Under the pieces are notes generated by a model, which saw only the letters and a program-made list of their open reading frames with translations, was not told the origin of the DNA and made no database searches. From positions 80,221,573 to 80,285,572 of the forward strand of contig CM060986.1 in NCBI GenBank assembly GCA_030765065.1: a stretch of DNA of 64,000 nt, in the 5' to 3' direction. The position numbers and the translations under genes were made by a program. Source of the stretch: Deroplatys truncata. Lineage: Eukaryota > Arthropoda > Insecta > Mantodea > Mantidae. Shown here piece by piece: positions 1 to 64,000 of this stretch; the stretch's first letter is position 1; each line of letters begins with the position of its first letter.

Positions 1-960
1 TTTGTATAAATATTGTTAGTTATATGGAATGTCCTACACGTCAAATTATTTAAGTTCGTGCAATAATATTTTTCTTGACATTACTAAAAATATTGCTAAG
101 ACACTCAATTTTTTTCCATATTTATTTAACTATAGACAAAAAAATGTTCTATTCTACAGAAAATTCCACGGAAATTTTCACTTATTTCACAAGTTATACA
201 ATATTATGTGGGAGCGATTAACATATTTAAAAAAATGGATTTTTGAAGCTCCTTGTATTTGGTTTGTATACCTAGATTGCAAATTTCAGAAATATTGGTA
301 AAAAATTACATAACGAGGTACATTTTATGTAGGAAAAATGTGGAAAATGTTTATTAAACAATCAAGTTTAAAGATTCACAGGTCTATTTTGTGTATTTGG
401 CCTTGATATGGGGTGGCGAGGTCCTCCATTAAGGCCGTAAACGGAAAATACTACGGCATAATATGTTGATATAGACTCTATGTTAGAAAATACAAAACAA
501 GAAACTTTGAATTTTCAACCAAAATCTCACCATAGGTTTGCCGTAACTCAACAGAACTGAATTAGCAAGAACACAAAACATGCACCGGCAGTGTTAAGCT
601 CCGTTCATCTTTTAGGAAAATGCAAGCAACCTGTCAATCAAGTTGCTAGAATTGTGCAAGAAGGGAGGTGGAAAAACGGTGTTTGTAGAGGGCGAGATAC
701 ACATATTAGTGCCAACTTAAATGCCCTCATTCCTATATGGTCACTGTTTCTGCTCGCAAGTGTACGTCGTTTAATCTCTATACAATATATAAAATTCGAC
801 ATATTTCTTTAATAACTGAATTGACATAAATAATGATAAGCATTTCATTTTTAACTACAACATTCTGAAGTCTTAACACATTTTCTATATTGCTGTGCTA
901 GAGGTCTAATTAATTTTGTCAAAAATATAAAAATTTAAGACTATATATAAAAAAATCTTT
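1..960. other. No recognisable gene or repeat
   Basis: AT-rich sequence. The two short open frames (90 and 73 codons) lack any recognisable domain and have no supporting context. I see no repeat copy from elsewhere in the window. Confidence 0.6.
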
Positions 961-973
961 GCTTGTGCTTATA

Positions 974-1139
974 CAGCACTTTTCCTTCATATTGTGAACA
1001 TAGAACGGCGGGTTGCTCACCGACCACAGCAGCTGGGACTCCCGCAGAAGTAGTTATAATATTTGCTAAAGCGCCTTACTTCCTCATACAATTATAATAT
1101 AATAAGCACACACCTTATCATAAAAGATTTGGGAAATGT
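974..1139 (+). mobile_element. Terminal inverted-repeat piece of DDE transposon (same family as 49.5 kb)
   Basis: The piece begins CAGCACTTTTCCTTCA directly after a TA dinucleotide and follows the left inverted repeat of the 49,515-50,505 transposon: the same start, the CCGCAGCT-type segment, then CCTTACxTxCTCATA and an AGCACA(C)ACCTTATCAT stretch also present in the 29.3-30.15 kb copy. Only this arm remains. It stops where the S4 SINE tail begins at about 1,141, so the SINE probably inserted into the transposon or replaced its interior. There is no coding capacity. Confidence 0.7.
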
Positions 1140-1140
1140 C

Positions 1141-1362
1141 CGTTTATAAATATCGTTGGCCTTTTACCTTTGAAACATATTGCCTATCGCAATGGTGTTT
1201 TATACATTAGATCTCACACACGCACACATTCACACTCTCATTCATACTTGCAGACGCTAGGGAAGATAGGGGAATAATCTTGGCTAGAGAAAACCTCCCA
1301 CCCCATATCGGGAATCGAACCTGGGACCTCTCGCACAGCAGCAAGTGCTTTACAGGGCCAGC
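1141..1362 (-). mobile_element. tRNA-derived SINE, family S4
   Basis: Read on the minus strand, a tRNA-like head (about 1,362 to 1,290) carries a B-box GGTTCGATTCC, followed by a body shared with the 24.67 kb copy (TTTTCTCTAGCCAA, then ATTATTCCCC, then a run of GTGTG-like bases and TAAAACACCATTG). The 3' part, AAAGGTAAAAGGCCA, matches AAAGGAAAGGCCA in the other copy, so this is one family with an internal RNA polymerase III promoter. The A-box is poor. It is non-coding and depends on a LINE for movement. Confidence 0.75.
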
Positions 1363-1369
1363 CAGGAAT

Positions 1370-3490
1370 GTTTTAATCACCTAAGTAACTAAGAAACAAA
1401 GGAAGTATGCATCACATACTCAACAGGAAGTCTTCTGAAAGATTTCCCAAATGATATGGTGTAGACAGAACGGTTTGTTTCAAGACTAAAAACTAACTCG
1501 TTCTTTGAGACAAATGTGATAATCATTCAAATTTATTTTGTTTGTTAAACAAAGTTCATTTACCCTAAATATTATGTGAGTGTTATTTCTTTCCTTCGTT
1601 TCCATTTTTATATTGTCTTCCTAATTGAACCTCTGTATTAGGGCCTTGGTTTTACCAAATGCAAATGTCAAGGTCATAGCTTCGAGTCCTGCTTACTGAG
1701 ATTGTTATCCAAGGGTTTTTCCTTTATAAATAGAAAAGAAAAGAGTAGCTCTAGGCACTTCAAGATTCAAACATTGCTTCACGATCAGATATCGTTGTTC
1801 TTATTGTTGTTGTTTGACGTCATTTTAAATGACATGGTTCTTTCTGTCTTCAGACATATATGGTTAATTCGGTACCTAAAATATTTAAACTCTTAAACAA
1901 GTTATTCAAATAGAATGTAAGCCACTTTAACTTGCTTTACCACGCAACTTTTATATGTATTTATTTTATATCTTTGAAACTTAGAAAATATACTTACTTA
2001 TTCTCTCTGGATTCAAACTTATAGGCATTCATTAGTCAGATAATGGGTAATGTGAAGAATTTATAAAAGCGAAAAGCTAAATGCCTAAATAATTCTCCAG
2101 CTAAATTTGAATTGGAGATTATCTCTAAGCTGCATTTTCCTAAACATATGCGCCATTTTATTCAGAAACTTAAGAATCCACAAGATTGAAACAATCATGC
2201 TTATATAAGAAAATATGTGAAAGAATCTTAACTAGAACTATGTCTTTTTAATATGATATATGCTTAAGTGCGAACATCTGGTGTTAAACATTTTAATTTC
2301 GTTTCATCAGAGAGAAATATATAAAACTGATGAAATTTCAGGAATTCGTTATCTTAAGTTTACTGCTATGAAATTAAATGTCTTAAAGTGCAGCAAAATC
2401 CTGGTAAAATCTCTCTGTTTCAAGTAGTTTTTGAGGAAAAAGAAGCCAAACATATAACTATTTTGCCATTTTTTCCATTTGTATAAGAATTTAATATAAA
2501 TTGTTTCAATACTAACCATCACGTGTATGCACACGAAATTTCAAACGACAGCTGCAGGTATACTGATATTGTCCCTTCCATCTGAACCACGACATGTGGT
2601 GGAGTCGCAAGGGTCACGATCGTGGTGTGACCCCAAACAATCGCGACATCATTACAGTAAGTCTTTTAAACCGCTCCGTTCAAGTATACCCACGACATGT
2701 ATGTTTGCTTGTTCAGCACTTGTTCACATAAACCCCATACTTATCACTGTGCTAAACTGTGATATAACATAGCGTCAATTTTTGTGTAGATTACTTCGTA
2801 TCTTTCGTCCTTTAGTATATTACGTTTACAATTTCCGCCACCGCCTCAGATAATCCATATTATGGATCCCTTTGACTGAGGCTAAGTCCAAAAGTAAGAT
2901 ATATAATGTACCTGGTATGTTTTGTTGAACGTCCCAGTTTTATTGTTGGCACCTTTTAATTCTTTAAATACAATTGCAAACAAAATGCAATTTATATTAC
3001 TTAAGATTGCGTAGGTTGTTATTTACAATCTCTCTTGAATTTGTTCTTTCAGTTTGCGTTATTATTGTTATTTTTGAACTTAATAAATGAACTCCTCATT
3101 TGTTCACTGATAAAGGTCGAGTTTAGATTTCATCATCATTCAGCTAGTAATGGTTGCAGCTGCCGACATCGGTGCTGGTAGTTTGCAGTTCTGCCGTCGC
3201 GTGTCGCTATGCTATAGACTTACAGAATCTAAGCCTCAGCATTAGCATTATGCAACGCTAAAGCTGTGCGTAGTCCCCTTCCAGTGGCATTTCTCCAATG
3301 TATATAGATTTAGTCTGAAAATGAACTTTCGTAGCCTTAGAACTTCTTTTGTTGATTTTGGTATGCGTAGTTAGCGCAAGTCAGACAAACGGCTTCAGTT
3401 GTGTAATTGTCTTTCTGTTTTATTTCTATTCACTGGGAAAACTTTTGGATCATGGCATTCAACTATACAATCAGTGTTCAGATAACAAGT
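1370..3490. other. No recognisable gene
   Basis: Two kilobases of AT-rich DNA with only short open frames (60-81 codons) that resemble nothing I know. A small palindrome at about 2,610-2,634 (GGGTCAC and GTGACCC arms) is too short to interpret. A GC-richer patch at 3,140-3,310 is unassigned. Confidence 0.5.
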
Positions 3491-3504
3491 AAGGACTCCA
3501 TAGA

Positions 3505-3562
3505 ATTAACCCTACTCAAATTGCTTGTTTCACCGGATTGAACCCAGGACCTCCCGAGCCAC
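3505..3562 (-). mobile_element. tRNA-like SINE head fragment
   Basis: On the minus strand, GGGAGGTCCTGGGTTCAATC contains a B-box (GGTTCAATC) in the context seen in the other SINE heads here (GGAGGTCCCAGGTTCGATTC). The rest is missing. The LTR-A repeat starts only about 12 bp away. Confidence 0.5.
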
Positions 3563-3686
3563 AAACAAATATATGACGCAGCGGCTGTGACCCAATGTTT
3601 TCGGAGGTCGGCCCCGGGCGGTCGGAGTAAACAAGATAACTGCCGCTCGCCAGCTTAAACACCGGGCGCGCTATCAGCAGATAACT

Positions 3687-3751
3687 AGAAGCTTCTGGAA
3701 GCTTCTTCTCCCCTGCTCCAGGAAGTGTGTTGAAATAGTTCTAGAACGTTC
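3687..3751 (+). promoter_or_regulatory. Two perfect heat-shock elements upstream of a TATA box
   Basis: GAAGCTTCTGGAAGCTTC at 3,688-3,705 is four alternating nGAAn/nTTCn units in exact phase. TTCTAGAACGTTC at 3,739-3,751 is three more. A TATATAA box follows 28 bp later. This is the canonical binding array for heat-shock factor. That it drives transcription of the LTR-like repeat under stress is inference. Confidence 0.65.
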
Positions 3752-4151
3752 AAGACCTTGTGGAAAGATTCCACTACCTATATAAGCGAGCGATCTTGCG
3801 AATGCAAGTCCAGGGGAGTCGGCTCTGAGCTGAGTTGAGTCAGCCAGTCAGTCAGTCAGTCAGTCAGTGAACGAGCGAGCGAGTTAGAGACTGGGTTTTT
3901 AACGCGATTTCAAGAGCGATTCTCCGAGCGAGGTGATGACGACTGTTGTGACGTGCAGCGAGTGCTACTTCGACTCCTGAGTGAAGTGAACCGTACGGCG
4001 TGAAGAGGTTGCATCAAGAAGGAAGTGAAGTGATGGAGAATTGAGCTAGTTCACTTTAGTTAAGTGATAGTGTGAACGAAGTGAATTACCAGGGAAGTTG
4101 AACTAGATAAGAACTTAAAAGCAGTGACAGTAAACAAAAACTGAACAAAGT

Positions 4152-4196
<45 letters not shown>
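4152..4196. repeat. (AT)n microsatellite
   Basis: About 22 uninterrupted AT/TA dinucleotides at the 3' end of the LTR-A copy. The other two copies lack it. Confidence 0.95.
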
Positions 4197-4197
<1 letters not shown>

Positions 4198-4478
4198 CAA
4201 CATAGAAGACTCTCTGACGCAGCACTTGCGACATCACACATTAGGTTACCTTCAGTAACATAAGACAGCTCATGAGGACTAATTTAAACTAATTTAACCT
4301 AAGTACCCACTCAAACACACACTTCACTAGAACAAACCCTAACAATTTCGCTTAGCCTTAGTATGTTTCACTCATCGAAGCGACAACACGCGCATAAGCG
4401 TTACGACGCAGCCAGAATATAGGCTAGGTACTATTGACAAATTTTAGTGAACGCAAGCATTATCTTGAATGTCTCCAT

Positions 4479-4796
4479 CTTACACCCACAATCTTAACTC
4501 CATCACAAAGACAAATGTACACTAACAGCATGAACTCCCAATATACCTAGGTCTGTGAACACTCATTCCACTCTCCCAATCCAATATTAAGGTGCACGCC
4601 ACCTGCATGACGGGTACTAGGTGACGTGTACTAGGCACTTACACCCACAATCTTAACTCCATCACAAAGACAAATGTACACTAACAGCATGAACTCCCAA
4701 TATACCTAGGTCTGTGAACACTCATTCCACTCTCCCAATCCAATATTAAGGTGCACGCCACCTGCATGACGGGTACTAGGTGACGTGTACTAGGCA
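4479..4796. repeat. Perfect tandem duplication, 2 x 159 bp
   Basis: The segment 4,479-4,637 is repeated directly as 4,638-4,796 with no difference I can see. Each unit starts CTTACACCCACAATC and ends GTGTACTAGGCA. Perfect identity in otherwise decayed DNA implies a very recent duplication, or an assembly artefact. The unit has no recognisable domain; the flanking 4,200-4,980 stretch is also unassigned. Confidence 0.95.
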
Positions 4797-5117
4797 TAAT
4801 AGTCAAGCATATCTCCTAGAACCCTGCACGATATATCGCTCTAGAATAGAGCCATTCAATCTATCATCTTTGAATTAAGGTGAGATGGTACACTTATACA
4901 CCTTTCTTCATGTCTTCATTTCAGGTAGACTAACTACACCAGGAGACAAGATAGACTTTATTGGTTAATCACCAGTGGGAAGGAGCGAGATGGGGCGCTT
5001 CTCTACCCTTTCGGGAGGGTTAAAATAAAATAAAAATATAATTTTAGCTGTCTAGCATAAATATTTCCGTTATTGTATCAATTTTGCAAGCCTCTAAATT
5101 CTCCTCGCACTTATCGT

Positions 5118-5437
5118 CAAAATAAATTCTCTGGCGTAACAGCCCATGAACGGCCAACTGACTGCCGGCCTCACGTCCAAGTACGTACGGCAGAGATGGG
5201 CGTTCATCCAACCGATTGTGGAGGTGATGTGGCCAGCATCACGCAACCCCAACCGGAAAGTTGGTTCACGAAGCCAGGATCGCTGTCTATTATTTTCTTA
5301 ACGATGCTGAGTGGACATCGGTCCTATACCCGGGACTTGAAATCCGCACGCCCATGGGTGAGATTGAACCCAGGAGGATTCTGTGTCCGGCAACCAGAGC
5401 ACCACGGTTCAATCTACTGCGCCACGGCGCAGGACAC
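5118..5437 (-). mobile_element. tRNA-derived SINE, family S5
   Basis: Minus-strand head at about 5,437-5,355: GCCGTGGCGCAGTAG (A-box-like) followed by GGGTTCAATCTC (B-box). The body (TCCCGGGTATAGGACC, then CCACTCAGCATCG) reappears in the 9.5 kb copy. The overlapping open frames of 125 and 66 codons on the other strand are by-products of its GC content, not genes. Confidence 0.7.
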
Positions 5438-5500
5438 TTCTCATGGTTAGCATTGGTATAAATGTCTCACATTTAATCTTGTGTACCTTCCTTTACCCTT

Positions 5501-6328
5501 TTACTTTCTCTATCACGAACCTAGTAGGTAGAACAGTCACCCAAAATTTGATATCGAGATTTCACCGGTAATAGATGTTTTGAGGCTTCTGAATCCAAAT
5601 GAAGCATTTTTAGAAATGTGTCTTTTGTGTGTGTGTGTGTGTGTGTAAATAGCATGACTGGATAAATACCGAAGTTGATATTTTGGATAAGTATCTTCCA
5701 AAGATCGACACAAAGATTTTCAATAAAATTCCTCTACCCGAAACTACACTTTACATGAAATAATTTAAGAACTTTTTTATTTTCCAAAAAGGACTAACAA
5801 TTTTTATTAAAATACGCACTATATATGAAAGATATGTACATAAACAAAATGTATATATTGAATTTTCTGAAAATAGCCTCTTCATTTTGTATGATCTTGT
5901 ATAACTGGTAAACGTTAAGCGACAGACGAAAAGTGCCACACAAAAAAGTAGATCTCTTTAAAATACAACAACTTATTTCCAATAAAATTTTTGTAGCATA
6001 CATAAGTCATTTCTTAGATATCTGTTATTAGAAGGTTCAAATTCTTCATTTATTGGTCCTTCTCTTAAAGTTCTCCAACATTCAGTTCTTTCTCGTGATT
6101 GCATGGAAACAGTATAGAATTTTAAGGCCAGCATATAGCGTCCAGATCTTAAATATTTGATTAACGTGTTCTCTTTGCATTTATAACGAAATATGTAATG
6201 TAGTTATTTCTGCAAGGCTTATTTGGATAAAAATGAAGTAGATAGAAGAATAAGCTTGAGTAAGAATAGTTTGAATACCCATAATAAACAATAAAGGGTG
6301 GAGAAAGTCATGTGAATGTATCATATTG
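5501..6328 (+). mobile_element. HP1 repeat, near full length
   Basis: HP1 is a non-autonomous repeat defined here by its many copies. This one starts TTACTTTCTCTA, carries the internal landmarks CGAGATTTCACCGG, GCATTTTTAGAAA, a GT microsatellite (5,627-5,646), AAGATTTTCAA, TAACTGGTAAACGTTAAG and GCCAGCATATAGCGTCC, and ends GGAGAAAGTCATGTGAATGT. No protein is encoded. Confidence 0.85.
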
Positions 6329-6413
6329 GATATATTTTTTAAGTACTTTCACTCCCAAAACTCCTAATCTTCTTTGAATTAGCTTAAAGCATAATAAATG
6401 GTGTTGAAAAAAT

Positions 6414-6969
6414 CCCCGATTTGTTACATTCACATACTTTCTCTCTCAAAGTCGTTAATTTGTATATCTCTTCTCTAAAATATTCTCACAAAAGCTTTTT
6501 TTCTATCTACTTCTTGTTAATCGAGTACTCGTTTGCAGAAATGGTTTAGGTCCACATTTCGTTGCAGGTACAAGTAGCATACAGGAGGCGATGCGATAGC
6601 CAAATCAAGTAGGCCGCTATAAGCTGGTTTGGAATTCCATACTTTTGTATTGCTTCACTGAAAACAAACCGAGCTATTAAAAAAGTATGATATAAGTATT
6701 AGACAGTTCCTACCAAAAGCAACGAATATCTGGGAAATGACCACAAATATTTTTGTTTGTCTTAACGAGATCTACTTGTTTCCTGTCGTAAATGTTGCCT
6801 ACCTTTTACCAGTTGCACGTGTGCACGCGGAATTCATCTTAACTTGTATTTTTGGGGGGTACAAGGGACCTCAAAATATGTGTTTTCGGTGAAATCTCGA
6901 TATCGAAGTTTTGGTTAGAATGCAATACTTCCTCTACCTACCATAGGAATATAGTAGAGAAAGTAAAAA
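6414..6969 (-). mobile_element. HP1 repeat, both ends present, internally shortened
   Basis: The plus strand shows the reversed 3' end (TTGTTACATTCACATACTTTCTC) at 6,414 and the reversed 5' hairpin (CCTCTACCTACC..., then TAGTAGAGAAAGT) at 6,925-6,969. Middle landmarks ACGAGATCTACTTGTTTCC and GGTGAAATCTCGATATCGAA fix the orientation. About a third of the consensus interior is missing or unrecognisable. Confidence 0.8.
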
Positions 6970-6979
6970 ATAAAAAATG

Positions 6980-7650
6980 AGGAACGTTTCCGTCATCATA
7001 TGGTTACATCTTACTCAAGTTTGAAATATTAATGAACGCATTTTCAGTAAAACTGAGAGCAGTGAATGTTACTGAAATAATAATAGTAATAATAATAATA
7101 ACAATGCACGAGAATTTACTCTTTGCTGTTCCGCTCTTCCATAAGGGTAGAAGGAGAGAGAAATACAAACAAGAGTTAATGAAGCTGCAAGGCGTGAATT
7201 AGCCGTCTATGTATTTTACTCCTGTAACACGTAGTTGCTCTGCATTCATATTTTGAATGAGCTAATCAGTAAGATCAAAGGTGGGCAGAATCATTTTAAT
7301 AATACTTATAACTTTAGATTGACTGTGATACAAGCATGCAGACGTAATGAAGATCTGGGCGATATATTACAATTGAACAGTGGAATTCCTTCTCTCCCAG
7401 TACATCATACTGAAATATGTGCAGGAATTCTTGTATGCAATCTGATGAATTGTAGTGGTAAGAATGGTAACACATATTTTTTTATGTTTTCTAAAGCACA
7501 AGACGGGAAATTATACACCATGTTATATGATTGCAAATTTGTGTAATTTTTTCAAACTTTTAACAATATTCGAACGACAATTTTTAAGAGGAAGTATTTA
7601 AATTGTTTAGAAGATACAAATATATACGAAATCTAAATGCTTAGGTTATT
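6980..7650. other. No recognisable gene
   Basis: AT-rich DNA with an imperfect (TAA)n run near 7,077-7,101. A 103-codon open frame at 7,235-7,546 shows no domain, signal peptide or repeat that I recognise; codon content looks like ordinary AT-rich background. Confidence 0.45.
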
Positions 7651-7659
7651 AAATAACTT

Positions 7660-7745
7660 TTGCGACGGTACCATGGGAGGTGCTGTGCACCGATTTGGTG
7701 GCACTGGATTTCAGGAATGGTCCCGGGTTCGTCCACACATACACA
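7660..7745 (+). mobile_element. Possible SINE relic with B-box
   Basis: A GC-richer patch ends in GGTCCCGGGTTCGTCC, which resembles the B-box context of the SINE heads elsewhere (GGTCCCGGGTTCGATTCC at 17.5 kb), followed by a CACACA run. No A-box and no second copy were seen. Confidence 0.3.
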
Positions 7746-8259
7746 CACACGCATTTATTTAGTACTATGCTGCATAGAGTCGCGCCTATCCGCTGACACA
7801 TTTGTTTCACAACAACTTCCAAGGAAATATCACGAACAAGTGTCAAACTCTCCTGTTTCTTTATTTCAAATTTCTTATCTCCGCATTTCGCTATCACATG
7901 ATTTATACTTTCTTTCTTATTGGTTGCTTGCGGCTGTCAGAGCTCTGACCCCTTCCTGTGCATCTGTTTTTCAGGCGACCTAATGGTACACTAACAAAGC
8001 GTATTCTCTTCTCACATGGTTAGAATAAGGGAAAAACCAACTCGCTTTCTGCCTGTTGCTGTTCATTATCTTTTCAACCCATATTCACCTTTACAGTAAT
8101 ACTCGCTTCCCCGTCTTATTTAATAATACAATTCCTACTTTTATTAATATTTATTTTCCCTATGGCTACAATTTTATATTTAGCTACGCAGAACGTACTG
8201 TCTCAATCTTCTGGATGCAAAGCTTTGGAATTGCGTGTAGATGTACATATACAACATTA

Positions 8260-8262
<3 letters not shown>

Positions 8263-8294
<32 letters not shown>
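8263..8294. repeat. (GT)n microsatellite
   Basis: About sixteen GT units directly before the LTR-A copy 2. Confidence 0.95.
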
Positions 8295-8297
<3 letters not shown>

Positions 8298-8303
8298 ACA
8301 TTG

Positions 8304-8930
8304 TGATGCAGCGGCTATGTTCCAAAGTTATCGGGAAGTCGAAGCCGAGCGGTCAGAGTAAACAACGATAACCACTGCTTGCCAGCGTAAACACCTAGGG
8401 CGCTATCTGGAGATAACTAGAACATTTTGGAAACCCCCTCCTGAGTAAGTGGGTCGAAATAGTTCTAGAACGTTCGAACTTCTGTGGAAGATTCCATTGC
8501 CTAGATAAGCAAGGGTTCCCACACAGTCCAGTCAGTGCGAGTTAGTTGCGGTTCAAGCGTCAGAGTTTGAGTCAGTGTGCGAGCGAGTTAGCGACTTATT
8601 TCTGGTGCGACATCAACAGCAATTCTTCAAGGGAGTTGGTGAGGACAGTTATGACATGCAGCGAGTGCTACTGCGGAGTGACAGTTGTGGAGGTCGACTC
8701 CCGAGTAAAGTGAACCAACAGGCGTGAAGATGGTACGTCACGAAGGAAGTGAAGTAACGGAAAATTGAACTAGTTCACCATAGTGAAGTAACATTGGTAA
8801 AAGGTACTCCCAGAAGATGAACTATTTAAAAACGAAACAGTGACAGATAAGAACTCAAAACAGTGACCGTAAGAATTGAGAGAAGTGGTAGTTGAAAACT
8901 CGACAAAGTCACAATATAATTATACTTTTT
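8304..8930 (+). mobile_element. LTR-like repeat LTR-A, copy 2 (probable solo LTR fossil)
   Basis: Aligns with copy 1 from TGATGCAGCGGCTATG onward through the CGGTCAGAGTAAACAA block, GATAACTAGAACATT, the heat-shock array TTCTAGAACGTTCGAACTTC (8,463-8,482), a TATA-like TAGATAAG (8,502-8,509), CAGTCAGTGCGAG and GCAGCGAGTGCTAC, ending near AAAGTCACAATAT. It is more diverged than copy 1. It carries no internal genes, as expected for a solo LTR. Confidence 0.45.
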
Positions 8931-8968
8931 ATACATACAAGTGCACGCGTCTTACTTTCTTCTGCTTA

Positions 8969-9249
8969 ATCGTATTCAGTGGTCTAGGAGTACCATCCTA
9001 GCCTCTGGTTTCCGAGGTCGCGGGTTCAAAACCGGAGGAGGACGATAGATTTTTTTCGGCGTAAAATACCTTAGCATGGCTTTCTTCGGAAGAGAAGTAA
9101 AGCCGGTGGCCCCGTGTCATAGATTTACGGCATGTAAAAGAACCAAGCCTGATAAAGAGGCCTGTGAGCAAAATTTCTGGTCCTTCACGCCCAATATAGA
9201 ATGGGACGCTAAGGACCACAGCAGTTAAAGAGCGTCCATAAATAAAACT
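8969..9249 (+). mobile_element. tRNA-derived SINE, family S1
   Basis: Head with GTGGTCTAGGAGTACC (A-box region) and GCGGGTTCAAAACCGG (B-box), body GCATGGCTTTCTTCGGAAG, GTCATAGATTTACGGCATG and AAGAGGCCTGTGAGCAAAA, tail GGACCACAGCAGTTAAAGAG. Four copies lie in this window. Antisense frames such as the 73-codon one here simply read through the SINE body. Confidence 0.88.
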
Positions 9250-9509
9250 AAATTAATGTAATTTTTATTCTGCATGTTGATAGAATTCATTGTCCGTTTG
9301 CTCAAGCCGGAAATGAAGTGTGATATTGATCCCTGAATACGCAAAGGAGCCTTTTTTTAGTTATACTTCACGAGTAGATATGTGTATCATCGAAATAGAT
9401 TTGGATAGAATAATAACGATAGAACTTAGATAGAATAGAAATGGATTTCATAGGTCAACAGTTTCTATTTTAGAATAAATACTAATTAATAATAATAACT
9501 AAATTTGTG

Positions 9510-9757
9510 GCATGACAACCCTAGTGGTCTTAAGCTTATCAACCCGGTTGCCAACTTCACGGCTGCATGCGAAGAACAGAAGTGGAGGATCATCCAGCCG
9601 ATACGCAGAGTTTAATGTTGCCAGTACTACGCTTCCCCTAGCCGGAATATTGGCTTTCTTGACCTATAGACTACCACCTATCGTAGCTCCTAAAATAACT
9701 CATGATGCTAAGTGGGTACCCGTCCTATACATGGGATGAAAAATCCTCACACTCTAA
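9510..9757 (-). mobile_element. SINE S5, head missing
   Basis: Body shared with the 5.1 kb copy: GTGGAGGATCATCCAGCCGA, CTAGCCGGAATATTGG, GATGCTAAGTGGGTACCCGT and CCTATACATGGGA correspond to GTTCATCCAACCGA, CCAACCGGAAAGTTGG, GATGCTGAGTGGACATCGGT and CCTATACCCGGGA. The tRNA-like end, which would lie to the right, is absent. Confidence 0.6.
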
Positions 9758-9945
9758 GCGGTAGAAAAAGTAAAAGAAAAGTAATTGACAAGGGAAAGTT
9801 TTGATACACTTCTGGCCACATTTCTCACCCACTCGCTGACTTCCATTCTCATTATTTCGCTTTCTCTTTTACTTACTTGTGATAGGTGAAGCAGATATTG
9901 TAATCTACTCAAAAAATCGAAATCCGCAATCCGCAATCAAGAGGT

Positions 9946-10146
9946 GCCGGCCCTCGTAGCCGTGGTCGCTGGAGTGTATAGCTCCGGCGCTTCGCCAAGC
10001 TGAGGATCGCGGGTTCGAGTCCCGCCATGGGCATGGTTGTTTGCGTGTGTAGGTATGTTGTGTCATTGGGGGAATAATCAGTAACGAAAACAGTAAAAAC
10101 ACAGTATGATAAACCGGGTAAAACAAGGGAACTTTAAAAAAAAGAG
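9946..10146 (+). mobile_element. tRNA-derived SINE, family S2
   Basis: Begins GCCGGCCCTCGTAGCCGTGG, carries a perfect B-box in GCGGGTTCGAGTCCCGCC, then GGGCATGG and a short body, and ends in an A-rich tail (CTTTAAAAAAAA). The second copy at 47.74 kb starts at the same base and has the same tail type. The matching GGCGGGA/TCCCGCC bases can pair as a tRNA T-stem. Confidence 0.82.
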
Positions 10147-10149
10147 GTG

Positions 10150-11820
10150 TGTGTGTGTATATGTGTGTTTTCAAGAGTTCAATGTTGTTATTGCTCGTCA
10201 TTTCAATATTTCACGTCGTGGTGCGGTTCTAGCAGGAACACTGCAACTGTAGACACGCAATTTCGATCGTCTCATATGAGACATTCCATGCGAAATCGAA
10301 CGGCAAAAGAACCTCGCATTTTTTGTGGGTTGTAATTTTTCTTATTAAAAAAAGGATACTAGGGAGGCATTTTTATCAAATATTTGCATCTAAAACCCAA
10401 CGGTTATCACGTTATTGGATGATAACTTTGTGGTATTAATTGATTTTGTCGAATTTTGAGTGCGCCGGAACCCTTTATTTCAGTATATTGTACCAAATCT
10501 CATTTTGTGACCATATTTCATTACAGCATATGCTAATTATTTTTATACTTATAATTTTTATTCAAAAAATTAATATACAGCGTTTACTTATTTTAAGCGT
10601 CTCCGGGTTTCTATAAAACTAAAATATTAAATTGGGAATAATCCATAGTGTTATTAAGAGAAATCGGCAACGTTGGTAAAGTGATTATGTTTGGATCTTC
10701 ATAGTTACGATATAAACAAAAAGTGACTAAACGCAGCAATTTACGTATTGATGCTTGATGATCGTCAAACGCTCTGTGAATCTGTGAGGAATACTCAGTA
10801 CCACATACTGCTTAGCAAGTGTCCTTAGTTTAACCATACACAGCAGCTTGCCTTACCTTCAGTTTAAAACAATCGTGCGAGAGCGACCATGAGTGCGTAA
10901 AGTAACTTACTTCTTTAATTATTTTAGACGAAACCTTATCAGTAACCATTACAGCAAAACATATGTTTGATTGAGTTTAAATTATGGATATCTTACCATG
11001 CACAACAAACTTTTTTCTTAATCCGTAACCGCCTACACTTGAAAAAATTGAAATTTCTTCTCTTAAATAAAAGTAAGAACATGTTTACTTATTAGTATGA
11101 AATTAAAGTTTAGGGAATCAAAATAAAGCTCCATTTAAATAATTAGATTTAAAGGTTTTATAGTTATAACAGCTTTAAATTGAAAATTTTAGGAAGGTAC
11201 GATAAATTTGAACACTTTTAATTCCAAAACTATGATTTTGATGTTCTTAAGAGTTTGCATAAAGCATTGCATCGGGATTGTCTACAAATACAAAAGGTTT
11301 CGTTTCGTTTAAAAATTAAGGTTGATTTTCCTTCTATTTCGGACGATTTGAAACGGAATATCCCAAATGCAAGGGAAACAAAACCACCAGGTTCCCTTAT
11401 TCGCAGTCAGAACTCCCCAAAACATGCAGAAAGTGAATCAGGACTCGAAATGTGTGCAGCCCAAAAAGCATGGTGCGAAAACTACTAATGTCGACGAAAG
11501 TATTGTCTTATATTCAAATGAGATGCTTCATTCTATAGCTTAGTTACCCGAAGTAAAATATTATTCAGTATTTCCTCAATTTTGAAAATCGTCAGGTTTT
11601 CGTGGCCCATCCTGTATAAAGGAGCAATTTTATATATCGGTTGGCTATACACCTTTAAATATTTCAAATTATCCATCGTATTTGTAATTTCTACACTTAA
11701 GAAACCTTCAACACGGAATCCTTTTAATTTCAATTTATAAATTCAATTTATTAAACATTAAATTTATAATTTATAAATGAGTAGAAACTAATTAATAATT
11801 CACAAAAATATAACCACACA
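10150..11820. other. No recognisable gene
   Basis: AT-rich DNA. A 77-codon open frame at 11,255-11,488 has a basic, lysine-rich product without any motif that I recognise. No copies of the repeats listed here fall in the stretch. Confidence 0.5.
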
Positions 11821-11828
11821 ATATACTG

Positions 11829-12330
11829 TGACAGCTATGCGTGGATGGCATGTTCTTTAGCGTCGGCCGACTGACTTTATCACCCAACGTAAAGCGCTAT
11901 TTAGAGATAACGCGATTCTTGGATGTTTCTTACCGCGCCTCCTACGAACTCTATCGAAGTTCCTGCGATTGTAAATCGGCGAGTATGTTCGCGAGAGTTA
12001 GTTTTTGTTGTTGCGATATAAAGTGCTGGTTACTCTACGTGTGTGTTCTACGAGTGAGGTTGTCACGACAGATGTGATGTGCAGTTAGCGCTGCGGTGAT
12101 GCGCGAGAGAAGCAAAAGCCTATGTTCGACACTCCAGTGAGTGAAGTGGAAGGGTAAGAGACTGCTTCGTATGTATCATTACACCGCTACGCGCAAACAA
12201 CAGCGGAAGCTGAACTGTCACATAGTCACAGTGAAAATGAACAATGTCACAATACTTTACAAACCAACGTCATGTACATATATACTAGTCCGAGAAATGC
12301 GGATGCTGTTTTCTCAACCTCAGCAAGACT
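11829..12330 (+). mobile_element. LTR-like repeat LTR-A, copy 3 (old, probable solo LTR fossil)
   Basis: The most diverged of three copies. Starts TGACAGCTATGCG, keeps CGTCGGCCGA, GCGCTATTTAGAGATAAC, a degenerate GAA/TTC cluster near 11,950, the leader motif ACGACAGATGTGATGTGCAG, TCCAGTGAGTGAAGTGGAAG and an end like AACAATGTCACAATAC. It has the same strand and the same part order as the other two. Its greater decay suggests the oldest insertion. Confidence 0.4.
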
Positions 12331-12377
12331 GAAATAATGGACCGTTTTTATAACGGAGTTTTGTGATATATATTTAT

Positions 12378-13085
12378 TTTTCCTACCGCGTACGTAGTAG
12401 GTAGAGAAGGTATTGCATTCCTCCCAAAAATCATTATCGAGATTTCACTGAAAATCCATGTTTTGCGGCCTCCTGCATCCAGATAAAGGATTTTTGGAAA
12501 CATGTCCGCCTGTGTCTGTGAACACCGCAAGTCCAAAACGAGAATTCGGATAAATACCAAACTTGGTATTTAAATTCGGTATCTTCTAAGGATGCGGCAC
12601 GATGATTTTAAAGAAAATTCCATACCAGATACCCTTTGCATGGAACATTTTTCGAAAATTTTACCTTTTTGGTAAAACTACCATATATTAAAGATATTTA
12701 CATAACAAAATATATGTTTTGAATGCTTTGGGAATAGCTTTGAAGTCCTCTTCATTCGGAAGGAATTTTATATAACTGGTAAACGTTAAGCGATAGATGA
12801 AAATATTCTATACAAGAAATGTAGATCTTTTTAAAACACACAATTTATTTCAAATAAGTGTTTTTTAATGTGGTATAAGCCGTTTCTGAGATATCCGTTA
12901 TTTATGGTTCAAATCGTTCATTACTTGATCATTCTTTAAGGACCTTTCAACATTCAATTGTTTCTGGCGATTGCATGGAAACAGTATGGAATTTTAATGC
13001 CAGTATATACCGTCCAGCACTTAAAGATTTCACTATTGCTGTTCCTTTTGTACCTATAACGAAATGAGTGTTAGTAACTCAATTA
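12378..13085 (+). mobile_element. HP1 repeat, 3' end missing
   Basis: The 5' hairpin is recognisable (CCTACCGCGTACGTAGTAGGTAGAGAAGG), followed by ATCGAGATTTCACTG, GGATTTTTGGAAACATGTCC, CCAAACTTGGTATTTAAATTCG, TATAACTGGTAAACGTTAAG and TGCATGGAAACAGTATGGAA. Similarity fades after CCTATAACGAAATG, so the terminal arm and tail are lost. Confidence 0.8.
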
Positions 13086-13089
13086 GGCG

Positions 13090-13980
13090 TGGTTCAATGG
13101 ATTATATTTAAGTATTGAAATGTTTTAATGCGGTAATAACATCCAATGCAAAGTATATACTCTTAATTCTGTCATATTGCAAATTTTTTTAACATTGGGT
13201 AACTATGTTGGAAAATTCCCTCCCCCATTTCCTATTATCGTTTTGATTAATAAGATCGTCTGGAATGGATCTTACCTATGGTTCGTAGCTTTTGGTTGCA
13301 ATCTCAAGTTACAATTGCTTTTTATAACACAGATAACATTTTGTAACAACCGGCGGTCCACCTCAAAAAATGGATCAGTCATCCCTTGGTGGAATGAAGT
13401 ATTCCCCTAAGGTCATAGGCCATACGGGGAGCGATTGAAACGAGATGAAGTTTGTAACACAATTCGAAGATGTAATAATGCCAAATATAAACAACAAAAT
13501 GTTGTGAAATGTAATTATGTGCTTAGCTATATGTGTAGGAAATAAATATTTATGCATGATAAAGACAAAATATACCATTAATGAAAAGGATAAATTCATA
13601 ACCCTGAGTTTTACAAGATTTAACTTTCCAACAGACGCCTTGAATCATTTTATTTCCAAACCAACGTTAACTATTGATGAACTTTGTACAGCTATTAACA
13701 AATAATGCTGGTTATGCAGAGGAACAAATAAATGCACAATAAGAATAATAATCTTCTTTAATTCATTTCGCACTTCTGTTGTTCATGCCACCTTTTATTT
13801 GTTACTCCAATATTTATTTTCCCTATTGATTTATAATTTTAAATGGAATGGTAGTCTCTCTGTATTCATTGTTTGAGGATAACTTAGTTTTATATTATTT
13901 AATTTTTTCATTCAGATTGTATATATCTTTTCTTGTACTTTCATATCTTATATTTCCTTTTCTTATATTTTAACTCCTTT
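13090..13980. other. No recognisable gene
   Basis: AT-rich. Open frames of 62-77 codons have no recognisable content. It may include the unrecognisable 3' end of the LINE that continues to the right. Confidence 0.45.
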
Positions 13981-13984
13981 TATT

Positions 13985-14790
13985 GTCTGTTTTCTTATAT
14001 ACTACCAGTGCTCTTAAAAATTTCATTTACTTCGAGTGCCCTTTTGGTTTCTGTCATAATCCACGTTTCACTCCCATACAGTAGTTTTCGCACTAACATT
14101 ACTTTATAAAGTCTTAATATTGCGCATTTTCTTGCTTTGTTTTTTAAACATCTTTTATAGTGCCATTAAAATAATTAAAGATCAATTTTTGAATTGATCA
14201 TATTGTTTTTATATAATAAATTGCATCTTAAATATTTAAATTCTATCACCTGTTTCGCAATCTTATCCTTTATAACAATTCTTGATCTTATACTATTTTT
14301 CTCTTTGAACGCCATTTACAAAGATGAATATAACCCAAAATCCTTCGCTCTAATAGAATAAAATGCAATTCCAATCATAACAAGAGTAACTAAAATTAAA
14401 CCTACCAACTTTATCATAAATTATTTTCTCCTGAATGATTACTGCTGACCAAACTGGTATTAAATTTTTCAGTTGAATCGCAACAATATATGCTATAAAA
14501 ATAATCTATAGTTCATCACTTTTGTTTTACTTAGGGAACTTGTCATGTTATATCATTTTGCTCATTTATTCAGTGCATAAGTTGACTTTTGAAGATTTCT
14601 TCTGAAGTAGATATAATAATCTGGACATCTGCGAACATTAAAGTTAATGTGTAGTCTTTTTATTAAAATTATTTGATAGAAATACATAGATACTATTAAT
14701 AAACTGTCTAGCGGTTTCATCAATATATGAATTAAAGAATAGTGGAAACTTGCTGCATCCTTGTCTTACTTTTATGTTAGATTTTTCTAT
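13985..14790 (-). mobile_element. LINE reverse-transcriptase fragment
   Basis: Minus-strand translation gives, in order, VRQGCSKFPLFFNSYIDE (the RQGCxLSPxLFNxYID motif of LINE reverse transcriptase, about 14,780-14,710), a degraded FADVQIII (the FADD catalytic block with the second Asp replaced), then MAFKEKN...IEFKYL and KLLYGSETWIMTE (about 14,085-14,030), the LLYGSETW motif after the palm. Several stops and frameshifts interrupt it. The 5' end, with endonuclease and fingers, is absent. The LLYGSETW block is typical of LINEs spread through insect genomes; clade is not assigned. Confidence 0.8.
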
Positions 14791-14870
14791 TTTTCACTCT
14801 TTAGATTCTGAGATTTTAGTTTCTTGATAATTATTGTCGCATATTAATATTATTGTCATTACCACACGCA

Positions 14871-15260
14871 CTGTTGTGCTGTATTGTTGCTACCAACGTA
14901 GTATTATTGGGTCTCTCTAGTTATATTTCAATTTGACGGTATTTCCTTTTGGTGCGGACCACGCCAAAGGGAAGGATTTGTTTGAAATTGTCTCGTTTGA
15001 CGTCAACCCTGTCTGGCTTTAGCTAGACACGATTGATGTGGGCAAGATAGCGTCACTCGAGAGTATGTGGTCGTTGGAACCAGTTGTGTGTGGGCGGTCT
15101 ACGATCTGTGGCAACTCCCTTCATCCTGTTTCCTTTGTTAACTATGTAGAGAAGCCAAATGTTTTTGTGAATAAATCCAAGATAATGTGTGTTATGTAAT
15201 CTTTCAATATAATACAAAAACCCACGCCTTTCTCTTAAATATACACACCAAGGTCCCGGT
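14871..15260 (+). mobile_element. Possible LTR-like fossil
   Basis: A GC-richer stretch beginning TGTTGTGCTG with a late AATAAA (about 15,169), ending near ACACACCA and followed by AAGGTCCCGGTC, which could be a primer-site region. Only one copy is present and no internal genes adjoin it, so this rests on layout alone. Old, if real. Confidence 0.25.
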
Positions 15261-15419
15261 CTTTTTTCTGCCAGCGAGTTGTCCTCCCATGTGCGTGTTG
15301 GGGAGACCTAAATTAATCATTTTCTGGTAACCTTTTCGGCCTTCCTCCTAACATGAAACAATATTTTAACTACTTGAATAAGCTGGATTGGAATTACTCC
15401 TTTAAACACAATTTTCCAA

Positions 15420-15421
<2 letters not shown>

Positions 15422-15454
<33 letters not shown>

Positions 15455-15455
15455 G
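15422..15455. repeat. (TAA)n microsatellite
   Basis: About eleven ATA/TAA units. Such runs form 3' tails of some LINEs, but no LINE coding remnant is visible beside this one. Confidence 0.95.
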
Positions 15456-15838
15456 ATCCAACAGAATGCATATATTTTGGTAAGAGTTCGATGTTTTCAC
15501 GTCGGAATGTATAGATACAGGAACCTAAGGGCGGCTAGTTCATGTAGTGTAATATAAATTTTACGAGTGACTCTAGAAACCACAAAAGGTATAGTTAGAT
15601 GAGGTTTAATCGCCTTAAGTAACAAACTTCAGCTTCGATCTGCATCTATAGCGGCACTTCCTGAGCCCCAATTAATACAGCACACGGCAGATCGGGCGTG
15701 GCGACCCAGTTCTTGGAAAACCACCCGCATATAATGGGGTGGAGACAAGCAGTGCATTGAACTGGACTTGCAAATCCTTAACTGAGCACCTGACCGCTAC
15801 TTATAACTCCATTGGCATTTTTTTAGTCGTTTCATTAC
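15456..15838. other. No recognisable gene
   Basis: Moderate GC content (for example around 15,690-15,770) but no B-box, inverted repeat or protein motif that I can identify. Confidence 0.45.
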
Positions 15839-15840
15839 CG

Positions 15841-16044
15841 GTATCGCATACCCCCTTTAACCTCTGTGGTCATACAGAAAGCTTTGATTTAAGCAACAAC
15901 TAATTCAATGACTGTAGTTTATTACTGGTTTTTATTAGGAAACATTAACTCCTACATTCATACCTCCAGACTGCGGAGCCGGGAATCGAACCTGGGACCT
16001 CTGGGTTGAGAAGTCAAAACGCTGACCATCGACTACAGAGGCAC
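15841..16044 (-). mobile_element. tRNA-derived SINE with the shared S1/S4 tail
   Basis: Minus strand: a tRNA-like head with GCCTCTGTAGTCGATGGTCAG (A-box region) and CCCAGGTTCGATTCCCGG (B-box), then GGAGGTATGAATGTAGGAGT, and a tail GACCACAGAGGTTAAAGG. That tail is close to the end of S1 (GACCACAGCAGTTAAAGAG) and S4 (GACCATTGTAGTTAAAGG), although the head is different. Confidence 0.7.
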
Positions 16045-16129
16045 TCTATTGACAATTTATTTCATTCTTTTTGTATCTTTTATCGCATTGAAACCACTAC
16101 AACGAGAATTTATAACAAAATATTAAATA

Positions 16130-17259
16130 TACGAGAGCAGATTGATAAGATGCTTTAAGGAGAAAAAAAATTTCCCAAATTTTATTTCTCAACATAGTCT
16201 CCTTTCAATGCACGTTGTCCAACGTTTCACCAATTCTTTAAGCCTTCCAAAAAATATGAGTTTCGAAGCCTGCAAAATATGAGGTTTTTTCTGCCATGAT
16301 GTGTTCACTGGACGTGAATTTATTCCCAGCGAGCCAATTTTTCAGGTTTGCGAAGAGGAAGAAATCGCTTGGAGCCAAATCTGGAGAATATGGTGGGTGA
16401 GGTAGCAGTTCGTAGCCCCATTCCACAAATTTTGCGAGCCTGACTTGTGTGCGGTTGCATTATCGTGGTGGAAGAGAACCCTTTTCTTCACCAAATGGGG
16501 TCGTTTCTTTAACAATTCCTTGTGAAACTGGTCCAGCATTCCGGCATAATATGAACCTGTGATTGTTTTACCCTTTTCCAGGTAGTAGATTTCTATCACC
16601 TCTTGTGAACATCAAAAGACAGCTGCCATGATGATAGTAATGAATCCAAGTTCCATCAACCGTGATATAACGCCGCAAAAACCCATTTGGTTTGCGCTGG
16701 AACATCCCTGTGAGATGGTCACACGATCCCGCTTCTTCCCAACTGTAAGCAGTCGTGTCACCCATCTTGCTGAGTGCTTTCATACTCAAAAAATTCATGC
16801 AGTATGTTATACACCCGTTCACTTGAGATGTTTACGGTCTTGGGTATCTCGCGGATTTTCACTCGGCGGCCTTCCAATACAATATCCTGAACTTTGTTCA
16901 CCATTTCTTCTGTCGTGACCTCAACCGACCGTTCTGTGCATACGGCATCTCTTGTGCTCAAACGGCCATATCGAAATTCTGTGAACCAAACATCTTGAGA
17001 ACCAAGCCATGTGATGGAGCATAGTCCCCATAATACTTGTTCAGCTTTTCTTCAGTTTCCTTCACCGTCTTACCACGCAAAAAGAAGTGCTTTATCGGAA
17101 CACTAATTCACTTTCTCCATTTTTTACATGTGATTATTTTAGACGCTTTCAACAATGTTCTAAGAAACAAATTACGACGAATTTCTGCGATTATACCCTT
17201 CTGGGTAAGACCTAGGTGCAAACAAGAAACCTATAATTAGAACGCTCTCTCTCTCTCGT
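16130..17259 (-). mobile_element. Mariner transposon, decayed transposase
   Basis: Minus-strand protein runs through the family in order: KxFFLRGKTVKETEEKLNKYYG (N-terminal helix-turn-helix), RLSTRDAVCTERSVEVTTEE, VHxILHEF, GDTTAYSWEEAGS, a TVDGTWIHYY block (the first catalytic Asp block, normally VDETW), FHHDNATAHKS (second Asp) and PHPPYSPDLAPSDFFLF (third Asp, D34D spacing type), ending about 16,235. Stops and frameshifts break it into four open frames (62-85 codons). The left boundary TACGAGAGCA follows TA at 16,128-16,129; a matching GCTCTCTCTCTCTCGT lies near 17,259, without a clear TA. Length about 1.13 kb against the usual 1.3 kb. Confidence 0.88.
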
Positions 17260-17264
17260 CAAAG

Positions 17265-17500
17265 TCATGGGCTTATCAGTCCGCCCTGGTAAGTTATAAT
17301 CTAACGGCTATCTCAAATCCCACTTAGTGATGAACCTTTCTGCTTAATATCCTATTTAATCTCTGTTTTTATTTATCACTGAACCGCAATCGATCCAGTA
17401 CACTTTGATCACTTGCGCTGACAAAATGTGAATTTACTGACCTTTTCTCCCCAACAACAATTATCATTATTTTCAAATAACTGAACACATTTAGTACCTT
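17265..17500. other. No recognisable feature
   Basis: Short spacer between the mariner end and the S3 SINE. Nothing was recognised in it. Confidence 0.5.
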
Positions 17501-17504
17501 CTAC

Positions 17505-18052
17505 CAAGAGAGACGTCTCCACGGTAACGTGTGAGGCTCGCATTCGGGAGGTCCCGGGTTCGATTCCCGATGGCCGCCCATTCTAACCGTGAGTTTTCCT
17601 GGTTTTCTCTGATTGATATGGGCGCATGCTGGATTGGTATTTCTACCACTGATTTCGTCTCTCCCCATTTCTTATTTAATTTCTCTTTCATGCTTCAGGC
17701 TGACTCGGGTTGGTTCGGTCGTGCGTGGGTGGGTGGATGGTGCAGTGGTTGGTCGGTGTCGGGCGAATGGCGCAGAAGCTTGGGATCTGGATCTTCTCGG
17801 CCCTGCCACAGGGAAGCCTGCTGGGTTGTGTTTCCCCAGTCCCACTAGAGGGACGTCTCTGAACGACGCTCCCGTGGCCGGGTGGTCGAGACTGAAACTG
17901 TTAGTCAACTCGACTTATGCCGGCCCGCCCAGCAACCCGCACGTCTTCTGCGGTTGCATCTCATCCGTTCATCCCGGGGGTGTAAATACTAAAGATTCAT
18001 TGGGATTTGAGGGGCTAGGTGTCCCGTCTGTTGATTAATCCTATCCTATCCT
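17505..18052 (+). mobile_element. Long tRNA-derived SINE, family S3 (full length)
   Basis: Head CGGTAACGTGTGAGGCTCGC with B-box GTCCCGGGTTCGATTCCCG, then GAGTTTTCCTGGTTTTCTC, a long GC-rich body with CTCATCCGTTCATCCCGGGG near the 3' end, and a tail of CCTATC repeats (18,037-18,052). Five copies are in the window (17.5, 24.1, 30.2, 47.2, 50.7 kb), all about 500-560 bp when whole. Overlapping open frames of 78-141 codons on both strands come from its GC content and CpG richness; they are not conserved between copies. Confidence 0.82.
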
Positions 18053-18181
18053 TGTGCTTTTTCATTCATTTCTTTGTCTTCGCTCTTTCGCTCTATTCCG
18101 AACCCATTATGGCTGTAACCTCCTGTGTCTGAGTTCAGACACTCACCGGAATCTTGGTAGTGTCGCGGATGCACATGCCTT

Positions 18182-18460
18182 CTCGCGTACTGGTGTGCTG
18201 TATTGACAAACATCTAGTTCCCGAGGTCACGGGTTCAAACTCGACGAAGGGCAATGAACTTTTTCGGGCGTAAAAATCCTTATCATGGCTTCCTTCGGAA
18301 GGGAAGTAAAGCCGGTGGTCCCGTGTCGTAGATTTACGACACGCAAAAGAACCTCAAGCTTGATAAATAGGCCTTTGAGTAAAATTTCTGGTATTTCACG
18401 TCCAGTATAGAATGGGACGCTAAGGACCATAGTAGTTAAAGAGTGTCCATAAATAGAAAA
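18182..18460 (+). mobile_element. SINE S1, weak head
   Basis: B-box CACGGGTTCAAACTCG at about 18,222-18,237, then the S1 body TTTTCGGGCGTAAAAATCC, ATGGCTTCCTTCGGAAGG, GTCGTAGATTTACGACACG, and the tail GGACCATAGTAGTTAAAGAG. The A-box end is poorly preserved. Confidence 0.85.
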
Positions 18461-18534
18461 CACTCAACAGCTCGTATTGATAAATTCTAACATACCTCTT
18501 CAAAAATATATCTATACTAATATATAAAGGGAGA

Positions 18535-18630
18535 AAATTTGTATTTCCGGTGAAATCTTGACATCAAATTTGTGGGTGGAATACAGCACTGCCTCTGCCT
18601 GCTATAGGGAGGTGCTAGAGAAAGTGGAAA
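18535..18630 (-). mobile_element. HP1 5'-end fragment
   Basis: GTATTTCCGGTGAAATCTTG, GGGTGGAATACAGCACTGCC and GCTAGAGAAAGTGG are the reversed first 95 bp of HP1, including a decayed hairpin. The rest of the repeat is absent. Confidence 0.7.
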
Positions 18631-18639
18631 CATGTGTAG

Positions 18640-19280
18640 AAGTATGAATTTTCAAGATTACTCTGTGAAATTAGCACAGATTTAGTTAAAACCTAGAGAA
18701 ATGAATGGAAAGTCTTACTTAAAAAGCGCGTTTAAACCTAACCTATGTCTTCATGTTACTTCAGGGAAGCGGATTTCTCCCTGTGACGAATCTCGCTGGA
18801 GGGGTTTATAGCTTCAAACATAGCCAAAAATGTTACTCGGTTGTTGCGCAAGAAACCTGGCATTAAAACCTCTGCTTTGTTCGCCCGGAACGTCAAAGCG
18901 ATTTGTGTAGGCTATATCCCGAGGCTATATGTTTCTTGTTACACATCTAACTGTGAAAAACATTCGCATTATTATGAAGAATTTCCCACTCATCACTGCT
19001 TGGGTAGTTCCGTATTTGGTCGCGCCACGAGAAGTCCCCATATTTGTGAATAATATCATAACCTGAATCTTACACGCAGATCATTCGCCCTGGACAAGGT
19101 AGTAAGTCCACCTGTGCGGACTTAATCACAGACATTATCGTCCATCAGAAAATTACACATTATCGTGGTAAGGTAACATTTCCATAGTAAACCTGTTTCG
19201 CCACATAGAGTCCGTGCTATAACTCAGGTTCTAATGGCTGCTATGGCGAACACTGGCTGTTCAAAAAGTCACGCTGTATC
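18640..19280. other. No recognisable gene
   Basis: A 70-codon open frame at 18,841-19,053 has no known motif. Moderate GC content; no repeat from this window matches. Confidence 0.45.
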
Positions 19281-19286
19281 TACTTT

Positions 19287-20124
19287 TCACTTTCTCTACT
19301 ATGTACATGGTAAGTAAACCAGGTATGGCATTCCACGCAAAAAATTCGATACCGAGATTTCATCGGAAATACATGTTTTGAGGCACCTAGACTAAAAGAA
19401 AAACATTTTTAAAAAAAGATGCGCGCGCGTGCGTCAATGAACAGCGTAACTCAAAAACAAAGTCAGATAAATACTAAACTTGTTATTTAGGTTCAGTACC
19501 ACGACGATTTTCAAGAAATACCCCACCTCAAACTACTCTTTACTTGAAACATTTTCGAAATTTTTTATTTTATAAAAATGGCTCTAACGATTTTGATTAA
19601 AATACAGTATATTAAATATGTTTACATTACAAATAAAATGTATATCTAGAGTTTTCTGAGAATTGTCTGCAAAGTCCTCTTTGTTTGGAATGAATTTTGT
19701 GTAATATTGTATAACGTTAAGTGATAGATGAAAACGTACTACAGAAAAAGGTAGTTCTCTTTAAAATAAACAATTTATTTCAAATATCTTTTTTGTGGCA
19801 TTAGACATTTCTAAAATATCCGTTATTAATGATTCAAATTGTTCAACAATTTGTCATTCTTTTAAGTCATGTCGATTTTCAGTTCTTTCTCGCGATGTTG
19901 TGGAAATAGCATCGAATTTTAAGGCCAGCATATAGCGTCTGATCTTAAACATTTGATTATCGGCCGTTCTCTTTGTACTTAACGAAAATGTGTAATATAG
20001 CTATTTCTGCAAAGGTTCATCTTGATTAAAATGAGGTAGAAATATATAGTTTGGTAAGAATAATGTGTATACCACTAATAAATGTGAGAGGGTAGAGAAA
20101 ATAATGTGACTGTATCACATCAGA
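19287..20124 (+). mobile_element. HP1 repeat, near full length
   Basis: Starts CACTTTCTCTACTATGTACA with the partner arm weak (GGTAAGTAAACC), then ATACCGAGATTTCATCGG, CAGCGTAACTCAAAAAC, CGATTTTCAAGAAATACCCC, GGCCAGCATATAGCGTC, and ends GGTAGAGAAAATAATGTGAC. It belongs to the older-looking set that keeps the AACGTTAAGTGATAGATG and GCATATAGCG segments. Confidence 0.85.
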
Positions 20125-20284
20125 TTTTCTACTTTCTTTAGAAGCATTGTACTCTTGTTATGTTGTACAAAATGTCTATATTTCGATTTCACCTGAAATA
20201 TACGTTTTGAGAAGTATAGCCATGGTGTCATTATAACTAAGAGGTAAAATAAATGACACATATGGAAAGGTATCAAAAGAAGAC

Positions 20285-20700
20285 TGTAAGACATCAGCTG
20301 ACAGGAAACTGAATTATGATTGCAAAATTAAAGGTTCTCAAAGGCTTAGCAAATGTCATTAAATTCAATTGGACTAAAGAGGTGCATATTGCACCTAATA
20401 TTCCTTCCTTAGTAAGAAAGGGAAAGTGAGAATTAGCATGATTTAGACTGAGAGGCTGGAGGTCACTGAAAATGACTGACGTTTCTGCAAGTAGAAGCTG
20501 CCTATTTTGTGGTGGGAATAAAGAGTGGCTATATATTTTGGCGGAATGTGCACATTGGGAAAACCAATGAAAAATTAAATTCACGCAAAAGTTTCTAAGT
20601 ACAACTAGAGGAGATTGGAATATTACGATCTACTGGCTGACCAGAGGAACTGGCAAAAATGTGCAATTTCATGGCTAAAGTGCCCATAGCGTATCAAATT
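20285..20700 (+). mobile_element. LINE C-terminal fragment with zinc knuckle
   Basis: Plus-strand translation includes FRLRGWRSLKMTDVSASRS followed by CLFCGGNKEWLYILAECAHWE, a CxxC...H...C arrangement after a FRLGxW-like block, as found at the C-terminus of insect LINE ORF2 proteins (CxxCGxxETxEHxLxxC). Stops are present. Nothing upstream of the block remains. Confidence 0.5.
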
Positions 20701-20736
20701 TGTTTGGTTAGTCAGAGGGAATTAATCTGTATTTTT

Positions 20737-21085
20737 ACTTTCTCTACCACGTGCATAGTAGGTAGATAAAGTATTGCACTCCAACTTAAAATTTCATACC
20801 GAGATTTCACCGACCGGAAATACATGTTTTGAGACACCTAGAATAGAAAAAAAGCAAAAAGGTCCGTGTGTGTGTTTCAGTGAACAGCGTAACTCAAAAA
20901 TGGAAAGTCAGATAAATACAAAACTTGGTATTCAAGTTTGGTAAGATCTAAGGTTGCAACACGAAGATTTTCAAGAAAATCCCCCAGAAAAATCTTGAAT
21001 TTTCTGGGGAAATTTCCTCTTTCTTCGGAAGGAATTTTGTATAATCTTGTATAACTGGTAATGTTAAGTGATAGACGAAACCGTA
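20737..21085 (+). mobile_element. HP1 repeat, 5' half only
   Basis: Opens TTACTTTCTCTACCACGTGC with partner arm GTAGGTAGATAAAGT, then ATACCGAGATTTCACCG, GTGTGTTTCAGTGAACAGCG, AACTTGGTATTCAAGTTTGG and CACGAAGATTTTCAAG. Within the copy there is a deletion joining ATCCCCCAGAAAAATCTTG to the later TGAATTTTCTGGG landmark; it ends at about ATAGACGAAACC. Confidence 0.82.
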
Positions 21086-21109
21086 CAGTCCGGTGCAAAA
21101 AACAAACAA

Positions 21110-22205
21110 ATAAATGTGCCGATGCTTTTCGTTTCCTATAGTGTTATCTTTTCTTTATTTAATGCTGGCAGAATCCCCTTGTCAGTTGGGTCCACACCTA
21201 CCCGGATGTGCTAATCTCTTATTGGTTTGAACAAAGTGAGCGACGGAAGGGTTGGGAAACGGTAGCATTTTACATGAATGCCTGGAAGGTGCTCGCGGAC
21301 ACTCGCCAAATCTGCCCATCTTTTATTAGTTTGATGTCAAAAGTCTGGTATTCAAACCCTAACCAATAAATAGTGGTCGATTTTCGGCTAAGAGCGAAGG
21401 AAGCCGTTGGGAGGAGGTAAGACAAACATTATGTAATATATATTTATTTTTATCTTGTAGAGATTACAAGCCATAAGTTATATAAAATTACAACTTAAAT
21501 TTAAGCGCATACAAATCGCAAGTGCACACTTTAATTACACGTAATTAATAAAATGAAGTGGATGGATGAAATTATCTTTTAAACAATGTCCTCTTTGTTA
21601 TACATATCATTTGAAAGGAACAAAGTATATGGACAACAAACCGAAAATTATTGCCCTTAATGAGCACGTTATAGCGCAACGAGCTGTAGAATACCTTCAA
21701 AAACAGCGTCAAACTGCTTGAAGACATACCACGAATATGTTTATCGCAAACCACTTGGCATATTTAATTATAAATGCATAATACAGTCCACATGGCACCA
21801 ATAGCTTAAAAAATATCACAACGGGATACAAAGAAAAATTAAGCTGCATGTGAAAACAATGTAATAAATAACTTTAAATAACTCATTTAATAGGTTAGGG
21901 CTTTATGAGATTATTATTATTATCATGTTATAATAATTGTTTGCAAATCAATAAGAGCAATATACATACTGACTTTGATTTATAAAATATCACAAATAAG
22001 CATGGTAAACAACAGAGTGATTCAAAATGAACACACAGAACGAAAAAGCACTGCAAAAATTAAAAAAAACACAGCATTTTTCGCATTACTTGAAAAGGGC
22101 TGGTAACTTTATATTCCTTTTCTTGCAAAACTATAGTAATACAAATTATTTACGATAATACTAATTCCGAATTAACTGTGGAAAGATAGAGTCAGAATAA
22201 AAAAA
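21110..22205. other. No recognisable gene
   Basis: GC-moderate to 21,420 and strongly AT-rich after. Neither protein motif nor repeat could be assigned; a 60-codon frame at 21,572-21,754 looks random. Confidence 0.45.
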
Positions 22206-22211
22206 TTCAAT

Positions 22212-22270
22212 ACCATAGTCGGGATTCGAACAACCGATCTTCAGCTTCCGCCGCCTGAGCTACGATGTCG
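22212..22270 (-). mobile_element. tRNA-like relic (SINE head or tRNA pseudogene)
   Basis: Minus strand CGTAGCTCAGGCGGCGGAAG (A-box context) and GTTCGAATCCCGAC (B-box) at a spacing of about 35 bp, somewhat shorter than in a tRNA. No SINE body was recognised next to it. Confidence 0.5.
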
Positions 22271-22595
22271 ATATGACAACACGTTATGAAATTCCCCATG
22301 TGATTTCAATTACCCACGTAAAATAAGGCATCCTTAAACTTCTCTTGGGACAACATACTCCAGTGTCGACTAACATATGTTTTCATTCTGATTGTACCTT
22401 TCCAGGCTATGGAAGACCAATTAATAAGCTGAATTGGTTATGTTTGAGGCAGTATTTTTAACATTTAAATGATTTCAGTCTAATTATATAACATATAAAT
22501 TTAATAACAACCCGCCTTAAAGCAATATACGTATGTAACAAGATATATAAGGTGTGTATTACAGTCATTGTATATGTTTATATTATTGTATACAT

Positions 22596-23160
22596 GTGTA
22601 ATAATGTTATGTGAATGTATTACATAATTTAATAATGTAGGAGCTGTGAGAATAATACGTTAAAAGTTGCTAACAATGAGGTAACCTTAAGGCAATAATG
22701 AATTTGAAAGTTTAATGCTACTGGTGATTCTTGGAAGCAATAATGTAATTTTTGTGACAGTTTATAAAATAGCCAGTCAACAACCAGAAAAAGCTTTAGT
22801 TAAATGAAGGTATTCTATTGGAGTAGGCTAGCCAATCAGAGACTTGAAATACAGAAACTTACAAGTTTAGAAGGTTGAAATCTAGTCAGTTGCCTGCAGA
22901 CAGTGCTCGTAACTGGATGCGTTGCTTGTGCGTCCTCGAGAGATTTAATACGCATTTGTGTGAGACGAAAAATGGGTTATGTGTTAGAAAGTGTAATTAA
23001 TTAATAAAAAAGAATCACACAGCTCTCCACAACAGAAGTGTTATTTTAATCGTATCAAGTATTAATAAAAGGAGTGAAGTAAAAATTATAATCTGTGTAA
23101 GCCTACATTCTTAGTCGTATCACAACCCTGCCAAGACTTCCATGTCTCTAACAATAATAC
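22596..23160 (+). mobile_element. LTR-like fossil LTR-B with primer-site-like end
   Basis: A stretch opening TGTAATAATGTTATG, with AATAAA-type sites near 23,000 and 23,063, ending CTAACAATAATAC and followed at once by TGGCGCAGCCGAGGC. That motif resembles the tRNA-Ser primer-binding site found right after the LTR in insect Gypsy-type elements (TGGCGCAGTCGG). No gag or pol remnant adjoins it. The reading rests on layout and one motif; it looks broken and old. Confidence 0.4.
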
Positions 23161-23600
23161 TGGCGCAGCCGAGGCAAACATAAATATATAATATCTAAAG
23201 AAACAGTCAAATTACAAAGCTACTATTTTTAAACTTGGGGCGAAGGCTATCGGAAACTGTTTACTATACGTGCGGTTGTAACTACTACAATTTCGGCTCC
23301 CCAACAGTTGAAATATAATATAACTCCTACAACAATATAACTTCTTCAAAGCCTACATTCTTAGCCGCACTACTCCCTGCAAAGAAATCCATGTCTCTAA
23401 AAATAAATAGTGAAGGCAGCCGAGGCAAACATAAAATATGATATTTAAAGAAACAGTCAAAATTACAAAGTTAATATATTTTTAAACTTGGGACGAAGGC
23501 TCACGGAAACTTTTTACCTTACGTGCGGTTGCAATACTTCAAGTTTGGCTCTCCAACAGTCGAAATATAATACGTCTTCTTCAAACTGGCTTTTCATACG
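23101..23600 (+). repeat. Diverged tandem duplication, about 2 x 250 bp, across the LTR/leader junction
   Basis: GCCTACATTCTTAGTCGTATC at 23,101 recurs as GCCTACATTCTTAGCCGCAC at 23,351. Shared landmarks follow in step: CCATGTCTCTAA, GCAGCCGAGGCAAACATAAA, AAAGAAACAGTCAAA, TTTTTAAACTTGGG, ACGTGCGGTTG and CAACAGT(T/C)GAAATATAATA. Differences are spread along the length, so the duplication is old, unlike the 159-bp one at 4.5 kb. Confidence 0.88.
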
Positions 23601-23784
23601 TGGGGCAGGAACTACCTTCTTCAAATTGGCTCCCTAAGCGTGGGGCAAATAACAATACAACAAACCATCTTCTCAGTTTTCTCAACGAATCTTAAACTGC
23701 CCTGAACCATAGCTTCTGAGGCACATCCGCCATCGCGAGAAAAAGGCTATGCAAACAACTTGTGTTGCTAGAACTAGGTAAGGT

Positions 23785-24055
23785 TTAATACATTTACAAG
23801 ACTAACAAAATGTATATACTGAATTCTTTTGATCAGCTGTGAAATCCTTTTCATTTTGAATAAATGTTTCCGAATTTGTATAATTGGTAAGTATAAGCGA
23901 TGGACAGAAGCTTAATGCACAAAAATGTAGAGATAATTGAAGGTAGAATTTACTCAAGTAACGTGTTTATATGATTAACCGTTTTCGAAATATTCCTTTT
24001 ATATGTAATTTTTTTCGGGTTCAACTGCCATGCTGTATCGCTTTTTTTTCTGAAC
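23785..24055 (+). mobile_element. HP1 internal fragment
   Basis: Landmarks TTTACAAGACTAACAAAATG, TATAATTGGTAAGTATAAGCGATGG, GTAGAGATAATTG and CCGTTTTCGAAATATTCC follow the HP1 middle. Neither terminus is present. Confidence 0.65.
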
Positions 24056-24109
24056 CATGCATAAACTAAATCATATTGCTTCATCCAAGATTAATTATAT
24101 GTATAACGT

Positions 24110-24632
24110 AGCATGTAGAATGTATTTACCGGAGGGGGGTACCTCGCCACTGCAACCAGCTTGATCTATTGTGGCCACACCGCCCGGGAGGCAGGGATGA
24201 GTTGAAGGAGTCGTAGGGGGTCTCAGATCCGCAGACAGACAGGCCCACAGAAACGCATATAATACCCGCACACCAGTAGAGACAAAGAATCCCAAGAGAA
24301 GGCGGCAAAGCGACCCTAATGGGTGGGAAATTGCACTGTAGCTTTCACGGGGAGGAATTTTCTAATGCGCAAGAAACTACGCCATCTGCCCGACATTCGG
24401 AGCACCGCAGGACCGAGGACACACCTAAATCGTGAAAGAGAGAGAGATGAAATGAGAGGAAATGGGGGGAGGGAGAAATCGTGGTAGAATACGCCACCCC
24501 GGCATTCGCCTAGGCGACCAGGGGAAAAGAACGAAAAACCCCATAGTCGAAGTGAGCGGTCACCGGGAATCGAACCTGGGACCTCCAGATGCAGGCCATA
24601 GACGTTGCCGCCTGAGCCATCCAGCTCGGATA
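24110..24632 (-). mobile_element. Long tRNA-derived SINE, family S3
   Basis: Minus-strand head GAGCTGGATGGCTCAGGCGG with GAGGTCCCAGGTTCGATTCC, then TTTTCCCCTGGTCGCCTAGG, a CTCTCATTTCATCTCTC tract, and CAACTCATCCCTGCCTCCCG near the 3' end. The CCTATC tail of the 17.5 kb copy is not visible. The two open frames here are antisense to the SINE. Confidence 0.8.
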
Positions 24633-24673
24633 TTGGAATAAATGGATCACCTGTACTTATTTATTTAAAAATC

Positions 24674-24968
24674 CGGCCCGAAAAGCTCAGTCGGTACAGC
24701 ACCTGTCTGCAATGTCAGGTGTCCCGAGTTCGATTTCCGGCTGGAGGATGAGAATTTTTCTCTAGCCAAAATTATTCTCTATTCTCCCCAGAATGTGGAA
24801 GTACGAATGAAACTGCGAATGTGTGTGTGTGTGAGCTAATGAATAAAACCCAAAGTTTACCAGAAATACAGCGAGAAGAGAATTTGAGTTAATAGCATTG
24901 TCTACAGGCCATAATATGTTCCAAAGGAAAGGCCACGGATAAGACCATTGTAGTTAAAGGCGGAGTGA
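24674..24968 (+). mobile_element. tRNA-derived SINE, family S4
   Basis: Head GAAAAGCTCAGTCGGTACAG (A-box) and CCGAGTTCGATTTCCGG (B-box), body TTTTCTCTAGCCAAAATTAT, a GT run, GGAAAGGCCACGG, and tail AAGACCATTGTAGTTAAAGG. It matches the 1.14 kb copy in reverse. Confidence 0.85.
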
Positions 24969-24969
24969 G

Positions 24970-27055
24970 TAAAAACATACAAAATTCTTAACAGAAAATA
25001 TACTTTCTGTTTTACCGGTGTTTTTAAGCGTAGCTTTTTAGATCTCTAAAGACGAACTAATTAATTAAGTCCATTAGCCCTCTCCCGTAATCCTTAATGC
25101 TGTTGCGTAATACTTTAGCAGATTATTTTGCGTTTCAGAGCTTTAATTTCGTAATGGGCTCTGATATTTGTAATATTAACAAAATATTCTTGACATTTAT
25201 GAAAGAGTAAAATATAGGCCGATGCTGTAGGTATATATAAACTCCTGAATCTTCCTCTGAGAATATTCTAAGTTCTACAAATGTTGTATACCTGTAAATG
25301 TATTTTGGTGGTGAAGAATATATGAATAGTCTAATCATTTTTAGATAATCACAGTTGATGAACTATTAAACCTTTGTAGCTTCTCCTTTATCCTGAACTA
25401 ATAACACAAAGGCACGAAGCAGATAAATACAATTCCCCGACGCCAGGCAAGCAACAATTTGGAAGAAGCACATAGCCCTTAATCATTGAGAAGAGGCTTT
25501 CTGGTTATAAAATAATTTCTGATTCTATACTCTAGATAAATATTCTCTCTTTATATAATTATTTAGTATATATTGCTTTGAATTACAACACAGAGAGGAA
25601 ATACAGCAACATCATTTTACATATCCGTAAAAAGAGGATTATGGTATCGCATACATATTGTATACAGATCCGATAGTCTTTTAGTTTAATGTGTTTCCGG
25701 TTTTCTAAGTTTTTAAATCGTGATCATTTACGTGTATTGTTTGGAATTAAATATATATACGGCTTTTGTCTTATTTTTCCGCGCATGTTCTCTGGGGTAA
25801 TAACTACTATATTTTTGGAGTTTCTTCGATATTGGATTATGGTTAAAATAGAAGCTTTTAACTGGCGAATTTTGGAAGGAATTGCTGCCAACGTGAATCA
25901 TTCGAGTTTTAGATGCGCAGATCCCTTGACTATGCCCCGTCGTCGCTATGCAGTTGGCCTCCGGCCGCAACTGCTGCACTCCTCTCCTTCTAAAAAACAT
26001 CCCTCGGCTATGCCTTGAGAGCCCTAAATCGCGTTTTCAGCTATGTTGGGATTTCAAATGTTGGCAACGGAAAGACAACGCAGCCAACGTTCCCATGATG
26101 CCACGGGTGAGATGATTGCGATGTGACTTCTAAGTGTCAGTAATATAGAACAAAAGTGACAAAATATGCCGTATATTCATGAAAATAAGTAAAGTACTAT
26201 GTTATTTGTCCCTTATTATGTATAAGAGTATTGAAGTCAATAAAATGCATGCAGTGTATGCGTGTGTTACATGTATACAGTGATACCGGCCATAATCCAA
26301 TATCATAGTTTTTCGGTATTTTCTACTCTTTGGTATTCTCAACGAAAAGTCAAGATCACCTTCGAAGTGTCATCTTTTATGACTGCAAAATGCGTGCTTT
26401 CTAATATTCAAGTCTAATAATTTATTTTTAGTAATTTACGAATTGAAATTGCAAGCTTTCTTATAACTCATATCCATCGCGAGGAGTAGTGATTTTCAAT
26501 GGTGAAATAATTATAAAAATCTGTAGATTAGTTTAAGATTTTTTTCTATAGACGTACACATTTTATCCCTCTATAATTTGAGTACAGATTTCAGTGGCTT
26601 ATTCAGCGATATACGTAGTTTTCCAAAGTAACAGCGTCCTCCCAGTAAGCAAAATGGAGAACACATCATAACCTAAGTTGAATAGTGCTAGAACCAACTA
26701 CGGTAATCTAGTATAATTATATTACTGCAAAACATAGTGTGTTTTCTATTAGCGAAGAGAGGGCGTGACTTAACCGGAATTTTGACCATGTGTTTCATGT
26801 CCAGTGTGATGTAATAAACGGTCCAGCGGTTTTCAAAGCCGTCATTAGGACTATGAAAATTTACACTTTCGTTTGTTAGTAGAATGGTAGCTCCAGGCAG
26901 CATGACGTAAAATGGAACAGAGTGTATTACGTTCCAATGCCGTGATTGAGCACTATTGATAGTCAACCTTATTACAGCTGCATCCTGTTTGTTGAAACTG
27001 GAAGTTTTATGGAGTAAAAGTACATGCGAGTCAGAATGGTAGGTGTGTTTGAAGG
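24970..27055. other. No recognisable gene
   Basis: Two kilobases with open frames up to 109 codons (25,689-26,018 +; 26,688-26,966 -) that match nothing I know. A GC-richer patch at 25,900-26,110 is unassigned. No SINE box, inverted repeat or LINE motif was found. Confidence 0.45.
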
Positions 27056-27062
27056 GACGAAC

Positions 27063-27083
27063 ATGATGATGATGATGATGATA
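27063..27083. repeat. (GAT)n microsatellite, LINE tail
   Basis: Trinucleotide repeat directly at the 3' end of the minus-strand LINE. Non-LTR elements of several clades end in such short repeats instead of poly(A). Confidence 0.85.
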
Positions 27084-27660
27084 ATAAAGTTTATACAGAA
27101 TTACAATGTTTACGCATATTTCGGTCCTAAAGTTTTATTTTTCTTTTCCACTCATGTATGTCATTCCATTCCTTCTACTCCAGTCATTTGCTTTCATCCC
27201 GTCATTATTTTCTGCATCTAATTCCTTCTCGTCTTCCAGGTGGACACCATTCCCAAACTTTCCTGTGTAGTTCTTTCCTCCGATATTCTCCTCGTGTTTT
27301 CGTACGGTTTAGTTGTCTGTATCTTATATAATCAACCATAGAATTCTTAACTTTCATGTCTTCCTTAACACCAGTGTTCCTAATTTTGTCTAACTTTGAA
27401 TGTCTTGCTGACATTCATTTCCATTGACGTTAACTTCGATGTTAAACGTGTATTGAGTTTCCAAATTTCAGCCCCAATATGGCGCGATACTTCTCACTAT
27501 TGATCTGTATATGTGCAATTTATTTTTTGGTTATATTTCTGTGCAACTAAATACTATTTAAGATGGCTGTTGTTGCTCTAGCTTTGTTAATTTTGTTATT
27601 TATGCCACTCTCTCGTCTAGCTTCCTTATCAATTTTAACTCCCATAACTGTGATCAAATC
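27063..27660 (-). mobile_element. LINE 3' half (same element as 28.8-29.3 kb)
   Basis: Minus-strand translation: GVKIDKEARRES, INNKINKARATTAILNSI, a YGAEIWKLNTR-like block, then RNTGVKEDMKVKNS...DYIRYRQLN and the C-terminal WEWCPPGRR, all familiar in order from the region after the palm of insect LINE ORF2 proteins. The 3' end runs into a (GAT)n/(ATC)n tail at 27,063-27,083. Stops and frameshifts are present. Upstream it is cut at the point where the plus-strand LINE begins; the missing reverse-transcriptase part resumes at about 28,795. Confidence 0.8.
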
Positions 27661-28790
27661 CATTTTATCCTATGCTACCTTCATCTGGTGGCGCGGGGTG
27701 ATACTTGCGATTTGTAGGATTCAACTCTGTGGGTTGAAGAGAATGGCTTGCATCGGTAAGGCGCCTTTGGAACTGCCCCTACGCCGCCTTTGGAAGATTA
27801 TTAAATCTCCCATATCTGCATTCTGGATAGAGGCAGAGGCTAGGGTCGGTTATTACAGACTTAATTTTAATGGAATTGAAAATCTAAATTCAATTTCTTA
27901 TGGACAACTGAACTTTTCCGGGGATAGTTGCCTGGATAATATTATAAAGATGTGATTCCGGATAGAATGATAACCAGAAAGGCAGTTGAAACACTATTCA
28001 CTGTTGAGCGAAGTGAATGGAACAAATCAATTGGTCAGAAGATCTGACGTTGACCAATGTGGTTCACAGATGGGTCGAAGACTACTGATGGCACAGGTGC
28101 AGGACTCTCTGGCTGTGGCCAGAAACTGTCTCATGGTTTTGGTCAATATGCCACCGTTCTCCGAGCAGAAATTAATGTTAAGTTGGCAGTCGAGAAGTCT
28201 TAAAGACTCTTGAAGCGAATGAAGTTAAATCAAAGCTTTTTTGGGAGTGCCGAGAGTCCTTCATGAAACTGGCTGAATGCATACGGTGTCACTGTTATGG
28301 GTGCTAAGGAATTAATGGCAATGAAAGGGCAGACGATTTGGTTAAAAGGGATTACTATTGCACCAATCGAACCGGAATTCTTCGAATTATTCTATGGATA
28401 TCTTCGAAGGGCTATCGTTGGAAACAAAAGGAGTATTGGGAATCAATTGCAGAGCATAGGTACTCAAAAATAACAATTCCTGATCTAGACTCATGCACTA
28501 CTTTCTATGAACAGGATCCAACTTTTGGAAGGTTGGAATAATAAGAGGACACGACTATCTCAAGGGACACTTATACAAGATGAGTACAGAAGTTGATCAA
28601 ACTTGTATGAGATGCAAAAAAAAAAAAAAAAAAAAAAAAACCGTAGATGAAACGGCGAGCTATCTGTAGTAATTTCGAGACATTTGTAAGTCAAAGGATT
28701 AAAAGCTTGAAACGCGGGTTTATACAACTAAATTTTAGTAAGGAAGCTATCATCCTTTATAAATGGTCGAAGTGCTTAAGGATTCGATAG
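27656..28790 (+). mobile_element. LINE with RNase H domain, inserted in another LINE
   Basis: Translation: IKSILSYATFIWW, then a conserved LAC-like GLKRMACIG and AEARVGYYRLN (end of reverse transcriptase), then WFTDGSKTTDGTGAG and GQYATVLRAEIN (RNase H core with FTDGS Asp and the AE Glu, about 28,060-28,175), and GHDYLKGHLYKMSTEVDQTCMRC (C-terminal zinc knuckle, about 28,547-28,615). Domain order fits the R1/Jockey/I group. A run of 25 A lies at 28,616-28,640, yet DETASYL-like sequence continues after it. 5'-truncated; several stops. Confidence 0.82.
28616..28640. repeat. A25 run inside LINE
   Basis: Either an expanded AAA codon run or a poly(A) tail. The sequence that follows still reads like the zinc-knuckle region, which favours expansion inside the ORF. 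Confidence 0.9.
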
Positions 28791-28794
28791 CGGA

Positions 28795-29320
28795 CACCTT
28801 ATAAACCCGAACCTAGTTCCTAAGTACTCAAATCTTATACAAAACATTTTTGATCTTTCAAAATTAAATCTTCAGCCTCTGTTTCACATCCCATTTAAAA
28901 TATTTTATCTAAATTTACTTTTAGTCCACATTTTCATATTATTCTAAATCTTTTCTTTAGATATACTCCATATATATTTAATTTCCTGCGCAATGACTGT
29001 CTGGTCATCCGAAAATAGCATTATATATATTGATTCATTGCCACCGGTATTCCTATTCCCTAGCACTTCCTTATCCAATACAAAATTGCTCTCTGTAAAT
29101 ATATTTTAAATAAGGTAGGTGGCATACTGCGACCTTGACGCAGGCCATGTGTAACTAATTCCTTTTGAAGCATCAATGTTACAATTTTTACTTCTCCGTA
29201 TAGTATGGCAGATATAATTCGTTTATCAAATACATTTCATTAAATGCTTCTCACAATTTGTTTAATTGCACAGTTTCATTATCTCTTTCAATAATAATTT
29301 CTTTCTGTACCAAATTTATT
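28795..29320 (-). mobile_element. LINE reverse-transcriptase core (5' part of the 27.06-27.66 kb element)
   Basis: Minus-strand translation: VRSI..NVFDKRIISAILYGEVKI, GLRQGRSMPPTLFKIYL (RQGxxLSPxLFNIYL motif, about 29,150-29,100), a decayed FxxDDQ block at about 29,005 (TTCGGATGACCAGACAG), CGLKVNLDKIFYMGCETEAED (about 28,915-28,855) and FEYLG at about 28,815. The next expected block, GVKIDKE, is found at 27,655, on the far side of the plus-strand LINE. Confidence 0.8.
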
Positions 29321-29324
29321 TCCT

Positions 29325-30152
29325 AAGTTCTACCTTATTTTTCATGTGATCACAGCGTCCGGTAAATTTCTGTAATTGGATTTTGCGAAATGATAGTGTG
29401 ATTGAAACACGCTTAATATTTTTCTCTGACAAACATCGTTCTATTTATATAGCTATGTTTCGTCGCAAAGTAAGATATATTAGATCACAGAGAACCCAGT
29501 CTTACACACGAGATTCCCTTGCACGACACGAAAATTGGTGTGCAGTAAATGCATACAGTATAATGGAAACTGCATTTTTTAAAGAGACAATAAATGCCTG
29601 TATCCTTATCAATGCAGAGAGGTATAAAAATGACTTACACCATTGTTTGAATAGCTGACCTATGTTGAATGTCAGTCTGGATTTTTCCAAAAGACTTGCT
29701 ACCGCGCATACAGCTAATGAGCCATTAAATTTAATTTAGGACATTTTTTAAGTTAGGGTAATTAGTAAAGAATTATGGCCCTCGCGATCTACTGATTTAA
29801 CTGTATGTGATTTCTACTATGTGGGAACCTGAAAAATAAGATGTGTGCAACAAATTCTTACATTGTAATAACTAAAAGAAAACATCAGGCGAGTTCATTC
29901 AGGTTCAGATACTGAACTCGCGAGTGTGAATGAGAATTTCCTGAAGAGATGCAGAAATATATGGATAGAAAAGTACATTTCCCCACATTCTTTCATGATA
30001 AGGTATGTGCTTGTGTATATTATCATGTAACTGTAGTTATAAGAACGTAAGGCGGTTGCAGCGATATTATAACTGTTTCGGCGGGAGTACGAGCTGCGAC
30101 GACCGGCGCACGAGCTGCCGTCCGGTGATCGTAGTGTGAAGGAAAAGCACTG
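29325..30152 (+). mobile_element. DDE transposon, left end missing
   Basis: From TTTTTCATGTGATCACAGCG onward it follows the 49.5 kb copy. The plus-strand frame at 29,383-29,658 contains ARHENWCAVNAYSIMETAFF and TINACILINAERYKNDL; further right come TAHTANEPLNLI and LWPSRSTDLTVCDFY, the second and third catalytic blocks of a DDE_3 (IS630/Tc1-mariner) transposase. The right inverted repeat ends GAAAAGCACTG at 30,152 followed by TA. The left repeat was lost next to the LINE. Stops interrupt the frame. Confidence 0.8.
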
Positions 30153-30171
30153 TAGTTAATTACATGTAAGG

Positions 30172-30600
30172 ACTTCAGTGGTTTCCCGGGTCGGTAGGAG
30201 AATGTTGGGGTGATTCCTTTTCTACCACGAATTTTCTGACCATTATTTCCTGTCCCCATCATTCCCTTTCATCTGTTTCATGGTTGAAGGACCAAGCGAC
30301 TGCGTTCGGTATGTTACGGGGGGACGGTGAATTGTGTTTTTTGGAAACCTTTCTCCCTGGTGTTTGGTTGGTCTCCTGGACCCCCTTCATGAGCGTGTGT
30401 CTTGGGCCACAGGGACCCCCAAGGGGCATGGGGCTAAGGCGTGGTATCCGGCGTCAGGATGTGCTCCATTTGGAATCGTTAGAGGCCCCGTCATTGCTAA
30501 CGCTCATCGTCGTCGAATCTAGTCGCCCTTCGGGTTTATCCTTCATCCCTCCCTCCACAGGGGCTATTGTGGCCTACTTTCCCTGTTGTACTTTAGTCTC
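30172..30600 (+). mobile_element. SINE S3, head missing
   Basis: Shares with the 50.7 kb copy (reversed) CCTGTCCCCATCATTCCCTT, TCATCTGTTTC, GCTAACGCTCATCGTCGTCG, CGCCCTTCGGGTTTATCC and CTTCATCCCTCCC. The tRNA-like end is absent. The 157-codon open frame across it is a by-product of GC content. Confidence 0.72.
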
Positions 30601-30705
30601 TGGAGGTCCCTCATCCACGTACTTCTACTCCACTCAGCTGGAAATTGAACCGGAACCCCTCTCACAGCAGGCAGATGATCTACTGACTGAGCTACTGACC
30701 AGTCC
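30601..30705 (-). mobile_element. tRNA-derived SINE head
   Basis: Minus strand GGACTGGTCAGTAGCTCAGT (A-box), CATCTGCCTGCTGTGAGAGG (anticodon-arm region) and GGTTCCGGTTCAATTTCC (B-box) give a full tRNA-sized head. Only a short body follows before it meets the S3 piece. Confidence 0.7.
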
Positions 30706-30714
30706 GATAATAAG

Positions 30715-31150
30715 TATTCATAAACAAACCAGTGCGCCTAAATGTTGTTATAGATAAGGAGATACATAGTGGAGGCTTGGGTGATAGGTTAAAACTCTAC
30801 TCGAAAGGCTTGACACCTTTGCGTGGATTGAGACAAATGAACGGACATAATATTTCAAAAATGTAAAATTTGGTACATTCAAACCAATAATTAAAATATT
30901 CCATCAATGCCTAATTATAAAACACTTATTTGAAACAAAGTGTACACTTTTAAGGAGTTCTACAGTTTAGTTAGTTTTCATCTTTCTTGTACGATTTTTG
31001 ATCATATGGCATTTAATAACAATGAAGAGGACTTCATAGGCTTTTCACAGGAAATGCACAATATACCCCTTATATGCAACCCAAATATTTCAGAATATAA
31101 TATTTTACTTAGAATTATTGGGCTGTTTTGTGAAAAAAATTCCTTGGAGA
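30715..31150. other. No recognisable gene
   Basis: AT-rich. The 91-codon frame starting at 30,940 runs partly into HP1 and has no motif. Confidence 0.5.
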
Positions 31151-31155
31151 TACTT

Positions 31156-31975
31156 TTTACTTTCTGTACTACGTATAGTAAGAAGGGAAAGTATTGTATT
31201 CCACCCAAAAATTAGATACCGAGATTTCACCGGAAATACATGTTTTGAGACCCCCTGAATCCAAAAAAAGCATTTTTGGAAACATGTCCGTGTGTGTGTG
31301 TCTGTGTGTCTGTCTGTGAACAGCATAACTCAGAAACGAACAGTCGGATAAACACCAAACTTGGTATTTAGGTTCAGTATCTCCCAGAGATGCGACACGA
31401 AGGTTTTCAAGAAAATCCCCCACACCAGATTACCCTTTGCATGGAACATTTTTGGAAAATTTTAATTTTCTCAAAAATGGCTCTAATGATTTTGATTAAA
31501 ATATCATATGTTTAAGATATTTTCATGACAAATGAAATGTATATCTCGAATTTTCTACGAATGTCTCCAAAAGTATTCTCCATTGTGAACGACTTTTGCA
31601 TAACTGGTAAACCATAAGAGATAGACAAAATGTTAAAATACACAATTTATGTCATATATATTTTTGTTGAGTGAACCATTTTCGAGATATTGCTTGTCAT
31701 TTCCTTAACTTTTCCAATAATTATACTTTTTCTCAAATTCGTTATTCATTTTTTTGTCCTGGTATTGCAAAGAAAATGGAATACTCCACATAGCAACCAG
31801 CTCTTAAAATATTTGTCTATTGCTTAAATAAAGCCTACCATATTCCCCTTGCATCTATAAGAAAATTAGCAATAAGTTTAACATCTCGATTAACATGAAG
31901 CATATGGAGAATAAGCGTTTGTAAAAGAAGTTTGTACAAGAGTAGAAAAAGTCATGTGAGTGTAACACATCAGAT
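31156..31975 (+). mobile_element. HP1 repeat, full length
   Basis: Opens TTACTTTCTGTACTACGTATA with the arm GTAAGAAGGGAAAGT, then ATACCGAGATTTCACCGG, CATTTTTGGAAACATGTCCG, GTCTGTCTGTGAACAGCATA, CACCAAACTTGGTATTTAGG, ATGCGACACGAAGG and TTGAGTGAACCATTTTCGAG, and closes AGTAGAAAAAGTCATGTGAG...CACATCAG. It belongs with the 44.7 and 60.6 kb copies in the better preserved, presumably younger set. Confidence 0.9.
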
Positions 31976-32250
31976 TTTTTCTTTTTCTCTTTAAGCAACA
32001 CTAGCCGCGAAATGCTCCACTCTTTGCTACTCATCATCTGCCCCTACTTTCTCTTTTACAGTTTAACTTATTTCACTTTGCACTACACAACACGAGCAAA
32101 CATTAGCGTCCTGTACAAGGGGACACGTTCAGCTTGGCAATAATGTCATGGCTGTTCCATCTGAGTGCTGGCTACACAACATTTTAAAAGTAAATCTCTA
32201 TCATAAGAACAGTATACCAGTTGGGTTGTACATACTCTTAACACAATATC

Positions 32251-32526
32251 GTCCTCCGTAGTCTAGGGGCACTATTCTAGTTCCCGAAGTCGCCGGTTCA
32301 AACCCGGCGGAGGGGATGGATTTCTTCGGGTGTAAAAATTCTGAGCATGGCTTCCTTCGGAAGTGAACTAAAGCCTATGGTCCCGTGTCGTAGATTTACG
32401 GCAACGTAAAACAACCTTGATCCAGATAAAGAGGCCTCTGAGCAAAATTTTCAGGCTTTTACTCCAGTATAGAATGGGAAGCTAAGAATCATAGTAGTTA
32501 AAGAACGTCCGTAAGTAAAACTCAAT
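32251..32526 (+). mobile_element. tRNA-derived SINE, family S1 (good head)
   Basis: GTCCTCCGTAGTCTAGGGGC (A-box region) and CCGGTTCAAACCCGGCGGAG (B-box with tRNA T-arm pairing) give the clearest head of the family. The GTCCTCCG/CGGAGG ends can pair like an acceptor stem. Body and tail (AATCATAGTAGTTAAAGAACG) are as in the other copies. Confidence 0.88.
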
Positions 32527-32529
32527 TTA

Positions 32530-33435
32530 TTTTTGTTTGGTAACGCAATTCTCTTATTATCTATAGGTACACCAATGTTTCTGTCTCCCAAATAAAACCT
32601 CAAATTAAATTGAAAGTCGCATGCAAAGAGATGTTTATAGTAAATGGTGTGGTTCATAAGCTCTTTGTATTTTCTCAACGTTAGCCGCACCATACAGTAT
32701 GACCAGGGCAGAGGCAGAACGTGTATAACGACAAGGTTTGCTCAAGGTTTCCTTTTCTCAGGGCGAACAAGTTCACAGAGGACTACCAGCCTAACCTCCC
32801 TTGCGAAGGAAGATTTATTCAACTTAACCGTGAATAATAATAATTTATTTGTTCTAGTTGGGTACAAAACCTGTGAAAGAAAATATTCCAACCCAAATAA
32901 AAAAATAAGGACAGCGAAATTAGTAAACCAAAATCGTCACATAATACAGCAAAGATTTGGGAAAACAAAAGTTTTCATTATTTACTGCACATTTTCAGGT
33001 GTATTAGCTGAATTATGATAAATTTCATGCTTAAAGAGCCGGGCATATTACTGAAATAGTTCAACTCACCTTTGAAGAATGGGTGTCTGAAGAATCCAGT
33101 AAAAACAGTACTTCACTTGTAAAGATTTCGGGTGAAGTCGGGAATGTAGTAAGAGGGTGTTGAGAAGACAGCCTGAAAATAAGGTTTACATTATACTACA
33201 CACGAATATTATTTGACCCTTCACTACCTACATCATTTCCCTGCTAGGTTTCCCCTGGGTACTCAGTGGATCAAGATCAAGTATTTGAAGGAAGAGTACA
33301 CTACTTCCTTGAAATTAGAACCTCTCATAAAATTAAATGTTCATTATTGCTGGGGTCTGCTGTAGGTAGAAGAGAAATAACTAAGTCTGGTTACCCAGTT
33401 CCAAAATAACAGTCGAAGTCTTTACTAATGATCAT
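32530..33435. other. No recognisable gene
   Basis: A 124-codon frame at 32,644-33,018 has no motif that I recognise and begins upstream of no visible promoter or splice context. Nothing else was found. Confidence 0.45.
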
Positions 33436-33441
33436 TCGTCC

Positions 33442-33680
33442 ATTACTTTCTTTACTGCTTGCCTACAGTAAGTAGTATTGTATTCCACCCGATATTCAGA
33501 TTTCGCCAGAAATACCACTTTAAAACTGCCTGAATATAATAATAATTAAAACAATAACAATAATAAAAAAGATCAAGAAGCATTTTAGAAATAGGTAAGC
33601 GTGCATGAACAGCTTAAATAAAAAAACGAAAAGTCGGATCAATACCAAATTGGTATTTAAATTGAAGTAGATATTAGTAA
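33442..33680 (+). mobile_element. HP1 5' fragment
   Basis: TTACTTTCTTTACTGCTTGCC with the arm ACAGTAAGTAGTATTG, then CAGATTTCGCCAGAAATAC, a TAA-rich expansion (33,536-33,570), AAGCATTTTAGAAATAGG, AAACGAAAAGTCGGATCAAT and CCAAATTGGTATTTAAATT. The expansion sits at the same internal site as the long (TAA)n of the 56.5 kb copy. Confidence 0.75.
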
Positions 33681-33689
33681 AAGGATCGA

Positions 33690-34825
33690 AAATAATTTCT
33701 AAAACTTGCTAAGGACTGCTAAAACGGAAGAAATTCAATGGAGTGGATAAGAACTTTCATGAATTATATATTTATGCGTGTATTTCGTATCACAATTATT
33801 ATTGTATTATTGTTTTAAAATACCATTTGTGTTATAAAATTTGCCTTGAGCATTTAAGTATTTTAAATTGTTAATTGGAATTGTATTTATTACTACACGG
33901 AGAGATAAGAATTGAATAACGTTGAAAATACGTTAAACAAAGTGAACGAGAAAGATTGACGTCTCAATCAAATAAATATTGTAATAATGGTAACAAAACG
34001 GAAGAATTTAAGTGGAAACATATAATATGATTGTAAATATGCTATTCTTATAATTACGTTCTCTATTCCATGCAATAATTTTTAAAATTATATGATTTTG
34101 TTTTATGATCGATAGCAACAAGATGATCCCTTAAAATGCTATTAGGATTGTTACAACAATTTTCACTGAGGAAGGAGACGCTTACGGAAAAAGCTGAAAA
34201 AGCGTGTTAATTAGCTATGAAAATTAATAAATATTCTTTATGAGAAGTAATAAGAAAAGTTGATTAAAGTGTACAAGAAATTAAGGTATATACTATGTAA
34301 GTAAATGTTTGATTAAATTCTTATATATTATTCGACATTAAAGCACTTCAAGAAATGAAATAAAATAAAACACGTTCTACAAAAAAGTTAAATTATTTGA
34401 TTATTTTTTGTATAGTAAATATCCTACATTCCAAACAAGGCAAACTTAAGATAAGATTCAATACCGTCACCACTTAGAGCTAGCAGAATTTTAAGTATAT
34501 CTTAAAATACTACGTACACAAACAAACACTTAAATATTTAGCTACTTGTTGTACACAGGCACAACGTTCCTCATTATTTAAGGTATAAAACAATTATTCA
34601 CCAGAATCTTAATTCCACCAAACTAAAAATATGTTTACAATATCAACTGTGCGAGAGGCGCATTAAATTCAAATTGAGCACCTGTATCTACAAGATCTTC
34701 GAGAACATCCATCAGAAGCTAACAGCGACACCTACACCTCATTATCCTACAACCGTACCCTTACTTTACTTCAACTTCCAAACCGTATTAATTTCATTTC
34801 AAAGAGCAGCATCTTCCATGCATGT
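33690..34825. other. No recognisable gene
   Basis: Very AT-rich, no open frame of note and no repeat match. Confidence 0.5.
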
Positions 34826-34834
34826 GGCAAGATG

Positions 34835-35005
34835 ACGTTCAAGAAAACTCCCCCACCCCATACTAGCCCTTACATGGAAAATTTTTAGTTTTTTTATTTT
34901 CTCAAAAATTACTCAAGTTTTTTATTTGGAAAATAAAGTTCATATCTTGAACTATTTGGAAACAGCATGTGGAGTGCCCTTTTTTGGTTAATCTTTTTGT
35001 AATAT
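34835..35005 (+). mobile_element. HP1 internal fragment
   Basis: GACGTTCAAGAAAACTCCCCC, CCTTACATGGAAAATTTTT, TTTTATTTTCTCAAAAATTA and ATATCTTGAACTATTTGG follow HP1 order. Both ends are missing. Confidence 0.6.
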
Positions 35006-35300
35006 TAAACTACAAGGAAGCCTTAGCAAATAGGCGGAAAGTTGCTAGTGAGAAGCTGAGATTATACAGCACAGATAATTTATTTTAAACTTTTCGTAAT
35101 GGTAGTCATTTAAATATTCCATGTTAAAATATTCTATCCTAAATTACATCCTTCCTTTCATCGCAAGAGCTTCTTACCACGAATAAACATTTGAGTATGA
35201 CTAAACACGTTTGCTTAATTTGAAATCATTCCTAAAAAAACATGTCATGAGTAAAGTAATATGGATAGAGGAATACCTTTTAAATGGGCACTGTAACATA

Positions 35301-36325
35301 TACGAGAGCAACACTGAAAATGTTTAAAAAATTAAACCAGGATTAGCTTAAAAAATTAAATGATTTTGTTGTTTCCTAATATCCATCTTTAATCTCAATA
35401 CGTTTTTACATTTGATGAAACCAGTTCTTAAAGCAATCAGATACAACTCTATTTGAGGCACTTCAGAAACCAGGTTTTATAATATTCCATTGCTTCATAT
35501 GATGACGAAAAAGTAATTCCACGCATTTTATCTTTAGTTTTTGGAAACGAAAAGAAATCACAATATCAGGGCTGTAGGTGGAGGGTTCCATGGTGCTGAC
35601 CTTTAGGTCACCCAGATACTCAGTGTTAATTTTGTTGTATGCGACGATGTATTGTCATGATGTAACATAATTTTTTGTTTTGGGTATTTTTTTCAAAACT
35701 TGAAGTAAACAAAACTTTGTGTACCAATCGACAGTATATCTTCTAATGCTATAGTAGTAATATGACCCTTTTAGAAAAGAAAGCTATCAACCATGTTTTT
35801 AATAGTACTGCGAATTCGTCTACTTTTGCAGGCTTATATTCTGTTCGAAAGACCCATTGAACGGATTGATTTTTCTGTTCAGACTCATAACTATAGATTC
35901 AAGATTGATCACCAGTAACGATATTCCAAACCAAATTTGAAGTGACACCTTTCCAGAGTTTTTTTGTACCAATCAATGCGTTACTTTTGATCGGAAGTCG
36001 GTTTATGTGGAATCCATCGACAACAAACTTTTCTCACGTTTAACTGTTGATGTAAAATGTTTTGGATTTGACTCATATCAACACCTAATGTCGCCCGAAT
36101 AAATTCATAAGATGTCAGTCAATCTTCAAGCATTGCTCAAACAGCGGAAATATTTTAATCAATAACAGAAATTTTTGGGTATTCTTCACGAAATTCATCA
36201 CTAAGAAAAAACCGATCTCTTTGAATTCGCTGTACCAATTATGAATTTTGCCTTAGATGAATTTCTTCGCTAAATGCATTTCTAAGCAAATATGACACTT
36301 GCTAATACTAAATTTTTATATAATA
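35301..36325 (-). mobile_element. Mariner-like transposon, second type, decayed
   Basis: The left end TACGAGAGCA directly follows TA (35,299-35,300), the same terminal ten bases as the 16.13 kb mariner. Minus-strand translation gives HNWYSEFKE, FVVDGFHINRLPIKS (helix-turn-helix to linker), WNIVTGDQSWIYSYESE-like sequence with QSVQWVF (first Asp block, TGDExWIYSY), and near the end a CDFFSFPKTKDKMRG block (third Asp, normally DFFLFPKLK). The middle catalytic block is missing, and stops and frameshifts are many. The right end is near GCTAATACTA at about 36,325. It encodes a different transposase from the 16 kb copy. Confidence 0.72.
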
Positions 36326-36329
36326 GGAA

Positions 36330-36435
36330 TTAGATAGTTAAGAAATTAATTTTACCTATAGTAATAATAAAAACAATTTAGATCCAAAAGTTATAGGTGA
36401 CAATTAAAAGTAACTAAAAATGAAATAAAAATATA
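36330..36435. other. No recognisable feature
   Basis: Short AT-rich spacer between the mariner remnant and the LINE tail. Confidence 0.5.
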
Positions 36436-36439
36436 AACA

Positions 36440-36835
36440 GACATTCACAGTGACATTAGAAACGAGGATTAACATTCTTGGACATAATAAAAGAATGAGC
36501 TCAAACTCACAAAACAAATACGGGAATTCTACGAAAATAGAAATAAAGGACAAGTAGATACTATGAAGTGGATTGGTGAAGTAAAAAATGACTTAATAGA
36601 AATGACTTGGAGAAATTACGCAAGGAGATATTCTAAACAGAGACATCTTTAGAATCAAAGTGCATAAGTGACAAGTTGAACAAGAGGTAAAAACCAAGAA
36701 AAAAAACTGAAGCAACATGGATAGACAAGAGGAAGAGAGCCCACAACCAAAGAATGAGACAACTATGGATTCAAAGGAAAACAAAGAAACGTATTAAGTA
36801 CTCTGCATTGCCCTACATGGGCTCATTCGCAATGA

Positions 36836-36840
<5 letters not shown>
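36440..36840 (+). mobile_element. LINE C-terminal fragment with (TAA)n tail
   Basis: Translation with frameshifts: TRINILGHNKRM, then WIGEVKNDLIEM, NRDIFRIKVHKWQVEQEVKT, a TEATWTDKRKRAHNQRMRQL block and WIQRKTKKRI before the stop. HIxRM, then FRxKVHxW, then ERKxAHxxRMxxxW is the usual C-terminal order of RTE-like insect LINEs. A (TAA)n run of about 55 bp follows at once, as expected for a 3' tail. Confidence 0.75.

Positions 36841-36892
<52 letters not shown>
36836..36892. repeat. (TAA)n microsatellite, LINE tail
   Basis: About nineteen TAA units without interruption. Confidence 0.95.
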
Positions 36893-37170
36893 CTGGAACC
36901 GAGAAGCAAAGTGCCGTGGTTTATGTTGATCTACATGTTGGACATATTGTTATTAAGTTTCGCATTCTACCTCTCGTGTTGCAGCTAAGTTTGTTACAGT
37001 AGTGAAAATTAGTATAAAGGCATAGATATTTGTAGTAAAATGAACATGTTCTGTTGGAATATTGTTGCATACATTATATGTATTGACAGATACATTCAAA
37101 TGGTATCTCAGTTGATGTCAGTAGTACAGTACAGTATGACAAGAAATCAACGATTCAGGTGTTAGAGGGT

Positions 37171-37189
37171 GGAAATCTGTATAAAGGCA
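37171..37189 (+). promoter_or_regulatory. Inner transposase-binding-type repeat, left
   Basis: GGAAATCTGTATAAAGGCA repeats the terminal motif 167 bp further in. In IR/DR transposons such as Tc3 and Sleeping Beauty the inner repeat is a second transposase-binding site. Confidence 0.75.
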
Positions 37190-38278
37190 GTCAGAGCTGT
37201 GTGGTGTTTGCATATGTACCTCTACCGCAGTCAGTAAACAAACGCCACTACTGACTGCTTGACATGCATTCCATAAACCATTGTTGTGACAATGCCATGT
37301 GGGAAATAGTTATCATGTGCTGAAAAAGGAAAAATCAGTGGGACTGTTTAGTCCTCCGATGCCAAGAAATTGATCTTTTGTACTTCAATGATTGCTTTGT
37401 TACATTGGATCCACAATATGGAAAGAACATAAGCTATATGCAAAGTCGAAAATTATCTGAGGTATCTAAACAGTTAGTTTTGAACAAAACAGGGGTCCAA
37501 AATTGTTGAATCTTCCCAACCAGTTGCTGATTTATACTTGCCAGTAATTTCCAGATGTGTAAGGTAATTTTGGCAAACGAGAAACATCTTCAATTCAAGA
37601 AAAAACTTCATAATTCAGCTCTAATAATCACTCATAAGATGGCTTGATTGGATTTTGCGAGAAAGTATGTCATAGACTTCAGAATGGGAGAAAGTGATCT
37701 GTAGTGATGAGAAGAAGTGTAGTTTAGTTGGGCCTAATGTATTTCAGTATTATCAGCATGATATTAGAACAGAGCAGCCAATAAGAACGAGGAGAAAGTT
37801 TGGTGGCAGAGGTGTTATGATTTGGGAATCCTTCTGCGCTAAAGGTAAATCATGCATTGCTTGGCTGAACACTAGAATGAACTAACATGGGTGCTAGAGA
37901 CATCTAGGGTGCTAGAGACATCATTTATTCAAATGTATGAGGACCTGGGGAAAGAAAGTCTTAATTTTGAACAATATAATGCATCTGTGCATTCTTGTGT
38001 TACAACCAAAATGTGGTTTGAAGAAACAGATATTGTTTTGCCCTGGCCAGGATGTAGCCCAGTTTTGAATCCTATGGAAAACCTTTGGCGAATACTTGGA
38101 AGACAACCTCAGGCCATATCTGAGCTGAAAAGAGCATTACCAAATTATTGGGCCAAAATTTCAATACAAGAAATAAAAGCTCCACCAAAAATGGGCCTAA
38201 GATACTTCTTAATGTATATAAGAATAAAGGTGGTTCGACAAAGTAAAAACAATGCAATAACCAGTAGGACAGAGGGTA

Positions 38279-38295
38279 CCTTTATACAAATTTCC
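38279..38295 (-). promoter_or_regulatory. Inner transposase-binding-type repeat, right
   Basis: CCTTTATACAAATTTCC is the complement of the left inner repeat with one change; it lies 174 bp from the outer right repeat, nearly the same spacing as on the left. Confidence 0.75.
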
Positions 38296-38479
38296 ATTCA
38301 AGAAACGCAAATGTCTTATTTTGTTACTCGTTTTACGACAGAAACTAATTCTGTCATGACCTTTATACTGCTCACATCTACTATTGTCATTATAAACTGT
38401 ATTCATATGCCTAAAAAGTTGTGCTTACTACCTTTCAGTAGGAAACGCAGTGCTTTTACACTGATTTCCACTACTGTAA

Positions 38480-38775
38480 GTCAAACCATTTTAACTTACA
38501 GGGAAGAATGAAATTCACACCCATGATACAAGGCTAAATTCAAACTTAAATTTTCCTAATATAAACTGAGTAAAGCTATGAATAACTTTGAAATAATGTC
38601 TGTAAAAGCTGTAAACATTTTTAATATAAGCAAAAATACATTTGGCCCATAAAATGCAATTCTGTGACATTGATGAACATTAAAAATGTAATATCTCCAA
38701 TGTTTAATAGCTTTAGTTTGTGTTATGGTGATGACAATTATATTGTTTTGTGTCACAGACAGGTATCAACATATT
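38480..38775. other. No recognisable feature
   Basis: AT-rich spacer between the Tc1 element and an HP1 copy. Confidence 0.5.
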
Positions 38776-38776
38776 T

Positions 38777-39571
38777 TTACTTTCTCTACTACATAGGGAA
38801 AGTATTGCATTCCACCCAAAAATTCTATACCCAGATTTCACTGAAAATACCTGTTTGAAGTCCCTAAATCCTTTTTTAGAAAAAGGTCCGTTTGTGTGTC
38901 TGTGAACAGCATAACTCAAAAACGAAAAGTCGGATAAATATCAAACTTGGAATTTAAATTCACTATCTTTATAAGATGCAACATGAAGGTTTTCAAGAAA
39001 ATTCCCCCACCTAGACTACCCTATACATGGAATATTTTTCGATAATTTTTATTTTCTCAAAAACGATTAACGATTTTGATTAAAATCTCATATATTTAAG
39101 ATATTTTCATGACAAATGAAACGTATATCTTGAATTTTCTGGGAATGTCTCCAAAAGTCTTTTCATTCTGAATGGCTTTTGCAAAACTAGTAAACCGTAA
39201 GAGATAGACAAAATGTTTTACACAGAAACGGTAGATCTCGTTAAAACACACACTTACCAATTCCGAGATATTTCTTGTTATTGGTTTGAATTTTCCAATA
39301 GTAATAGTTTTCCTCAACAGGGAATTCGTTGTTCATTTTTTTATTACTGGATATACAAAGAGAATGAAATGCTCCACATAGCAACCAGCTCCTAAAAGGA
39401 TTTGACAATCGCTTAAAGCCTACCATATTCCCCTTGCACCTACAAGAAAATTAGCAGTAAATTATTTCTGCAAATGTTTATCTCGATTAACTTGTAGTAG
39501 ACGTAGAATAAGTGTTGGTAAAAATAGTTTATAGAAGAGTAGAGAAAGTCATGTGAGTGTAACACATCAGA
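38777..39571 (+). mobile_element. HP1 repeat, full length
   Basis: Opens TTACTTTCTCTACTACATAG with arm GGGAAAGT, passes TACCCAGATTTCACTG, TTTAGAAAAAGGTCCG, AAACGAAAAGTCGGATAAAT, ATGCAACATGAAGG and GCAACCAGCTCCTAAAAGG, and ends GTAGAGAAAGTCATGTGAGTG...CACATCAG at 39,570. Confidence 0.9.
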
Positions 39572-39574
39572 TTT

Positions 39575-40718
39575 TTTAAATTGTGAATTTTTAAAAGGTA
39601 TTTCTCTTACTTTGAAACCCCCTGTTAGGTATGAATATGTTAATGCTGCGGTGGCAGTAGTAGTTTAATTTTATGACATTACATCATAATGCTCTTGTTT
39701 GTGAGCTGTCTCACCGTAGCCTAAATGGGATGGAGGAATTCTTCATTCGCGGTTAGACTTTTATTAAGGCCGAAACCACCAGGGGCTTGTAAACTCATCC
39801 ATCCACACGTTCACGGTAAAATGATGATGAAATGCTTCCTTTTTATTTGTTGCTGTATGATGCATGTGAAAAGTATACGGAAAGATACAGTTTCACGGAA
39901 TGCGCTCCTCGACATACTCATCCTCTGTGCTCAGCAAACTTTTGAGGAATATAAAGTACGCAAACCTGACGTTTTGGTGAAACCTCCGCAGCGAAAACAC
40001 CTTGATGCAACCATGATGATTGACGTACCGCAGCCGTGTTATGCAATTAATGATGTCAGCTCTTGAATTACCTTACCTACTTTGTTTGGAAACACAATTT
40101 ATACGTCAAGAAATTTCGTCTTATATTTGTTTATCCGTGACAATCTTATAATGGCTACTTTTACATCGTCATGTCACCATGGTAATAAATGACTAATTTT
40201 AAAAAAATCTCATTATTATTATATTTATAACAATGTACTTGCAATTAAATAATGAGATTTGTATTCAAAGCTTTCTCATGAAGGATATTATTGTTTTGAA
40301 AATCGAAAAATCCACAGTTTTCTACTGATTTCTTTAATATTCTTACCACACATTCAGAACATAAAACATATATTGAATACAATATTTTGACGATCTGTGT
40401 CAAACCGTTATTAAGATATTAATTTTTTATTCATAATTAATAAATTTTTATATATTAATACACAGTTCTCCTTGGACTCTATAGTATATCGTACCGCTCC
40501 CAAATTTTTAATTCGAGCTTCGTATACAAGCATAATGACATTGTTATGCTTTCTTAATTTTAAATAGTTTAAGAATAAAAAAAATTGTTGTATATCGCTT
40601 ACTGAATTTTTCAACTCTTTCAATATGAGTTATTGAAAAGAATTAATTTCAATTGAATAAGTTATAAATGTAATCAAAGGAGCATTTTGATAAATGAAAA
40701 ATGGTAAAAAAAACTAAA
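39575..40718. other. No recognisable gene
   Basis: A 113-codon frame at 39,725-40,066 has no known motif. The patch at 39,705-39,815 is GC-richer and could be an old SINE, but I found neither B-box nor second copy. Confidence 0.45.
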
Positions 40719-40721
40719 AAT

Positions 40722-41475
40722 CTGCTGTGACACATTTACATGACTTTCGTTACTCACTATCTTTATTAGTGGGTATACAAACTATTATTACCAAAGCTTA
40801 GTTTTCTATCCACTACATTTTAATTCAAATAAACCTTTGCAGAAACAGCTACATTATACATTTCGTTATAACAAAGAAAACAGCGACAGTCAAATGTTTA
40901 AGACCTGGACGGTATATGCTGGCCTTAAAATTCCATAGTTTCCATGCAGTCGTGAGAAACAACTGACTTTAAAAGAATGACAGTTATTGAACAATTCGAA
41001 ATTTTAATAACGGATATCTCAGAAACGGCTTATTCTACAAGAAAACTTATTTTCAGTAAATTGTGTGTTTTAAATAGATCTGATTCTTTTATGTAGTACA
41101 TTTTCGTCTATCGCTTAACGCTTACCAGTTACTCAAGGTTATACAAAATTCCTTCCGAATGAAGAGGACTTTACAGGCTATTCCCAGAAAATTCAAGATA
41201 TACGTTTTATTTGTCATGTAAATGTCTTTAATATATGGCGTTCTAATCAAAATCGTTTGAGCCATTTTTAGTAAATAAAACTTTTTTAAAAATGTTCCAT
41301 ATAAAGGACAGTTCGGGGCGAGGTATTTTCTTGAAAATCTTTGTGTTGCATCTTTGAAAGATACTGAACTTAAATACCAAGTTTGATGTTTTCTTATTTT
41401 TGAGTTATGCTGTTCTCACACACACCAACACCCACACCCACACTCCCCTCACACACACACACACACACACAAACA
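40722..41475 (-). mobile_element. HP1 repeat, hairpin end missing
   Basis: Plus strand reads the reversed tail GTGACACATTTACATGACTTTCG, then GGACGGTATATGCTGGCC, CTTAACGCTTACCAG, TCAAAATCGTTTGAGCC and TTGAGTTATGCTGTTCTC, where it runs into a CA-rich microsatellite (41,418-41,475). The 5' hairpin is not found beyond it. Confidence 0.82.
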
Positions 41476-41638
41476 CAAACACCCACCCACCATTAACCTA
41501 GAACCTATAAGATGCAACCAATACTGTACAAAAATATACAGCCATTAGCGTAATAACCTACACGACATATTTTTTTCGTAATGTTAGTCTTTTCTGAAAT
41601 ACTCCTGATATGTTTAAATTTTCTATAGTATGACATGG

Positions 41639-41795
41639 CCTACGTCTGTGGTGTGGCGTTGGTATATCTGTCTCACAATTTAGAAATCTCGAGTTCGAAT
41701 TTCGGTTAGGGTATTATCCGGATATGCTTTTTTTCTGGGGTTTCCTCTTATCCTGAGAAGACGAATGTGATATAATTTTAAGCTCTATGAACCCC
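41639..41795 (+). mobile_element. tRNA-derived SINE (single copy)
   Basis: TACGTCTGTGGTGTGGCGTTGG (A-box region) and CTCGAGTTCGAATTTCGG (B-box) at tRNA spacing, followed by TTTTTCTGGGGTTTCCTC, a variant of the S3 sequence after the head (GTTTTCCTGGTTTTCTC). Confidence 0.65.
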
Positions 41796-41878
41796 GGGCT
41801 TATTTATTTTATCCACTTCATTCATCGTCCGATAACACCTACACGATTAAAGAATATTAAACTTAAAATAAAAATATG

Positions 41879-42721
41879 ATGTGTTACACTTACATGACTT
41901 TCTCTACTCTTGTATAAACTATTTTCACAAGCGCTTTTTCTACTCTACTTCATGTTAATCGAGCTAAACATTGCAGAAATTATCTTATTGCTAATTTTCT
42001 TGTAGGTGTAAGGGGAATATGGTAAGCGTTAAGCGATAGTCAAATATTTTAAGCGCTGGTTGCTATGTGGCGCATTCCATTCTCTTTGCATGTCCAGGAC
42101 ATAAAAAAACAAATAAAAATTCCCATTTGAGAAAAACTATAACTATTGTAAAATTTTAACAAATAACAAGGAATATCTAAGAAATGGTTCACTCCACAAA
42201 AAAGTATATGACATAAATTGCGTTTTTTAATGAGATCTACATCTTCTGTGTAGAAACATTTTGTCTATCTCTTACGGTCTGCCAGTTATGCAAAAGCCAT
42301 TCAGAATGAAGACGACGTTTGGGGACATTCCCAGACAATACATTTCATTTGTCATGAAAATAGCTTGAATATATGACTTTTTAATCAAAATTGTTAGAGC
42401 TTCTTAGAGAAGATCAAAATTATCGAAAAATGTTCCATGTAAACTACCCTAGTCTAGGTTGGAGAATTTTCATGCATTTTCTTGAAAAAACCTTCATGTC
42501 GCATCTTATAAAGATAGAGAATCTAAATTCCAAGTTTGATATTTATCCGGCTTTTCGTTTTTGAGTTATGCTGTTCACAGACACACTCACACGGACCTTT
42601 TTCTAAAAGTGATTTTTTTATTCAGGGGTCCTCAAAACATGTATTTCCTGTGAAAGTCAGTATCGAATTTTGAGTGGAATGCAATACTTTCTCTACTTAC
42701 TATACGTAGAAGAGAAAGTAA
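41879..42721 (-). mobile_element. HP1 repeat, full length
   Basis: Reversed tail ATGTGTTACACTTACATGAC and arm ACTTTCTCTAC at 41,879-41,919; reversed hairpin CAATACTTTCTCTACTTACTA and arm GAAGAGAAAGT at 42,683-42,719. All middle landmarks are in order, including TGAGTTATGCTGTTCACAGA. Both termini are clear, which makes this a useful reference copy. Confidence 0.9.
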
Positions 42722-42724
42722 GTG

Positions 42725-43040
42725 TTTCTTGGTTTTCCTTTTCCCTTCACTGAAGGTCATTAAGACGACTTTTATAAACATCTGAATGTTTTTCCATAAG
42801 TTGTATGCAACTAACTCCATATTGCTTAATTTGTAATCATTGGAGAAGAATCAATGTGTTTATACAATTGTTTATACTTATACTGTAAAGGAAAGATGTC
42901 TCTTTTATTTCGGAAGCCACATTGGATGTTGGTTTACCATTGAAAAGTACTGTTCTTCCCGACGGACATAGATTATCGGACAGCCTCTAATGTCAATTCC
43001 CAAATAACTGAAATACTAAACATATATACGAGACTTTATA
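42725..43040. other. No recognisable feature
   Basis: AT-rich spacer. Nothing was recognised. Confidence 0.5.
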
Positions 43041-43043
43041 CTA

Positions 43044-43847
43044 CAGGATGGCGGAGATAAAAGTGGCCCGTTACCCGTTTGAATGCCAATGCGATATTTC
43101 CGTTGTATATTAATATACTTTGTTAAAATTGAATGTAGCTACAGTACAACAAGGGAAATTTTATGCAATATAATAATCGATGGTTAGCATTCTTCTGTCA
43201 ATATTTCAGTTTATTTCATCAGTTCATATTTATATTCGTAATCTGAAAAGAATGAACTTTCTCGATACAAGAAAGGATCCAAATGGTGGAATCATATGCG
43301 AAAACAGGTTCAATTAAGGAAATCTGCGAAATTTGCGGGGAGAAGTTTCCGGGTAGAAGATATCCGGCAAAGAGTGCAATACAGAAGTTAGTTAAAAAGT
43401 GGCGCGCTACGGGGTCTGTGCAGAATGTAAAACGAGAATGTAAACGGAGTCCTTCAGTTCGCACAGTAAAAGTTATTGACAAGATTCGCCAAAGAATTAC
43501 TCAAGGCTCAAAGAAAACACGTACATTGGCGCAACAGGCACTTGTGAGAAGGAGTTGCCAGCGGATATTAAAGAGCGGATATAACAAGTGTGATTTTTTG
43601 AAGAGCAAGGTCTGTGAAACAAATCCACACACAATAGTCGAACTGTAAGACATCAGCCGTGAAGTTGTCGCCATCGATATCGGAACTTTACGCCGTTTGT
43701 ATCTGAACATGATTAGATGTGTACAACTGTGTATTGATGCTGCAGGCGACCACTTTCAACATCTTCAATAAATGGCGAGTCCATCTCAGCAATTCGTTTG
43801 TCTGTATTTACTCTATACTTACGCGGGCCACTTTTATCTACGCCATC
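43044..43847 (+). mobile_element. Internally deleted DUF4817/DDE transposon with good inverted repeats
   Basis: Left end CAGGATGGCGGAGATAAAAG...CCCG, right end its complement with few changes (CGGGCCACTTTTATCTACG, CCATCCT), with TA beside the left end. The frame at 43,283-43,648 begins at the helix-turn-helix (MVESYAKTGSIKEICEI, GEKFPGRR, AIQKLVKKWRATGSVQNVKR, RRSCQRILKSG) and then jumps to the transposase C-terminus (LKSKVCETNPHT; further on, past a frameshift, IGTLRRLYLNMIR and CIDAAGDHFQHLQ). The DDE catalytic core between them is gone. About 804 bp; it could move only with help from a complete relative. Confidence 0.85.
43283..43648 (+). pseudogene. Transposase remnant: DUF4817-like HTH joined to C-terminus
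   Basis: A 121-codon frame. Residues 1-95 match the N-terminal DNA-binding region of insect DUF4817/DDE_3 transposases: Tyr-x-x-Thr-Gly-Ser-Ile, the FPGRR motif, and the serine-arginine turn RRSCQRIL. Residues 100-121 belong to the far C-terminus. The upstream in-frame codons TFSIQERIQ look like the true N-terminal extension but lack a Met in frame. If expressed, it would bind DNA without catalysis; there is no evidence of expression. Confidence 0.7.
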
Positions 43848-43859
43848 CTTAAGAATACA

Positions 43860-44660
43860 ACATAGAGTAATGAATGAACATACTTGTGAACGTTTTATCG
43901 TGAAAATGCTATGCAGTAGATATCAGTTATTGTTGCTCCATAAAAATGCATGAAAAAAATAAGATGAGCGGAGGATATTTCATTCCAGGCATTATATATA
44001 GATAGGCTTTTATTGATCAAGACATATACATATGTACCAACGCCAGAAAGAATAATAAATATCATGCCTAATCAATAGAATTAAGATCCTAGACCTTGTA
44101 GGGGATTATAGATTAAAACACTTCGTATCTTTCTTTTAAAGTAACAGACGGAAGAATTTTTCAAATGATCAGGGAAGCTATTAAATAATTTAAGTGATGC
44201 AGTTTCATAGCTGTTTTGTGTCTTGGTGTACTTACCCTATTCAATGACTTGAATATATGACGTATATATGACTTGAGGTGGTCACGATTTAACAACTAAG
44301 AGAATATAACAGCGAAACAAAAACAAATCGGATCCTGTTTATTACGGTATGCATGATATTCCTATTCCTTTGAAACTGTGCACAAAAACTGTGGGAATTC
44401 GCATTAAACATCTTTATAACTTAATCTAACAGTAGTAGAAGCTTCTGAAAAAAATTAGTGAACCTTATGTGAGAAAGTTTTTATGCATTTCTGCTTGTTG
44501 TAAAAAAATTCCTTAAGTGTATGCTTAAGTATATATAAGGTTATCTGAAAATCCACTAAACGAATTTTGATAATTCCTTCAACACTGTAAAGACCTACTC
44601 TTCCAGATGATCAGGTTTATACAATGTTTCCAAAATTTTAAAAATAGAGTGGGTTGGGGT
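43860..44660. other. No recognisable gene
   Basis: AT-rich, without open frames of interest or known repeats. Confidence 0.5.
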
Positions 44661-44663
44661 TTA

Positions 44664-45559
44664 TTACTTTCTCTACTACGTATAGTAAGTATGGGAAGTA
44701 TTATATTTCACCCAAAAATTCGATACCGAGATTACAACGGAAATATATGTTTTCAGACTCCCTGAATCCAAAAAAAGCATTTTTGGAAACATGTCCGTGT
44801 GTGTGTCTGTGTGTCTGTCTATGAACAGCATAACTCAGAAACGAACTGTTGGATAATCACCAAACTTGGTATTTAGGTTCAGTATCTTCCAGAGATGCGA
44901 CACGAAGGTTTGCAAGAAAATCCCCCCACCCCAGATTACCCTTTACATGGAACATTTATCGAAAATTTTAATTTTCTCAAAAGTGGCTCTAATGATTTTG
45001 ATTAAAATATCGTATGTTTAAGATATTTTCATGACAAATAAAATGTATATCTTGAATTTTCTGGGAATGTCTCCAAAAGCATTCTTCATTATGAACGACT
45101 TTTGCATAACTGGTAAGCCATAAGAGATAGACAAAATTTTACTACACAAAAAATGTAGATCGCGTTAAAATACACAATTTATATCATATCTTTTTTTGTT
45201 GAGTGAACCATTTTCGAGATATTGTTTGTTATTCCCTTAAATTTTTCAATACTTATTTTCTCAAATGGGAATTTGTTATTCATTTTTTGTCTTGTACATG
45301 CAAAGAGTATTAACCTGTGGCAAAGGGAATGGTGCTGCACCTAGATACCAGCTATTAAGAGATATGTATGTGCTTAAAGGCTACTGTTTTTCTATATTGC
45401 CCTTGTAAATATATATTCCCCTTACATCTACAAGAAACTTAGCAATAAGATAGGGTCTGCAAATGTTTATCTCGATTAACACGAAGTATATGGAGAATAA
45501 GCGTTTGTAAAAATAGTTTGTACAAGAGCAGAGAAAGTCATATGGGTGTAACACATCAA
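44664..45559 (+). mobile_element. HP1 repeat, full length, long subtype
   Basis: TTACTTTCTCTACTACGTATA with arm AGTATGGGAAGT, then ATACCGAGATTACAACGG, ACATGTCCGTGTG, GATGCGACACGAAGG, and a segment GTATTAACCTGTGGCAAAGG...GCTGCACCTAG found only here and in the 60.6 kb copy. Ends GCAGAGAAAGTCATATGGGTG. Confidence 0.9.
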
Positions 45560-45862
45560 TTTTTTTATATTCATGTCATCAAATTTCAATCTGTTTCGTT
45601 AAATGTGGACGTCAGAGGCAACTTTTGGAACTTTATTCCAAATATGGCGAAGTTTTTAAGATTTGTTAATGGCTTTAGGCCCAAGGGGGTGATTGGGGAG
45701 GCTTAAAATATTGTAAAACCGAGTTATTTTGGGTTTTTTTATGGGTTGTATATAGTTCATATCACATTTCCGTCATATTTCACTGCAGGTTTATCAAGTA
45801 GTGTTTTTGGTATGATTTTGACAAAAACGGATACATTTTGACTCTAGAAACTGACAAAAGTA

Positions 45863-46430
45863 AGCTACCCTTGCATTCAAACCCTAACATTCAAATCAAC
45901 ATCTTTGGCCTAAGTAGATAAAACTTTGTACACTTATACTATAGGTCTCAATAAAAATTATAAGCTATCTTCATACCTACAAAGCTACCCCTACCATATT
46001 TTCAACCCTTATATAGAAATCTGCATAGTTTAAAACCATATGGTCAAAATATTGCATAATTATACGATAAGAGTCAGAAAGAATCATAGGTTACGCTACA
46101 ACTCTAAAAAACCACTAAATCCTTATTTTGAATTGTATAGTTAGCCTTACTTTATTTTCAACCGTTGTAGATAAAACTGTACTGTTTGGTCAATTTGTGC
46201 ATTTGAACTGCAGATGTTGCCGAAAATTATAGTATGTCATACAATTTCAAAAATCTATCATGTGTCCTTATATTTTTAACCCTTTTGTGTACAAATTGTC
46301 ATTATTTGACCAATCTGGGCAAAACTCTGGACACTTACACTTTATATATAATTAAAAATTACAGACTACTTACCACTTCCAAAAATCACCCCATTCTTAT
46401 TTTCAAACCTTACTTATAGAATGCACCAAT
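45863..46430. repeat. Degraded tandem array, about 4.5 units of about 130 bp
   Basis: The phrase TTTTCAACCCTT recurs as variants near 45,874, 46,000, 46,154, 46,271 and 46,399, and a second phrase, AAAATTATAxxxTA, near 45,953, 46,077, 46,213 and 46,350, always in the same order. A third, GG(T/C)CAA or GGGCAA, falls between them. Units are strongly diverged. No coding sense. Confidence 0.65.
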
Positions 46431-46434
46431 GCAG

Positions 46435-47035
46435 TGCCTGGACAGCTAGTAATTATATACAGGAGTGTGTGTATCAGAAATTACTCAAATATATTTATAA
46501 TTAACGACTTGGATTTGGGAAATCTTCATGTTTACTAGTTTTACTTCTATTTCGTTGCATATAACGTCAGCAGTGTTTAGTTATTGAATGGATATAGAGT
46601 CATAGAGATAGCTTAAAACTTTCTCTACTGTGATTCCGATAACTATTTCAGATGTTTCCAGCCACGTCGCCAAATTCGACTACGTTTCCAGGTGACACCT
46701 TTTGATGTCGTCTCCGATATATGCTGTTAATTCTGATGTCGGCTGCTACAGTGGTTGGCTATGAGATCTTTCTCTCAGAGTATGCTTGGGCGTAGTCTTA
46801 AAGGATAACGCCCTTTTAAATGTGACCTTATACTTTAGCTACTGAAGCGAGCTGCCGACCGTTTGAAGATAAAGAATGAAACTGATTATGAATCAGAAAC
46901 AAATACTGTAGGGTTTTTTGGAAAGGGCCAAGATTAAGATTTGAAGATTAGAGAAACAAAACTTATTTAGTGGCATAACAGGAAATAAATCATTGATATC
47001 TTATGTTGAAGTATTCTTGGATAGGGAAAATATAC
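46435..47035. other. No recognisable gene
   Basis: AT-rich, with a GC-richer patch at 46,660-46,870 that I could not assign. Confidence 0.45.
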
Positions 47036-47039
47036 CGAT

Positions 47040-47175
47040 AAAGTAAAAAAAGAGGAAATAGAGGGCATAGCATGGTAAGAACTGGAGTGTGGAAGTTAAA
47101 AGGTCAGAGAAGTGATTTTATACGAGGAAGAGTCCATTATATGGAGGAGAGGAGGACCTAGAGCATACAATGTTT
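47040..47175 (+). mobile_element. Possible LINE C-terminal scrap
   Basis: Reads ARTGVWKLKGQRSDFIRGRVHYM, a weak match to the GxWxLRxxR...GRVxYx region near the end of LINE ORF2 proteins. Only about 45 residues; could be chance. Confidence 0.25.
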
Positions 47176-47734
47176 GATAGAACATGATAGAACAGGACTA
47201 GAAGCGGAGGGGAACCTAGCACCTCAATCTACTAGATCTTTTGTGCCTACGCCCCTGTCGGGGCATCCCCGAGAGGGAGGGATGAGGTGAGTTGTGACAG
47301 AGAGCGGCCGAACCAGCAGGCACGACAGGCAGAGGGCAGGATCCCTACAGATTGGAACTCCCCGTGTGCTGGCTGATGGAGCCGATTCCCTTCCCCTCCT
47401 TAGGCTTACACTCCCCGGGACCCGGAGACCGCTCGCAGTCCGGAGGACGAAGGTTCCTGAGAGCATTCTTTTCCCCTTCCACGCACTCGCCTAGACCACC
47501 CACCTACACTCGTAACCCTGAAAGAGACCAAGCAGATGAAGGGCGAAGTGAGAATGGAGATGAAATGGAGGGACAGGAAATTCGGGGGATGTAATGATCC
47601 TTCCCAGCATTCGCCTGGCGACTCAGGGAAGCTTCCAAAAAACACATGGGTCAACAAGGTCGGCCACGAAAATCGAACACACGACCTCCGAATGCTGACC
47701 ATAGGCATAACAGCCTGAGCCATCCCACTGGGTT
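47176..47734 (-). mobile_element. Long tRNA-derived SINE, family S3 (full length)
   Basis: Minus-strand head GTGGGATGGCTCAGGCTGTT, B-box TGTGTTCGATTTTCG, then a GC-rich body with CTCATCCCTCCCTCTCGGGG, GATTGAGGTGCTAGGTTCCC, and a tail of TTCTATC repeats (47,176-47,194), the same tail type as the 17.5 kb copy. Antisense frames are discarded. Confidence 0.82.
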
Positions 47735-47740
47735 AATGTT

Positions 47741-47893
47741 GCCGGCCCTCGTAGCCGTGGTTGCTGCAGCGTGTAGCTTTAGCGCTCCGCCAAGCTGAGT
47801 GTCGCGGGTTCGAATCCCGCCATGGGCATGGGGTGTTTTTGTATGTGTTGTAAAACAGTACAAAATAAAGTAGGGTGAAATTTAAAAAAATAA
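47741..47893 (+). mobile_element. tRNA-derived SINE, family S2
   Basis: Starts GCCGGCCCTCGTAGCCGTGG exactly like the 9.95 kb copy, with B-box GCGGGTTCGAATCCCGCC, GGGCATGG and the A-rich tail. It lies only six bases from the S3 head, so the two SINEs abut head to head. Confidence 0.82.
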
Positions 47894-47894
47894 T

Positions 47895-48225
47895 TTTAAG
47901 GATACTAAACATTGGAGAGAAGAACTTATTAATCACAAGTGGTCTGAAAAAGACAGAAGATCAGTTTTAAACAGAATAATTAGTGTGTGTATCAATATTT
48001 ATAAAATGTAAAATATAACTGGAAATGGACTATGAAGAGGGAGAAAAGCAGTTTAACAGCGGGTAATAATATTTACTTGTTAAATTTGCATGAATTGTTG
48101 TCTACTGAATGAGTGGCCAGGGCCAAATTATAGTAGACAAACTAATTGTAATTTTATTAGCACTTTAGCAAATAAATAAATAAATGGGTAGAGGAAGTAG
48201 TGAGAGTACATCAGAATCTATTACC
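47895..48225. other. No recognisable feature
   Basis: AT-rich spacer before the tandem array. Confidence 0.5.
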
Positions 48226-48227
48226 TA

Positions 48228-48685
48228 CTGTTAAAATGCCACCTTTTTTCGGAGGTAGTTTCCTGCAATTTTCCAAAGGCCCTACTGTTCTTGAGCTGGA
48301 GAATAATTAGGAATTTGAGGTATATATTCTGATGTATTTCTCTCCTCGCAATTCTTCAGAAATGCCTACAGTCACAACGTTATATCACCGTTATTGGTAT
48401 AGTTTACTGCAATTTTGCTGAAGCCTTTCCACTCTTGAGCTGGGGAATTTAATCAAGAGTTGGAGGTACAACTGCCTTGAGATATTTCTCCTCTTAGAAT
48501 TCTTCAGAAATGCCTACAATCACAGTGTTAAAATCTCACCGTTATAGGGATGTAGTTTCTTACAACTTTCCTAATTCTTTTCACTCTTGAGCTGGGAAAT
48601 TCAAGCAATAATTTGAGATACAGCCATGTCTTGGCATATCACTCTCTTTACAATTCTTCAGAAATGCCTACAATCACAATTTAAA
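48228..48685. repeat. Tandem array, three units of about 150 bp
   Basis: ATTCTTCAGAAATGCCTACA recurs at 48,351, 48,499 and 48,653 (spacings 148 and 154). Each is preceded by CTTGAGCTGG(A/G)(G/A)AA(T) and TTTCTCTCCTC-like text, and followed by TCAC(A/C)...CACCGTTAT. Divergence is moderate. The unit length is near that of a nucleosome repeat, as in many satellites; three units is too few to call it one. Confidence 0.85.
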
Positions 48686-48689
48686 GTTA

Positions 48690-49510
48690 TTGCAAGAGAA
48701 ATGATTGTTTTTCTGGGGAAAGGCAGACAGAAAATAACGTTACCTATCGCCTACGCCGGACCACGCATCCATCAGCTTGATGTGTATGGATTTGGTTTTC
48801 GGCGACAAGTATATGATAGTTATTAGCGGTTTACGTCGTGTGGAATGACATGCGTGATTCTTGGGAGTGTACAAGTGATGTCAGAATCGTGTCACTCGGG
48901 GCTATAGCAATGACGTGAGTAGTTGGGCAGGGCAGGTGTATAATATTTTATTACCATTTGAATAATGCACCTCTTTTATAAACAAATTATGCAACGTGAT
49001 TAATGCCACGAATATATCTTACAAATTGACCGCCATCTTTCAAGGAAGCTTCCGGGCGAGTTTGTGTCTTTCTGGGAACTACTTTGGATTATGTTGTGAT
49101 GAATTTGAGTAGTTCTTACTCAGTAGTTAATTGAAGTAGACACTGAACCTACCCACACATATAAAACACGTTTTTAGGGGGAGATGTAAGCAGTAGTGAA
49201 GTAGCAATCAAACATGAAGCATGACATCAGATGTCTCTCTTGGTAGCAGCAATGGTGATGATGCATTCCTGTGTCACATGGTATTATGATGTGCGAGTTA
49301 TGATTTAAGGTAATGCAGATTTTACAGTTGATTAACATGTAAATATAAGCTGAATATAGCTATAGAAGTGTGTATCTTCAAGTCAAAATTAGACTGTAGT
49401 TTCGTCATTCTGATCAAATTTCAGCTGCTGAATTTTTTATTAAACACACCTAAAAGTGCAAACTTTTAGTATGATTTAACTTTATCAACTTTAAGACTAC
49501 TCTGCAGTAT
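48690..49510. other. No recognisable gene
   Basis: Moderate AT content, with a 66-codon frame from the array edge only. Confidence 0.5.
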
Positions 49511-49514
49511 TCTA

Positions 49515-50505
49515 CAGTACTTTTCCTTCACAGTGGGTCACCGCACGGCGGCTGACGCGCCGACCGCCGCAGCTCTGTCTCCTGCCGAAATAGCTATAAT
49601 GCTCCCGCAACGGCCTCACGTTCTCATAATTACAGTGATAAGCAGATATTTTGCCATAAGAGATGGAAATAATTCTCTTCTGTATGTGCATATCTGTGGC
49701 ATCTTCTCAGGAAATTTTCATTCACACTCGAGATTTCAGTATCCGAAATTTAATACATTTCTGATGTTTTCTTTTAGTATTTTCAATGTATGGGATTTGT
49801 TGCTTACGCCTTATTTTCCATGTGATCTTAAGAGTCTGGTTAATTTGTGTAATTGGATTTTTGAAATGATAGAGTAATTGACCATGCTTAATATTCTTCT
49901 CTGACGAAGCATAGTTCCATTTATGTGTCTATGTTTCGTCACAAAATAATATATATTGGATCACAGAGAAACTCGATTTAACACGAGATTCCCTTGCATG
50001 ACGCAAAAACTGGCATGTAGTAAATGCATACGGAATAATAAGACCTGTATTTTTTTATCAAACAATAAATGCTGATACGGGAATAACATACTTTCACAAT
50101 CTTTTTAACAGCTGACCCACATTGAATGTCAGTCGGTATTTTTCCAACGCGCATACAACTGATGGGTCATTAAATTTAATTCGGGAAATTTTTGAAGATA
50201 GTGTAATAATTGAAGAATTATGGGCCTCACGATCCTCTGATTTAGCTGTATGAAACATCAAGCGAAAAATGCATTCAATTCGGATATTGAATTCTCCATT
50301 GCGAATTACACTTTCCTGAGAAGTTGCCAGAAATACGCGTATAAAAATATTTTCAATACATTTCATAAAACCTATGCTTATTATCACTGTAATTGTAACG
50401 TGAGGCAGTTGTCTGTATGTAATAACTGTTCCGGCAGCTTGCGCCCGAGCTGCGGCGCAAGATGCTATCCACCTGGGGTGGCCACAGTATGAAGGAAGAG
50501 CACTG
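49515..50505 (+). mobile_element. DDE_3 transposon with inverted repeats over 200 bp
   Basis: The left end CAGTACTTTTCCTTCACAG and right end (complement) CAGTGCTCTTCCTTCATAC are flanked by TA on both sides. The two arms stay alignable for about 230 bp (CCGCAGCTC..., CCTCACGTT, ATTACAGTGATAA, CTTCTCAGGAAA, ATATCCGAATT), unusually long for this superfamily. The middle holds a decayed transposase (TGGCATGTAGTAAATGCATA equals the AVNAY block; AGAATTATGGGCCTCACGAT equals the LWxxRSxDL block), too interrupted to give an open frame. 991 bp in total. Confidence 0.85.
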
Positions 50506-50747
50506 TAATATACTTTTTCCTGTGATATCATTCCCCCAATATGTACTACAAATTACACACTCAAAGTGGTCTATGTTTAATTATTAAAATATAAAGTTGT
50601 CTTAGGAATAACAGCAAAACTCTTTTTGCTAAGCTATTACGATCTGGTTTAAGGGATCATTACTTGCATTTCAGGCATCTGATTGATTCAGATACGTTTA
50701 AAGTTCAACGTTAGTTGTAATACTTTCGATTAGGTTTAGTCACATTG

Positions 50748-51242
50748 AGAGGGACCTGCCACTGGAGCTCAGCACCGCATATAGATAATTATAGGCCCTT
50801 TGTGACCTACATGACCCCTGACAGGATGGGATGAAGGACAGACTCAAAGGGCGATAAGATCCAGACGACGATGGGCGCTAGCAAAGAGAGTACCTAGCGA
50901 TTTCAGAATGGCATCAACTCTGACGCTGGCGCGCGCCTGTCTGACCCATTTTCAATCCAAGGATCCCGGGACGTCCCCCCAGGAAGCGGCACTGATCGAC
51001 CACTCAAGCGCCAGGTATAAATCTTTACGTGGCCAAACTCCACCGCACCGCCGCAACGCACTAATCGTCGTCGCCTAGTCCTGCAACCCTAAAATGCATG
51101 AAGAGGAAACAGATGAAAGGAAATGATGGGGACAGGGAACGATGGACAGGACCTGGGAAAACCACGAATAAATTCCAAGATTATATTGGCCAGGAATCGA
51201 ACCTTTCGAACGCAAGCCTCACACGTTACCATCTCGCTCGGT
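50748..51242 (-). mobile_element. Long tRNA-derived SINE, family S3
   Basis: Minus-strand head GAGCGAGATGGTAACGTGTG with AAAGGTTCGATTCCTGGCC (B-box), then CGTGGTTTTCCCAGGTCC, CCTGTCCCCATCATTTCC, TTCATCTGTTTCCTC, and the 3' part CCTTCATCCCATCCTG and GGGGTCATGTAGG. Its head is almost the same as that of the 17.5 kb copy (GGTAACGTGTGAGGC). Confidence 0.82.
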
Positions 51243-51249
51243 CAGCACT

Positions 51250-51765
51250 TTCTATTACAATAGGTAATCTCATTACAACTTTACATAATCCCGTATATGT
51301 TATAATATTCATACACGTTGCGCTACCGACAATAAGTTTATTAGAACTAAACATAACAATTGGCACATCGTAAGTCAGATTATTACTAATGAACCCAAAC
51401 GGGAAAAAAAAGAATCGCAAAATATGCTTTATAGTTGCCACATTACAGTTCAATGAGGAAAAACCTAAGGAAATAACGAATATTTCGAAATATAGCTAGT
51501 ACTACCGAAAGAGTAATTTTTTTCTTCTGTCTGTTTTATAATTTTTTTTGTTAGTTTGCCTGTTTTCTTTTTCTTTTCCCAATTCTTATAAAATATAATT
51601 AACTTTAAACTTCAGTGTGATAAATATAACCTGAAACATGAGGACTACATCTATCTGACCCGTGTGACGTATGAGTCTCAACATTTAAAATGTTTAGGAC
51701 CAATAAATACACCATTCTAGTTTATTCTATATTTGAATGAACTCTAAATTTTTTGTGCCTTTTTT
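51250..51765. other. No recognisable gene
   Basis: AT-rich with a T-rich tract at 51,510-51,580. Nothing assigned. Confidence 0.5.
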
Positions 51766-51771
51766 TTATCT

Positions 51772-52172
51772 CTTATGGTTTACAACTTACACAAAAGTAT
51801 ACAAAATTCTTTCCAAACCAAGAGCACTTCGCAGGTGATTCCGAGAAAATTAAAGATATGCTTTTCAGAAATCATGTAAATATCTTAAGACAGGGTGTTT
51901 TAAACGAACACGTCATAGCCAGTTTTGAAAAAATAAAAAATGCTGAAAATCTTCGTGTCGCAACCTTGAGAAGCACTGAGCTTAAACAAAAAAGTTTATG
52001 TGGCTTTTCTTATGGGACACATACACATATTTTTGCTTTAAAATATCTTTTCTTCTTTTCAGGGACCTCAAAACGTGTATTTAGAGTAAAATCTCGATAA
52101 TGAATTTTCAGTGAAATACAATGCGGCCTCTAGGCATCTACATTGGGCACATGATAAATAAAGTGAAAAAGA
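51772..52172 (-). mobile_element. HP1 repeat, 5' half
   Basis: Reversed landmarks: GTTTACAACTTACACAAAAG, GATTCCGAGAAAATTAAAG, AATCTTCGTGTCGCAACC, GAGGGACCTCAAAACGTG-like text and GTAAAATCTCGATAATG. The hairpin end is decayed and the 3' half missing. Confidence 0.75.
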
Positions 52173-52479
52173 GGAAGAAAGTAACACAGGGAAGTAGGGC
52201 AGAAAATTGCTTTTATGCACAATAAAAGTCAGAGACAAAACTTAATCTTTTATAGCAGCCATTTTGTCCCACCTTCCCCGAACCCCATTAAAAGTTAAGT
52301 TCAATATGGAAATTGAGTGTATCATGTGTAACGGTAATTTTAATATCTTCTTTTATTTTTATAGCACCACAGTTTAAAGCTGACCTATGCATACAGAAAC
52401 TGATTTCCAAGAAATTTCTCATAAATCGGTGAATATCATTTTAGTTATAGCTTTTTTGTTTGTTTTTTAGCTTTTTTGT

Positions 52480-52945
52480 TTTATTACTGCTTATTTCGCT
52501 TAAAATTCAATATCGATATTTCATGGAATTCCTTAGTAAGACAAAATTCTGTACGTGAACAACATGTAACTTAAAGACGGAAAGCTGTATAAATATTACA
52601 TTTAATGCTCGAGTTTAAGACTGTCAGACAAGGATTTGCTAAAAATGCGTCACAACGAAATACTCTTTCCAGGAAAAAGTCATATTTTCTCAAATATGAC
52701 TTTAATGATTTTGTTTAAGCGGATATGCAACTCGTTTTGAATAGGTCAATACTAACAAATACTAGGGAGTTTCTAAAATTTTGCATACTCTATTAAAACA
52801 TCTAATGTCATTTGCATAACTTGTTCTATGCAGTATCATTTATTGTTTTCTCTCCTCTACAAACTAATCTCCTAATAAATATTTTGTTTATCTACTTCGT
52901 GCCAGGACAAATAGCGTTTGTAAAAATAGTTATATTACACGCTTT
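52480..52945 (+). mobile_element. Degraded HP1-like sequence
   Basis: ATCGATATTTCATGG, GTACGTGAACAACATGTAAC, AAAGACGGAAAGCTGTATAAA, TATTTTCTCAAATATGAC and TTTAATGATTTTG match the HP1 order weakly. A reversed HP1 3' piece (TTTTCTCTCCTCTACAAAC) may adjoin it at 52,845. Confidence 0.45.
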
Positions 52946-53007
52946 GTTGTAGTTGCTAAGAGCATACAGGAAGTTGAAGCGATAATCAAACGTTTAAAAA
53001 CCCGGTT

Positions 53008-53125
53008 GGGATTTGGCTTTGAAAGTCTATACTCTTGACTACACCATACACTCTTGATATACCCTACAATACCCTCTTGACTCTGAAAGCCTATACCCGG
53101 CTACATCTTGGCTTTGAAAGTCTAT
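53008..53125. repeat. Short local repeat
   Basis: TGAAAG(T/C)CTATAC appears three times (about 53,020, 53,085, 53,113), twice inside TTGGCTTTGAAAGTCTATAC, interleaved with ACTCTTGA repeats. A small slippage-type duplication. Confidence 0.65.
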
Positions 53126-53377
53126 ACCCTTTTATCTTAAACATGTATCAGATTAAAAAAAAGAACGAAAAACGTTTTCATGTAAATGGTTGTACATCCA
53201 TAGCTTTCACAACTTTTATAACCTAGCAATAAAAGTGATACCTATATAAGAACAAGTATTACACTTCCAACTTCTACTACACAGCGTCTGGGACAAGTGT
53301 TACACAAGTGTGAAAAAACTGAGCAGCATAATTCATGTGGTTTTTCAGAGAAAAAAAAAGCATTAGAACAAATAAGG

Positions 53378-53408
53378 TAATAATAATAATAGTAATAATA
53401 ATAATAAT
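53378..53408. repeat. (TAA)n microsatellite
   Basis: Imperfect run of about ten units. No LINE remnant is evident beside it. Confidence 0.9.
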
Positions 53409-53536
53409 CGAGAAGAAGGTACCAAAACTTCTGCAATTAGATTTGTATGTAACGAACCACCTAATCTAGACATATGAATAACATTTTGAATAATTCTGAT
53501 TCTACCTACTTAGAACATTTTATAATAATCTAATTG

Positions 53537-53955
53537 TGTTACATGCGCATAAGTTTCTCTACCCCTATTGTTTATTAGTGGGCATGCAAATTATTCTTAT
53601 GAAAGTTTATTTCTCTATCAACTTCATTTTAATACAGATAAATCTTTGAGAAAATAGGTACATTATACATTTAGTTAGGACACAAAGAGAACAGTGACAG
53701 TAAAATGTTTAAGAACTGGACGTTATAAGCTGTCCTTAAAATTCCGTATGCTTCCATGCAATCGCGAGAAACAGTCACTTTATAAGAATGACAAAGTAGC
53801 GAACAAATCGAATCATTAATAACGGTACGTTTTCGTCTATCGCTTAACGTTTATCAGTTATACAAAATTACACAATTCCTTTCGAATAAAGAGGAATTCA
53901 CAGGCTATTCCCAGAAAATGCAAGATATATATTTAATTTATCATGTACATATCTT
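53537..53955 (-). mobile_element. HP1 repeat, 3' half
   Basis: Reversed tail GTTACATGCGCATAAGTTTCTCTAC, then GGACGTTATAAGCTGTCC, GCTTCCATGCAATCGCG, CGTTTTCGTCTATCGCTTAACG and CTATTCCCAGAAAATGCAAG. It stops near CATGTACATATC; the hairpin half is missing. Confidence 0.8.
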
Positions 53956-53959
53956 TTTG

Positions 53960-54715
53960 GACACATGGCCTAAAAGTAGAGCTTCTAACACAGAACACAC
54001 GAACTAAACTTTAAAGTATCACACTTTGATTTCAAGCCCAACCACATGGCAATTGCCCTTTGTATTTGCATATGTTGAATAACTCGACTGGTTTTACTTT
54101 TTATTACGTCTTTTTACATGATTAATTTCTCATAGCGCTCCCAATATCTGTTCACAATATCCATGGTCATACTTAAATTTGTCGCAATTCGTTATATTGG
54201 CAGTCTTCTGCTTTCTTTGATCTAAAACGTTTTTCTTTTATGTATTATAACATACCTAAAGATTAAATAACGGAGGTTATGAATTCAGAAGAAGCTGCAA
54301 TGAAAGAGCCATGTGAAATTATAGAAGCAGTGGAAAGATTAACACTAGTGGTACTTACCCATAAAATCCAGAAAGCAATATGATATAGCATTTAATCGCT
54401 TCATTGTTTGATGCAAGACAAAACATGTTGAAAATGATTCCACAGAAAACGGCTGCTAGCGAGTCAACAAAGCATCAAAACATCTGACATATCGCTTTTT
54501 AACATAATTTCTCTTGTTTCAAGAACCAGGTTCTAAACGCGATCTCTGTTAGTTTCAGGAATCTACACAATATTATTGATATTTTACAAATTCGAGCACT
54601 GTATAAAAAATAGTGTATGTCACACATGTAAAAAGTGGCTTTATTTTCAACTCGCAAAATAAGAGCATAATTTTACCCAGTGTATCATAATCTACTATTA
54701 ATATAGGTATTTTAA
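53960..54715. other. No recognisable gene
   Basis: AT-rich; nothing assigned. Confidence 0.5.
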
Positions 54716-54734
54716 TTAAAATAGTTGGCTATTT

Positions 54735-54980
54735 TTTGGATAAAATACCTTCTTTGGAAGGTACTGAACCTAAATACTAAGTTTAGTATTTATCCCACTT
54801 CACACACGCGCGCACGTGCGCACACAAACACATGCACCCATGCACACCGACCTTTTTCTAAAAATGCTGTTTTTTATTTAAGGGGCCTCAAAACAAGTAT
54901 TTCCGGTGAAACCTCGGTATTGCATTTTTGAGTGGAGTGTAATACCTTCCTTATGTACTATGTACGCAGTAGAGAAAGCA
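54735..54980 (-). mobile_element. HP1 repeat, 5' third
   Basis: Reversed landmarks AAGGTACTGAACCTAAATAC, a CACACA/CGCGCA tract, CCTTTTTCTAAAAATGC, GGTGAAACCTCGGTATTG and the hairpin arm GCAGTAGAGAAAGC at 54,966-54,979. Confidence 0.82.
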
Positions 54981-55006
54981 AAAAACGGCAGCCAAAGTAT
55001 TCGCTA

Positions 55007-55223
55007 CAGCTCGTGTAAAACGTCGTGACACTCCATATGCGCAAGAGAGGAGAAATAAGGATAAGTTGTGAGAAATGGTGGGGGAGCAAGGGACCAGAAG
55101 TATGTCAGAACTCGGAGGCAGTCGCTGACTCCCACCTCCCTTATTATGCAAGTGGGCTGGTCAGTACTATTGCGCAGCTATGCTTCAGGAGTGGGGGACT
55201 ATCACGACGTTTTACACTGGCTG
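55007..55223. mobile_element. 217-bp MITE with TA target duplication
   Basis: Left end CAGCTCGTGTAAAACGTCGTGA and right end (complement) CAGCCAGTGTAAAACGTCGTGA form inverted repeats of about 28 bp with four or so mismatches, flanked by TA on both sides (55,005-55,006; 55,224-55,225). The interior is GC-richer than its surroundings and has no coding capacity. CAG ends with a TA duplication suggest mobilisation by a Tc1/mariner-type transposase. Overlapping 62-70 codon frames are discarded. Confidence 0.85.
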
Positions 55224-55229
55224 TACTTA

Positions 55230-56465
55230 AAGAGTAATGATAGAATCAAGACTTAGTGCATTATAGCATACAGTCAAGAACTCTAGAATACTGTTCCCTT
55301 AAGGCAATCACCTTATGAAAATTATGAAAAATACAAGAGTATTTTGTGCAATAATAAATTGTTACACCTTAAACAGGGATGTATGATGGTGCAGACGCTA
55401 AAATCAATTAAGTTCCAGCCTACACATGAGTGCAGTTGAACTATAAATTTATCTGACTACCCTAAAAGGTAAATTAATTTCTTCATTATCCTTTTCAGTG
55501 CTCGTTATCACTCAAATTGCTCCTTGTGGTGTAAATTTTGGGCAATTACTTCGAGGAAAATAAAAATAAGTACGAGCGTTTATAAATCATTTCATTCATT
55601 AAAAAGCCTAAAAATGAAGTACACAGTTTTTTATTTTAACTAATATTTTGTTGCAAAACCAGTTTTTAAGACATATGTTTGGAGAATAAAGTTGAAATTT
55701 GGTTTCAAAATGTTGAAAATAATTGCTCCTAGGAGATTTTCCTGCAGGTTATTTTTAAAGTTTTCTCAGGAACTTAATCTGCAGATATGGAAGGTTGTTA
55801 CGGAATGTATCACAAACTTCTGGTAAAGACATCGAACAAATTCATTAAAATTTACAGAATTTACTAATTTCGCTTTATATTATCTTTCCTTAGAATAACA
55901 AGTGTATTAAAATTATTTTTTATATTCATATATTTGAGGCAGGGCAGCTTACGTCAGTGTTAACAAATCACGGTAGACATAATTGAAATATGAGTTTAAG
56001 TTGTAGCTCATTACAATTGTTTGGAAATTGCCATCGATGAATCGTAATATTTTGATTTGTAAGCCAAAGAAACGAAGAAAACTTTCTTAAAGAACATAGA
56101 CAGTCTTGCTACGTTATGATACTGGTATGCAATAAGTTCCATTAAATATTATATAAATATACGTTATTTTCATTTTGTTAATATTGTTTATTAAATGTTT
56201 TATACAGTGAGTTAGATATTAGAAAATTGCTCTCGCGCTATGGGTTCGGGTAATAATAGTTTATGTACAAAAGAATCGTGATGTTATCACAGTTTATTAT
56301 AAACAGTTGCGAGCTCAACATGTAGGGAATAAGCATCGGTTTGATAGTTGGGGCGATACTAGCACTCCTGGTGGATAGCTACTAGAATCATCTCGGCAAA
56401 CGACAAAATATTTCTTCATTATTGTGTTCTATTGAAAAAAATAACACTTTCCACATAACGGGGTC
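55230..56465. other. No recognisable gene
   Basis: AT-rich, no open frame of note, no matches to repeats in the window. Confidence 0.5.
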
Positions 56466-56470
56466 ATTAA

Positions 56471-56521
56471 TTGCTTTCTCTACCATGTACATAGTATATT
56501 CGATAACGTATTTTGAGGTCT

Positions 56522-56588
<67 letters not shown>

Positions 56589-57276
56589 GCATTTTTAGAA
56601 AAAGAACAGCATGACTCAAAAACTAAATGATGGATAAATACCAGACTTGGTATTTAGGTTCAGTGCTTTCAAAGATGCGACACAAAGATTTTAAAGAAAA
56701 TACCGCACTCCAAACTACACTTTAATGGAAATTTTTGGTTTAACAAAAAATACCTCTAACAATTTTGATTAAAACACCGTATGTTATACATATTTACATG
56801 ACTAATAAAATGCATTTTTGAATTTTCTGAGAATAGCTGTGAAGGAATATGGTATAATATTGCATAATGGTAAACGTTAAGCGATAGACGAAAATCTACC
56901 ACACAAAAAGTGTGCATCTCTTTAAAACACACAATTTATTTCAAATAACTGTTTTTGTGGCATTAGTAATTTCTGAGATATCCGTTATTAATGGTCCGAT
57001 TTGTTTATTTCTTGGTCATTCTCTTAAGTCCTGTCAACATTCACATGTTTCTCTTGATTGCATGGAAACAGTATGGAGTTTTAAAGCTAGCATATAGCGT
57101 TCAGTTCTTAAACATTTGAGTATTGCTGTTTTCTTTGTATTTATAACGAAATGTGTAATGTAGTTATTTCTGCAAATGTTTATTTGGATTAAATGTAGTA
57201 GATAGAAAATCAGCTTTAGTAGGAATAGTTAATATATCTACTAATAAATGATGTCATGTGAATGTAACACATTAGA
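56471..57276 (+). mobile_element. HP1 repeat with internal (TAA)n expansion
   Basis: Opens TTGCTTTCTCTACCATGTAC, reaches TTTTGAGGTCTCCTGAATAA, where a (TAA)n run of about 60 bp sits, then AAAGCATTTTTAGAAAAAG, ATGCGACACAAAGATTTTAAAG, GTAAACGTTAAGCGATAGACG, GCTAGCATATAGCGTTC and the tail GTCATGTGAATGTAACACA. The usual terminal arm GTAGAGAAA has been lost, although the tail survives. Confidence 0.85.
56526..56587. repeat. (TAA)n microsatellite inside HP1
   Basis: About twenty units at the HP1 position CTGAAT/AAAGCATTTTT. A smaller TAA-rich expansion lies at the same HP1 site at 33.54 kb. Confidence 0.95.
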
Positions 57277-57284
57277 TTTGTTTT

Positions 57285-58525
57285 TACATTTTAATGAAGG
57301 TAGAACTACTTATGGACTTATCTTATTGGATCTTTCGGGAATAGGAAGAAGGATAAATCTGGCCTGTTTTCACAGTGTTAATATCATTTATAGCACTTCA
57401 CAGTCTCCTTTTGTCCCATTATTGTTATTATATTACTATCAGATATTTCACTTAGAAACATGTTTTTATCTCTCAAACAACATATTATCTCAGCTGTTTG
57501 TTTGGTTGAAACTATTCCGCTAGTAATTGGCCGCTAGGAGCGCTGTAATCGCCGCAACTCAAGCTTCATGACGCTATAAACTATTATAGTAGACGTATGA
57601 TAATGCCCACTGCTAGTAGCTTCATTAGTTTCTCTTTAACAAGATACATCAGTATGTATAAATATGAAATATTCGTTATGCCTTTAAGTTGCTATACGGT
57701 TTGCTAGTATTTTTACAGTTCCCTCCTCCGGGTCCGGAAATGCTTTCTAGTTATTTCAGTAGGCGTAATTGTCATTTACACAGTTTCTTGTAATTGGGTC
57801 CGAAAACCACAGCAATCAGCGTTAATGATAACAACCATTCTTCCTACGAATCAAACTTGTTAACAAGGACAGGCAGCTGCCTTAAACAGCAGAGATCACG
57901 CTATTCCTTATAAACTTGGCCACACAGTTGCTGTGCTTTGCTCCATTCATAGCAATGATATAATATTAAAGTGACCTAATTTGAAATGTAAGCGTTAGAC
58001 CAAGATAGTTTAAGTTTTACCTTCGCATTGTCCTAATTTTTATTATGACCTGTAGAATATTCCAGCTACCATTTAAGATTTTTTTCCAGTTTTTGGGCAA
58101 TTAAAATATATTTTAATGCCTGTTGATATGAGCTTTGAAGCTGTTGTGCTGTTGTGTTAAAATTTGCAAAGGGTTTTCAGTATTACTGGTTTTCGAACTT
58201 TAAAAATAAATATCTGTTCAACGCTCACACATATTTCACTGTCATTAAATGCACACGCAGGCTTTTCATAAGTAACGAATAAATACGAAACAAAAACACT
58301 AAATTATTTATTTAAATATGCTCGTGCACGTAAAATTTCATATTTTTAGCTCTTCCGGCTCTTTTTATACACCTGACGGCTCCGTGAATTTTTTAAGTTT
58401 GCTCCTGCTCCACACAGTTGTCGATTTGGGCGAGTTTAATTCACAAATACGCACACTTCTTGCTTCACTAACTCTCATAATAATAATATTACTAATAATA
58501 ATTTCAATCCTTTTAATTATTTTAA
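57285..58525. other. No recognisable gene
   Basis: A 91-codon frame begins in the HP1 tail and means nothing. The stretch 57,720-57,950 is less AT-rich but unassigned. Confidence 0.45.
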
Positions 58526-58534
58526 AAGCACACT

Positions 58535-59296
58535 TACCTATAGTAATCAGAGGAATTATTGCATCACACCCAAAAATCCGATATAGAGATTACACTGGAA
58601 ATTCCTTTTTGGACTTCCTGCATATAAAAGCAACCTTTTAAGAAAATAACCGTACATGTGGTGTGTGTTATAATTAAAAAAAACTAATTCGGTTAAAAAG
58701 CAAATTTTAAAGTATGTGACACAAAGATTTAAAAAAAATTCCCCAATTCAAGTTACAACTTACATGGAACTATTTTAATTATTTTGATTAAAATACCATA
58801 TCTTTAAGATATTTGCATGCCAAAGAAAATGCATATCTTGAATTTTCTGCGAATAGTCCATGATGTCCAGCATTATTGGTATACCGTAAAAGATAAGACA
58901 AAATATTACTATACAAGAAATATATAGATGTCGCTAAAACACAAAATTTATGTGAAATAATATTTTCTGTAGCGTTAACCATTTCCGAGATATTTTTAGT
59001 TATTACTTTAAATTTTAAAAAAATCACACTTCTTTCAAACGGTAAGACGCTATTCTATTTTTGTCGTGGTCATGCAAGCACCATGGTATTTCAAAGCTAT
59101 CACGTAGCGATCTCCTTTTTAAAAATCTGGCTATCAGTTTAGGCTACTGTAATCTTCTTTTACCTACAACGAAAATATGAATCGGTAATTAAAGCTTACA
59201 TACATTAACAAGAAGTCGAAAGAAGAATAAGACTTTGTAAGAATACTTTGTAGAAGAGCGAGTAGTGTAGGTCATGTGAATGCAAAACATCAGGTT
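58535..59296 (+). mobile_element. HP1 repeat, diverged
   Basis: From ATTGCATCACACCCAAAAATCCG and TAGAGATTACACTGG through AAGCAACCTTTTAAGAAAATAAC, GTATGTGACACAAAG, TTTAAGATATTTGCATG and CGTTAACCATTTCCGAGATATT to GTAGTGTAGGTCATGTGAATG...AACATCAGG. The 5' hairpin is barely visible. Confidence 0.75.
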
Positions 59297-59299
59297 TTT

Positions 59300-59630
59300 T
59301 AAAAGAAAGGTATTTTCTTCAGTTGCATGAAAACATTTATTTATTTTTGCATACAGAAGGTTTGGTTACTATTGGAACAGATTTCTAATGCATGTACACT
59401 AGGTCAATTTAAAATTAGCCGGTATATGAGAGACAGAACTCCAATCTGTGAGCGGTTGGGATAGCCGGGCTTTGTTCACATATAGTCTTGTAGTAGTTAT
59501 AATGGGAAACACAACTATAATCACAAAAGTCTTTCGAGAAAATAATTCGTATACGATATTTCAAACAGACAGATGTTTCAAGTGAATATTTGTAACCAAA
59601 ACACACCGATGACCGTATGACTAAAGCTCG
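59300..59630. other. No recognisable feature
   Basis: AT-rich; a 63-codon minus-strand frame at 59,415-59,606 has no motif. Confidence 0.45.
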
Positions 59631-59637
59631 TTACTGC

Positions 59638-59692
59638 AGCACCTTTAGCTCAGTGGTAGAGAGGTTGTAAGTTCAAATCTCCGTGGAGCTAC
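59638..59692 (+). tRNA. tRNA pseudogene lacking the anticodon arm
   Basis: AGCACCTTTAGCTCAGTGGT (acceptor and D-arm with a perfect A-box) passes after GAGAGGTTGTA straight into a T-arm-like AGTTCAAATCTC (B-box GTTCAAATC), then CGTGGAGCTAC. About 55 bases instead of 72-76: the anticodon stem and loop are not there, so it cannot decode. It could also be a stripped SINE head. Confidence 0.55.
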
Positions 59693-59961
59693 TCAACTTT
59701 TATTTCCCCTTTCAGTTTAACTACGCGAGTGAAAATATATCAGGGTTTCTTCATGTTTTACACATGTAGGCGATTATTGAGTGGTCCGTCATACCGGTAA
59801 ATGGTAAAAATTAATTTATCGGTCGGGAGGAGGTTTCCTACCCAGTCAGTTTAATTTTATAACCACAAATTATTATTGTGTAATTACATTTGTAAACAAT
59901 ATTATTTAACTATATTACAGTGAAACGAGATGTAAAAAATAAAATATAACTGTTCACTATA

Positions 59962-60026
59962 CAGAACTGAATTGGGACTGCTTGCATACAAGTTAAGCAC
60001 CTTAACCACTGCACAACGCCAAGCAT
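59962..60026 (-). mobile_element. tRNA-like relic
   Basis: Minus strand GGCGTTGTGCAGTGGTTAAG (A-box-like) and GTCCCAATTCAGTTC in the B-box position. The intervening TTAACTTGTATGCAAGC could be an anticodon arm. Too decayed to name. Confidence 0.4.
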
Positions 60027-60029
60027 GGT

Positions 60030-60550
60030 GTGGAGGTAGCTCAAGTCAATGTCTTGTGGCTTGTATTATAGAGTTTGATAATTTGTTAATTTAATAAATT
60101 ATTTGAGCCTTTAAGTATAAAATACATTTGGCTAAGTCCTAAAACTTTAAATAAAATATACAATATTCATAAAATGGAATCTTACCATTAGAACATATAA
60201 ATAGTATTAAGACATTCTTGCACATTGTAAAATGGATTAACTTTTGGTCTTTAACTTACATAATTCTTGAAATGTTTTAATTTTAAAATTCTTACCCTCT
60301 CAGGAAGCATATTTCATTAAATACATGAGAGTAATGTATTTTACTCAATCTAGAGAATGGCATATGTGTATTAGAATTGTACCTTGTATTATGAGTATGC
60401 AAATTGCTTCTGAGCTCATTGCTTGCAATATTTTTCTTTAAAAACATTTTTATATCCAGAACATATAAATTATACACAGTTAGAATTCCTTCACTTATAA
60501 TCAAAGGCCTACAGGAGACATCAGGAAAACTTCTGGTAATTATTTTTAAT
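60030..60550. other. No recognisable gene
   Basis: AT-rich; nothing assigned. Confidence 0.5.
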
Positions 60551-60554
60551 GTTT

Positions 60555-61482
60555 TTTACTTTCTCTACTACGTATAGAAAGTAGGGGAAGTATTGTATTC
60601 CACCCAAAAATTCGATACAGAGATTTCACCGGAAATATATATTTTGAGACCCCTGAATCCAAAAAAAAGCATTTTTGGAAACATGTCTGTGCGTGTGTGT
60701 GTCTGTGAAACGCATAACTCAGAAACGAACAGTCGGATAAACACCAAACTTGGTATTTAGGTTCAGTATCTTCCAGAGATGTGACACGAAGGTTTTCAAG
60801 GAAATTCCCCCACCCGATTACCCTTTACATGGAACATTTTTTGAAAATTTTAATTTTCTGAAAAATAGCTCTAACGATTTTGATTAAAATATGATATATT
60901 TAAGATACTTTCATGACAAATAAAATGTATATCTTGAATTTTCTGGGAATGTCTCCAAAAGTATTCTTCATTGTGAACGACTTTTGCATAACTGGTAAAC
61001 CATAAGAGATAGACAAAATTTTACTACACAAAAAATGTAGATTGCGTTAAAGTACACAATTTATGTCATATGCATTTTTTGTTGAGTGAACTATTTTCAA
61101 GATATTGCTTGTTATTCCCTTAAATTTTTCAATACTTATTTTCTCAAATGGGAATTCGTTATTCATTTTTTGTCTTGGATATGCAAAGAGTATTAATCTG
61201 TGGCAAAGATAGTGGTGCTGCACCTAGCAACCAGCTATTAAGAGATATGTCTGTGCTTAATTGCCCTTGCAAATACAAAACAAGGGGAACATAGTACGAC
61301 TTAAGCGATAGTCAAATATTTTTAGAACTGATCGTTATGTGTAAAATGTAACTCTCTTTGCATGTCAGAAGATCGTTTCTGCAAACGTTTATCTCGATTA
61401 ATATGAAATAAATGGAGAATAAGAGTTTGTAAAAATATTTTGTACAAGAGTAGAGAAAGTCATGTGAGTGTAACACATCAGA
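60555..61482 (+). mobile_element. HP1 repeat, full length, long subtype
   Basis: The longest copy (about 928 bp). TTACTTTCTCTACTACGTATA, arm AGTAGGGGAAGT, ATACAGAGATTTCACCGG, GGAAACATGTCTGTGCG, AGAAACGAACAGTCGG, ATGTGACACGAAGG, the subtype segment GTATTAATCTGTGGCAAAG...GCTGCACCTAG, and the end GTAGAGAAAGTCATGTGAGTG...CACATCAG. Confidence 0.92.
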
Positions 61483-61489
61483 ATTTTTT

Positions 61490-62715
61490 TGTAATAGTAG
61501 TACATTTTTGTAATAGTAGGCTTTAAGCCAGCACTATTACCATACAATATAAGATCATACCTAATAATATTCTCAAAATAGGCAAAATACGCCTGTTTTA
61601 TATAATGTTTGGGTATCTTATTCATAAGATTCCTTAATAAATATTTAACTCCTGACAACCGTTAGCCAAAACGGCATACAGGAGTTGAGGTTGAGAACCG
61701 CGCGCTCGCTTGGAGGGATTTGAACTGTTCAAGAGACCGGCCACTTTTAGTTTGACCGAGTGTACATAGAATGCTGCTAAGGGGTAGGTTCTGAATACGA
61801 CCAGGTATAACAAAATTGAAGTCTGAAAGCTTTGAACGCATTTATAAAAGGGAGAAATCTAAAGCTGATAGTACGCCAATCAATATTTCCCACGTCAGAG
61901 TTCTAGCGACCTATAATCAATGTTATTATATAAAGGAATACGCATCCCCGTATTCAGCACAGTAGTAAGCTAAAATACACATTTAAATTCTAAAAGCATT
62001 CAGGCTCTGTATATGGGTAAAAATAAAGAAGACCGTGGTTTATTACTGATAACCATCTATGATTTTTGCCATTGGACTTTGAATGTATTTACGAACTTCC
62101 TACACGCACCATATGGGTTTCTATAGAGTATTGATACATCTACGTATCACATCGTTTTACCCCACACGTGGGCAGATATCAGTTAAGCTTCGACAGCCGA
62201 ACAAAATATATAAGTGATCGAAATTAGGGTTTGAATATTGAAAATGGGGTTTAAAATAACAAATTGGCTCTGTCACACCACTTCCGGTTTTTATGAAATT
62301 TTGTGTGTGATATTTTTAAAAAAGTACAAAAACTTTTATCTGCACTTACAATAGGTTAGTAAACGAAATGCAATAATAAGTGGCATAAAATATTAAAACC
62401 GCATTTTAATATTGAGAGAGGATTTTAAATATATTTTAATCTCGTGTGACTTACAATATTTTAGCCGCTATTAAAACGTAAATCGGAGTAATTATTTTAA
62501 TTTAATTATAATTGCTGGATGGGAACATTTTGATACCAATGATGGCTATGATGAAAATAATGGATATAAATAAACTAAAATTTAAGGATGTTACTATGAG
62601 TGTGCATTGAAATGAGTACGGAAAGGAAAATATATTTATTCCTGAAGACGTTCTAATGGATACTTAGAAGACAGTGAATTAGTTGGTCCCTAAAAAGTCT
62701 GGTTTTCTATATGAA
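61490..62715. other. No recognisable gene
   Basis: AT-rich apart from a small GC-rich patch at 61,690-61,745 with a poor B-box-like CAGTTCAAATCCC on the minus strand, which I do not count as a SINE. Confidence 0.45.
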
Positions 62716-62720
62716 AAAGA

Positions 62721-62994
62721 CGCTCTTTAACTGCTGTGGTTCTTAGCGTCCCATTTTATATCGGGCGTGAAAGACCGGAAATTTTGCTCACAGGCCTCTT
62801 TATCAGGCTTGAGGTTCTTTTAGGTGCCGTAAACATACAACACGGGACCACCGGCTTTACTTCCCTTCCGAAGGGAGCCATGCAAAGGATTTTTACGCCC
62901 GAAAAAATACATCGCTCTCCTCCGGTGAACCCGCGACCTCGGGAACTAGAGGCTAGCATGGTAACCACTACACCACGGAGGACGGCATTTTGAG
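62721..62994 (-). mobile_element. tRNA-derived SINE, family S1
   Basis: Minus-strand head CCGTCCTCCGTGGTGTAGTG (a classic A-box) and CGCGGGTTCACCGGAGG (damaged B-box), body GCATGGCTCCCTTCGGAAGG, tail AGAACCACAGCAGTTAAAGAG. The A-box end is the best in the family. Frames of 85 and 129 codons across it are discarded. Confidence 0.88.
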
Positions 62995-62999
62995 AGTAC

Positions 63000-63495
63000 G
63001 GAAAACGAAGCAACGTGAAGGGAATTAACAAAGATGTTGTTCTAGCATATCTTTCAGAAAAGTTAAGTGAATGTAAACAGTCGTAATTGTGGTCGTAATA
63101 TTCTATGCTAAAGAGGAAATTATGGAATATGAATTTATTATGCAATTGTTGAGAATGTATTTGTGTAAACTAGTATTAGTTGACGTCTAATTTCAAAAAT
63201 GAAATAAAAAGATTGTAGCAATGGATTAAAAGAGTTAATTTATTAATAACTTAAACTAGCATTTAGTTTGATAAGAGCTACAAAACAAACGATAGTTTAT
63301 AAGATAGCAACCGATTAAGTAAATTACAATTATTTTATAGTCTTTCTGAATATAGAATCCAGGGAGAGAGCAAAACAGATCACAAGTAACTTTTGCTTCA
63401 CTAAAGCCTAGAGCTTTTAACTGTATTATTTGTATAGCCATCTTTTTTATCATACTGCAGCTTTTATTTTAGAAACAACAAATGGTCTTTCAACT
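63000..63495. other. No recognisable gene
   Basis: AT-rich; nothing assigned. Confidence 0.5.
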
Positions 63496-63504
63496 TATTA
63501 ATTT

Positions 63505-64000
63505 CTTTGCCTCATACCTATGGTAGGTAGGCGGTAAAATTCTGTTACATTCAAAAATTCAATGACGAGATTTCACCAGAAAAATTGGGGCCACCTGAAT
63601 TCAGAAAATTTTAGTGTGTCTGTATGTCAAGTGCATAACCCCACAACGAAAAGTCCGATAAATGCCAAATTTGATATGACACGACCCAAAACTACGCATT
63701 TCATATATATTTTTAAAAATTTTGGACTTATGCAAAAATGGATTGAACGACTTTTATTAAGATATTATGTGTATAAATTTAAGATATTTACATAACAAAT
63801 TCTATATCTCGAATTTTATGGGAATAGCCTATGAAGCCCTACTCATTGTGAAGGAATATTTTTACAATTTTGTATAACTGGTAAACTGTAAGACAAAACC
63901 TACTACACAAGAAATATATTTCATTAAAGCCCATTGTTGCTTTCTTTATTTCTTTACTTTTTTATTTATTTTTTTGGTGGCACCAACCATTTCCAAGATA
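63505..64000 (+). mobile_element. HP1 repeat, cut by window end
   Basis: TACCTATGGTAGGTAGGCGG at the decayed hairpin, then ATGACGAGATTTCACCAG, GGCCACCTGAATTCAG, AACGAAAAGTCCGATAAATG, TTAAGATATTTACATAAC, TATAACTGGTAAACTGTAAG and CACCAACCATTTCCAAGATA, where the window stops. The 3' end lies outside. Confidence 0.8.

Follow-up and report, generated by a model that had tools for sequence, protein, structure and literature searches.

The repeat HP1 is a real and very abundant piece of mobile DNA without genes of its own, and its anatomy fits that of the DINE-1/HINE elements, so that it is proposed, with good confidence, to be a high-copy non-autonomous rolling-circle family of the Helentron/Helitron2 type (DINE-1-like or HINE). 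In the 64,000 bp stretch of DNA that was analysed (the window), it accounts for 12,909 bp (20%), distributed over 27 segments on both strands as detected with a profile HMM. Judged by its anatomy, it is probably a new family within a known class of element and not an unclassifiable repeat.

Detection and copies of HP1

The search model was a DNA profile HMM of 886 positions, built from eight end-to-end copies (which are themselves among its matches) and used at a cut-off of E ≤ 1e-3; it yielded no match in 20 first-order Markov shuffles and none in the reversed window. The preliminary description of this DNA had recognized a single abundant non-coding repeat of 0.8-0.93 kb in both orientations, and this picture is borne out by the 27 profile segments and by full copies of 0.78-0.92 kb. 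Each of the 22 places it had listed contains a profile segment, the loosest correspondence being that of 52.5 kb to the segment 52791-53037, and the end-to-end alignment of copies, on which it had made the family depend, was tested and found for eight of them. Without their terminal Ts, these copies measure 827, 835, 815, 792, 844, 894, 778 and 924 bp. A further, ninth copy keeps both ends (6964, minus strand) but is reduced to 549 bp by an internal deletion. Copies fall into subfamilies I, II and III by subfamily scoring, and pairwise identity among the eight full copies ranges from 63 to 87%. Because the best pair is only 87% identical, the divergence suggests that the copies in the window are old.

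The layout of several copies needed correction (table 1). Those listed at 5.5 and 6.4 kb are present, but as a pair in opposite orientations, tail to tail. Similarly, the pieces at 53.5 and 54.7 kb, both confirmed, look like two parts of one minus-strand copy approximately 0.8 kb apart, and those at 33.4 and 34.8 kb like parts of one plus-strand copy approximately 1.1 kb apart. The element at 56.5 kb, listed as full or nearly so, is not full, the match starting only at profile position 118, beside an (AAT)n run. Absent from the earlier list were a minus-strand relic adjoining the 31151 copy and two degenerate 5' ends, which start at 9856 and 20131.

Table 1. Positions of HP1 copies and fragments in the window.
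Feature	Position	Strand	Evidence and remarks
End to end, subfamily II	5495..6347	+	profile 5-880 of 886, E 6.6e-189; subfamily score
Both termini present, internal deletion; tail to tail with the 5495 copy	6405..6971	-	two segments, profile 6-124, 447-873
Degenerate HP1-type 5' end alone	9856..9924	+	terminal-profile match E 4.2e-9; outside the 27 segments
5' end kept, without 3' end; best score subfamily II	12372..13069	+	profile 9-747
5' end fragment	18534..18630	-	profile 8-100
End to end, subfamily II	19280..20135	+	profile 4-874, E 3.4e-205
Degenerate 5' end abutting the 3' end of the 19280 copy, same orientation (head to tail)	20131..20212	+	terminal-profile match 20141-20212, relaxed match, sequence inspection; outside the 27 segments
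5' part, internal deletion	20730..21086	+	profile 6-264, 385-478
Internal fragment	23783..24005	+	profile 352-572
Internal relic adjoining the 31151 copy	30830..31136	-	profile 308-634
End to end, subfamily I	31151..31988	+	profile 5-877, E 3.7e-250
Probably a single copy, ~1.1 kb interruption (33664-34803), without 3' end	33439..35127	+	profile 7-216, 214-569
End to end, subfamily I	38772..39587	+	profile 6-879, E 8.9e-228
Without 5' end; best score subfamily II	40711..41435	-	profile 140-873
End to end, subfamily I	41861..42724	-	profile 8-877, E 5.1e-244
End to end, subfamily I	44657..45576	+	profile 4-879, E 1e-262
5' subterminal inverted repeat ACTTTCTCTACTA of the 44657 copy, Ts before	44666..44678	+	
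5' part	51725..52132	-	profile 37-513
3' fragment	52791..53037	-	profile 643-873
Probably a single copy, ~0.8 kb interruption (53957-54750)	53528..54986	-	profile 6-232, 355-478, 561-864; ~120 profile positions absent at the joint
Without 5' end; abuts (AAT)n at 56526-56587 (TRF)	56583..57285	+	profile 118-872
Divergent, subfamily III, without recognizable 5' subTIR	58518..59311	+	profile 7-880, E 5.6e-173
End to end, subfamily I; contains an HP1 piece in inverted orientation (61265-61366)	60550..61497	+	profile 5-878, E 8e-256
Copy cut off by the window end	63494..64000	+	profile 7-558

A search for HP1 strings in the text of published papers gave no match, which need not mean that the family is unpublished, and the absence of exact HP1 patterns from viral contigs and from bacterial and archaeal genomes (0 matches) tells little because these collections are not animal genomes. 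No RNA family was found in the window at gathering thresholds.

The 5' end

HP1 carries a subterminal inverted repeat (subTIR) of 12-13 bp, with ACTTTCTCTACTA at the 5' side and the consensus GAGTAGAGAAAGT at the 3' side, complementary at 12 of 13 positions. Sixteen 5' ends could be placed, a set that excludes the 58516 copy, which has no recognizable 5' subTIR, and the 20131 relic; 12 of them agree with the 11-bp core ACTTTCTCTAC at every position or at all but one. A partial inverted copy of the repeat, complementary at 8 or more of 11 positions, lies beside it in eight of the 16 ends, compared with 6.5% of 2000 random window positions; in the remaining eight, the adjacent copy matches at only 6 or 7 of 11 and is not clear.

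The microsatellite was sought at element positions 101-200 of the same 16 ends. GTCY/GT tracts of at least 10 nt were found in eight (background, 0.8% of 4000 stretches drawn at random from outside HP1), and tracts of at least 6 nt in 14 (background, 10%), two ends having none. These 5'-block tracts are a mixture of GTCY, GTGT and GCGT. When six 5' ends were folded as single-stranded DNA, four gave a signal (z from −2.3 to −4.4) and two did not (z 0.0 and −0.9).

The 3' end

The termini of the element read ACTTTC...CATCAGAT(T)n. Nine of the 12 placed 3' ends match the 3' subTIR at 11 or more of 13 positions, and the repeat is internal, stopping approximately 30 nt short of the terminus. A canonical Helitron was considered for HP1 and rejected on these ends and on the T-rich junctions.

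The palindrome that follows the 3' subTIR, ATGTG-n7-CACAT, has its five stem pairs intact in five of the 12 ends, once with a sixth pair, while in the other seven one or more of these pairs are broken or wobble, in one of them through wobble only. An automatic stem search ranked it first in four of the 12 ends; at 57168 it is present, with another stem ranked higher. By comparison, a 5-bp stem of one kind or another is present in 18% of 35-nt stretches taken at random. The palindrome is short and often damaged, and is a weak feature of the element. Folding of two 3' ends as single-stranded DNA gave z values of −0.4 and −2.5.

Junctions and flanking sequences

TT precedes 12 of the 16 placed 5' ends (TT frequency in the window, 0.116) and TTTT occurs no more than 10 nt after the CATCAG-like motif in 11 of the 12 3' ends (background, 0.08), figures whose binomial values are not independent tests, given the relatedness of the copies and the possibility that the Ts are the element's own. 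T-rich matches of 4-8 nt between the two flanks are seen in eight of nine copies, and CTTTTT (31155) and TTTAT (44662) could be read as target-site duplications. They were not counted as such because swapped flanks match over about the same length (mean 4.9 versus 5.2), and a copy's own flanks are no more alike than swapped ones (nine copies, permutation p 0.33); no duplication is visible, a reading that is blurred by the T runs obscuring the termini.

These observations bear on the possibility that HP1 is an ordinary MITE, namely a cut-and-paste DNA transposon that is non-autonomous, ends in terminal inverted repeats and is flanked by a short, T/A-rich target-site duplication. Inverted repeats at the ends of HP1 and the frequent flank matches would agree with it; moreover, elements of the DINE-1/HINE kind have been mis-filed as MITEs (PMC4067079), and DINE-1-like elements were themselves originally so filed (PMC4067079, PMC2374699). 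However, with the 3' repeat set back from the terminus, inverted repeats do not stand at both termini, and the flank matches do no better than swapped ones, so that a MITE is considered rather unlikely.

Joining the flanks of eight copies revealed no empty site in the window; the only matches across a junction were at 19285, where the right flank is an HP1 5' end, and at 58516, where the sequence is AAT-rich and of low complexity. A dispersed satellite or segmental repeat without mobility of its own could be suspected from the local density of HP1, which fills one fifth of the window, and from its tail-to-tail and head-to-tail neighbours. The shared ends and the occurrence in both orientations argue against such a repeat, as do flanks whose only other matches in the window are to pieces of HP1, to AAT-rich sequence and to a single short stretch, and we hold it to be highly improbable. 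The head-to-tail abutting pair formed by the 19280 copy and the degenerate 5' end at 20131 was counted for the rolling-circle reading.

Coding capacity and protein traces in the window

That HP1 encodes no recognizable protein, as initially stated, agrees with the longest open stretch in the eight copies (92 codons), which is shorter than the 107 codons that mark the 95th percentile when one copy is shuffled 300 times. Codon-position substitutions in four pairs of copies show no consistent bias, with one pair uneven (4/13/12). Coding capacity was thus rejected, open stretches being within the shuffle range and codon-position bias inconsistent. A reverse-strand open stretch that recurs in the 5' block, with 86 codons at 31172-31429 and 92 codons at 60549-60824, was also dismissed for lack of consistent codon-position bias.

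A six-frame scan of 27.7 kb of the window gave no trace of Rep/Helicase, and Pfam matches in the same 27.7 kb were to DDE_3 and Transposase_1 only, with no retroelement domain. Nine chosen ORFs of the window gave matches to DDE_3 and DUF4817, and weak ones to HTH and DUF7901, again with no retroelement domain. The window holds remnants of a mariner-type transposase (Transposase_1); the DDE_3 match falls below the curated cut-off and DUF4817 is a helix-turn-helix. Together, these traces may point to an arthropod.

HP1 could be taken for a solo LTR, or for some other piece from the end of a retroelement, by its length of 0.8-0.9 kb, its lack of an ORF, its many copies and its occasional 5-bp flank matches. 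LTR ends follow the TG...CA rule, from which the termini of HP1 depart, and both Pfam scans (27.7 kb of the window in six frames and nine chosen ORFs) were free of retroelement domains; we give this origin hardly any credence.

Proposed mechanism and implications

For a non-autonomous rolling-circle family, the Rep/Helicase would come from an autonomous Helentron at another place in the genome. The enzyme would nick one end of HP1 and replicate a single strand, the 3' repeat with its palindrome may be read as the terminator, and the copy would then enter a T-rich target, joined between Ts, without duplicating it. If the class holds, rolling-circle elements wrote one fifth of the window. The assignment would also allow 'unknown' repeats in the host and related genomes to be relabelled, and it tells annotators what to seek, namely a T-T junction without duplication and a Rep/Helicase protein, while leaving knowledge of how such elements work unchanged. 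A bolder version, which we regard as doubtful, is that HP1 is an undescribed Helentron-derived family forming a major fraction of the host genome, near the 20% of the window, with several long-lived subfamilies that have common ends and a microsatellite-bearing 5' block.

Comparison with known systems

According to PMC2374699, DINE-1 (INE-1, DNAREP1) of Drosophila, a non-autonomous Helentron, lacks an ORF, inserts at TT and has 13-bp subTIRs, the 5' one accompanied by a partial inverted repeat, together with a GTCY-rich microsatellite and a 3' stem-loop; it makes up 9.2% of the D. melanogaster dot chromosome (PMC4067079). HP1 resembles it in plan of features: the 13-bp subTIRs with the 3' one internal, the partial inverted repeat at the 5' subTIR, the GTCY-rich 5'-block microsatellite, the often damaged palindrome just past the 3' subTIR, the TT target and the lack of an ORF are all found in the published DINE-1 plan (PMC2374699). 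It differs in the subTIR itself (ACTTTCTCTACTA instead of the ATACCC/TATACC types of Table 1 in PMC2374699), in a 3' stem of 5-6 bp as opposed to the 7-11 given for DINE-1, and in the central tandem repeats, none of which were seen in the eight aligned HP1 copies.

The HINE elements of Metaseiulus occidentalis and Culex quinquefasciatus, also non-autonomous Helentrons, are described with palindromic subTIRs of 12-15 bp, a palindrome of 5-10 bp at 8-35 bp from the 3' end, and a T-rich target site that is left unmodified (PMC4067079). With these, HP1 shares palindromic subTIRs of such length placed near the 5' end and some tens of bp inside the 3' end, the 3' palindrome, though often damaged, the boundary Ts and the T-rich targets; microsatellites, which HP1 has, are optional in HINE (PMC4067079). 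HINE, unlike HP1, was reported together with an autonomous partner and empty sites (PMC4067079), the likeness to HP1 being one of description. Finally, canonical Helitrons, as characterized in PMC4067079 by 5' TC, 3' CTRR and an A-T target, differ from HP1, which is without these and has a T-rich target. HP1 is also distinguished from them by its subterminal inverted repeats, while both have a palindrome close to the 3' terminus and, as is proposed for HP1, move by a rolling-circle mechanism.

Detection and copy census

Starting from the best-defined termini, HP1 copies were gathered, compared pairwise and, with the 3' end fixed, eight of them were aligned end to end to build a profile of 886 positions. 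A search with this profile returned 27 segments amounting to 12,909 bp, or 20% of the window, whereas the reversed window and all of 20 shuffled windows gave no match. The repeat proposed in the preliminary description is real. All 22 places listed there from the sequence alone were matched by the profile, with a different reading of two pairs of them. HP1 is indeed present at 5.5 and 6.4 kb, as a tail-to-tail pair of oppositely oriented copies. It is also present at 53.5 and 54.7 kb, where the two pieces look like parts of one interrupted copy, with approximately 0.8 kb of other sequence between them and approximately 120 profile positions absent at the joint. The parts at 33.4 and 34.8 kb, approximately 1.1 kb apart, likewise look like one copy. 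An inverted 100-bp HP1 piece was also observed within the HP1 copy at 60550 itself, perhaps the outcome of a template-switch event.

Pairwise identity among the eight full copies is 63–87%, and sorting the identities by eye gave three groups (table; copies are named by the window position of one end). HP1 would be a single family with several subfamilies. In agreement with the initial description, no recognisable protein is encoded in any copy.

Anatomy and insertion target

The succession of features along the element is given in the table. Sixteen 5' ends and twelve 3' ends could be placed, the former set leaving aside copy 58516, the 5' repeat of which is unrecognisable, and the relic at 20131, a degenerate second 5' end on the plus strand that abuts the 3' end of copy 19280–20135. 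TT precedes 12 of the 16 placed 5' ends, and TTTT is carried by 11 of the 12 placed 3' ends. Some T-rich flank match of 4–8 nt is found in eight of nine copies; the two flanks of one copy resemble each other no better than flanks taken from different copies (nine copies, p 0.33) and, therefore, no HP1 target-site duplication is visible, within the limits that the T runs set to this test. Eight joins of flanking sequences revealed no empty site within the window.

Features of HP1 and of other repeats in the window
Feature	Position or copies	Sequence or remark
HP1 5' boundary		T run, then ACTTTCTCTACTA
HP1 inverted imperfect copy of ACTTTCTCTACTA	short gap 3' of ACTTTCTCTACTA	GTAGRGAAAGT
HP1 tract within the 5' block	roughly 115–185 of the element	GTGT/GTCY-rich tract
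HP1 conserved stretch	3' of GTGT/GTCY-rich tract	GAACAGCATAACTCAAAAACG
HP1 middle		AT-rich, length variable
HP1 3' repeat		GAGTAGAGAAAGT, the 5' repeat inverted (12/13)
HP1 3' palindrome	after GAGTAGAGAAAGT	short, ATGTG-n7-CACAT
HP1 3' terminus	after palindrome	CAGAT, then T run
HP1 group (by eye)	31155, 38775, 42723, 44662, 60554	
HP1 group (by eye)	5499, 19285	
HP1 group (by eye)	58516 alone	
Inverted HP1 piece	61265–61366	
Second repeat family	29261–30175, 49506–50514	
Second repeat family, inverted ends	49506–49760, 50267–50514	68.7% identity
Second repeat family, further piece	953–1148	
SINE-sized repeat	8969–9257, 18213–18461, 32225–32530, 62702–63006	
Short repeat pair	47740–47846, 9945–10050	85% identical
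tRNA-like gene (ARAGORN)	47745–47828	odd anticodon
Transposase remnants (Pfam)	16486–16632 (minus), 37978–38112 (plus), 43256–43645 (plus)	
Tandem duplication	4479–4796	2 x 159 bp, perfect

Other repeats and transposase remnants

A second repeat family of approximately 1 kb is represented by two stretches that match each other in both orientations, one of which has ends inverted with respect to each other, as seen in elements whose terminal inverted repeats are long. Four copies of a SINE-sized repeat (250–295 bp) are 77–84% identical, and one member of a short repeat pair contains the tRNA-like gene called by ARAGORN, because of which the pair may be a tRNA-derived SINE head. A Pfam scan, which covered 27.7 of the 64 kb in six frames and nine chosen stretches, located transposase remnants at three sites, the matches being a mariner-type Transposase_1 just over its cut-off, a DDE_3 under its own and an open reading frame with a DUF4817 helix-turn-helix that scores over the one for that family. 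The perfect tandem duplication either arose very recently or results from the assembly.

Proposed mobilisation and comparison with known elements

The anatomy of HP1 and its T-rich junctions are directly observed in the copies. By taking into account the literature, HP1 would be mobilised in trans by an autonomous Helentron, and its transposition may proceed via a single-stranded rolling-circle intermediate. A single and degenerate case, the neighbour lying head to tail at 20131, is compatible with rolling-circle mobilisation.

In PMC4067079, HINE families are described as having palindromic subterminal inverted repeats of 12–15 bp, a 3' palindrome of 5–10 bp and ends with Ts, as leaving the target site unmodified, and as having an autonomous Helentron partner that encodes Rep/Helicase. 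Apart from a weak palindrome and an unproven lack of target-site duplication, HP1 agrees with those of these published features that could be tested.
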